38,391 nucleotides of DNA from NCBI GenBank assembly GCA_946410125.1, contig CAMJZF010000012.1, positions 1 through 38,391 of the forward strand, written 5' to 3'. This document shows positions 1-38,391 of this stretch, one piece after another (the first letter of the stretch is position 1; each line of letters begins with the position of its first letter). Below the pieces are notes generated by a model. That model searched no databases and was not told the origin of the DNA. It was given only the letters and a program-made list of their open reading frames with translations. The stretch comes from an uncultured Prevotellaceae bacterium (GTDB lineage Bacteria > Bacteroidota > Bacteroidia > Bacteroidales > Muribaculaceae). Made by a program: the position numbers and the translations under genes.

Positions 1-320
1 TTGCTCTTCTCAAGAAACGCCTCGATGTCGCGGTTCCCATCCTGGATTTCACGCACACGGCGATCGCGTATGGTAGCCGGCACATCCTTATCTACTGCCA
101 TTGACTGATAAGCAGCATACTTGTTATTAAACTCCTGCTGCATGAGCTCATACTCGGCCTTAAACTGTTGCGAAGCCTTGGCAAGGCGCTCACTGGCAAC
201 CTTGCTCTCGGGCATGGCGTCAAACACTGCCTGCACATCCACCGTGGCAATCTTCATTTGCGCTGCCAGCGCCAGCGGCATCATCGCAAGCGCGATAACT
301 AAAAGTCGTTTTATTTTCAT
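1..320 (-). CDS. OmpH/Skp-family periplasmic chaperone, third copy (partial)
   Basis: The reading frame begins with ATG at 320 and stays open to the window edge, so the C-terminus is missing (about 106 codons seen). It starts with a signal peptide (MKIKRLLVIALAMMPLALAA, cleavage before QMKIATVD), followed by the OmpH/Skp start pattern 'KIATVDVQAVFDAMPES' and a charged helical stretch expected to form the coiled-coil tentacle. Family knowledge: Skp-like proteins hold unfolded outer-membrane proteins in the periplasm before BamA inserts them. It lies just downstream of two more OmpH genes and bamA but has its own promoter (350-380), and a terminator (403-446) separates it from them. In Bacteroides relatives a glutamate racemase gene often follows; that part lies outside the window. 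Confidence 0.85.
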   Translation of the reverse strand, partial: MKIKRLLVIALAMMPLALAAQMKIATVDVQAVFDAMPESKVASERLAKASQQFKAEYELMQQEFNNKYAAYQSMAVDKDVPATIRDRRVREIQDGNRDIEAFLEKS

Positions 321-349
321 ATTCAATAGTTTATTATGTTCCTGTACCG

Positions 350-380
350 CAAAGGTAATATATTTTTCCATTAGCCCAAA
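350..380 (-). promoter_or_regulatory. Bacteroidetes-type promoter of the third OmpH gene
   Basis: Read on the minus strand, TTTG at 377-380 and TACCTTTG at 350-357 are separated by 19 bases, an exact match to the Bacteroides TTTG-N19-TAnnTTTG consensus. It lies 30 bases upstream of the ATG at 320. Confidence 0.65.
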
Positions 381-402
381 ATCGTTTCGCCACATTTACC
401 TT

Positions 403-446
403 AAAAAAGAAAAACGGCCTGCGATGTTTTTCACCGTCAAGCCGTT
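403..446 (-). terminator. Intrinsic terminator after the bamA-ompH-ompH unit
   Basis: On the minus strand a 9-bp stem (438-446 with 413-421, one G-U pair) encloses a 16-base loop and is followed directly by a T-rich run (403-412). It sits 22 bases past the stop of the second OmpH gene. Confidence 0.7.
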
Positions 447-468
447 GATTGTGTGTTATAAACCAAAT

Positions 469-972
469 TTATTTAATACCAAGTTTTGCCTTAACCTTGG
501 CCGAAATATCCTCGATGTTATTGCCCTTATAGAGCAAAGTGCCTGCATCAAGAATTGCAGTGTAACCGCCTTCGGCACCAACTGCTGTAATGGCGTTTAC
601 AAGCTTTTGCTGGATGGGAGCAAGCAGTGTCTCCTGTTGAGTCTGCATGTCCTTTTGGGCTGTCTGCATGAAATTCTGATAACGGGTATACAGGTCCTCA
701 AACTCCTTCTGCTTTGCCTCTATAGTAGCTTCCGAAGCCTTATTCTTGGCAAGCTCTTCTAATTCAGACTGTTTCTTTTGTAATTCCTCCTGTAATGGTT
801 TTGCCTGAGCTTCATATTTCTCCTGAACACCCTTAAGTGTATTGTTGGCTGTAACCACATCGGGCATTACATTAAAGATTTCGGTGGGGTTAACAGAACC
901 AAACTTAAGAGTCTGCGCCGAAAGGCACATTGGGGCAGCCACGAGGACTGCGAGTAAAATTTTCTTAAACAT
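469..972 (-). CDS. OmpH/Skp-family periplasmic chaperone, second copy
   Basis: 167 aa. ATG at 972 is chosen because it places the signal peptide (MFKKILLAVLVAAPMCLSA) at the N-terminus; two further upstream codons are open only through a TTG. The mature part opens with 'LKFGSVNPTEIFNVMPDV', the usual OmpH beta strand, followed by a long Glu/Lys/Gln-rich helix (about residues 45-115) and a C-terminal 'YTAILDAGTLLYKGNNIEDI' segment that closes the Skp body. It starts 43 bases after the preceding OmpH gene and is probably cotranscribed with bamA. Expected role: periplasmic holdase for outer-membrane protein precursors. Paralogue of the genes on both sides. Confidence 0.92.
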   Translation of the reverse strand: MFKKILLAVLVAAPMCLSAQTLKFGSVNPTEIFNVMPDVVTANNTLKGVQEKYEAQAKPLQEELQKKQSELEELAKNKASEATIEAKQKEFEDLYTRYQNFMQTAQKDMQTQQETLLAPIQQKLVNAITAVGAEGGYTAILDAGTLLYKGNNIEDISAKVKAKLGIK

Positions 973-1015
973 AATCAATTAATTGGTTATTTATTAGTAA
1001 ATGTTTTTTCTTCAA

Positions 1016-1531
1016 TTATTTAGAGTATCCTAATTTCTCGAGCACCTGATTGCTGATGTCGATATTGGGTGAAGCAAAGACAATGCTCTGCGACGAAGCA
1101 CGGTCGAAGATGACCTGCAAGCCACGCTCCTCGCTCACCTTCTTCACTGCGTTATAGACATCGTCTTGAATAGGTTTCATGAGTGATTGGCGCTTCTTGA
1201 AAAGCTCACCTTGGGGACCAAAGTACTTGTAGTTGAGTTGAGAGGCCTCTTTTTCCTTGGCAACGATTTCTTCCTCTTTTTTCTTCTTTTGATCATCGGT
1301 AAGGAACACCATGTCGCTCTGATAATTCTTATACATAGTGTCGGCTGCCTTCTTTAACTCGTCAACCTCGCGTTGCCAACGCTGAGACACCTGGTTCAAC
1401 TGTTCATTTGCCATCTCATAGGCAGGAATGTTCTTCAAGATATATTCCATATCCACAAGAGCAAACTTCTGCGCACTGGCTGGAGCCATGCAGGCTACCA
1501 TTGCCACGATTAATAATGCAAACTTTTTCAT
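1016..1531 (-). CDS. OmpH/Skp-family periplasmic chaperone, first copy
   Basis: 171 aa from ATG at 1531. An in-frame ATG 54 bases upstream would bury the signal peptide, so it was rejected. The signal peptide is MKKFALLIVAMVACMAPASA, with cleavage before QKFALVDMEYILKNIPAYE. The long coiled coil contains a Lys/Glu cluster around residue 95 (DDQKKKKEEEIVAKEKE), and the C-terminal strand is 'LQVIFDRASSQSIVFASPNI'. This is normal OmpH/Skp length and layout. It lies 111 bases downstream of bamA on the same strand, the conserved Bacteroidales order bamA-ompH-ompH. Expected role: delivering unfolded outer-membrane proteins to BamA. Confidence 0.92.
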   Translation of the reverse strand: MKKFALLIVAMVACMAPASAQKFALVDMEYILKNIPAYEMANEQLNQVSQRWQREVDELKKAADTMYKNYQSDMVFLTDDQKKKKEEEIVAKEKEASQLNYKYFGPQGELFKKRQSLMKPIQDDVYNAVKKVSEERGLQVIFDRASSQSIVFASPNIDISNQVLEKLGYSK

Positions 1532-1586
1532 CTTGTTTTCTAATGTATCTGTTTTTGTTAATATTCGCTTGTGTTTGACTGCCAAT

Positions 1587-1645
1587 TAAGCTAAAAGTTT
1601 AATTTTGCTTGCCTGTCGACAGCTATTGCAGTATCATTTAGCTTA
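1587..1645. repeat. 9-bp inverted repeat in the bamA-ompH spacer
   Basis: TAAGCTAAA at 1587-1595 is matched by TTTAGCTTA at 1637-1645, 41 bases apart; the right arm contains the bamA stop codon. There is no T-run after it, so a processing or stability hairpin inside the operon message is more likely than a terminator. Confidence 0.35.
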
Positions 1646-4288
1646 GAATTCCTGACCAAGGATGAAGTGGAAGTTGCTGCCACCCTTGTTGCCATAGACC
1701 CTGTCGAAACCGTAACCCCAGTCAATACCCATCATACCTATCATTGGCAAGTAGATGCGGACACCCACACCTGCCGAACGCTTAATGTCAAATGGATTAA
1801 ACTTCTTAACACTTGTCCATGCATTTCCTGCCTCGGCAAAGACAAGGGGATAGATTGTGGCACTGTTAGAGAGCATCAACGGGAAGTGAAGCTCCATCAC
1901 ATAACGGCAGTAAGCATAACTGTCCTGAGTATAGGGAGTGAAAGCACCATTTTCATAGCCACGCAAGGCAACGGCCTCGGTCGCATAAGTGTAACTGCCA
2001 CTCATTCCATCACCACCAACATAGAAGGTCTCGAATGGCGATTTCAAATACTTGTTCCAACTGCCCAGCAAGCCAAAGTCGGCACGTGTCATGAGCACGA
2101 GAGTCCATCGACCATCGGGGTCGGTGAGAGGAGTATAGGTGCGAGCCTGGAACTTGAGTTTCCAGTACTCAATCCAGCGATAAAGGTCTTTCTTGGCGGC
2201 ATCTGTTCCTTTTTCACTCAAAGTTTTCCAGTCTTTCTTACCAAAGAGGTTGGCTGGTGGAGTGGCATGGAACGACAATGTGAACGAACTGCCTCGACGA
2301 GTATAGAGTGGATTGTCAATACTGTTGCGAGAAAGGGTCAAGCCAAGCACGATAGAGTTGCTCACACCATTTTTCATGTAGTACATATACTCCCAATTCT
2401 TGAGGCTGTACCACTGATAGCTAAGATCGGCCATGAGAGTAAAGTAGTCATCGGGCCACTTCAGGCGCTTGCCAAAGCCCACGGTCACGCCCGCCATCTG
2501 CAGATACTTACCTGGGTCGTAGGCGTTCTCGTAGTAGTTGTAGCCATTATTTCCCATATAGCCATTATAGCCGTTGTACATGTTGTTGTACATGTAGTTA
2601 TAGTAGTAATTCTGGTACTGGCTTGTATAGAACGATGAGTTGATACCTGTTGTGCGGCTATAGAATGCCGATACCGAAAGGGTGTTGGGACGCTTGCCTC
2701 CAAACCATGGGTCAACAAACGAGATGCTATAGGCCTGATAATACTTGGCATTGGTTTGAGCACTAATCGAGAACGTCTGCCCATCTCCTTGTGGTATAAT
2801 GCCCTTATAGGATGATGGATGGAACAAATTCTTGATAGAGAAGTTGGTAAACTTCAACGTCAACTTACCAATGATACCTGTCTGTCCCCAACCGGCCGAG
2901 ACCTCGATTTGGTCGTTGGCCTTCGACTCAAGATTAAGGATGATATCTACGGTTCCGTCATCCTCGTTAGGCTCAGGACGAATATCCATCTTCTCAGGGT
3001 CGAAGTGGCCTGTCTGGGCTATTTCACGAGCCGAGCGCACGAGGTCTTGCTTGCTGAACAGCTCACCTGGACGCACACGCAACTCACGGCGCACCACCTT
3101 CTCATACAAGCGGTCATTACCATTAATCACCACCTTGTTGATGCGAGCCTGCTTGCCTTCATAAATGCGCATCTCCAGGTCAACCGAGTCTCCTTCAATC
3201 TTTGTCTCGGTGGGCACAAGCTGGAAGAAGAGGTAACCATTGTTCATGTACAGGTTGGCAACGGCATCATCATCTTCGTTGGTGCGCTTGTTGAGCAACT
3301 TTTGATTATACACGTCGCCCTTCTCAAATCCCAACACATCGTTGAGCACGGCAGTGGGATAAACTGTATTACCCACCCAGTTGATGTTAGAAATGTAATA
3401 TTTCCTTCCCTCTTCAACCTTGAGATAGACATCAACCGACTTCTCGTCATAGTTGGCAATGCTGTCCCACACAATCACTGCATCGCGATAACCATTTTCG
3501 TTATACTTATCAATAATGCGCTGCTTGTCATCTTCATAGTCGGTGCGCACAAATTTCTTTTGACTAAACCACTTGAGTACATTTAATATGCCGCCCTCGT
3601 TGGTTTTCTTCATTGTGCGCTTTATCTTGCCGTCGCTAAACACCTTATTGCCATCGATATAAATCTTGTGTACTTTGATTTTCTCATGCTTGTCGACTAC
3701 AATATCAACGATAACCTCGTTCTGCTTGCTCAGGTCATCCTGCTGACGCACATTGCAAGTGGCTTTCTCAAAGCCCTTGGCGGCATAGTACTTTTCTATT
3801 ATTTGTTCTATGCGATTTGATATGTTGGGAGTAATCTGGCTGCCAACCAAGTTACCCAGACGCTCGGTGATATCTTTCTGTTCGCCTTTTTTCATGCCAA
3901 CAAAGTTTACCTTAGAGATGCGTGGCTGCTGGCGGAGCACAAATTCGAGCCAAGCCTTGTTGCCATAAATCTTTTCAACCCTTATCTGCACCTTTGAGAA
4001 CAGGCCCTGTCGCCAAAAACGCTTGGCAGCTGCCTTGAGGTCGCTACCTGGAATATCGATTCTTTGTCCTAACGACAAACCCGAATACCCTATGATAATG
4101 TAATCTTCATAGTTATCGACTCCCGTAACCTTGATTCCTGCTATCTCATATTTGTTGGGAGAGCCATTAAATACCAACTTAGGGTTAAAGATGGTATCAT
4201 TGACAGTATAGCTTTCCTGGGACTGCATTGAGAACGAGCCCATCAACCACACCGAGAGGAATAATAATAAAAACTTAATATATCGCAT
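1643..4288 (-). CDS. bamA: Outer membrane protein assembly factor BamA
   Basis: 881 aa with an N-terminal signal peptide (about residues 1-24, ending SFSMQSQ). Repeated POTRA domains fill about residues 45-450, with typical segments such as 'KINKVVINGNDRLYEKVV'-type strands and 'RVRPGELFS'. The 16-strand barrel occupies the rest and ends in an aromatic residue (FHFILGQEF), the usual Bam recognition ending. The loop-6 motif appears as LRGYENG (R776, G777). Role: inserts and folds beta-barrel proteins in the outer membrane. It sits 17 bases after uppS and is followed by two OmpH chaperones. Odd feature: a Tyr/Asn/Gly/Met-rich insert at about residues 555-591 in an early barrel segment, not part of the family core. 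Confidence 0.96.
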   Translation of the reverse strand: MRYIKFLLLFLSVWLMGSFSMQSQESYTVNDTIFNPKLVFNGSPNKYEIAGIKVTGVDNYEDYIIIGYSGLSLGQRIDIPGSDLKAAAKRFWRQGLFSKVQIRVEKIYGNKAWLEFVLRQQPRISKVNFVGMKKGEQKDITERLGNLVGSQITPNISNRIEQIIEKYYAAKGFEKATCNVRQQDDLSKQNEVIVDIVVDKHEKIKVHKIYIDGNKVFSDGKIKRTMKKTNEGGILNVLKWFSQKKFVRTDYEDDKQRIIDKYNENGYRDAVIVWDSIANYDEKSVDVYLKVEEGRKYYISNINWVGNTVYPTAVLNDVLGFEKGDVYNQKLLNKRTNEDDDAVANLYMNNGYLFFQLVPTETKIEGDSVDLEMRIYEGKQARINKVVINGNDRLYEKVVRRELRVRPGELFSKQDLVRSAREIAQTGHFDPEKMDIRPEPNEDDGTVDIILNLESKANDQIEVSAGWGQTGIIGKLTLKFTNFSIKNLFHPSSYKGIIPQGDGQTFSISAQTNAKYYQAYSISFVDPWFGGKRPNTLSVSAFYSRTTGINSSFYTSQYQNYYYNYMYNNMYNGYNGYMGNNGYNYYENAYDPGKYLQMAGVTVGFGKRLKWPDDYFTLMADLSYQWYSLKNWEYMYYMKNGVSNSIVLGLTLSRNSIDNPLYTRRGSSFTLSFHATPPANLFGKKDWKTLSEKGTDAAKKDLYRWIEYWKLKFQARTYTPLTDPDGRWTLVLMTRADFGLLGSWNKYLKSPFETFYVGGDGMSGSYTYATEAVALRGYENGAFTPYTQDSYAYCRYVMELHFPLMLSNSATIYPLVFAEAGNAWTSVKKFNPFDIKRSAGVGVRIYLPMIGMMGIDWGYGFDRVYGNKGGSNFHFILGQEF

Positions 4289-4305
4289 AGTTTTCTGTTT
4301 GTTCG

Positions 4306-5052
4306 TTATTGTTTTGTCACCTGTTCACTGGTCTTTCCAAACCTGCGCTCGCGACCCTGATAGTCGACAATGGCTTCACAAAAGTCCTCCTTTGTGAAGT
4401 CGGGCCAGAACTTGTCGGTGAAATACAGCTCGCTGTAAGCAATCTGCCACAAGAGGAAATTGCTGATGCGCTCGTCACCGGCGGTGCGAATTAGCAAGTC
4501 GGGGTCGGGCATGTTGCGTGTAGCCAATGCCTCCGATACCATTTCGGCATCAATGTCATCGGCATTTACTTGCCCGTTTGCAACACGAGCAGCTATCGTC
4601 TTGCAAGCCTCTACAATTTCCCATCGCGACGAATAGCTCAAGGCAAGGCACAGTACAAGTCCTGTACAGTGCGATGTATCGTCCATGCACTTGTTGAGCC
4701 GCTCACGCGCGAAAGCCGGCATTCGTCCCATGTCGCCAATGGTTGTCAGCCTCACGTTGTTCTTTATCAAGTCGGGCGTCTGTTGCTCAATCGACACCAC
4801 GATAAGGTTCATGAGTGCATCAACCTCTTGCTGCGGTCTGTTCCAGTTTTCGGTAGAGAATGTATACAGTGTCAAGTAGCCTATCCCCAGCTCGCTTGCA
4901 ATCTCGGTGATTTGACGCACGGTGGTGACTCCATTTTCATGTCCTATCGAACGCATCAATCCACGTTGCTTTGCCCACCTGCCATTGCCGTCCATGATAA
5001 TGGCAACGTGCTTGGGAAGCCTTGACCTGTCTATTTTCTCTAAAGGTGACAT
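4306..5052 (-). CDS. uppS: Isoprenyl transferase (undecaprenyl diphosphate synthase)
   Basis: 248 aa, the normal length for cis-prenyltransferases. The signature [13 protein letters not shown] has the catalytic aspartate at D21; GHENG, the '[15 protein letters not shown]' segment and the C-terminal '[20 protein letters not shown]' region are all present. It condenses isopentenyl diphosphate units onto farnesyl diphosphate to make C55-PP, the lipid carrier for peptidoglycan and other surface glycans, and acts at the cytoplasmic face of the inner membrane. It begins 19 bases after the DUF6089 gene and ends 17 bases before bamA, a conserved Bacteroidales arrangement. Confidence 0.96.
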
Positions 5053-5071
5053 ATATGTTTCTTGTTATAAT

Positions 5072-5740
5072 TTATTCAATATGATGACACTTAACGCATC
5101 GCTTACTGAACTCGTAGGTAATGGTAAACATCGCTACCGAATACCAGTCGGTGTTCTTGGCTATACCGTGGTTGTAGCCATAGAGGTCGGTAATGCCGTC
5201 AACACGGTCACTAAACGACTTGCGCATGGTAAACTCAAAGCCCAGGTTCAAGCGCGGCTTTACACGGTATTTCAAGCCCACGCCAAGCGGCAGCACCATG
5301 CCCAGATTGGCCTTCCCGTCGGTAAATGCAACCTCGGCACCAAGACCCGCGAGAATATAGGGAGTGATGCGTTTGTAATTCTTATATCTTGCTCCCTCTC
5401 CAAAGTGAAAGAAGTTGAACTCAAACTGAGCACCAAGATCTATCACATGAGAGCTGAACTTATACTGAGCATCGTTAGGGAATTTCGACTCAATGTTCTT
5501 GCTGTCGCCTGCAAGTCCCACATAGAGTAAATTGCCCTTAATGGCAAAACGTGTGTTCATGTTGTAACGAAAAATGCCACCGCCTGCCACTCTTGGCATC
5601 TTGTACATGTTGCTCGTGTTCACGTCACCCAGGTAGCCCGTGATGCCAATGGCGGGACCCACCTCATAGCGATACTCCTGCGACCACGCTCCCAGCGCAG
5701 CAGCCATCACAAGCATTATTATAGCGATTTTCTTTGTCAT
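5072..5740 (-). CDS. DUF6089-family outer-membrane beta-barrel protein
   Basis: 222 aa with signal peptide MTKKIAIIMLVMAAALGAWS cleaved before QEYRYEVGPAIG. The mature protein is made of alternating amphipathic strands rich in Gly and aromatic residues (IGITGYLGDVNTS, FAIKGNLLYVGL, FEFNFFHFGEG, YILAGLGAEVAF, LGFEFTMRKSF), as in small porin-like barrels; 'SFSDRVDGI' and 'KNTDWYSVAMFTITYEF' match the family end. DUF6089 genes regularly precede uppS-bamA in Bacteroidales, but no molecular function is established. No promoter element was found in the 108 bases upstream, so it may be read through from the DUF6242 gene. Confidence 0.8.
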   Translation of the reverse strand: MTKKIAIIMLVMAAALGAWSQEYRYEVGPAIGITGYLGDVNTSNMYKMPRVAGGGIFRYNMNTRFAIKGNLLYVGLAGDSKNIESKFPNDAQYKFSSHVIDLGAQFEFNFFHFGEGARYKNYKRITPYILAGLGAEVAFTDGKANLGMVLPLGVGLKYRVKPRLNLGFEFTMRKSFSDRVDGITDLYGYNHGIAKNTDWYSVAMFTITYEFSKRCVKCHHIE

Positions 5741-5848
5741 AGTGTTTCAATGAATATAGTAACTAAGAAAACGCTTTCATGCTTTGAAAAAGTATATTTC
5801 GCTAAAGCAACAAGTCATTTATTAATCTTTTTTATGTATTGTGATTCG

Positions 5849-7342
5849 TTAGAATACCGGCTTGTAGGTGAGGCCAACAAGTATTCCCTCCCAAATGCTG
5901 TTGAGAGCATTTCCTCCAACGTCATATCCGCCAAAGAGATAGATGTAAGGGCTATCCCATTGGGTAACGGGTGTTACATGACCGGGGTTGTAGGCGAGCA
6001 ACGAACTGTTACGCACGATACGGCTCACCGTAAAGGCCTGAGCGCCAAAGAACGACGGCATGTGTGCCGGCTGTTGCAAGCCGCTTTCACCCTTTACCCA
6101 ATGAATACCTTGGTCATGCGAAACGTAAGTAACAGTATTAATCTCGCCATCGCTTAGCAAGCCTCCCATAACCAGCCAAGTGAGATTCTTGACAAATGTG
6201 TTGTCCGACGTTGACTTAACGTAGGAATAGTAGTTAATCAACACAGGATTGCGCAATGCCGGAAGCACGCTGGCATTCTGGCTGATGATTCCCCAGCGCT
6301 TGCCGTCATAGCCCCACACTGCATTGCAGGCACCACCGTCGGCCTTAATGCCTCCCATAATCATTGCTTGCTGCGATGAAGTCCACTCGTTTCTTGCTCT
6401 CACCAATTGCGACATGCCGGCAACGGGGAAGCCTTCGGCAACTTCACCCCCGGCAAATCCTGATGGTTGAGGATATTCATCGTGCCTAAACACCGAGCCA
6501 TCTTTCTTCACGCCAAGCACTCGCGTGTCATAGGCGCCAATAATGGTGTTCCAGGCCACTCCACAATCGCTCCACGACAGCCCCATGTCGCCGCTCTTGA
6601 ACAACTCGCCATTCTGGTCAAGAAGATAGAGGGCATCGGCTGTAGCGGCAAAACTGCCGACCTGTGGCACAAACGGCAAAGTGAGCACTTGCTTGGTCCA
6701 CCCTTCAAGCATGAGAGTATCGATGGTATTGAGCACATAGCTCGAATTGTCATGAACAAGGCACAAGAATTTATCATTTTGACGCACCGTCTTCGACGAT
6801 ATCAGCGTGCCAGTCACGTTGGGCAATTCACTGCGCGAGCCAACGTTCCAGAATATCGAGTCGGGATCCTGCTTGTGCACATTCACCTTTACCCTGTAGT
6901 TCCTCTCATGCAGGCCGTCACGTGAAGTAATGCGCAATGTTACGTCGCCGGTGAAGTCGATAGAGTCTTTGGTGGAGCTGGTGTATTGAATCACGGTATC
7001 GCTCTGGACAGTTCCGTTCTTAATGATAAACTCCCTCGACGACACTGTTGTCGCGCAGGTAACGTCAACGCAAAGGGCCGTGACCTTAGTACCTCGTGGC
7101 AGCGAGTCGGCATTATAGATGACGCCTTGATCCTGATCGATGGCAAACTGCACCTTCGACAAATTAGATGCCACCTTCTCATTGTCCTTGAGTGAAAAGC
7201 CGCTCACTAATGTCGTTGCCGAAGAATACACGCTATAATCTGTAATGGTAATATCGGCGCTGTCGTCTTTCTTGTTGCATGACTCAAAGCCCATTGCCAC
7301 TATGGCAGCAAGCAAAATGTATATATAGATATATTTGTTCAT
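5849..7342 (-). CDS. DUF6242-like exported lipoprotein with Kelch-type beta repeats
   Basis: 497 aa from ATG at 7342. An upstream in-frame ATG at 7369 would lie ahead of the predicted transcription start, so it was rejected. Hydrophobic leader (MNKYIYIYILLAAIVAMGFE) ends at Cys21, followed by NKKDD: a probable lipoprotein with a loose lipobox. N-terminal Ig-like region (about 25-150, 'DITITDYSVYSS' to 'GLHERNYRVKVNVHKQDPD') matches the DUF6242 pattern. The rest has repeats with SADALYLLDQNGELFKSGD, WGYDGKRWG, WLVMGGLL and YIYLFGGYD, which suggests a Kelch/BNR-like propeller. Role unknown; likely on the cell surface or periplasmic face. It lies upstream of DUF6089-uppS-bamA on the same strand. 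Confidence 0.75.
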   Translation of the reverse strand: MNKYIYIYILLAAIVAMGFESCNKKDDSADITITDYSVYSSATTLVSGFSLKDNEKVASNLSKVQFAIDQDQGVIYNADSLPRGTKVTALCVDVTCATTVSSREFIIKNGTVQSDTVIQYTSSTKDSIDFTGDVTLRITSRDGLHERNYRVKVNVHKQDPDSIFWNVGSRSELPNVTGTLISSKTVRQNDKFLCLVHDNSSYVLNTIDTLMLEGWTKQVLTLPFVPQVGSFAATADALYLLDQNGELFKSGDMGLSWSDCGVAWNTIIGAYDTRVLGVKKDGSVFRHDEYPQPSGFAGGEVAEGFPVAGMSQLVRARNEWTSSQQAMIMGGIKADGGACNAVWGYDGKRWGIISQNASVLPALRNPVLINYYSYVKSTSDNTFVKNLTWLVMGGLLSDGEINTVTYVSHDQGIHWVKGESGLQQPAHMPSFFGAQAFTVSRIVRNSSLLAYNPGHVTPVTQWDSPYIYLFGGYDVGGNALNSIWEGILVGLTYKPVF

Positions 7343-7366
7343 TCTAATATTTTTTGAAACAACTTG

Positions 7367-7374
7367 CAAAGTTA
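7367..7374 (-). promoter_or_regulatory. -7 promoter element for the DUF6242 gene
   Basis: TAACTTTG on the minus strand, 25 bases upstream of the chosen ATG at 7342, fits the TAnnTTTG consensus. No clean TTTG was found at the -33 spacing, so the promoter is only half supported. Confidence 0.4.
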
Positions 7375-7576
7375 CAATAAAATCGCAAAAAAATGGCGTT
7401 TTGGTCTCAACATAATGTTATAAAATTGCAAAATGCCGACTTTTTCACGGTGTAAAATTAATATTTAGCATTCAATACACATACTTTAATTAAGATAATA
7501 AAAGGCAAAAAGGCGTTTTTTACACCTTTTTAACGAACACACCCCCCAGCGCCAACGCAAAAAAACGCGGGAGCCA

Positions 7577-7608
7577 CCTCTCCCAATTTCCCCCTCAAGG
7601 GGGAGAGG
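7577..7608. repeat. G/C-rich inverted repeat
   Basis: CCTCTCCC at 7577-7584 pairs with GGGAGAGG at 7601-7608; a second nested pairing (C-run at 7590-7594 with the G-run at 7599-7603) is possible. It contrasts with the A/T-rich surroundings and could be a dispersed intergenic repeat. Confidence 0.5.
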
Positions 7609-7717
7609 CTAATTCGCACTTAGGACACAAGAACACATGCTCACACACAAGAACAAAAGAAAAAATTGCTTTAGATGCAGTTTTATCAAACCAAGAAAAC
7701 AAAGCCCAAACCAAGTC

Positions 7718-7745
7718 AACCAAAATAATATTGGTTATTTTGGTT
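7718..7745. repeat. 11-bp perfect inverted repeat upstream of the GYF cassette
   Basis: AACCAAAATAA at 7718-7728 and TTATTTTGGTT at 7735-7745 are exact complements with a 6-base loop. It lies 42 bases upstream of the -33 box, a reasonable position for an activator or repressor site. Confidence 0.5.
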
Positions 7746-7786
7746 ATTTATTTGTTGTTTTGGCTTGAAAGTTTGAGGACGAGTTT

Positions 7787-7817
7787 TTTGACATTCCCCA
7801 AAAAGTGCTTATCTTTG
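7787..7817 (+). promoter_or_regulatory. Promoter of the GYF-TPM-GYF cassette
   Basis: TTTG at 7787-7790 and TATCTTTG at 7810-7817 are 19 bases apart, an exact match to the Bacteroides TTTG/TAnnTTTG promoter. The ATG follows 22 bases after the -7 box, so the leader is short. Confidence 0.7.
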
Positions 7818-7839
7818 TAGCATTAACAACTATTGTAGC

Positions 7840-8637
7840 ATGGAATATTATATAGCTTTACCTCACAACCAAAAGGCGGGCCCCTTCAAGAAAGAGGCAC
7901 TGCTTGCCCACGGCCTCAAGCCCGATTCGCTGGTTTGGCGGGAGGGATTGACAACATGGGTGGCTGCTAAAGACCTGCACGACCTGGATGACCTCTTTAT
8001 CAACACACCGCCACCATTGCCCCAATCACCCCAAGAAACTCCCCCACCCATAGAAATAACATTAGGATCGGGGACCACATTCCACCTGACCCCCGGGCCA
8101 GCCGCCAGCGGGGATGATGTGATGCAGCAGCAATTAGAACAGCTCAACAAAGAAAAGGAGGAACTGAAGAAACAGCTTGAGCAAAAGAAAGCCGCAAAAG
8201 AAAAAAAGCTGGCCGACGCCCGCAAGCAACGCCTTGCCCAAAGGGAAGAAAAGAAAAAACAAGAAGAGAAAGAGAAAAAAGAAAAGCTCCGGCAAGCCAA
8301 AAAGAAGACCAAATATGACTACCCGGTATGTGACTGGCGCAACGAGTCAATATGGCTGCTCGGGTTTGTTGTTATTCATGCAGCATTAGCACTTTTTGGA
8401 TACACAAGGTTCTTCTACATCTACCTCGACATCGTGGGTGCCATCCTGTCGATTGTGGGCATTGCCGTAGGCACCAAAATCAGGAAGCTCAATGCAATAT
8501 CCTACAAGAAAGGCAGCGAGTCGCGACTTAAAGCCGAGCCGCTTGGGCACTTCAACGGCATCTTCGTGAGTGCCACTGCAGCCATAGGCTTCCTTATTAT
8601 CTTCGTGCAATCGGCTTATTATGTTTACATTTGCTAA
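7840..8637 (+). CDS. GYF_2-domain membrane protein
   Basis: 265 aa. Residues 1-52 form a GYF_2 domain (DUF4339) of the type 'YYIALPHNQKAGPFKKEALL ... LVWREGLTTWVAAKDL'. A proline-rich linker (about 55-75) follows, then a highly charged Lys/Glu coiled coil (about 100-155). Two or three hydrophobic segments in the C-terminal half (IWLLGFVVIHAALALFGY, YIYLDIVGAILSIVGIAVG, IGFLIIFVQSAYYVYI) anchor it. The GYF_2 domain is presumably cytoplasmic and may bind a partner. First gene of the cassette, 12 bases before the TPM gene. The membrane core is paralogous to the protein at 9523-10529. Function unknown. Confidence 0.82.
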   Translation: MEYYIALPHNQKAGPFKKEALLAHGLKPDSLVWREGLTTWVAAKDLHDLDDLFINTPPPLPQSPQETPPPIEITLGSGTTFHLTPGPAASGDDVMQQQLEQLNKEKEELKKQLEQKKAAKEKKLADARKQRLAQREEKKKQEEKEKKEKLRQAKKKTKYDYPVCDWRNESIWLLGFVVIHAALALFGYTRFFYIYLDIVGAILSIVGIAVGTKIRKLNAISYKKGSESRLKAEPLGHFNGIFVSATAAIGFLIIFVQSAYYVYIC

Positions 8638-8649
8638 TCAATTTATGTT

Positions 8650-9498
8650 ATGAAGAATTTTACACGATCACGACATATAGCCCTTGCGATAGCCATGCTG
8701 GCAGTGACAGTCGTGGCGATGAATGCCGGAATTCCACCTCAGCCCAAGAACGCCAACGAACTCGTCTACGACTACGCGCATGTTATTGACAGTGCCAACC
8801 TTGCCGTCATCAACGACTCGCTCCAGAGCCTGTACCGTTACAACAAGTCGCAAGTTGTGGTTATGACAGTAGAGTCGCTCGACGGCATGGAGATTGCCGA
8901 CTTTTGCCAGCAAGTTTTTCATGAGTGGGGAATTGGCGACAAGAAAACCAACAACGGTGTGCTTATAGTTGTCAAGCCAAAGACCCAGTCAAGCAAGGGA
9001 CGGGTGCGCATCCACACCGGCTACGGAGCCGAAGGGGTGTTGCCCGACTTGCTGTGCAAGATGATAGAGACCGACTCGATGATTCCCGCATTTAAGGAGA
9101 ACGACTATGGCTTAGCAATACGCAAGGCCGTAAACCTTATCACTCCCGCCATGAAAGGCGAGTATCCGCAAGAGGTTGACACCTTTTTGAAAGAGAAAGA
9201 AAAGGAAAGGGAATCTAATGCACGTCTTGCCGTGATTCTTTACTCTATCATCTACTTACTGCTGTGTAGCCTCATTTGGTACTGCTTCTTCATGCCCACC
9301 AAAAAAGACTGGTACTCTATCATGGCTTCGCCAATTATTGCAGCAATGACTGCCACATCGTCTTCTTCAAGGCGCTCCAGTGGCTCCAGCTGGAGCTCAG
9401 GCTCAAGTTCCAGTGGTTGGAGCTCAAGTTCCAGTTCAAGTTCCAGCAGTTGGGGCGGCGGCTCAAGTGGTGGCGGCGGTGCCAGCAGTTCGTGGTAA
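8650..9498 (+). CDS. TPM-domain (YgcG-type) exported membrane protein with Ser/Gly tail
   Basis: 282 aa. Signal peptide at residues 1-27 (AIAMLAVTVVAMNAG), then a TPM domain (about 35-175) with the family motifs ELVYDYAHVID, QVVVMTVESLDG, FHEWGIGDKKTNNGVLIVV and RVRIHTGYGAEGVLPD. A transmembrane helix follows at about 190-213 (AVILYSIIYLLLCSLIWYCF), then 'FFMPTKKDWY', a Ser-rich stretch and the tail SSWGGGSSGGGGASSSW, a typical TPM-protein ending. TPM proteins are linked to membrane-protein maintenance (photosystem II repair in plants); the bacterial role is unclear. The last 90 residues share a module with the next gene. The tail-coding DNA (about 9360-9450) is internally repetitive. Confidence 0.88.
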   Translation: MKNFTRSRHIALAIAMLAVTVVAMNAGIPPQPKNANELVYDYAHVIDSANLAVINDSLQSLYRYNKSQVVVMTVESLDGMEIADFCQQVFHEWGIGDKKTNNGVLIVVKPKTQSSKGRVRIHTGYGAEGVLPDLLCKMIETDSMIPAFKENDYGLAIRKAVNLITPAMKGEYPQEVDTFLKEKEKERESNARLAVILYSIIYLLLCSLIWYCFFMPTKKDWYSIMASPIIAAMTATSSSSRRSSGSSWSSGSSSSGWSSSSSSSSSSWGGGSSGGGGASSSW

Positions 9499-9522
9499 TG
9501 ACTCTATTCAACTATATCAATC

Positions 9523-10529
9523 ATGGAATATTATATTGCCTCTATAGGGGGTCAGAAAAAAGGACCTTTCAAGAAAAATGAGCTGCTCGCCAACGGTCTC
9601 ACCGGCAACATGCTTGTGTGGAGGCCTGGCATGAGCCAATGGATGACAGCCAATGCTGTGCCCGAGCTTGCCAGTTTGTTTGTCACTCAAGACATCCCTC
9701 CACTGCCCAAGACACCTAAGCAGCCAAGCCCGTTGCAACAAGAGATTGAGAAATCAAAGCATGAGATTGAAGAACTGCGCAGGAAAGCAACCGAGATTGA
9801 CAACGATAATCTTGAGAGCCTGATTCAAAAGCCCATTAAATTTGAAGCAAAGACCAAATATGATTTCCCTTGCCCCACATGGATCAAGGAGACATTGATG
9901 GTGCTTGCATGCGTGGCAGGTCATTTCCTGTTAGGCATCACGGGCATCACCACATTCTTTTACATCTTTTTCGACATTATTGGTTCTTTCTCTGTTTTAT
10001 AGCACTTGTTATTGGGTTCAAAATCAGAAACTTGAATAGCCTATCTTACCTGCAGGGGACTCCATCACGCGAAAAAGGCGACAAGTTGGCACGCACCAAC
10101 GGCTGGCTGGTAAGCATTACCACATTGATTGGAGTAATAATTATTCTGGTTCAGTCGGGCTTAGATATGTTTAGCGAAGGCATGGAAACCGGTATCACTT
10201 ATGTTATCATCTACCTCCTCATGATGGGGATTCTATGGTATCATTTTTTCAAACCCACTAAGCTTGACAACTATCCGCTTAAATCATCACCCACTTTATT
10301 GACCAACGCCAAACAGAAAAAGCTTGAGGATGCCGACCAACGGCGATGGCAAAGGGAAATGCGTCAGCATGGATTCAGGCCAACCAATGGTGAAGACAGC
10401 GACGATTTTGACCTCGACGACTACGACAGTGACGATTATGACAACGACTACGACAGCGACGACTACGACAGCGACAGTGACTGGGGCGGAGGCGACAGTG
10501 GTGGCGGAGGGTCCGACAGCGATTGGTAA
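9523..10529 (+). pseudogene. Second GYF_2-domain membrane protein, disrupted by a one-base frameshift
   Basis: The frame starts with MEYYIASIGGQKKGPFKKNE, a GYF_2 domain close to that of the first cassette gene, and stops at TAG 10000-10002 inside a membrane helix. Alignment with the paralogue continues without a gap in the -1 frame (FIALVIGFKIRNLNSLSY). Adding one T to the T4 run at 9995-9998 restores a 335-residue protein whose helix length equals the paralogue's. The downstream part has a helix (VIIYLLMMGILWYHFF), KPTKLDNY, an Asp/Ser/Tyr acidic repeat and a tail SDWGGGDSGGGGSDSDW, mirroring the TPM neighbour. It could be a genuine mutation or a sequencing or assembly error. The lack of a slippery heptamer argues against programmed frameshifting. 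Confidence 0.8.
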
Positions 10530-10534
10530 AGACT

Positions 10535-11473
10535 ATGAAACACACTATAATACACATCATTTCAGCAATAGCCATAATAATGGCTAACGTGCAATGCAGC
10601 AAAGAAGACCCTGCATTTAATTTCGACACAACCGACTTACCTCCCAAGCATGAACTGCCAGTGGGAAAGGGAAAGCTGAAAGTGCTTGCCATTGGCAACT
10701 CATTTGTCGACAACCCAATGGCTTACTTCAACGACATTGTGCTTGCTTCGGGAATTGACATCAACAGCCTTTGCCTCTATTCGGCTGTTACCCCCAGCTC
10801 GTCGCTAAAATATTGGGCCGACAATTTAGCCGACGGAGAAAATGTGACTATCAATCGGTGTGCCGGACTTATCGACATGCCAGTAACTCAAGCTCCGTTA
10901 AGAGAGATTCTCAAACAAGACTGGGACGTGGTGACTGTGCAACAACTGTCTAACTTGTCGCAAGATGCAAAAAAACTTTCAAAACATCTGCCATACCTCG
11001 TGAGCCAAATTAGAGAGCTCTGCCCTAACAAAGATGTTGTCATAGCCTGGCAAATGGTTTGGAGCGACTGGTATGACGGTTATAGTTATGAGTACACCCT
11101 GAAAAGCTGGGAGAAAATAACCGAGGTGGTAAAAATAACTCCTTACTATGGTGTCGACATGGTAATTCCTACTGGAACTGCCATCCAAAACGCACGCAGC
11201 ACTAATCTCAACACGCCACACGGACTAACGCGCGATGGCAAGCATTTAGGCTATGGCGTTGGACAATATGTGGCGGCATGCACCTGGTTTGAAGCTCTCT
11301 TGGCACCCGTTTTTGGCGTCAGCGTTTTGGGCAACCCTGCGATTCATGAAATCAGCGACTGGGAGAAGTCACACTCACAATTTGAAACATCGGCTGTCAC
11401 CAATCTCAACAGCACTCAGTGTCAGCAATGTGCCGTTGCGGCAGTTGGCAATCCCTATGCCATATCACAATAG
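10535..11473 (+). CDS. DUF4886-type SGNH-hydrolase lipoprotein
   Basis: 312 aa from ATG at 10535, 5 bases after the previous gene; a start 12 bases upstream would overlap it and does not improve the signal. Leader MKHTIIHIISAIAIIMANVQ ends at Cys21 followed by SKED, so it is a probable lipoprotein. 'KVLAIGNSFVDN' carries the nucleophile-containing block I motif (S56). 'VVTVQQLSNLS' and the C-terminal 'TRDGKHLGYGVGQYVAA' supply the Asp/His pair expected of an SGNH hydrolase. Family knowledge: DUF4886 proteins are predicted esterases, often near carbohydrate genes; the substrate here is unknown. It is the fourth gene of the GYF-TPM unit and converges on the DUF2284 gene. Confidence 0.8.
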   Translation: MKHTIIHIISAIAIIMANVQCSKEDPAFNFDTTDLPPKHELPVGKGKLKVLAIGNSFVDNPMAYFNDIVLASGIDINSLCLYSAVTPSSSLKYWADNLADGENVTINRCAGLIDMPVTQAPLREILKQDWDVVTVQQLSNLSQDAKKLSKHLPYLVSQIRELCPNKDVVIAWQMVWSDWYDGYSYEYTLKSWEKITEVVKITPYYGVDMVIPTGTAIQNARSTNLNTPHGLTRDGKHLGYGVGQYVAACTWFEALLAPVFGVSVLGNPAIHEISDWEKSHSQFETSAVTNLNSTQCQQCAVAAVGNPYAISQ

Positions 11474-11499
11474 CACGCAATCATTTATTTAACCCCACT

Positions 11500-12048
11500 T
11501 TATTCATTATAGAAAAGACCACACACCAGGGTGAGGAACTTGGGCATGCGCTTGTCTCGGCTCCATTGAATTTCTATGCCCAACAGCTCTCTTGTCGTCT
11601 TTCCTATGTCAAAACCAAATGCCTCAAGCGACGGACGCACAACCTGTGGATGGCGGCACGGCTCACCATGCAATCGGGCACATGGAGCACCATTGCAATA
11701 AGGGCAGTCGCCCACAAAACCAAATGCCAGCCCTCCTTTCTCACGCTCCATTTCCAGCAATCGCTTATTAACTCTTTCTATCTCAGGGCGCATAAGGCTT
11801 TGGGCTTGAGAGAGCGGCAACTTCTCATCGTGAGGAGTGATTTTCACACCTATTATTTTCACCTTCTCATAAGGCAACAGGTCTTGCAGTGTGTCATGGT
11901 CAAAAGGAGGACATCCCCAACGATTGCCATAGTTTGGGCATTGCTTGCAGCAAGCCTCAAAGGTTGGCACATCACGAAACTCTCGCACATAGCGGTCTCT
12001 ATCGACCACCGCTACTACCTCTTGTACATCATAGTTTTTTTCTTCCAT
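11500..12048 (-). CDS. DUF2284 cysteine-rich predicted metal-binding protein
   Basis: 182 aa from ATG at 12048, chosen because GGAG lies 5 bases before it; an in-frame ATG at 12066 would add six residues (MSHGAT). The motif 'CCKQCPNYGNRWGCPPFDHD' and a second cluster 'GDCPYCNGAPCARLHGEPCRHP' give the eight or so cysteines typical of DUF2284, which are thought to bind Fe-S clusters or metal. 'PSLEAFGFDIGKTTRELLGIE' is the usual end. Cytoplasmic, no membrane segment. Biochemical role not established. It converges with the DUF4886 gene (26-base gap) and has its own promoter at 12106-12136. Confidence 0.85.
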   Translation of the reverse strand: MEEKNYDVQEVVAVVDRDRYVREFRDVPTFEACCKQCPNYGNRWGCPPFDHDTLQDLLPYEKVKIIGVKITPHDEKLPLSQAQSLMRPEIERVNKRLLEMEREKGGLAFGFVGDCPYCNGAPCARLHGEPCRHPQVVRPSLEAFGFDIGKTTRELLGIEIQWSRDKRMPKFLTLVCGLFYNE

Positions 12049-12105
12049 AGTTGCTCCATGTGACATCGTTTAACCCAAATCTTTATGATAGAACAGTTTC
12101 ACTTA

Positions 12106-12136
12106 CAAAGGTAGGAAGAATCCACAACAGCACAAA
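12106..12136 (-). promoter_or_regulatory. Promoter of the DUF2284 gene
   Basis: On the minus strand TTTG (12133-12136) and TACCTTTG (12106-12113) are separated by 19 bases, an exact Bacteroides promoter. The start codon follows about 58 bases after the -7 box (40 for the alternative start). Confidence 0.65.
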
Positions 12137-12428
12137 GCATTTTTAAAAAATTGAAGACATTGTGACATTACTACCCACAAAATAAAAATAATTTGCCGAA
12201 ATAAGTTACAAATTGTAAGCGGAATTTTCAAGCAGCAAGTGGAGAATTCCTGGCTCTCGATTTTTGTTCGAGTTTTTCGGTTTTTTCGTTAATTATCAGA
12301 ACTTCAACTCTAAAATTCATGCAAAACACCAATCGTTAATTTCGTTAACTTTTACATTCTAACTTGGTTAACGACTGTATCTTTTGGTTAAAGGTTATAT
12401 ATTTAATGTTTATTAGAATAATAATTTA

Positions 12429-12436
12429 TAATTTTG
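12429..12436 (+). promoter_or_regulatory. -7 element upstream of the BadF-like gene
   Basis: TAATTTTG fits TAnnTTTG and lies 67 bases before the ATG at 12504. No good TTTG is present at the -33 spacing; the nearest is the TTTTGG at about 12382-12387, too far away. Confidence 0.35.
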
Positions 12437-12503
12437 CAACCGAAATCTACTCCACACATATTTTTATATATAACTTTTTTTCTGATTTAAAGCATAAAAA
12501 TAG

Positions 12504-13373
12504 ATGGCCGCAAGTCAATTTGCCAAAGTAATTGCCGAGAGTTCTTCTACCCACTCTGAATGGAGTCTGGTTGACGGTAACAATGTAGTAGCTCATGCCA
12601 TTATCTCGGGAATCAACCCATATTTTCAAACTCGCAGGGAGATAAGCCATATCATCAGGCTCGAACTTCCTCGCGACTTCTTCAAGCGACGCTGGGAGAA
12701 AGTATACTTCTATGGCGCAGGATGTTCCAACCCTGAGCGCATCAAGATTGTCGAGGCTTCTCTTGTGGCCCAATTCAAGACTCCGGTTGACGTTGAAAGC
12801 GATCTCGTGGGGGCAGCTCACGGACTTCTCCAAAACGAAGCCGGACTGGCTTGCATCTTGGGAACCGGCTCCAACTCATGTTTCTACGACGGAGAGAAAA
12901 TCACCAAGAGTGTAACTGCCGGCGGTTTTATCCTGGGCGATGAGGGCAGTGGCTCGTCGATGGGACGCATCTTCCTTAGCGATGTGCTGAAAAACCTCGC
13001 TCCACGCGAGCTTATAGAGGAGTTCTATGATACCCACAAGATTACCGCAGCCAATGTGATGGATGCCGTTTACAACAACCCTCACGCCAACAACAACCTG
13101 CATGACTATTCGTTCTTCCTTGCCGACCATCTCGACAACGAATACTGCCGCGAGCTTGTAACCAACGAAATCAAGCGATTCTTCGACCGCAACGTGTGCC
13201 AATACGATTACAAGGATTATCCAGTGTGCTTTGTTGGCTCGGTAGCAACACGCTATAGCGAGATTTTGCTTCAAGTGGCTTACAGCTACAATATTAACGT
13301 CAAGAAAATCGTCAGCGACTCCATGCCTGGGCTGGTAGCCTACCACTCTATCACTCTAAAATCGCAACAATAG
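12504..13373 (+). CDS. Divergent BadF/NagK-family ATPase-like protein (MurK paralogue)
   Basis: 289 aa; an in-frame TAG directly before the ATG fixes the start. The middle is close to the MurK at 27187-28029: 'ACILGTGSNSCFYDGEK', 'FILGDEGSGSSMGRIFLSDV', and the C-terminal 'YPVCFVGSVATRY'. It therefore has the ASKHA fold of BadF/NagK sugar kinases. The N-terminal phosphate-1 motif, however, reads AESSSTHSEW where MurK has ADCGSTKIDW: the Asp, Gly, Lys and second Asp are replaced (E12, S14, H17, E19). It may have changed or lost kinase activity, acting as a sensor or regulatory subunit, or use another substrate. It precedes the salvage operon, separated by a 196-base spacer with its own promoter. 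Confidence 0.82.
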   Translation: MAASQFAKVIAESSSTHSEWSLVDGNNVVAHAIISGINPYFQTRREISHIIRLELPRDFFKRRWEKVYFYGAGCSNPERIKIVEASLVAQFKTPVDVESDLVGAAHGLLQNEAGLACILGTGSNSCFYDGEKITKSVTAGGFILGDEGSGSSMGRIFLSDVLKNLAPRELIEEFYDTHKITAANVMDAVYNNPHANNNLHDYSFFLADHLDNEYCRELVTNEIKRFFDRNVCQYDYKDYPVCFVGSVATRYSEILLQVAYSYNINVKKIVSDSMPGLVAYHSITLKSQQ

Positions 13374-13397
13374 TCTAAGACAAAGAGCTCACTTAAT

Positions 13398-13414
13398 AAT
13401 CGCAAGTAGCGATT
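13398..13414 (+). terminator. Weak hairpin after the BadF-like gene
   Basis: AATCGC (13398-13403) and GCGATT (13409-13414) form a 6-bp stem with a 5-base loop, followed by AAAATTTT. The short stem and poor T-run make termination partial at best. Confidence 0.3.
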
Positions 13415-13440
13415 AAAATTTTAGATAATATATTGTTTAT

Positions 13441-13489
13441 TTTCCTAAAAAAGCGTTTATGATTTATAAATAAAATGCTTTTAAGGAAA
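13441..13489. repeat. Long imperfect inverted repeat before the salvage operon promoter
   Basis: The left arm at 13441-13454 (TTTCCTAAAAAAGC) and right arm at 13477-13489 (GCTTTTAAGGAAA) are complementary apart from one substitution and one extra base, with an A/T-rich 22-base loop. It ends 13 bases before the presumed -33 box, so it could be an operator as well as a hairpin. Confidence 0.45.
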
Positions 13490-13501
13490 ATGAACAATTT
13501 T

Positions 13502-13536
13502 TTTGTTTTTTATTCGAAATGTTTGTTGTAAATTTG
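13502..13536 (+). promoter_or_regulatory. Promoter of the peptidoglycan-salvage operon
   Basis: TAAATTTG at 13529-13536 matches TAnnTTTG. TTTG at 13502-13505 lies 23 bases upstream, at the long end of the accepted spacing. The ATG follows 34 bases after the -7 box. No other strong promoter is apparent before 29654. Confidence 0.5.
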
Positions 13537-13569
13537 TAAGTTCAAGTTTTTGCATAACATCTAAACATT

Positions 13570-16500
13570 ATGATAAAGAACAAGAAAACACTACTATTGG
13601 CTTTTGTTGCTGTCGTATTAGGCACCATGCAACTTCAAGCCATCGAGATTACCGAGACACAAAAACAGAGTGTGCAACAAGTAATCGCATCCAATTTGCC
13701 TGCCAACATGGGCATTGGACGACTTAAAGCTAACGCCATCAACATCGTTGAAGACTCCATCAAGGTTGACCTTAGCGAGAACTTTGGCGATGTTCCCTTC
13801 ACCCGCGAGAGCATCGACCGCCTAAAGGGCGACATAAAAAGTGCTTTAGGAGAGGAATTTAACGACAATAAGGTATTCCTCACCATCGCTGGCAACGACA
13901 TCGAGAACTATTTCTCAGAATTTGAGAATTCCTACAAGCGCAAGCACAATGCCTTTATCACGCCTCTTGACGAAAACAAGCTCTACAAGAAAGGATTGAG
14001 CGGCAACATTGTTGCTGTGTGGCCAAGCCATGGATGGTATTTTGAACCCTACCTTAACCGATGGGAATGGCAACGGGCACGCATGTTCCAAACCGTAGAA
14101 GACATGTACACCCACAGCTACATGATTCCGTTCATCATGCCCATGCTTGAAAATGCGGGAGCCTATGTGTGGGATGCTCGCGAACGTGACACACACAACT
14201 TTGGCGCGGTTGTCGACAACGATGGCGGCAACGCGCAGAATGGCTACCACGAGACTAACGGCAGTAAAAAATGGAAAAAAGGTGAAGGCAGCGGTTTTGC
14301 CTATAGCCGCAATGAATATAAAGACTTTGAGAATCCTTTTGAAGAAGGCAGTTATCGAATGATAGATGCCGAGAAAGACAAGAAAAAAGAAGCGACTGCC
14401 GCATGGGACGTCAATATGCCCAAAGCCGGAACCTATGCCATCTATGTAAGCTATAAATCATTGCCAAATAGCGCACATGATGCCACCTATACCATCAACT
14501 CCCTTGCTGGCGCACAGCAGTTCAAGGTCGACCAGTCAATGGCAGGGGGCGTGTGGGTTTATCTTGGCTCTTTCCAGCTTGCCAAGGGCATGAACAAGAA
14601 TGTGGTAACACTGAGCAACCACAGCAGCGACAAGAAAGCAGTCATCACTGCCGACGCCATCAAGGTGGGCGGCGGCAAGGGCAACATCGTGCGAAGAGTA
14701 GCCCTACCCACTCCCGAGAACATAGCCATTGCCGAGAAGAATGAAGACACCAAGTATCTGGGCAAGGAAGGTATCGACTACCAGTATGTAGGCAGTGGCG
14801 ACCACCCCTGGTTCCACCTGGGCTCACGCTACTTCCTGCAATGGTCGGGATTTCCCCACAAGGTTTACTCCACCAGCGACGGCATCAACGACTACGTTGA
14901 CGACTATCGAAGCCGTGGCGAGTGGGTCAACTGGCTTGCCGGAGGCAGCGACGTGTTGCCCAACAAGCCAGGACTTAAAGTTCCTGTTGATGTCTCGTTC
15001 TGCCTGCACACCGATGCCGGAACAACTCCCAACGACGACATCATTGGCACACTGCTCATCTACTGCACAACAAAGAATGGCAAAAAGTTTGGGAAATATG
15101 AGAACGGAACCCCTCGCGAACTTTCACGACAGTTTGCCAACATCGTTTCAACCGAGGTTGTCAATGACATTCGCGCCAAGTATGAGCCAAACTGGACTCG
15201 CCGTGGCATGTGGGACAAGAGCTACTACGAGGCTCGCGTGCCCGAAGTGCCCGCCTTGCTAATGGAGCTGCTCTCACACCAGAATTTTGCCGACATGAAA
15301 TACGGTCTCGACCCTGAGTTCCGTTTCGACGTTAGCCGCTCAATCTACAAGGGCATCGCCAAGTTCATATCCATGCGAGACCACCGCGATTGCGTTATTC
15401 AGCCCCTGCCTGTAAATTCTTTCTCAATCAACAAAGTGAGCGAAAGCCTTTACATGCTTAACTGGGAACCAACTCACGACCCATTATGTTCTAATGCCGA
15501 CGCCAAACAGTACATCGTGCTTGAGCAGGTGGGCATCGACGGCGGCTTCAAGGAGCTGGAAATAGTTGATTCTCCTCGCTACTCGGTGCACATCGATGAC
15601 AACGAGATTCACAGCTATAAAATCATTGCAATGAACGAGGGCGGACGCAGCTTCCCAAGCGAGACGCTAAGCATTGGTGTTGCCAAAAACAGCAAGGGCA
15701 CTGTGATGGTTGTCAACAACTTCACCCGCATCAGTGGTCCCGACTGGTTTGAGGGCGGCAAGATTGCCGGATTCTACGACAACAAAGACCACGGCGTGCC
15801 CTACATGGAGCAAATCAACTATCTGGGCTCGCAGTTTGAATTCCGCCGCCACCTTGAATGGCGCGACGACGACGCTCCAGGATTTGGAGCATGCCGCAGC
15901 AACCACGAGACACAGAACATTGCCGGTAACACTTTCAACTATCCAACAATGCACGGTGCCGCAATCATGAAAGCTGGCTATTCTTTTGTTTCAAGCAGCG
16001 CCAAGGCGATTGAGAATGGGAGTGTCGACCTCAGCAACTACTGCACTATCGACATGATTATGGGCAAGCAGAAAGAGATTCCTACCGGGCGCGGCGTTAA
16101 GCCATCACGTTTCAAAGCACTCACTGTTGGACTAATGGACGCTCTCACGGGCTATACGCGTGCCGGAGGCAACGTGCTCATGACGGGTGCCTACGTTGCA
16201 AGCGACATTTGGGACAAGGACAAACCGGCACAAAACGAGATGAACTTTGCCAAGAACGTGATGGGCTACACATGGGTTGATGGCCGCGCCACTCTTATGG
16301 GCGAGGTTTACAGCGTGCCCTCAAGCCTCAAGATAAGCGATGGCATGGGCCGCCTCTCATTCTACAACACCCTGAACAGCGATTTCTATGCCGTTGAATC
16401 GCCCGATGCCATCAAGGCAAGCGACGAGCGTGGCGCTACTATCCTGCGCTACAGCGAGAACAACATTCCTGCCGGAATTGCATCAAGTCGTAACGGTTAC

Positions 16501-16599
16501 AAGACTGTAGTTGTTGGATTCCCATTTGAGACCATTAAGAGTGAAACCGAGCGCGATACCTTTATGCAACGCGTACTCGATTTCTTCGAGAACAAATAG
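13570..16599 (+). CDS. Exported N-acetylmuramoyl-L-alanine amidase-like protein with golvesin-like insert
   Basis: 1009 aa. Signal peptide 1-24 (LLLAFVAVVLGTMQLQA). Residues 30-115 form a small alpha/beta domain. An Amidase_3-like core is split in two: part one (about 145-215) has VWPSHGWYFE with H154 and a nearby acidic ligand candidate (E177); part two (about 395-590) has CLHTDAG (H480) and LLMELLSHQN (E566), matching the zinc and catalytic positions. A golvesin C-terminal-like beta domain (about 275-370) lies between them. A fibronectin III-like domain (about 600-695) and a 300-residue Rossmann/GATase-like end follow. Expected role: removing stem peptides from glycan strands outside the inner membrane. 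Relatives are often labelled 'xanthan lyase', which the sequence does not support. First gene of the salvage operon. Confidence 0.82.
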   Translation: MIKNKKTLLLAFVAVVLGTMQLQAIEITETQKQSVQQVIASNLPANMGIGRLKANAINIVEDSIKVDLSENFGDVPFTRESIDRLKGDIKSALGEEFNDNKVFLTIAGNDIENYFSEFENSYKRKHNAFITPLDENKLYKKGLSGNIVAVWPSHGWYFEPYLNRWEWQRARMFQTVEDMYTHSYMIPFIMPMLENAGAYVWDARERDTHNFGAVVDNDGGNAQNGYHETNGSKKWKKGEGSGFAYSRNEYKDFENPFEEGSYRMIDAEKDKKKEATAAWDVNMPKAGTYAIYVSYKSLPNSAHDATYTINSLAGAQQFKVDQSMAGGVWVYLGSFQLAKGMNKNVVTLSNHSSDKKAVITADAIKVGGGKGNIVRRVALPTPENIAIAEKNEDTKYLGKEGIDYQYVGSGDHPWFHLGSRYFLQWSGFPHKVYSTSDGINDYVDDYRSRGEWVNWLAGGSDVLPNKPGLKVPVDVSFCLHTDAGTTPNDDIIGTLLIYCTTKNGKKFGKYENGTPRELSRQFANIVSTEVVNDIRAKYEPNWTRRGMWDKSYYEARVPEVPALLMELLSHQNFADMKYGLDPEFRFDVSRSIYKGIAKFISMRDHRDCVIQPLPVNSFSINKVSESLYMLNWEPTHDPLCSNADAKQYIVLEQVGIDGGFKELEIVDSPRYSVHIDDNEIHSYKIIAMNEGGRSFPSETLSIGVAKNSKGTVMVVNNFTRISGPDWFEGGKIAGFYDNKDHGVPYMEQINYLGSQFEFRRHLEWRDDDAPGFGACRSNHETQNIAGNTFNYPTMHGAAIMKAGYSFVSSSAKAIENGSVDLSNYCTIDMIMGKQKEIPTGRGVKPSRFKALTVGLMDALTGYTRAGGNVLMTGAYVASDIWDKDKPAQNEMNFAKNVMGYTWVDGRATLMGEVYSVPSSLKISDGMGRLSFYNTLNSDFYAVESPDAIKASDERGATILRYSENNIPAGIASSRNGYKTVVVGFPFETIKSETERDTFMQRVLDFFENK

Positions 16600-16655
16600 A
16601 CAACTTTCTTTTCCAATTATCAACGCCAATTAAATAATTATAATCATAATACATC

Positions 16656-18161
16656 ATGACAAAGATTAACTGTTTTATCCCCTTTGCCAATGCCGAGCAG
16701 GCACAGGCAACCGTCGATGGATTGAAAGCCAATCCATTAGTAAACAAAATCTACTTGCTTGCCAATGAAGAGGCTCAAGGCTCAATCGATGGCTGCGAGA
16801 TGATAAAGGTCAACAATCTCACTTCAACAGCCACCATCAAGGCCATCGCCAACCATAGCGATGCCTGTGTTACACTTCTTTACACCAAGTATGTAACATT
16901 GAAGTTTGCACCTTATGCCATCGAGCGTTTCGTGAAAATACTTGCCGACACCCAGAGCGGTATGGTCTATGCCGACCATTACAACGTAACCGAGAAAGGT
17001 GCCGACAAAGCGCCTGTCATCGACTACCAAATGGGGTCGCTTCGCGATGACTTCGATTTTGGATCAGTGCTTGTCTTCTGCAGCGAGTGCTTCAAGAAGG
17101 CTGCTGAGGCCATGAAATCTATATATGAGTTTGCCGGGCTCTATGACTTGCGCCTGAAATTATCACAACGTTGTCCCATCACTCACATCAATGAGTTCCT
17201 TTACAGCGATGTAGAGCTTGACACGCGCAAGAGCGGTGAAAAGATTTTTGACTACGTAGACCCACGCAACCGTGGCCGTCAAATCGAAATGGAAGCGGCT
17301 GTTACCGAGCACCTCAAGGAGATTGGCGGTTATCTGGCTCCCACCAAGGTCGTTGATGGGAAAGAAGTTCCCAACTTCAAGCACATTGAGTTTGATCACG
17401 ACAAGTTTGAGGTGGAAGCAACTGTTATGATTCCTGTGCGCAACCGCATCCGCACCATCCGAGACGCTATCGACAGCGTGCTTCGACAGAAGACCAACTT
17501 CAAGTTCAACCTTATGGTTGTTGACAACTTCTCGACCGATGGCACCCGCGAAGCAATAGCCGAGTATGATGACCCACGACTTATTCACATTATCGCCGAC
17601 CATTACGACATGGGAATTGGTGGTTACTGGAATCTCGCTGCACACCACGCTAAAGCCGGCAAGTTTGTGGTTCAGCTCGACAGTGATGACATGTACAAGG
17701 ACGAGAACACCTTGCAAACGATGGTCAACGCTTTCTATGAGCAGAATGTAGCTATGGTCGTTGGCACCTACCTGATGACCGACATAAACTGCAACCCCAT
17801 TCCTCCCGGTGTTATCGACCACAAGGAGTGGACTCCCGAAAATGGGCGCAACAATGCTCTGCGAATCAATGGACTTGGAGCACCACGCGCTTTCTACACT
17901 CCAGTGCTTCGCGATGTAATGCTTCCCAACGTGAGCTACGGTGAGGACTATGCTCTTGGATTGAACATTTCACGCACCTACCAGATTGGCCGCGTCTACG
18001 AACCAGTCTATATGTGCCGCCGTTGGGACGACAACAGCGATGCCAACGTCGACGTGGTTAAGATGAACAACAACAATCTCTATAAGGACCGCATCCGCAC
18101 TTGGGAGCTGCAAGCGCGCATCGCCTTGAACAAGAAAGAGTGCTGTTGCTGCTGTAAGTAA
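16656..18161 (+). CDS. Tandem GT2-type glycosyltransferase
   Basis: 501 aa, cytoplasmic, no signal or membrane helix. The C-terminal half (about 255-480) is a clear GT-A/GT2 domain: 'VMIPVRNRIRTIRDAIDSVL', VVDNFSTDGTREAI, and QLDSDDMY with the metal-binding DSDD at 342-345, then 'GEDYALGLNISRTYQIG'. The N-terminal half repeats the outline of a GT2 domain (FIPFANAEQA, MVYADHYN, GSLRDDFDFGSV, YDLRLKLS) but lacks the DxD segment, so it is probably non-catalytic. The protein ends KKECCCCCK, an unusual five-cysteine tail. Substrate unknown; its place inside a peptidoglycan-salvage operon, 12 bases before DUF4922, suggests use of an activated sugar. Confidence 0.85.
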   Translation: MTKINCFIPFANAEQAQATVDGLKANPLVNKIYLLANEEAQGSIDGCEMIKVNNLTSTATIKAIANHSDACVTLLYTKYVTLKFAPYAIERFVKILADTQSGMVYADHYNVTEKGADKAPVIDYQMGSLRDDFDFGSVLVFCSECFKKAAEAMKSIYEFAGLYDLRLKLSQRCPITHINEFLYSDVELDTRKSGEKIFDYVDPRNRGRQIEMEAAVTEHLKEIGGYLAPTKVVDGKEVPNFKHIEFDHDKFEVEATVMIPVRNRIRTIRDAIDSVLRQKTNFKFNLMVVDNFSTDGTREAIAEYDDPRLIHIIADHYDMGIGGYWNLAAHHAKAGKFVVQLDSDDMYKDENTLQTMVNAFYEQNVAMVVGTYLMTDINCNPIPPGVIDHKEWTPENGRNNALRINGLGAPRAFYTPVLRDVMLPNVSYGEDYALGLNISRTYQIGRVYEPVYMCRRWDDNSDANVDVVKMNNNNLYKDRIRTWELQARIALNKKECCCCCK

Positions 18162-18173
18162 ACATCACAATTG

Positions 18174-19073
18174 ATGAAACTTGTCAAAGATATAGAAAAT
18201 CTCTATTCTCGCGAGTTTAAGCAATGGGAACTGGCAAGGGAGAACTATGTCGCATTGTCTCACATGAACGTCAAGAAATTCAACTACAACGGTCGAGAGA
18301 TAGTTGCGCAGTTCAACCCTTGCCGCTATAACTCGGCAGCTGCTAAGATTGATTCGGAATCACTGAGCAAGCGTGAGTGCTTCCTGTGCTCCGAGCACCA
18401 GCCCATTGAGCAAGAAACTATTCTTTGGCAGGACACTTACAAGATTCAAATAAACCCCTACCCTATTTTCAACAGGCACCTCACGTTGAGCCACGTTGAG
18501 CATCAGCCACAAGCCATCGTTCCACACATTGACCAAATGATGCAGCTGGCAGCCCTGTTGCCAGGATACGTGCTATTCTACAATGGCCCGACTTGTGGAG
18601 CTTCAGCTCCCGACCACCTGCATTTTCAAGCAGCCCCATTTAGTGAGTTACCACTATGTAGAGAAGCCATTCACGATGATTGCGACCTGAGTGTTTATTT
18701 TCCCTTCTTTTACATTATCAGGAAGAAAGCAAGCGAAGCTAAGCACTGGTTTCACGTCTTTGAACAAGGCATGCAAGAAATCAATCAAAAGGAAGGCGAG
18801 TACCCCCAAAACGTACTGTGCTGGAGAACAAAAAATGAATGGCACATCATCATCATTCCGCGCTCCAAACATCGACCCGACTGCTACGGCTACGACGAAG
18901 AGCATTTTCTCTTAAGTCCGGCATCGGTCGAATTGACTGGAGTTTGGCCCATTGCACGAGAATGTGACTTTAACCGCATAACTCCTTCATTACTTCAATC
19001 CATAAGTGAAGAAGTAACCATAAGCGAAGATGAGAAAGAACAGATTTTAGAATACTTTATTAATAACGCATAA
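18174..19073 (+). CDS. DUF4922 protein, HIT/GalT-like predicted nucleotidyltransferase
   Basis: 299 aa from ATG at 18174 (a TTG three bases earlier also opens the frame). The motif 'GPTCGASAPDHLHFQAAPF' has H148-L-H150-F-Q152, the H-x-H-x-Q signature of the galactose-1-phosphate uridylyltransferase branch of the HIT superfamily. CFLC at 69-72 resembles the GalT zinc CxxC. 'INPYPIFNRHLTLSHVEHQPQ' is the conserved substrate-binding strand. Family knowledge: enzymes with this layout transfer or phosphorolyse nucleotide sugars through a histidine-NMP intermediate; DUF4922 itself has no proven reaction that I know of. Cytoplasmic, between GT2 and SpoIID genes with 12- and 6-base gaps, so tightly cotranscribed. 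Confidence 0.82.
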   Translation: MKLVKDIENLYSREFKQWELARENYVALSHMNVKKFNYNGREIVAQFNPCRYNSAAAKIDSESLSKRECFLCSEHQPIEQETILWQDTYKIQINPYPIFNRHLTLSHVEHQPQAIVPHIDQMMQLAALLPGYVLFYNGPTCGASAPDHLHFQAAPFSELPLCREAIHDDCDLSVYFPFFYIIRKKASEAKHWFHVFEQGMQEINQKEGEYPQNVLCWRTKNEWHIIIIPRSKHRPDCYGYDEEHFLLSPASVELTGVWPIARECDFNRITPSLLQSISEEVTISEDEKEQILEYFINNA

Positions 19074-19079
19074 AAGATT

Positions 19080-20408
19080 ATGGCACAAGTTCCCCAAGTT
19101 AGAGTAGGCATCATGAATGAGCCTATGGTAGAGTTCGTGCTTAACAACTACTACCTTGTCAACGGCGAGAAAGTCACTGGTAACCAGCTGGCTCGATGCG
19201 TCGATGGCATGGTGGAATGGAACGGACGCAAGTTTAACGACCTGCTATTTGAGCCTGTCAACGTCGACACCGACTCTTTTACTCTTGAAAACGTCACCAT
19301 TGGCGTTAGTTTCCACTGGAAACGCAAGGAGGACCAGACATTTCGTGGCGCGCTGCATCTCATCGTCGAGAATGACAAAATCACCACTATCAACATTCTC
19401 TCGATTGAGGAATATCTGCTTAGTGTAATTTCAAGCGAAATGAGTGCGACAGCATCGCTCGAACTCCTCAAAGCACACGCTGTGATTTCCCGCAGCTGGC
19501 TGCTTGCACAAATCCACAAAGACAACAGTGCTGCTGTCGACCACAATCCAGGGCTCCATCAGGAATTTGCTCCCGGCAACGACGATGAGGAAATCAAGTG
19601 GTGGGACCGAGACGACCATGTGAACTTCGACGTGTGCGCCGACGACCATTGCCAGCGCTACCAGGGCATCACACGGGCATCGACCGAGGCCGTGCGACAA
19701 GCCATCGAGGCTACTTGGGGGCAGGTTCTCATGTATGGTGGCGAGCTATGCGACGCGCGATTCTCAAAGTCGTGCGGTGGCGTATATGAGCAGTTCGAAA
19801 ACTGCTGGCAAGACGAGCACCACCCTTATCTTGTGGCACGACGAGACGATGACGACGAGATGAACTTCCCCGACCTGACGCGCGAAGACAATGCTGCCGA
19901 CTGGATTCTTTCTTCTCCACACGCTCACTGCAACACCACCGATAAGGAAATCCTCTCGCAGGTGCTCAACGACTACGACCAAGAGACCACCGACTTCTAT
20001 CGCTGGCGCGTGGAGTACACTCAAGATGAGCTTTCCAAACTCATCAAGGAGCGCACCGGCGACGACTATGGACGCATTATCGACCTGGAACCTGTTGCAC
20101 GCGGCACCAGCGGCAGGCTCTACAAACTGCGCATCGTGGGAGAGAAGATGACAAAGACCATTGGCAAGGAACTCACAATCCGCTATGCACTGTCGCCTAC
20201 TTGCCTTTACAGCTCAGCTTTCATTGTTGAGAAAATCAACGAAATCCCCGACGGATTCCCCGAGAAGTTCATCTTGCGCGGTGCCGGATGGGGTCACGGT
20301 GTGGGCCTGTGCCAGATTGGAGCCGCCGTTATGGGCGCAAAGGGCTATCACTACGAGCAAATTCTCCTACACTACTTTATCGATGCCCAAATCAAGAGCA
20401 TCTATTAA
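19080..20408 (+). CDS. SpoIID/LytB-domain protein
   Basis: 442 aa. The SpoIID core has 'SIEEYLLSVISSEMSATASL' with the glutamate (E120) at the position of the catalytic residue of SpoIID, AHAVISRSWLLAQ, 'FSKSCGGVYEQF', and the C-terminal GAGWGHGVGLCQIGAAVMG. SpoIID enzymes are lytic transglycosylases that cut peptide-free glycan strands to 1,6-anhydroMurNAc products. Fitting partners are the amidase two genes upstream, which would strip peptides, and AmpG downstream, which imports anhydro products. Odd: there is no signal peptide or membrane helix. The start MAQVPQVRVGIMNEP lies 6 bases after the previous stop, so as written the protein would stay in the cytoplasm. Confidence 0.88.
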   Translation: MAQVPQVRVGIMNEPMVEFVLNNYYLVNGEKVTGNQLARCVDGMVEWNGRKFNDLLFEPVNVDTDSFTLENVTIGVSFHWKRKEDQTFRGALHLIVENDKITTINILSIEEYLLSVISSEMSATASLELLKAHAVISRSWLLAQIHKDNSAAVDHNPGLHQEFAPGNDDEEIKWWDRDDHVNFDVCADDHCQRYQGITRASTEAVRQAIEATWGQVLMYGGELCDARFSKSCGGVYEQFENCWQDEHHPYLVARRDDDDEMNFPDLTREDNAADWILSSPHAHCNTTDKEILSQVLNDYDQETTDFYRWRVEYTQDELSKLIKERTGDDYGRIIDLEPVARGTSGRLYKLRIVGEKMTKTIGKELTIRYALSPTCLYSSAFIVEKINEIPDGFPEKFILRGAGWGHGVGLCQIGAAVMGAKGYHYEQILLHYFIDAQIKSIY

Positions 20409-20438
20409 CATTAAGCCAATTACTAAAACTTTATAACA

Positions 20439-21791
20439 ATGAGCGCATTAACTAAATTCAAGCAATCACCTTGGGCATGGGTTCCCACACTTTACTTTGC
20501 CGAAGGTATTCCTTATTTTATTGTCAACAACATCTCGGTGCTTATGCTCGCCAAGATGGGAGTGCCCAACGGACAAATGGCTTTATTTACAAGTCTGCTT
20601 TACCTACCCTGGACCATTAAGCCATTCTGGAGCCCATTTGTCGACATCATCAAGACAAAACGCTGGTGGGTAATTGCTATGCAAGTGCTCATGTCGGCGG
20701 CTTTTATCCTGCTCACACTGGCAATGCCGCATCCCGACCCTGCCACGATTGCAAGCGGGCAGACTCCTATCAGCCTGTTTTACATCACCTTAATATTGTT
20801 TACCATTACCGCCTTTGCTTCGGCAACTCACGACATTGCCGCCGATGGCTTCTACATGCTGGCGCTCACTCAAAAGAATCAAGCAGCTTTTGTTGGAATT
20901 CGCAGCACTTTCTATCGCCTCTCCTCAATCTTTGGACAAGGCGTTCTCGTTTACATTGCAGGCCGCATCGAGACAAGCACCGGCAATATTCCAATGTCGT
21001 GGTTCTGGACCATGCTCGTGACGGCTGTACTCTTTAGTGCCGTGACGCTATATCACACTTTCTTTATTCCAAAGCCGGCAGCCGACAAAGCTCACCTCGA
21101 CACCGAAACGACAGCCGACGGCATCAAGCAAAAGCCCACAGCAGGACAAATTTTCAAGGAGTTCGGACAGTCTTTTGCCACCTATTTCAAGAAACCAGGA
21201 CTCTGGCTCGCCATAGCTTTCATGCTCCTTTACCGCTTGCCCGAGGCTTTCCTTATCAAGATGTGCACTCCATTTCTTGTTGCAGGAAAAAACGTTGGTG
21301 GCTTAGGTCTGTCTACCGAAGAAGTGGGCATTGTCTATGGCACTATTGGAGTGCTTTTCCTCACCATTGGCGGCATTCTTGGCGGCATCTATGCTTCAAA
21401 GGTCGGTCTCAAGAAATCGCTTTGGTGGATGGCGGCTTGCATGACGCTGCCATGCCTCACCTTTGTATATCTTGCCATTTGGCAGCCCGAAAACATTGTT
21501 AATATCAGTATTGCTGTAGCTATTGAGCAGTTCGGTTACGGCTTCGGCTTCACAGCCTATATGCTCTATATGATTTACTTCTCGGAGGGTGAGTTCAAGA
21601 CTTCACACTATGCCATCTGCACTGCATTCATGGCATTGAGCATGATGATTCCGGGCATGTTTGCAGGCTACATTCAAGAAGCTATTGGCTATGTCAACTT
21701 CTTCTGGATGGTAATCGCCTGCTGCGTTGCCACCCTTATCGTGACCTTCCTCGCCGACCGCAAAATCGACCCCGACTACGGCCACAAATAA
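20439..21791 (+). CDS. ampG: AmpG-like muropeptide permease (MFS)
   Basis: 450 aa with about twelve hydrophobic segments. N-terminal 'WVPTLYFAEGIPYFIVNNIS', the loop LPWTIKPFWSPFVDIIKTKR and 'HDIAADGFYMLALTQKNQAA' match the AmpG branch of the major facilitator superfamily, which imports GlcNAc-anhydroMurNAc (with or without peptides) using the proton gradient. It sits in the inner membrane between the SpoIID and NamZ genes (gaps of 30 and 27 bases), and the context strongly favours a cell-wall fragment as substrate. A related anhydro-sugar or other muropeptide cannot be excluded. Confidence 0.87.
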   Translation: MSALTKFKQSPWAWVPTLYFAEGIPYFIVNNISVLMLAKMGVPNGQMALFTSLLYLPWTIKPFWSPFVDIIKTKRWWVIAMQVLMSAAFILLTLAMPHPDPATIASGQTPISLFYITLILFTITAFASATHDIAADGFYMLALTQKNQAAFVGIRSTFYRLSSIFGQGVLVYIAGRIETSTGNIPMSWFWTMLVTAVLFSAVTLYHTFFIPKPAADKAHLDTETTADGIKQKPTAGQIFKEFGQSFATYFKKPGLWLAIAFMLLYRLPEAFLIKMCTPFLVAGKNVGGLGLSTEEVGIVYGTIGVLFLTIGGILGGIYASKVGLKKSLWWMAACMTLPCLTFVYLAIWQPENIVNISIAVAIEQFGYGFGFTAYMLYMIYFSEGEFKTSHYAICTAFMALSMMIPGMFAGYIQEAIGYVNFFWMVIACCVATLIVTFLADRKIDPDYGHK

Positions 21792-21818
21792 ATCAATTCC
21801 ATAATTTAAATAATAGAT

Positions 21819-23078
21819 ATGAAACGACACATTATATTAATATTAATAGCAATGGCACTGGTGACTGTAATGGCCAGTGCCGTGGTGAAACCCGGCATTG
21901 AAGTGCTGCGCGATGGCGGCTTCAAGCAACTGCAGGGCAAGCGTGTGGGACTGGTTACCAATCCCAGCGGCATCGACAACAACCTTAAATCAACTGTCGA
22001 TATTCTAAACGATGCCCCCGGCGTGAAACTGGTGGCACTCTTCGGTCCCGAACACGGCGTGCGCGGCAATGCTCATGCCGGCGACAAAGTGGCCGATGCC
22101 GTCGACCCTGCTACTGGAGTGAAAATGTATTCGCTCTATGGCAAGACACATGAGCCCACTGCCGAAATGCTCAGCGACATTGACGTGCTCATTTATGACA
22201 TTCAAGACATTGGCTGCCGCAGCTACACTTTCTATGCGACAATGGGGGTGTGTATGCAGGCATGTGCCAAGCACAATAAAGAGTTTATGGTGCTCGATCG
22301 TCCCAACCCACTGGGTGGCAACAAGGTGGAAGGCAACCTTGTGGAACCGGGCTATTTCTCTTTTGTGAGCAAGTATTCCATCCCCTACCTCTATGGCCTC
22401 ACACCTGGCGAACTTGCCCAATACCTCAACGAGGAAGGCATCATAGCCAAGGAGTCGAAGACTGGCAAGAAGTGCCGCCTCACCGTCATCCCCATGGAAG
22501 GCTGGACACGCGACATGAAATTCCGCGACACTGGCATGCCGTGGGTATTGCCCTCGCCACAGATTCCGGCTCCCGAAAACGCATTCTTCTATCCCGTGAG
22601 CGGCATCCTTGGCGAGTTGTACATCTTCAACACCGGCATTGGCTACACTCTGCCTTTTGAATGCTTTGCCGCCTCGTGGATTGATGCCGAAGAACTCGCC
22701 AAAAACATGAATGCGTTAAACCTGCCGGGAATGCACTTCCGCCCCATCAACTACAAGCCGTTCTTTGCCTTGAGTGTAGCGGTCGACAAGTCGCTGCAAG
22801 AGGTTCACGGTGTGCAGATTTATATCACCGATTTTGACAAGGCCAACCTCGTCCTCACTCAATTCTACTTCCTGCAGGTGGTTCACGAGATGTACCCCAA
22901 TCAAGAGCTTTTTGAGCAAAATCCCAAGCGATATGCTATGTTTGACAAGGTGTGTGGCACCAAGGAAATACGAGAACGATTCTGCAAGCGATATAAAGTG
23001 GAAGACATCATCGACTATTTCAACAAAGACAACGAAACATTCAAGGCTAAATCATCTAAATATTACCTCTATAAGTAG
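21819..23078 (+). CDS. namZ: Exo-beta-N-acetylmuramidase NamZ (DUF1343, GH171)
   Basis: 419 aa. Signal peptide MKRHIILILIAMALVTVMAS. The DUF1343 signature 'LVTNPSGIDNNLKSTVDIL', FGPEHGVRG (E78, the predicted catalytic glutamate), 'IYDIQDIGCRSYTFYATMG', VLDRPNPLGG and 'YGLTPGELAQYLNEE' are all present at normal family length. NamZ removes MurNAc from the non-reducing end of peptide-free glycan fragments, as shown for Bacillus subtilis and relevant to Tannerella. Exported, so it would act in the periplasm and feed MurNAc to the MurT-like protein encoded two genes downstream. Confidence 0.92.
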   Translation: MKRHIILILIAMALVTVMASAVVKPGIEVLRDGGFKQLQGKRVGLVTNPSGIDNNLKSTVDILNDAPGVKLVALFGPEHGVRGNAHAGDKVADAVDPATGVKMYSLYGKTHEPTAEMLSDIDVLIYDIQDIGCRSYTFYATMGVCMQACAKHNKEFMVLDRPNPLGGNKVEGNLVEPGYFSFVSKYSIPYLYGLTPGELAQYLNEEGIIAKESKTGKKCRLTVIPMEGWTRDMKFRDTGMPWVLPSPQIPAPENAFFYPVSGILGELYIFNTGIGYTLPFECFAASWIDAEELAKNMNALNLPGMHFRPINYKPFFALSVAVDKSLQEVHGVQIYITDFDKANLVLTQFYFLQVVHEMYPNQELFEQNPKRYAMFDKVCGTKEIRERFCKRYKVEDIIDYFNKDNETFKAKSSKYYLYK

Positions 23079-23150
23079 TAAGTTGTAAGTTGTAAGTATT
23101 TAGCCTCATAGTTATTCTTAGTTATTCTTAGTTACTCCTATTCACTCCTA
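23078..23150 (+). repeat. Two short tandem repeats between namZ and the D-lactate dehydrogenase gene
   Basis: GTAAGTT is repeated three times at 23078-23098 (last unit GTAAGTA). Four 10-base units follow at 23109-23148 (TAGTTATTCT twice, TAGTTACTCC, TATTCACTCC). They fill almost the whole 81-base spacer, the second-longest gap in the operon. Confidence 0.7.
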
Positions 23151-23159
23151 AAAAAGAAA

Positions 23160-25952
23160 ATGGATTCCAGCCACAAGACATATCTCAACAGCATCAGGAA
23201 ATTCATTCCTAAAGAGCGCATCTACACCGATGACCTGCACTGCTTGGCATGGGGCACCGATGCGGGGTTCTACCGCAACATCCCGCAAGTGGTGGTGCGC
23301 TCAATTAATGAGCACGAGGTTTCAAGGTTACTCGCCATTGCCAATGAGTTGCAACTGCCGGTCACTTTTCGTGCAGCTGGCACCAGCCTGAGCGGACAGA
23401 CTAATACCGACTCTATTCTCATTGTAGCAGGGAAGAACTGGGAGAACTATGAGGTTGCCCCCGATGCCAGCTACATCAAGCTGCAGCCAGGACTTGTGGG
23501 CAGTGAGGTAGACAAGATTCTATCGCGACACAACCGTGCATTCACGCCCGACCCAGCCAGCAAAAATTCGGCAATGGTGGGTGGCATCGTCATCAACAAT
23601 GCCAGTGGCATGAGCTGTGGCACGCATGCCAACAGCGACCGCATGATGCTCTCGATGCGCATTGTGCTCGCCGACGGCACAATTCTTGACACAGGCGATG
23701 AGGCGAGCCGCGAAGCCTTCAAAAAAACTCATCCTGATTTCATCAAGCGCATTGAGGAAATTAGAGACAGGGTCATGGCCGATTCCGAGCTTGTCGACCG
23801 CATCAGCCACAAATACGACATCAAGAACGTTACAGGACTCAACATCTCGCCATTTGTCCGCTATAATGACCCCTTCGACATCATCACCCACCTCATAGTG
23901 GGCAGCGAAGGCACACTGGCATTTGCCAGCGAGTTCAAGATGAAGACAGGGCATCTCTATCCTTGCCGTGCCAGTGCCATGCTCTATTTTCAGGACATGC
24001 GAGAGTCGTGCGAGGCAGTAGTGGCGATGAAGAAAGGACCTGTCCACTGCGCCGAGATTCTTGATAAGAAATCTCTCGCAAGCGTCGACGACAACACCGG
24101 CGAAAACCTCACCGCAGTCTTAATCCAAACCTTTGCCGACAACAAAGACGAGCTGCAGAGCAACATCGACCAAATAATGGCAATTCTCAAGCCATTCCAC
24201 CTATATGTGCCAGCCAATTTCACCGACGACCCTAAGGTCTATGGAAAGTATTGGGCAATTCGCTCTGGCATCTTCCCCAGCGTGGGTGGCACTCGCCCAT
24301 TGGGCACAACGGTTCTCATCGAAGACGTAGCATTCCACATTGAGGATCTGCCACAAGCAACGGTCGACCTGGCACAACTGCTTGAAGACTATGGATATAA
24401 CGACAGTTGCATCTATGGTCATGCCCTTGAGGGTAATTACCATTTCATCATTTCTCAGTCTTTCGACACACAGGAGGAAATAAAGCGTTATGAGAATCTA
24501 ATGAGAGCTGTTGTGAACCTGGTCATCGACAAGTATGACGGTTCGCTAAAAGCCGAGCACGGTACTGGTCGCAACATGGCACCTTTTGTCAAGAAAGAAT
24601 GGGGCGAAAAGGCTTATCAGGTAATGCTCGACGTTAAGCGGCTTTTCGACCCGAAAGGCATTTTGAACCCTGGAGTAATATTCAACGACGACCCTAATTG
24701 CTTCATCAAGAACCTCAAACCAATGCCCTTGACCAACGACAACGTAAACAAGTGCATTGAGTGCGGATTCTGCGAGGTAAACTGTGTGAGCAGCGGTCTT
24801 ACTCTCTCGTCGCGACAGCGCATCATTGTGCAACGCGAGATTTCCCGACTTAAAGACACAGGCGAAGATCCCGAACGGCTCAAACGCCTTGAACAACAAT
24901 ACAAATACTATGGCGAAGCCACCTGCGCTGCCGACGGACTCTGCGCCACATCATGCCCAATGGGCATCAACGTGGGCAATTTGACACACGACCTGCGAGC
25001 TGAGCATCGTGGCAAAGGCTCAATGACTCATGCCATTGGCCACTATGCAGCACGAAACTTCTCTACTGTAAAAGGTGGTCTCAAGTCGTTGCTCTATATT
25101 GCCGACGCAGCCCATTGCTTACTGGGTGACAACGGCGTGAAAGCGGTGGGCAAAGCGATGCACGCCGTGGGGGCACCCTTATGGACTCCTTCCACTCCCA
25201 AGCCTCACAAGATGCACTTGGTTCAACAGCCGGTAAGCGATAAAAAAGTGGTTTACTTCCCCAGCTGCCTTAACCAAACTCTTGGCACAGCCAAGAACGA
25301 CAACTGCATCGACCTCGTTGACAAGGTTGTTTCTTTCCTCAACAAAGCAGGATGGGAAGTAATTTTCCCCGACAACATGAAAAACCTGTGCTGCGGAATG
25401 ATTTGGAACAGCAAAGGAATGCCCGACATTGCCAGGCAAAAGGCGCTTGAACTTGAGCAAGCCATGCTTAAGGCAAGCGAGAATGGCAAGTATCCTGTCA
25501 TGTGCGACCAAAGTCCGTGTCTTCACCACATGCGAGAGCATTTCACCCAGGTAATGCCTCTGGAACTCATGGAATTCGTCCACGACCATGTTGCTCAAGA
25601 CTTACAGTTCACACCCACCGACGAACCAATTGCTCTTCACCTCACTTGCTCTACACGGCTCATGAAGATTGACGACAAGGTTTTGAACTTGGCGAAACGC
25701 TGTTCACGCAATGTGCTCATTCCCGAGGGTGTCGGTTGCTGCGGGTTTGCAGGCGACAAGGGTTTCACACATCCCGAACTCAATGCCTATGCCCTGCGCA
25801 AACTGCGGCCGCAAATCGAGGCGGCAGGCATCTCTCGCGGCTTCTCCAACAGCCGCACATGCGAGATAGGCCTCACCACCCACAGCGGAGTTCCCTACCG
25901 GTCACTCATTTATTTGATAGACGAAGTAACAAATAAAAAAAATAATAACTAA
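23160..25952 (+). CDS. Fused FAD/Fe-S D-2-hydroxyacid (probably D-lactate) dehydrogenase
   Basis: 930 aa. The N-terminal FAD-binding type 4 domain (about 40-270: 'TFRAAGTSLSGQTNTDSILI', GGIVINNASGMSCG, GSEGTLAFASEFKM) and the FAD-oxidase C domain are joined to a GlcF-like iron-sulfur half. Its first ferredoxin cluster is C532, C535, C538, C542 (CIECGFCEVNC) and a second is C589, C595, C599. Two CCG cysteine-rich domains carry the pairs C744-C745 and C860-C861. This layout is that of D-lactate/glycolate dehydrogenases (YdiJ, GlcDF fusions) feeding electrons to quinone or another carrier. Inference: it oxidises the D-lactate that MurQ, encoded three genes downstream, splits from MurNAc-6-phosphate. 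Confidence 0.88.
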   Translation: MDSSHKTYLNSIRKFIPKERIYTDDLHCLAWGTDAGFYRNIPQVVVRSINEHEVSRLLAIANELQLPVTFRAAGTSLSGQTNTDSILIVAGKNWENYEVAPDASYIKLQPGLVGSEVDKILSRHNRAFTPDPASKNSAMVGGIVINNASGMSCGTHANSDRMMLSMRIVLADGTILDTGDEASREAFKKTHPDFIKRIEEIRDRVMADSELVDRISHKYDIKNVTGLNISPFVRYNDPFDIITHLIVGSEGTLAFASEFKMKTGHLYPCRASAMLYFQDMRESCEAVVAMKKGPVHCAEILDKKSLASVDDNTGENLTAVLIQTFADNKDELQSNIDQIMAILKPFHLYVPANFTDDPKVYGKYWAIRSGIFPSVGGTRPLGTTVLIEDVAFHIEDLPQATVDLAQLLEDYGYNDSCIYGHALEGNYHFIISQSFDTQEEIKRYENLMRAVVNLVIDKYDGSLKAEHGTGRNMAPFVKKEWGEKAYQVMLDVKRLFDPKGILNPGVIFNDDPNCFIKNLKPMPLTNDNVNKCIECGFCEVNCVSSGLTLSSRQRIIVQREISRLKDTGEDPERLKRLEQQYKYYGEATCAADGLCATSCPMGINVGNLTHDLRAEHRGKGSMTHAIGHYAARNFSTVKGGLKSLLYIADAAHCLLGDNGVKAVGKAMHAVGAPLWTPSTPKPHKMHLVQQPVSDKKVVYFPSCLNQTLGTAKNDNCIDLVDKVVSFLNKAGWEVIFPDNMKNLCCGMIWNSKGMPDIARQKALELEQAMLKASENGKYPVMCDQSPCLHHMREHFTQVMPLELMEFVHDHVAQDLQFTPTDEPIALHLTCSTRLMKIDDKVLNLAKRCSRNVLIPEGVGCCGFAGDKGFTHPELNAYALRKLRPQIEAAGISRGFSNSRTCEIGLTTHSGVPYRSLIYLIDEVTNKKNNN

Positions 25953-26016
25953 TAACAAGTCGTAGCCTTGACAATGTTCAAAACACATTGAGGAGAAATG
26001 CGACACTCTGTGAATT

Positions 26017-27174
26017 ATGGCAAAAGATTCTAAACGACTGCTCTCGCTCGACATTTTGCGAGGAATAACAATAGCTGGAATGCTACTGGTCAACAACCCA
26101 GGCACCTGGAGCCACCTGTACACGCCACTCCAACATGCCGAATGGATAGGACTCACACCCACCGACCTCGTGTTCCCTTTCTTCATGTTTGTAATGGGAG
26201 TATCTATGTATTTTTCCCTGCGCAAGTTCAACTTCAAGCCTACCGGCAGCCTTATGCTTAAGATTTGCCGGCGCACTATCGTTTTGTTCCTTATTGGATG
26301 GATGGTGCAATGGTTCGGCATGTGGCTACGAGGGCTTTACGACCCCGACTCTCACTTCTTCACCCGAATGTTTGGAGACCTGCGCATCTTGGGAGTGTTC
26401 CAGCGTCTTGCATTAGTCTACTTCTTTGGCTCGATGATTGCTGTGCTCTTCAAGAGCAAGTTCATTCCATGGATAATTGGAATCATTCTCGTTGCCTACG
26501 CTATTATTCTGGGGGTTGGAAATGGCTATGAATTCTCTCTCGACAACATTCTCTCGCGCGTCGATTGTGCCATTCTTGGCGAGGATCACATGTATCATGA
26601 GCATGCCTTTGGAGAGGAACTGGCACTCGACCCAGAGGGCATTTTAAGCACTCTGCCATGTATCGCCCACGTTCTCATTGGCTTCATGATGGGAAAGTGC
26701 ATAAACACCGTCTTCAATAACCGCGACCGCATCGTTGAGATTGCAGTGTGGGGAGCATTGATGCTACTCGTGGGATGGCTGCTGCAATACGGAATTCCAT
26801 GCAGCAAGAAGGCTTGGACTTCGAGCTATGTGCTCATCACCTGTGGCATGGCATCGTGCATCCTGGCAATGCTCATCTATGCTATCGACATTAAGGGACA
26901 CAATCGCTGGTGCCGATTCTTCCAATCGTTTGGAATAAACCCGCTCTTCTGCTACTTGGTTGGGACTATTCTCTCAATAGCTTTTGGGGCTGTACGCTTT
27001 GGAGTGAATACCGAGGGAGACCCTGTGACTGTTCATTCTCTAATTTATGACGCATGGAGTGCTGTAACCACAACTCCCGAGGCTGCTTCATGCCTCTATG
27101 CCATCACTTTCGTGCTCATCACCTGGTGCTTTGGCTACATTCTTTACAAGAAAAAAATATATATAAAAATTTAA
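26017..27174 (+). CDS. murT: DUF5009/HGSNAT-like membrane protein, probable MurNAc transporter MurT
   Basis: 385 aa with about ten transmembrane helices. The N-terminus 'SLDILRGITIAGMLLVNN' followed by HAEWIGLTPTDLVFPFFMF is the signature of the DUF5009 / heparan-alpha-glucosaminide acetyltransferase-like (NagX) family. In Tannerella forsythia a protein at the same position, in a murT-murK-murQ operon, was described as the inner-membrane MurNAc transporter. The gene order here is the same, with only 12 bases to murK. Transport is therefore inferred from synteny; by fold alone, acetyl transfer to a sugar is the competing explanation. Confidence 0.75.
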   Translation: MAKDSKRLLSLDILRGITIAGMLLVNNPGTWSHLYTPLQHAEWIGLTPTDLVFPFFMFVMGVSMYFSLRKFNFKPTGSLMLKICRRTIVLFLIGWMVQWFGMWLRGLYDPDSHFFTRMFGDLRILGVFQRLALVYFFGSMIAVLFKSKFIPWIIGIILVAYAIILGVGNGYEFSLDNILSRVDCAILGEDHMYHEHAFGEELALDPEGILSTLPCIAHVLIGFMMGKCINTVFNNRDRIVEIAVWGALMLLVGWLLQYGIPCSKKAWTSSYVLITCGMASCILAMLIYAIDIKGHNRWCRFFQSFGINPLFCYLVGTILSIAFGAVRFGVNTEGDPVTVHSLIYDAWSAVTTTPEAASCLYAITFVLITWCFGYILYKKKIYIKI

Positions 27175-27186
27175 ATATTCAAAACT

Positions 27187-28029
27187 ATGATTTTAATTGC
27201 TGACTGCGGATCTACCAAAATTGACTGGTGTCTGCTTAACGGAAAAAAGAAAGTTGCTCAAATCTTCACTACAGGCATGAACGCGCTGCTCATGACCGAG
27301 GAAGAAATGGCCGAATGCATCATGACCGAACTCATGCCAAGCCTGCAGGGCTATGAGGTTACCGAAATTTATTACTATGGTGCCGGCATTATCAGCGACA
27401 AAATCAAGAATCAGGTTGTAAATGCCTTAAAGCGCAATATGCCTAATGTCACAAAGATTGAAGTCGACAGCGACCTGCTGGCTGCCGCACGTGCACTTTG
27501 CCAGCATGAGCCTGGCATAGCTTGCATTCTCGGCACGGGAAGCAACAGCTGTTACTACGATGGTGAAAAGGTTGTTGACAACGTCTCGCCACTGGGTTAC
27601 ATCCTCGGCGATGAGGGTAGTGGTGCCGTGTTAGGCAAGCTGCTCGTGGGAGATGTGCTCAAGAAACAATTGCCCGAACACTTGTGTGAGAAGTTCCTCA
27701 AGGAGTATAACCTCGACCGTAACACAATCATCGAGCGCGTGTATCGCAAGCCTGCCGCCAACCGCTTCCTGGCTCAGTTTGCTCCTTTCCTTGAGCACAA
27801 CATCAACGAGCCTTCTATCAGGGCTATCGTGATGCGCTCGTTCACCGACTTCTTCGTTCGCAACGTGGCAAGCTATCCTAATTACAAGGAGTTGCCTTGC
27901 AATTTCGTCGGCTCTATTGCCCTGTTGCAAAAGGAGGTTCTCACCGAGGCTGCAAGCAAACTTGGCATCACCATTGGCACCATCATCCAAGCCCCAATGG
28001 AAGGGCTCATCAAGTTCCACTCCAATTAG
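27187..28029 (+). CDS. murK: MurNAc/GlcNAc kinase MurK (BadF/NagK family)
   Basis: 280 aa, cytoplasmic ASKHA-fold sugar kinase. The phosphate-1 motif LIADCGSTKIDW is intact (D6, G8, T10, K11), adenosine/phosphate-2 motif ACILGTGSNSCYYDG follows, then YILGDEGSGAVLGK and the C-terminal LPCNFVGSIALLQ. It should phosphorylate imported MurNAc (and possibly GlcNAc) at O6 with ATP, giving MurNAc-6-phosphate for MurQ, the next gene. The paralogue at 12504-13373 lacks the intact N-terminal motif, which makes this copy the likely active kinase of the locus. Confidence 0.9.
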   Translation: MILIADCGSTKIDWCLLNGKKKVAQIFTTGMNALLMTEEEMAECIMTELMPSLQGYEVTEIYYYGAGIISDKIKNQVVNALKRNMPNVTKIEVDSDLLAAARALCQHEPGIACILGTGSNSCYYDGEKVVDNVSPLGYILGDEGSGAVLGKLLVGDVLKKQLPEHLCEKFLKEYNLDRNTIIERVYRKPAANRFLAQFAPFLEHNINEPSIRAIVMRSFTDFFVRNVASYPNYKELPCNFVGSIALLQKEVLTEAASKLGITIGTIIQAPMEGLIKFHSN

Positions 28030-28097
28030 TCTTTTAGTTGTTGTATTTTTTGTTTTTGTCAATTTCACTAACCAATAAACTCACACTTCGACAAAAC

Positions 28098-28127
28098 AAA
28101 AACTTTAAACTAAAAAACTTTGAACTA
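28098..28127 (+). repeat. Direct 15-bp repeat in the murK-murQ spacer
   Basis: AAAAACTTTAAACTA at 28098-28112 and AAAAACTTTGAACTA at 28113-28127 are adjacent and differ at one base; a shorter relic follows. The spacer is 110 bases, unusually long for this operon. Confidence 0.6.
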
Positions 28128-28139
28128 AAACCTAAAATT

Positions 28140-28970
28140 ATGGCTTTTATTAAAATTAGCGAACAACCGTCTCTCTACAACGATCTCGAGAAGAAAAGCG
28201 TGCATGAGCTGCTCACCGAGATCAATCAGGAAGACCACAAGGTTGCCGATGCCGTACAAAAGACAATTCCACAAATCGAGCGACTCGTAACAGAAATTGT
28301 CGAGCGAATGAAGCGCGGCGGACGCATCTTCTACATGGGAGCCGGCACCAGTGGAAGGCTGGGAGTGCTTGATGCAAGCGAAATTCCTCCTACTTTCGGC
28401 ATGGATCCAGGGTGGATTATCGGCCTTATTGCCGGCGGTGACTACGCGCTGCGCAATGCCGTTGAAAATGCCGAAGACGATGAGGCTCAAGCTTGGAAAG
28501 ACTTACAGCAGTATAACATCACAAGCAACGATACAGTCATTGGCATCGCTGCAAGTGGAACCACGCCCTATGTTATAGGTGCTCTGCGAGATGCCAGAGC
28601 ACACGGATGCCTCACGGCTGCCATCACCAGCAATCCCGATGCACCGGTTAGCGAAGTTGCCGAGATTCCCATTGAGATGATTGTTGGACCAGAATATGTT
28701 ACCGGAAGTAGCCGCATGAAGAGTGGCACAGGGCAGAAACTCATCTGCAACATGATATCAACAAGCGTGATGATTCAAATGGGGCGCGTCAAGGGCAACA
28801 AAATGGTAAACATGCAGCTCACCAACAAGAAACTTGTGGACCGGGGCACTCGCATGGTGGTCGACGAACTCGGGCTCTCTTACGATGAGGCTAAGCGTCT
28901 GCTACTTCTTCACGGCAGCGTGAAGAAAGCATGCGATGCCTATCGTGGCATCTTGCAACAACAAGCATAA
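28140..28970 (+). CDS. murQ: N-acetylmuramic acid 6-phosphate etherase
   Basis: 276 aa from ATG at 28140; the open frame extends 34 codons upstream but that part is A/T-rich spacer. SIS-domain protein with the MurQ signature GAGTSGRLGVLDAS-E-x-PPTFG. E81 and E112 fall where E. coli MurQ has its catalytic E83 and E114; GIAASGTTPYVIGAL and 'SSRMKSGTGQKLICNMIS' are also conserved. It cleaves the lactyl ether of MurNAc-6-phosphate to give GlcNAc-6-phosphate and D-lactate in the cytoplasm. Neighbours supply the kinase (upstream) and a dehydrogenase for the D-lactate (three genes upstream). Confidence 0.95.
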   Translation: MAFIKISEQPSLYNDLEKKSVHELLTEINQEDHKVADAVQKTIPQIERLVTEIVERMKRGGRIFYMGAGTSGRLGVLDASEIPPTFGMDPGWIIGLIAGGDYALRNAVENAEDDEAQAWKDLQQYNITSNDTVIGIAASGTTPYVIGALRDARAHGCLTAAITSNPDAPVSEVAEIPIEMIVGPEYVTGSSRMKSGTGQKLICNMISTSVMIQMGRVKGNKMVNMQLTNKKLVDRGTRMVVDELGLSYDEAKRLLLLHGSVKKACDAYRGILQQQA

Positions 28971-28982
28971 AAACAACCGATT

Positions 28983-29654
28983 ATGAAACGCATTATTTTA
29001 TTATTAATAGCTTTTTCTACAGCTTTTATAGCTTTGATGGCTCAAGCTCCGGCTCGCACTGCCAATCAGGACAAATACTATGTGCGACGCGCTACCCACT
29101 TCGATGACTTGCCTGTATATCGCAACGACATCATCATGCTTGGCAACAGCCTTACCGATGGTGCCGAGTGGAACGAGCTGCTGCGCAACCCGCGCGTGAA
29201 GAACCGTGGCATTATTGGCGACATCGTGCAGGGACTTTACGAGCGCATGGAACCTATCCTGAAGGGGAAACCTCGCAAAATCTTTATTCTCAGTGGGGTC
29301 AACGATGTGTCGCATGGTGTTGACGGCGACAGTATTGGGCGAGCCATGGAAAAACTCATTATCCTCATTAAGCAACGTTCACCACGCACTAAAATCTATC
29401 TCCAGTCGATGCTACCCTTCAACACCGACGTGCAGATGTGGAAACTGCTAAAAGACCGCGAGCAGGTTGTCATTGATGGCAATCGAGCCATGGAGGAGGT
29501 TGCAAGACGCCAGCATGTCACTTGGATAAACCTCTACCCTCTCTTTGTTGATAAAAACGGCAAGCTGCGTGAAGAACTCACCAACGACGGCTTGCATCTG
29601 TTGGGACCAGGCTACATTATTTGGCGAGATGCCATTCTCAAGTACACTAAGTAG
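28983..29654 (+). CDS. Exported SGNH/GDSL-family esterase
   Basis: 223 aa with signal peptide MKRIILLLIAFSTAFIALMA, cleaved near AQAPA. SGNH blocks: IIMLGNSLTDG (nucleophile S56), NRGIIGDIV (Gly), LSGVNDVSHG (Asn) and NDGLHLLGPGY (D202, H205). This is the single-domain lipase/acylhydrolase type, located in the periplasm or outer membrane. It begins 12 bases after murQ and ends the operon, just before a terminator. Context suggests removal of an ester substituent, perhaps O-acetyl groups on MurNAc, before uptake. That substrate is inference; a glycan or lipid ester is equally possible from sequence alone. Confidence 0.85.
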   Translation: MKRIILLLIAFSTAFIALMAQAPARTANQDKYYVRRATHFDDLPVYRNDIIMLGNSLTDGAEWNELLRNPRVKNRGIIGDIVQGLYERMEPILKGKPRKIFILSGVNDVSHGVDGDSIGRAMEKLIILIKQRSPRTKIYLQSMLPFNTDVQMWKLLKDREQVVIDGNRAMEEVARRQHVTWINLYPLFVDKNGKLREELTNDGLHLLGPGYIIWRDAILKYTK

Positions 29655-29683
29655 CCCATCGATTTTCCATAACAACTAACTCA

Positions 29684-29725
29684 CAGGCTCCCGGGTACGT
29701 GCTCAGGAGCCTGAATATTTATTCG
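29684..29725 (+). terminator. Terminator of the peptidoglycan-salvage operon
   Basis: CAGGCTCC (29684-29691) and GGAGCCTG (29706-29713) form an exact 8-bp stem with a 14-base loop, followed by AATATTTATT. It lies 30 bases after the SGNH esterase stop. Confidence 0.65.
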
Positions 29726-29792
29726 CAACACCTGTTCACCTTATTTTTTAGGCATTCTACTGAACGCATTTTACCGTTTGAATATTTCTTTC

Positions 29793-29800
29793 TAATTTTG
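29793..29800 (+). promoter_or_regulatory. -7 promoter element of the C10 peptidase gene
   Basis: TAATTTTG matches TAnnTTTG, 38 bases before the ATG. The best upstream TTTG (29777-29780) is only 12 bases away, so the -33 element is probably degenerate. Confidence 0.4.
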
Positions 29801-29838
29801 TCGCAAGAATACACATTAAATAAACCAAACTTATTTTT

Positions 29839-32800
29839 ATGACAAAAAACAAGCTAATAGTCTTGCTATTGCTTTGCCTTAGCATGACTTTATGGTCTAA
29901 CGCTGCTCCAGTAACTCAAGAGCAAGCAAAACAAGAAGCCACAAGATTCTTGCTTAACAAGCACAAGTCTAACGGCAATCTTAAGTTTGCCGCAAGTGGT
30001 AATAAACAGTTAAAGGAAGCCGGCACAAGCGAGGCAGCCTATTATGTTTTCAACATTGGCGCCAACCAAGGATTTGTGATAGTGTCGGCCGACGACCGCA
30101 CCAACCCCATCCTTGGCTACAGCGACGAGGGCTGCTTTGACGAAGCCAAAATTCCTGCCAACATGAAGGCATGGCTCGATGAGTATGCGTTGCAGCTCAC
30201 CCAGCTCGACGAGGTGAAGCCCGCCGACCTAAAGAAGGTCCTCGCCGCTCCCAAAGCCGAGAACGTGATTGACACCCGCAACTCTATCGCACCACTCATA
30301 AGCACCAAGTGGGACCAGGCTACTCCCTACTGGAACGAGTGCCCCCAGTTCATGATCAGCGATGATGAGGCCGACGGCTACGAGCTCGCCTACACTGGCT
30401 GCGTGGCAACCTCAATGTCGCAGCTAATGAAGTTCTATAACTATCCCGAACAGACTACTCAAGTTATACCGGCTTACTCCTTTACCTATGGCGACGGCAA
30501 CTACAACTACTCAACCGTGCAGATGCCCGAACTGCCCATCACCACCTTTGACTGGGCTCACATGCGCGACACCTATACCGGTGCCGAGGACGAGGTCTAT
30601 ACCAGTGCTGTGGCTCACCTCATGTTCTACGTGGGCTGCGCATTGAAGTCGCAATATGGAACCTCGGCAACAGGTGCCTACACCGACGATATTCCCAAGG
30701 CATTTGGCCTCTTTGGCTACGGCTCAAAGCTCGCTTACCGCAACGACTACACTCAAGAGGTGTGGGACAATATGGTTTACCAAGAGCTCGCCGCAGGACG
30801 CCCCATGATTTATAACGGCACTGCTGGCAGTGGCGGTGGACACTCGTTCATCTGCGACGGCTACGAGTATGGCAACTACTTCCACATCAACTGGGGTTGG
30901 GGTGGCATGGGTAACGGCTACTTCCAGCTCGCAGTGATGAACCCCTATGCCAGCGGCATTGGCGGCTCGAGCAGCGCCGAGGGCTACAATATGAAACAGA
31001 ACATCGTCTACAACGTGGTGCCTGGCGGCGCTGCTCCCGGTAGCGATGATGACGAGGAAGAACCAGCATTAACAGCTACTTTCACTAACGGACCCTCTGG
31101 CTGGGATCGTGACTCGAAGTCTAATCCCTTTAAGATTTATAAATCGAAGATTGTTAAGGTTGGCTATAGCGACCACTCAGGCTCGGGCAAGAAGTTCAAG
31201 ACTGCCCTCGCTCTACAGAATCCCGCCGACGGCACATTCACCGTGCTGCCCAACTCGGAGGACAACATCTACATGCAAGTCACCACATCGGCTTTGGGGC
31301 AAACCCACAGCTTCGGTAGTGGAGTTGGTTCACAAGATGCCCAAGTTATCCCCTTTGGCGCTGGCCTCACTGGCACTTATCACCTGATAGGTGTATATCA
31401 AGTGGAAGGCACCACCGAGTGGAAAGCCATGAAAGAGACCGACCGCCACTATCTTGAAGTGAACATGAGCAACAACTATTGCCAGGCTAACGCTCACCCA
31501 GTAATCGACTTGCAAACCACTAACTGGGAATTCACCGGTGGTGAAAAGGTTGGCGTGAAAGAACAGATTAATGTAACCTTGAAGAACAACAGCGTTGACC
31601 GCTACTATGGCGACCTGTATCTTGACTTTGGCGGACAGCAGATTGACGAGTACTCACAGTACACCACCGTGGTAACCGGCGAGGTTCTTGCCGGTCAAGA
31701 GTCGGTTGTCACCTTTAACGTGCGCCCAACTTCATCGGGTACCAAGAGCGTAAGGCTCATGCGACTTGACCAGTATGGCAGCTTCATCATCATCGGCACA
31801 GGCTCGGTAACCATCGCCGAGAGCACCGAGGCCGAGGAGCTTAACCTCTCGGTTGTTATCAAGGCCGAGAATGCTTCTAAAGAGGCTTACACCAATGGCA
31901 CCGACATCACCTACGGTGAAATCTACGACAGCCGCGCTCGCTTCAGCGCCGCCATCACCAACCACAGCAGTGGCGAGTACAACAAGTACATCCTGGCTCC
32001 CCTGTTCCTCATCACCAAGAACGAGGACGGCACAGTTTCGGGCTCGATGGTAACCTACAAGCAGGAGACCATCTCGCTCGCCGCAGGTGAAACCAAGACA
32101 TTCTACTTCGACTTCGACAACCTCGCCTACGGCTCGACCTACTCAATGAACATCTACGCCCGCAACAACGTTCCCGACAGCGAGGACGCTTCGCACGTCG
32201 ACAACATAGTTGAGCGTGGCAAATCGCTCTACTACGACATCCTGCCAGGTATCATAACCTGGAATGGCGATGGCTCTCGCACCGGCTACAAGCCCGAAGA
32301 TAACTTCCAGATTGCTGCCGACGTTGCCGCAGTAAGCCTCGAAGGCTTGAGCAACTTCAGTATCGTGCCAAACGACAACCCCAATGTCATCTACTTCCTC
32401 GACAAGGATGCTGAGGTTCCAGCAAGCCTCAACGGACGCAACATCGTTAAGGACGCAACCGCTACAAGCATCGTTCTCAAAGACGGATATAGCTACTTTA
32501 CTCCCATGAGCTTCACAGCTCAGAACATCAGCTACGAGCGCACGTTTAGCAAGGCTCGTCAGGCTGACGTTGCCGAGAACTGGAGCACCATCGTGCTGCC
32601 TTTCACTCCCTCAGCAGTCAGCAGCAGCGACATGTGGGTAGAGCGTTTCTCTCAAGAAGCCGACGGCGAGGCAACTTTCAGCGAAGTTGAGAACATCGAG
32701 GCCAACGTACCTTACATTATCGCCCTCAAGAAGAGTGCTAACCTCACTGGCACACCTATCACATGGAACGCCAGCAACGTGCTTCTCAAGCCCGAACCTA

Positions 32801-33894
32801 TTGCCTACACCAGTGGTGAGACTTATCTGATGGCTGGCTCGTTCGTAAACCAATCGCTCGATGACATCTATGCCGTTAACACTGCTGGCTCACATGCCAA
32901 GTGGGCCGAGGGTGCACAGACAGTAGAACCCTTCCGCGCTTATTTCAAGGAAATTGAGGTTGCCGACAACCATACCGATATCCCACTTCCCGGCGAGGAG
33001 CAGCAAGGCGGCATTGAGGAAGTTACTCTTGCCGAGCTGGTAGCAACTGGCACTGTGGGCAATGAATACTCCATTTCTAACCCACTTACTATTGTCTATG
33101 TTTCGAACGATTGCAAGACTGTTTACGCCAAGGATGACAACCAATTTGCTTTAAGGAATCAGGTTCCATATATTCCAACTGAGGAACAGCTCAACCACTA
33201 CTACGTATATGATGATCCCGAATTGTTTGACCAGAGCAACTGGATTGCCATAAATCTGCCACAGGCTCTTGAAGATAATGAATACTACCTCAATGGCACC
33301 ATCACCAACCTGCAGGGTATTCTCAACAACAAGCTCAACCCTGAGATAACTCTTGAAGCGGCGCCCACCATCACTCCTGGCAGCTCACAGTATAAGCCAA
33401 ACACTATGATGACTGCAAACTTTGATGACGATAACACTTATTTCTTTATTCCTCCTAAACCACAGGAGATTGTAAATATCAGGTGGGCTATTTATAAAGA
33501 TGGAGCTTTCTATATGACTAAGGGCAATAACAACGTTAACATCGAGCATTTCAATGGTGCAGTAAAAATTGCCGACAACAGCATTATTAGCAGCAATATG
33601 TTTGAGCAAAACGTTATGTATGACCTTAAAGTTATTGTAAAGGCTTTAAAGCCACGAACTGCTGCTACCATGCGTGCTGCTTACAATTCCAACGAGGTGG
33701 AACCGGGAAATATAAGTTCCTACTACGAGATTAATGTGTTTGATGCTAAAGCCGATGATGTTCCTACCTCAATCGACAATATTGGCATGGAAAAGAACAT
33801 GAATAATGTTTATTATAACCTTATGGGACAACCTGTAAGCAACCCCACACCAGGCATCTACATCCACAATGGCAAGAAAGTGATTGTAAAGTAA
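29839..33894 (+). CDS. C10-family cysteine protease (streptopain-like) with T9SS sorting domain
   Basis: 1351 aa. Signal peptide 1-22 (LIVLLLLCLSMTLWSNA), inhibitory prodomain about 23-125 ('YVFNIGANQGFVIVSADD'), C10 catalytic domain about 150-395 with nucleophile C188 (YTGCVATSMSQ), H335 (GGGHSFICDGY) and the Asn/Trp box HINWGWGGMGNGYFQL (N351). Ig-like beta domains fill about 420-1270. The C-terminus 'YYNLMGQPVSNPTPGIYI' plus HNGKKVIVK is a type A T9SS sorting signal. Expected: secreted or surface-attached protease, related to interpain and PrtT. The length beyond the catalytic domain is much greater than in streptopain. A single-gene unit with its own promoter and a strong terminator. Confidence 0.9.
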   Translation: MTKNKLIVLLLLCLSMTLWSNAAPVTQEQAKQEATRFLLNKHKSNGNLKFAASGNKQLKEAGTSEAAYYVFNIGANQGFVIVSADDRTNPILGYSDEGCFDEAKIPANMKAWLDEYALQLTQLDEVKPADLKKVLAAPKAENVIDTRNSIAPLISTKWDQATPYWNECPQFMISDDEADGYELAYTGCVATSMSQLMKFYNYPEQTTQVIPAYSFTYGDGNYNYSTVQMPELPITTFDWAHMRDTYTGAEDEVYTSAVAHLMFYVGCALKSQYGTSATGAYTDDIPKAFGLFGYGSKLAYRNDYTQEVWDNMVYQELAAGRPMIYNGTAGSGGGHSFICDGYEYGNYFHINWGWGGMGNGYFQLAVMNPYASGIGGSSSAEGYNMKQNIVYNVVPGGAAPGSDDDEEEPALTATFTNGPSGWDRDSKSNPFKIYKSKIVKVGYSDHSGSGKKFKTALALQNPADGTFTVLPNSEDNIYMQVTTSALGQTHSFGSGVGSQDAQVIPFGAGLTGTYHLIGVYQVEGTTEWKAMKETDRHYLEVNMSNNYCQANAHPVIDLQTTNWEFTGGEKVGVKEQINVTLKNNSVDRYYGDLYLDFGGQQIDEYSQYTTVVTGEVLAGQESVVTFNVRPTSSGTKSVRLMRLDQYGSFIIIGTGSVTIAESTEAEELNLSVVIKAENASKEAYTNGTDITYGEIYDSRARFSAAITNHSSGEYNKYILAPLFLITKNEDGTVSGSMVTYKQETISLAAGETKTFYFDFDNLAYGSTYSMNIYARNNVPDSEDASHVDNIVERGKSLYYDILPGIITWNGDGSRTGYKPEDNFQIAADVAAVSLEGLSNFSIVPNDNPNVIYFLDKDAEVPASLNGRNIVKDATATSIVLKDGYSYFTPMSFTAQNISYERTFSKARQADVAENWSTIVLPFTPSAVSSSDMWVERFSQEADGEATFSEVENIEANVPYIIALKKSANLTGTPITWNASNVLLKPEPIAYTSGETYLMAGSFVNQSLDDIYAVNTAGSHAKWAEGAQTVEPFRAYFKEIEVADNHTDIPLPGEEQQGGIEEVTLAELVATGTVGNEYSISNPLTIVYVSNDCKTVYAKDDNQFALRNQVPYIPTEEQLNHYYVYDDPELFDQSNWIAINLPQALEDNEYYLNGTITNLQGILNNKLNPEITLEAAPTITPGSSQYKPNTMMTANFDDDNTYFFIPPKPQEIVNIRWAIYKDGAFYMTKGNNNVNIEHFNGAVKIADNSIISSNMFEQNVMYDLKVIVKALKPRTAATMRAAYNSNEVEPGNISSYYEINVFDAKADDVPTSIDNIGMEKNMNNVYYNLMGQPVSNPTPGIYIHNGKKVIVK

Positions 33895-33931
33895 TACACA
33901 CATCAATAACAGTTTAAAGTAATTTTTTCTT

Positions 33932-33962
33932 AAGGCAGGAGCTTCATCACTCCTGCCTTTTT
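33932..33962 (+). terminator. Strong intrinsic terminator after the C10 peptidase gene
   Basis: AAGGCAGGAG (33932-33941) pairs perfectly with CTCCTGCCTT (33950-33959) around an 8-base loop, and the T-run continues to 33962. Confidence 0.85.
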
Positions 33963-34006
33963 CGTGATCATTTCGTGATCATCAATGAAAAAAAAATTTT
34001 TTTCAT
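33961..34006. repeat. Tandem 11-bp repeat followed by an A/T palindrome
   Basis: TTCGTGATCAT occurs at 33961-33971 and again at 33972-33982; each holds the palindrome TGATCA. It is followed by ATGA plus an A-run, then a T-run plus CAT (33985-34006), a near-perfect palindrome. This lies between the terminator and the nnr promoter. Confidence 0.6.
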
Positions 34007-34039
34007 GAAAATATTGACTGAAATAAAATGTTTTTTCAT

Positions 34040-34047
34040 TAACTTTG
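34040..34047 (+). promoter_or_regulatory. -7 element of the nnr promoter
   Basis: TAACTTTG matches TAnnTTTG; a weak TTGA at 34014-34017 is the best -33 candidate. The start codon lies 109 bases further on, leaving a roughly 100-base leader in which AATACCC (34069-34075) and GGGTATT (34120-34126) are complementary. Confidence 0.45.
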
Positions 34048-34156
34048 TAGTTTGAAACGAAAAAATGTAATACCCTAATTCATTGCACACTCTATTTTGT
34101 TGATTTACAGAGGGCTATTGGGTATTTGTGTAAAAAGATAAAACGAGGATACTGAC

Positions 34157-35674
34157 ATGAAAATATTTACCAACGAGGCCATAAAAAAAATTGACCGCGA
34201 GACTATCGCTGCCGATGGCATCACCGAACTCGACCTCATGGAGCGAGCGGCTTCGGCTGTTGCCTATGAAATCATTTCACGATGGCTAACGACCAAGCGC
34301 ATTGTAATCTTTGCCGGTCCAGGCAACAATGGAGGTGACGCGCTGGCTGTAGCACGCATGCTATATGAGCAGGGCTACCGTCCCGAGGTCTTCTTGTTCA
34401 ACATAAAATCATCACACCTGAGTGAGTGCTGCGCTGCAAACCGCAAGCGACTCATTGACATGGGAAACATCGATTTCACCGAGATTATCGACAATTTCAC
34501 TCCTCCCGAGCTGGGACCCGACGACGTGGTTGTTGACGGTCTCTTTGGCTCTGGGCTCCACAGCCCGCTCAAGGGGGGCTATACCTCTTTGGTACAATAT
34601 ATCAACAACAGCGAGGCTTTCATCGTTTCTATCGACATGCCTTCGGGATTGTTCTGTGAATGGAACGAGGGCAGCGACCGTCGCAACATCATACGCGCCG
34701 ACCTAACACTCACATTTGGAAGCAAACGACTATCATTCTTCTTTAGCGAGAATGCCGAGTTCATTGGACAGTGCATTGTGCTCGACATTGAGCTGAATGC
34801 CAATGCCATCGACTCTACTCCTGCCGATTATTACTTAATCGAAAAGGAAGACGTGCGCAACATGTTAAAGCCGCGCGACCCGTTCATCAACAAGTATGAC
34901 AACGGAACTTTACTGCTCATTGCAGGTAGCTACGGTATGATGGGAGCAGCAATTCTGGCGGCTCGGGGGGCTCAGCGAATTGGTGCGGGATTAGTGACAG
35001 TGCACGCTCCAGCCAGTGCCAATACCATAATGCAGACTTCATGTCCTGAGGCTCTTTTTGAAGCCGATGAGAGTGACATCTGCACCACCATCATCAACAG
35101 TAAGCGCCGTTTCAGCGTCGTGGCTTTAGGACCTGGCATGGGAACAAGCGACGAGACTATCGATGCAGTAGACCATTTCTTGAAAAACTACCGCAAGCCA
35201 TGTCTGCTCGATGCCGATGCCCTCAACTGCATCGCGGCACGCCCCATGCTCTTGCGCAGTATTCCCAAGGGCTCTATCATCACCCCACACACCGGCGAAT
35301 TTGACCGCCTGTTTGGCAAGAGCGTGACCGACGAAGAACGCCTCAAGCGCGCTATCAACCAGTCTAAGATGTATAACATCACCATCGTCCTCAAGGGACA
35401 TTACACCATGATGATACGCCCCGACGGCAAGGTCTATATCAACAGCAGTGGCAACCCCGGCATGGCAACCGCGGGTAGCGGCGATGTGCTCACGGGCATG
35501 ATTGCTGGATTGATAGCACAAGGCTACAGCCCCGACAACAGCGTGTGGATGGGGGTTTACATACACGGACGCGCAGGCGACCTTGCCGCACAGAAACTTG
35601 GGCAGAACAGCCTCATCGCCAGCGACATCATCAACAACATTGGTTCCGCCATTCTCGACATTAAGCGACAATAG
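34157..35674 (+). CDS. nnr: Bifunctional NAD(P)H-hydrate epimerase / ADP-dependent NAD(P)H-hydrate dehydratase
   Basis: 505 aa fused protein. N-terminal YjeF epimerase domain (1 to about 215): LMERAASAVAYEI, IFAGPGNNGGDALAVARML, VVDGLFGSGL, IVSIDMPSGL. C-terminal ribokinase-like dehydratase domain (about 225-500): 'NGTLLLIAGSYGMMGAAILA', ALGPGMGTSDETI, TPHTGEFDRLFG, VLKGHYTMMI and 'NPGMATAGSGDVLTGMIAGL' with the catalytic Asp at 443. It repairs hydrated NADH and NADPH: the epimerase interconverts R and S forms and the dehydratase restores the cofactor at the cost of ADP (bacterial type). Cytoplasmic housekeeping enzyme, of the usual length for the fused form; a single-gene unit here. Confidence 0.95.
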   Translation: MKIFTNEAIKKIDRETIAADGITELDLMERAASAVAYEIISRWLTTKRIVIFAGPGNNGGDALAVARMLYEQGYRPEVFLFNIKSSHLSECCAANRKRLIDMGNIDFTEIIDNFTPPELGPDDVVVDGLFGSGLHSPLKGGYTSLVQYINNSEAFIVSIDMPSGLFCEWNEGSDRRNIIRADLTLTFGSKRLSFFFSENAEFIGQCIVLDIELNANAIDSTPADYYLIEKEDVRNMLKPRDPFINKYDNGTLLLIAGSYGMMGAAILAARGAQRIGAGLVTVHAPASANTIMQTSCPEALFEADESDICTTIINSKRRFSVVALGPGMGTSDETIDAVDHFLKNYRKPCLLDADALNCIAARPMLLRSIPKGSIITPHTGEFDRLFGKSVTDEERLKRAINQSKMYNITIVLKGHYTMMIRPDGKVYINSSGNPGMATAGSGDVLTGMIAGLIAQGYSPDNSVWMGVYIHGRAGDLAAQKLGQNSLIASDIINNIGSAILDIKRQ

Positions 35675-35886
35675 TTTAATTACAATATGTAATCACAGCT
35701 AAAACCCACTTTTTTCAAGGCCGACGGCATTAAAGGATGGTATTTTAAGTTAAAATATGTTTTTTGTTTCATTTTTGATATAACGAAGTTTAAAATCAAA
35801 AATGCCCGTAACCTTAGGTATTAAAGTGGATGTAACAATTTGAAATCACAATTCATTTACAAAGGTAAATGTTTAAGAACGTTTAG

Positions 35887-35922
35887 GGAGGTTGCCTGGT
35901 TGAGGCAGTCTCCTTAACTTTG
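35887..35922 (+). promoter_or_regulatory. Promoter with overlapping operator-like dyad, NlpC/P60 gene
   Basis: TAACTTTG (35915-35922) is a good -7 box. The spacer before it is a dyad: GGAG-GT-TGCCT (35887-35897), 5-base loop, AGGCA-GT-CTCC (35903-35913), broken only by a central GT/GT mismatch. A degenerate -33 (GTTG, 35891-35894) lies inside the left arm. A protein bound to the dyad would block RNA polymerase. Confidence 0.5.
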
Positions 35923-35940
35923 CAGTATCAAAAAAGAAAA

Positions 35941-35981
35941 AAGGTTCATCTTAACGTGTAGTGTTATACACTTTGAACCTT
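35941..35981 (+). promoter_or_regulatory. Hairpin-forming 5' leader of the NlpC/P60 gene
   Basis: AAGGTTCA (35941-35948) pairs exactly with TGAACCTT (35974-35981), and an inner stem GTGTA (35956-35960) pairs with TACAC (35967-35971). The structure ends 7 bases before the first ATG (35989) and 25 before the preferred one. It matches no riboswitch class I recognise. Confidence 0.5.
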
Positions 35982-36006
35982 AAGTTTAATGCAAATTAAA
36001 GAGCAA

Positions 36007-36591
36007 ATGAAGTTATTTACCAAATTATTTATCTACACATTTTTTATTTTTACAACACCTCTTTTCTCCACTCAGGCAGGAAATCCCAACCCTGACAAAT
36101 ATATTATCCCCTTTGACCAACCCGCACTCAACGATGCTGCAGAGACCGAGCTGCAAGTAAACAGCCTTCTCGCCTATGCACGCCGTTTTCGTGGCGTACC
36201 CTATCGCTACGGTGGCATGAGTCCTAAGGGCTTTGACTGTTCGGGCTTCACAAGCTATGTATTTAAAGAGTTTGGCTATCAGCTGGCACGACGTGGCAGC
36301 CACCAGTTCCATAACGGCGAGCGCGTTAAGCGCAGTGAGCTTCAGCCTGGCGACCTCGTCTTCTTTGGCGGCCGTGGCAACGGACCCGGTATTGGCCATG
36401 TAGGCATCGTCACAGCTGTTGACGGCAACGGCAGCGATTTCACTTTCATTCATGCGTCATCCCACCGCGGCATCACCGAGAGCCACTCTACCGAGAGTTA
36501 CTACCGTGCACGCTACCGCAATGCCTGCCGCATCATCAACAAAGGCACCGTCGGCAACAAGGTTGAAGAACTGACTGCCGAGAATTTATAA
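36007..36591 (+). CDS. Exported NlpC/P60-family endopeptidase
   Basis: 194 aa from ATG at 36007, which gives a clean signal peptide (KLFTKLFIYTFFIFTTPLFS); an ATG at 35989 would add six residues. NlpC/P60 catalytic residues: Cys78 in KGFDCSGFTSYVF, His131 in GIGHVGIVTAVDG and His149 in FTFIHASS, spaced as in gamma-D-glutamyl-diamino acid endopeptidases. 'ARRFRGVPYRYGGMSPKGF' is the usual lead-in. It should cut peptidoglycan stem peptides in the periplasm. There is no extra SH3 or LysM binding domain. It has a structured leader and converges with the ATPase gene across a shared terminator. Confidence 0.9.
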   Translation: MKLFTKLFIYTFFIFTTPLFSTQAGNPNPDKYIIPFDQPALNDAAETELQVNSLLAYARRFRGVPYRYGGMSPKGFDCSGFTSYVFKEFGYQLARRGSHQFHNGERVKRSELQPGDLVFFGGRGNGPGIGHVGIVTAVDGNGSDFTFIHASSHRGITESHSTESYYRARYRNACRIINKGTVGNKVEELTAENL

Positions 36592-36623
36592 ATCGAGCAA
36601 TCATCAAAAACGAGTATAAAACG

Positions 36624-36655
36624 AGAGAGACCGGCCCTTAATTGCTGGTCTCTCT
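36624..36655. terminator. Bidirectional terminator between the NlpC/P60 and ATPase genes
   Basis: AGAGAGACC (36624-36632) pairs exactly with GGTCTCTCT (36647-36655). On plus it is followed by TTGTTGTTTTC; on minus it is followed by CGTTTTATACTCGTTTTT. Its central position between two convergent stops fits use by both genes. Confidence 0.7.
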
Positions 36656-36684
36656 TGTTGTTTTCAACCTATTGATGCAACTGA

Positions 36685-38310
36685 TTACGCTTCTTCGGCA
36701 ACTGGCTGTTTTTCGGGATTCTCTAAACCGAAGCACACCTTGATGGCATGACGTATTGCCTTAGCGTCACGTCCGTTGCCCTTAAGAATCTTGAGTACGG
36801 TTCTAATGTAGTCCTCACGGCTCTTGAGCCCACACAGACCCGCTACTCCGCTTTGATTGAGCATCAACTTCTGGTTATAGACCTTGAGCACCTTGGCATA
36901 ATCTCGCTTTTGCACATAGACATGAAACTCACGACACAGCAGCTCGTAGATGCCACGCGGGTTAATCTCGTTGACAAGGTCTATCATGTGATCCTCCAAC
37001 GCGCTGATATTGCGGAACTTCATGTCAACACGCATCTCAACGTCGTGCTTCACGCGGTGACGAGTATGCTGCAAGGCCTGCTGCTTGATTTCATTGTCAA
37101 AGTTCTTAATCACTGCACGACTGGCACTGGCAAACACGTCATGCTCGTTCTTGTGGCGGTGACGAGCCACGGCACGAATCACACCCTCGAGCATGAGTAT
37201 GTTCTCTATCTCAGCAACATCGGGTACCAGAATTTTCTTCTTGCGAAGGTATTCCACTTCCTTTTCATCTCGACGGTCACGGTCAACTATCCCCCAGCTG
37301 TCAAGGTGGTGCAAGGCCTCAAGACCGTTGAATGAGCGCACGCTTTCAATCACCTTGTTACAACTGCCAAGTGGCTTTATTGTGTATTCAGGGAACACAA
37401 GCGCGTAGAGCCTGGAATCGATACTGTGCTCCTCGTCACCTTCAACAAAGAGTACTGGCTTGCGAGTGCCCAGCAGGTCGATATATAAGCTGTCGCTCAG
37501 GTTGCTACTCGACTGTAGCACCTCATAGTCCCAAGTAATTTGCTCGGGATTGAAACCCTTCACCCAAATGCACTTGTTGTCGATGCGTGAGTTGGCAAAG
37601 TCCACATCGTGGGTGCTGTAGACAAAGGTGCAGTCGGGGCGCATTTCCTCAATAACGTTCCACAAGGTCTGCATAATCGAGGGGTGGATAAAAGTCTCGG
37701 GGTCGTCAACAAAAATCACGGCATCTTCCATGGCATAGAGCACCGCTCCAAGATAATAGAGCACGGCCTTCTCACCGTCGCTAAGTCGAAGCGACGAGTA
37801 TTTGTCGGTCTGGCCTTCGGTAGTGAAAAGCAATTTGCCGTTCTCTCGCAGAATCTTGTTCTTGGGAAACACCTCTTGCCACATCTTCACAACCTTATCA
37901 AGCTTAGTCTTGGGAAACTCCATCTCCTCCCTCATCAGCTGGTGAGCCTTGAAGTTCATCAGGCTGCGGAACTCATCAATCATCATCACATAGGTGAGTT
38001 TGTCAAACTCGCTCTTTGCCGTGTTGACAACTTGCTGCATGTTCTGGTTGAGTTTGTCGAAGCGCTCGCTGATAGAACCCTTGTATTTCTGTTCCTCATG
38101 CTCGACTGGAAACAGTGCCCTTAGTGCCGAGATGCGGAATGCCTGCTCGCCACACTGCTCCACAAGCTTGTTCACAAAGCGTGTCTTGCCGGCTCCATTG
38201 GCACCAATGATGGTCACCTGACGCGCCTCCCTCAGTATCTCGCCTTTTTCGCTGTTTATCTTGTTAGGTAGTAATAAGTCCATAGTATTTGCCGTTTTTT
38301 GGTCACACAT
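36685..38310 (-). CDS. AAA-type ATPase with C-terminal DUF4435/TOPRIM-like region
   Basis: 541 aa from ATG at 38310; further in-frame ATGs at 38367 and 38283 are possible. ABC/SMC-type ATPase: Walker A IIGANGAGKTRFV (about 36-43), signature-like LRLSDGEKAVLYYLG, Walker B AVIFVDDPETFIHPS, and H-loop FVYSTHDVDFANS. The C-terminal part begins KPVLFVEGDEEHSIDSRLYA and continues to WGIVDRDRRDEKE: a glutamate followed by a DxD-like motif, the outline of a TOPRIM or OLD-type nuclease; DUF4435 is the usual partner of such ATPases. It may be a DNA-processing or phage-defence protein, but no system partner is seen here. Convergent with the NlpC/P60 gene; the other side lies outside the window. Confidence 0.8.
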   Translation of the reverse strand: MCDQKTANTMDLLLPNKINSEKGEILREARQVTIIGANGAGKTRFVNKLVEQCGEQAFRISALRALFPVEHEEQKYKGSISERFDKLNQNMQQVVNTAKSEFDKLTYVMMIDEFRSLMNFKAHQLMREEMEFPKTKLDKVVKMWQEVFPKNKILRENGKLLFTTEGQTDKYSSLRLSDGEKAVLYYLGAVLYAMEDAVIFVDDPETFIHPSIMQTLWNVIEEMRPDCTFVYSTHDVDFANSRIDNKCIWVKGFNPEQITWDYEVLQSSSNLSDSLYIDLLGTRKPVLFVEGDEEHSIDSRLYALVFPEYTIKPLGSCNKVIESVRSFNGLEALHHLDSWGIVDRDRRDEKEVEYLRKKKILVPDVAEIENILMLEGVIRAVARHRHKNEHDVFASASRAVIKNFDNEIKQQALQHTRHRVKHDVEMRVDMKFRNISALEDHMIDLVNEINPRGIYELLCREFHVYVQKRDYAKVLKVYNQKLMLNQSGVAGLCGLKSREDYIRTVLKILKGNGRDAKAIRHAIKVCFGLENPEKQPVAEEA

Positions 38311-38391
38311 GCTTTTCAGCTTGTAAAAATAGAAAGAACTTGCGGCATCTCCAAAAATATGCCACAAGATTTACCACTTTTACACCAAAAT

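Follow-up and report, generated by a model that had tools for sequence, protein, structure and literature searches.

The window (the whole 38,391-nucleotide stretch of DNA that was analysed) carries eleven plus-strand open reading frames running in a single direction, with spacers of 6-110 bases when MurQ is taken from its ATG (Table 1). The open reading frame list and the family matches bear out the gene content, order and strand of the original prediction. For DUF4922 the listed start is a TTG, and the ATG at 18174 is likelier. A MurNAc/GlcNAc kinase paralogue lies upstream, probably outside the operon. The host is probably a gut-dwelling bacterium.

Table 1. Genes and candidate transcription signals of the locus, in window coordinates.
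Feature	Position	Strand	Basis
MurNAc/GlcNAc kinase paralogue (K1058 type)	12504..13373	+	PDB match 8ow7/8oqk, E 2.3e-101
Bacteroidetes-type promoter pattern TTTG-N-TANNTTTG	13502..13536	+	pattern search, leader of block
Exported N-acetylmuramoyl-L-alanine amidase-like protein	13570..16599	+	Amidase_3 with inserted Golvesin_C
GT2 glycosyltransferase	16656..18161	+	Glycos_transf_2; DSD motif in putative catalytic second half
DUF4922, Ap4A-phosphorylase/GalT-type fold	18171..19073	+	DUF4922 family match
SpoIID/LytB-domain protein without signal-peptide-like start	19080..20408	+	SpoIID match
AmpG muropeptide permease (short type)	20439..21791	+	TIGR00901, below its cut-off
NamZ exo-beta-N-acetylmuramidase, exported-type start	21819..23078	+	NamZ_N + NamZ_C
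FAD/Fe-S 2-hydroxyacid dehydrogenase	23160..25952	+	FAD/Fe-S oxidase match; D-lactate from context only
MurT-like (NagX/DUF5009) membrane protein	26017..27174	+	NagX/MurT-like matches, below cut-offs
MurK MurNAc kinase	27187..28029	+	BadF-type kinase, below Pfam cut-off; close to solved MurK
MurQ MurNAc-6-phosphate etherase	28140..28970	+	TIGR00274
SGNH/GDSL esterase, exported-type start	28983..29654	+	Lipase_GDSL_2
Terminator-like hairpin, weak U tract	29684..29713	+	-20.1 kcal/mol, z -3.06

The promoter pattern occurs six times in the window, against 1.25 expected from shuffling, and a search of the internal spacers of the eleven-gene block found none there. An element similar to that in the leader can be seen by eye in three aligned leaders (L079, L084 and L095) and is absent from a fourth (L120). 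One of the six matches falls within the NamZ coding region. The terminator expected at the end of the block is represented by a stable hairpin, but the U run that follows is weak and a generic terminator scan did not list it.

What are the proteins that surround the GT2, DUF4922 and SpoIID genes? The amidase scores 23.7 bits against Amidase_3, under the cut-off of 27, and its putative zinc ligands H154, E177, H480 and E566 are kept in at least 97% of 37 aligned rows. MurQ exceeds its cut-off (TIGR00274, 314 bits versus 302). The SPL residues of MurK, which the abstract of PMC10465942 describes as admitting the lactyl group, are present in the translation and in the orthologues, as expected of a MurNAc kinase. 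The best PDB match of the upstream paralogue is T. forsythia K1058 (8ow7). The dehydrogenase matches GlcD/YdiJ-type and similar models, all far below their cut-offs, and a D-lactate-specific model is absent among its curated-model matches; its best PDB match is the lactate dehydrogenase LctD (E 1e-22, residues 10-181). The gene context suggests D-lactate as its substrate.

Relationship to the T. forsythia operon

Published work on Tannerella forsythia covers AmpG import, MurT, MurK, MurQ and a single transcript. According to the relevant passages of PMC5388701, Tanf_08345-08385 form one transcript by RT-PCR, comprising a 'xanthan lyase', gtf, gtf, lytB, ampG, ybbC and murTKQ. We recovered this unit on contig L095: amidase-GT2-DUF4922-SpoIID-AmpG-NamZ-MurT-MurK-MurQ, nine genes on one strand and in the same order as in the window, where the dehydrogenase is the one insert. 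The nine genes share 38-75% identity with their window counterparts (tblastn), and the MurT-like protein 49%. L095 gave no match for a dehydrogenase in the NamZ-MurT interval and none for an SGNH gene; the T. forsythia transcript, as given in those passages, stops at murQ, whereas the window block continues to the SGNH esterase. The T. forsythia type is defined by a single transcript under a GppX-type regulator; the window offers predicted promoter and terminator patterns. A K1058-type kinase also lies upstream in T. forsythia, but in the opposite orientation, and its phosphate loop reads ESGSTKTEW in L095 versus ESSSTHSEW in the window paralogue.

The eleven-gene block is therefore not new as a whole. 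The original prediction had credited known salvage with seven or eight of the genes; nine of the eleven are in the published T. forsythia unit. Since that core is already one transcript in T. forsythia, only the dehydrogenase and the esterase are left of the proposed expansion of the pathway. The arrangement itself recurs: among 80 named loci, the best of 557 relatives, and so leaning to close kin, eleven have the ten-gene order with the dehydrogenase and seven have all eleven genes in the predicted order. Order here means order among the sought genes, and others may intervene; in Bacteroides clarus about 1.9 kb separates amidase and GT2.

Co-inheritance of GT2, DUF4922 and SpoIID

The GT2, DUF4922 and SpoIID genes (hereafter the trio) are jointly present or absent in 118 of 119 genomes of the order, the exception (G096) having SpoIID alone. 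The wider sample of 413 genomes, 119 from the order and 296 from the phylum (G000 and G059 belong to both), shows this all-or-none pattern with few exceptions; in the phylum at most five GT2 candidates were scored per genome, and nearly so for SpoIID. Weak DUF4922 matches (G145, G254, G278) and two SpoIID matches (L066, 47 bits; L097, no start) were removed before counting, and genes more than 10 kb apart or on different contigs counted as unlinked, several assemblies being fragmented. DUF4922 is fused to either partner in some genomes. Both the concordance in 118 of 119 genomes and the fusions to both partners argue against DUF4922 being an ordinary Ap4A phosphorylase that controls a stress nucleotide, with no joint pathway for the trio, and we regard that explanation as very improbable. 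The peptidoglycan, GT2 and AmpG passages of a paper on O-glycosylation (PMC12871550) say nothing about the trio locus.

In 24 of 26 trio genomes, AmpG and one or more of the trio genes lie together on a fetched stretch (for G002 and G030 this excludes the GT2 stretch; in G002 AmpG lies about 7 kb from a trio gene). Of 43 loci with good flanks, 42 have AmpG on the trio stretch. The association predicted between the trio and murQ exists, but the two are separable: full-length MurQ (at least 166 bits) is found in 15 of 26 trio genomes versus 9 of 93 without the trio, and is missing from the other 11. The trio genes are far more tightly bound to one another than to MurQ. NamZ was tried as a separator of trio and non-trio genomes and rejected, being present in 108 of 119. 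NamZ, MurK and MurQ are unmatched near the trio in some loci, such as those of Segatella buccae (L133) and Prevotella pallens (L139).

The trio genomes that lack full-length MurQ would suit an anabolic role, in which salvaged sugars are recharged to UDP-MurNAc or UDP-GlcNAc for wall synthesis in an AmgK/MurU-like bypass, as would the placement of DUF4922 in the GalT/Ap4A-phosphorylase superfamily. Such a bypass needs neither a glycosyltransferase nor a lytic transglycosylase, and we consider this role quite unlikely.

Properties of the trio proteins

The GT2 protein had been described as a tandem GT2. Pfam Glycos_transf_2 covers residues 256-386 only, in the second half, and a profile comparison of the two halves lends the tandem description weak support (E 0.0016, probability 16%). 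By sequence, the solved protein closest to it is K4CP (2z86/2z87), a chondroitin polymerase with two domains, which aligns with the second half (E 6e-21). Compared with K4CP, the first half appears to be a degenerate, short GT-A-like region, and the second half is the putative catalytic one.

DUF4922 has the Ap4A phosphorylase/GalT superfamily fold and the HxHxQ catalytic motif. It belongs to this superfamily, and its nucleotide phosphorolysis is putative. In a structural alignment it is 18% identical to the yeast Ap4A phosphorylase Apa2 (4i5t), from which it differs by its invariant C69 and C72. It is presumably related to plant GDP-L-galactose phosphorylase; a passage of PMC9871823 states that some plant GGPs contain a DUF4922 superfamily domain.

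SpoIID scores above the TIGR02669 cut-off (168 bits) and has the domain, the catalytic glutamate motif and the Cys-rich, zinc-like motif of the SpoIID/LytB lytic transglycosylases of B. subtilis, C. difficile, B. anthracis (4RWR) and Waddlia. For SpoIID, as for DUF4922, the catalytic assignment is based in part on what is typical of the family. Lytic transglycosylases cleave MurNAc-GlcNAc bonds, and export by a signal peptide is usual, not defining, in the SpoIID/LytB members studied. The window protein differs from these in lacking a signal-peptide-like start and in its longer domain match, and many genomes have proteins of its type fused with DUF4922 or encoded next to it, with AmpG usually adjacent. 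Judged by hydropathy (threshold 2.4), none of 105 such SpoIID proteins has a signal-peptide-like start; the trio would be located in the cytosol. In the order these proteins were recognised by match span and alignment; the SpoIID of G004 proved on comparison to be of another type, and that of G077 (span 864) stood outside the comparison. The 20 control SpoIID proteins came from the upper part of the match list, and three look truncated. In the largely open-access literature, titles and the beginnings of abstracts gave no intracellular member of a lytic-transglycosylase family.

Could the trio instead make or remodel an envelope glycan or glycoprotein and merely be co-regulated with salvage, its SpoIID reaching the periplasm by another route? 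The T. forsythia unit is called a glycosylation-related operon in a passage of PMC5388701, and both the kinship of GT2 with a chondroitin polymerase and the loci without neighbouring NamZ, MurK and MurQ fit such a role. The uniform lack of signal-peptide-like starts, the SpoIID-DUF4922 fusions and the near-constant presence of AmpG argue against it, and we judge it unlikely.

A proposed pathway

We consider it somewhat probable that the block represents the T. forsythia muropeptide-salvage operon in its Bacteroidales form, extended by the dehydrogenase and the esterase, and that the trio acts on disaccharides imported by AmpG. Outside the cytoplasm, the amidase would remove stem peptides and NamZ would release MurNAc. 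AmpG would then bring in disaccharides and MurT would bring in MurNAc, which MurK and MurQ would convert to GlcNAc-6-phosphate and D-lactate, the latter presumably oxidised by the dehydrogenase. GT2, DUF4922 and the signal-less SpoIID would form one obligate intracellular module acting on the imported disaccharides. The genes, their order, co-inheritance and fusions, the lack of signal-peptide-like starts, the conserved motifs and the DUF4922 fold are observed; we infer the cytosolic location of the trio, what its enzymes act on, every reaction assigned to them, and the lactate role.

A 2020 paper (PMC7670621) raised the handling of imported wall fragments in T. forsythia as an open question, for which the trio offers three concrete candidate genes and proteins. 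As a guess, SpoIID may work on the 1,6-anhydro (or MurNAc) end, GT2 may run in reverse to transfer GlcNAc to a nucleotide, and DUF4922 may release GlcNAc-1-phosphate from the nucleotide sugar by phosphorolysis, so that MurNAc remains for MurK. Since a GlcNAc-MurNAc disaccharide has no MurNAc-GlcNAc bond, SpoIID would need the anhydro ring or larger fragments. Reversal of GT2 is energetically uphill unless pulled. It is possible, if doubtful, that Bacteroidota thus possess a cytosolic three-enzyme split of AmpG-imported peptidoglycan disaccharides, with SpoIID at the (anhydro)MurNAc end and GT2 and DUF4922 yielding GlcNAc-1-phosphate via a nucleotide sugar, that replaces NagZ and AnmK. If so, the route would save bond energy, and SpoIID would be a member of a lytic-transglycosylase family that acts within the cell.

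Does the trio replace AnmK? In the order, AnmK is found in 2 of 26 trio genomes (one match, in G038, is partial) versus 78 of 93 others; in the phylum the difference is weaker, 17 of 41 (one weak) versus 190 of 255. On a GlmS tree it is not significant: among eight supported independent pairs, AnmK changed in the same way as the trio in none, in the opposite way in about four and not at all in about four (median p 0.125). Supported branches gave five such pairs by a quick count and eight by a careful one; the tree, most of whose branches are weakly supported, holds 99 of the 119 genomes and 20 of the 26 trio genomes (G000, G028, G059, G105, G108 and G109 were left out). We rejected simple replacement, and the counts give a hint of it.

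The locus thus stands as a peptidoglycan-salvage operon whose core was known from T. forsythia, and calling the pathway complete was too strong: AnmK was not found in the source genome (G000, 83.8% complete), and the only NagZ-type match there looks exported and is on another contig. Matches to the NagZ model NF003740 at 1e-30 occur in 46 of 50 genomes, all of them below the cut-off of the model. Among 30 loci whose N termini were inspected (14 trio and 16 non-trio, from 51 matches listed, taking the most hydrophobic candidate start), 28 are of exported type, G025 is borderline and G037 gave no clear call; no cytosolic NagZ was seen among them. We rejected the idea that trio genomes lack NagZ. 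Exported-type NagZ-like GH3 proteins are found in genomes both with and without the trio, and disaccharides could therefore be cleaved before they are imported.

The operon and its published counterpart

Is the operon new? The eleven predicted plus-strand genes are confirmed, with spacers of 6-110 bases when MurQ starts at the ATG at 28140. Family searches concur with the names in the original prediction, but some matches are weaker. The amidase, at 23.7 bits, stays under its cut-off of 27 (its four putative zinc ligands are kept in at least 97% of 37 aligned rows). In the GT2 protein a clear GT2 domain is seen once, within the second half, the first half being degenerate. The dehydrogenase matches FAD/Fe-S 2-hydroxyacid oxidases; its D-lactate role is proposed because its gene precedes murTKQ (the MurT, MurK and MurQ genes). 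MurQ releases D-lactate, and the dehydrogenase fits the disposal of this product. The operon leader contains a Bacteroidetes-type promoter pattern, a pattern scan of the internal spacers found none, and the operon is closed by a terminator-like hairpin followed by a weak U run.

In Tannerella forsythia, Tanf_08345-08385 is a single transcript by RT-PCR, with murQ as its last gene and a transcription start 17 bp upstream of its first (PMC5388701). Our T. forsythia locus is the same contig, and its amidase, GT2, DUF4922, SpoIID, AmpG, NamZ, MurT, MurK and MurQ are ordered as in the window, at 38-75% protein identity. The operon is not new as a whole, its type being largely published. Order was counted for the genes sought in 80 named loci (the best 80 of 557 relatives): 4 have the nine-gene order lacking the dehydrogenase, and 11, including Bacteroides clarus, B. 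graminisolvens, Mediterranea massiliensis and Muribaculaceae, have the ten-gene order that contains it; 7 carry all eleven genes. The dehydrogenase and esterase are thus recurrent additions. Of the named relatives, the nearest comes from water buffalo omasum, a Muribaculaceae genome whose SpoIID is 90% identical.

The upstream kinase, a paralogue of K1058 type, has the phosphate loop ESSSTH; that of T. forsythia K1058 is ESGSTK, and six related loci have ESS(S/T)TR or DSSSTR. Its activity may be altered. The start of the C10-family peptidase, judged by eye, appears exported.

Features of the window and of two other loci
Feature	Coordinates	Strand	Basis
K1058-type kinase paralogue, directly upstream of operon	12504-13373		
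Operon of eleven genes	13570-29654	plus	
DUF4922	18174-19070	plus	
AmpG	20439-21791	plus	
Large C10-family cysteine peptidase with Spi inhibitor domain, directly after operon	29839-33894		family search
AAA ATPase with DUF4435 domain	36685-38367	minus	family search
Second, divergent GT2 copy	L079:6062-7504		
Sodium:solute symporter	L035:1508-2974		Pfam

A co-inherited trio

A trio whose role is unexplained (GT2, DUF4922, SpoIID), lying in a largely published operon, makes an open question testable. This trio, at the heart of the operon, is very tightly co-inherited. DUF4922 occurs in 26/119 genomes of the order sample; the window GT2 matches 27, and the 26 with E < 1e-100 are exactly the DUF4922 genomes (the 27th shows 29% identity). 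SpoIID domains occur in 68/119, and the module-type SpoIID, judged from aligned rows, in the same 26 plus G096. Across the phylum sample, DUF4922 is strong in 41/296 genomes (three weak matches set aside), accompanied by GT2 in 40, module SpoIID in 40 and both in 39; G274 lacks GT2 and G341 lacks SpoIID. None of the trio was found at these thresholds in the remaining 255.

Could linkage account for this pattern? The whole trio lies within 10 kb on one contig (several assemblies are in pieces) in 16/26 order and 14/39 phylum genomes, and no two of its genes do so in 3/26 and 5/39. Linkage alone thus does not account for the joint presence and absence of the trio genes. GlmS trees were built for 99 genomes; on their supported branches, independent pairs that differ in having the trio number 5 (quick) or 8 (careful). 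DUF4922-SpoIID fusions occur three times and a GT2-DUF4922 fusion once. G096, with module-type SpoIID and no detectable GT2 or DUF4922, is the sole exception seen in the order sample.

Role and location of the trio

Co-occurrence with murQ, implied by the original prediction, holds in part: 15/26 trio genomes encode full-length MurQ, but 11 do not, and the trio is therefore not tied to MurNAc catabolism. AnmK is rare with the trio in the order sample (2/26 versus 78/93 other genomes) and not rare in the phylum sample (17/41 versus 190/255); across 8 supported independent pairs in the GlmS tree the two never change the same way, about 4 changing oppositely and about 4 showing no difference, which is not significant. 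NagZ-type proteins appear exported alike in trio and non-trio genomes. These results, together with the exceptions G096, G274 and G341, weigh against the trio's proposed part in salvage.

N-terminal hydropathy reaches 2.4 in 0/105 module SpoIID proteins (maximum 2.31; at least 2.0 in 8) versus 16/20 other SpoIID proteins of the order (at least 2.0 in 17; three of the 20 look truncated). Values of at least 2.0 occur in 6/89 GT2 and 0/84 DUF4922 proteins. Fusion of SpoIID to an Ap4A-phosphorylase-like domain points to the same location, and the trio is probably cytosolic.

AmpG and a possible alternative importer

In 24/26 order trio genomes AmpG and at least one trio gene share a fetched stretch, and AmpG lies on the trio locus in 42/43 named loci flanked by 9 kb on both sides (from the best 80 of 557 relatives); in 73 of those 80, counting the genes sought, AmpG directly follows SpoIID. 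Most operon genes of the sister genome (L079) are 85-97% identical to those of the window, and MurT reaches 74% across most of its sequence, versus about 40% for DUF4922 and about 42% for AmpG, which is longer there (ORF of 677 aa). Between the window and B. clarus, AmpG is 80% identical versus 55-67% for GT2, SpoIID and NamZ. From these identities, AmpG types seem to have been swapped in place (L079 and L093 compared), and DUF4922 seems either replaced or fast-evolving. The second L079 GT2 copy has 480 aa, is 49% identical to the GT2 of the window and lies directly before the orthologous GT2.

The sodium:solute symporter, a possible alternative sugar importer, occurs on fetched stretches of four genomes together with MurK/MurQ or SpoIID; its cluster recurs in L038, L057 and L060, the Pfam assignment being that of the L035 protein.
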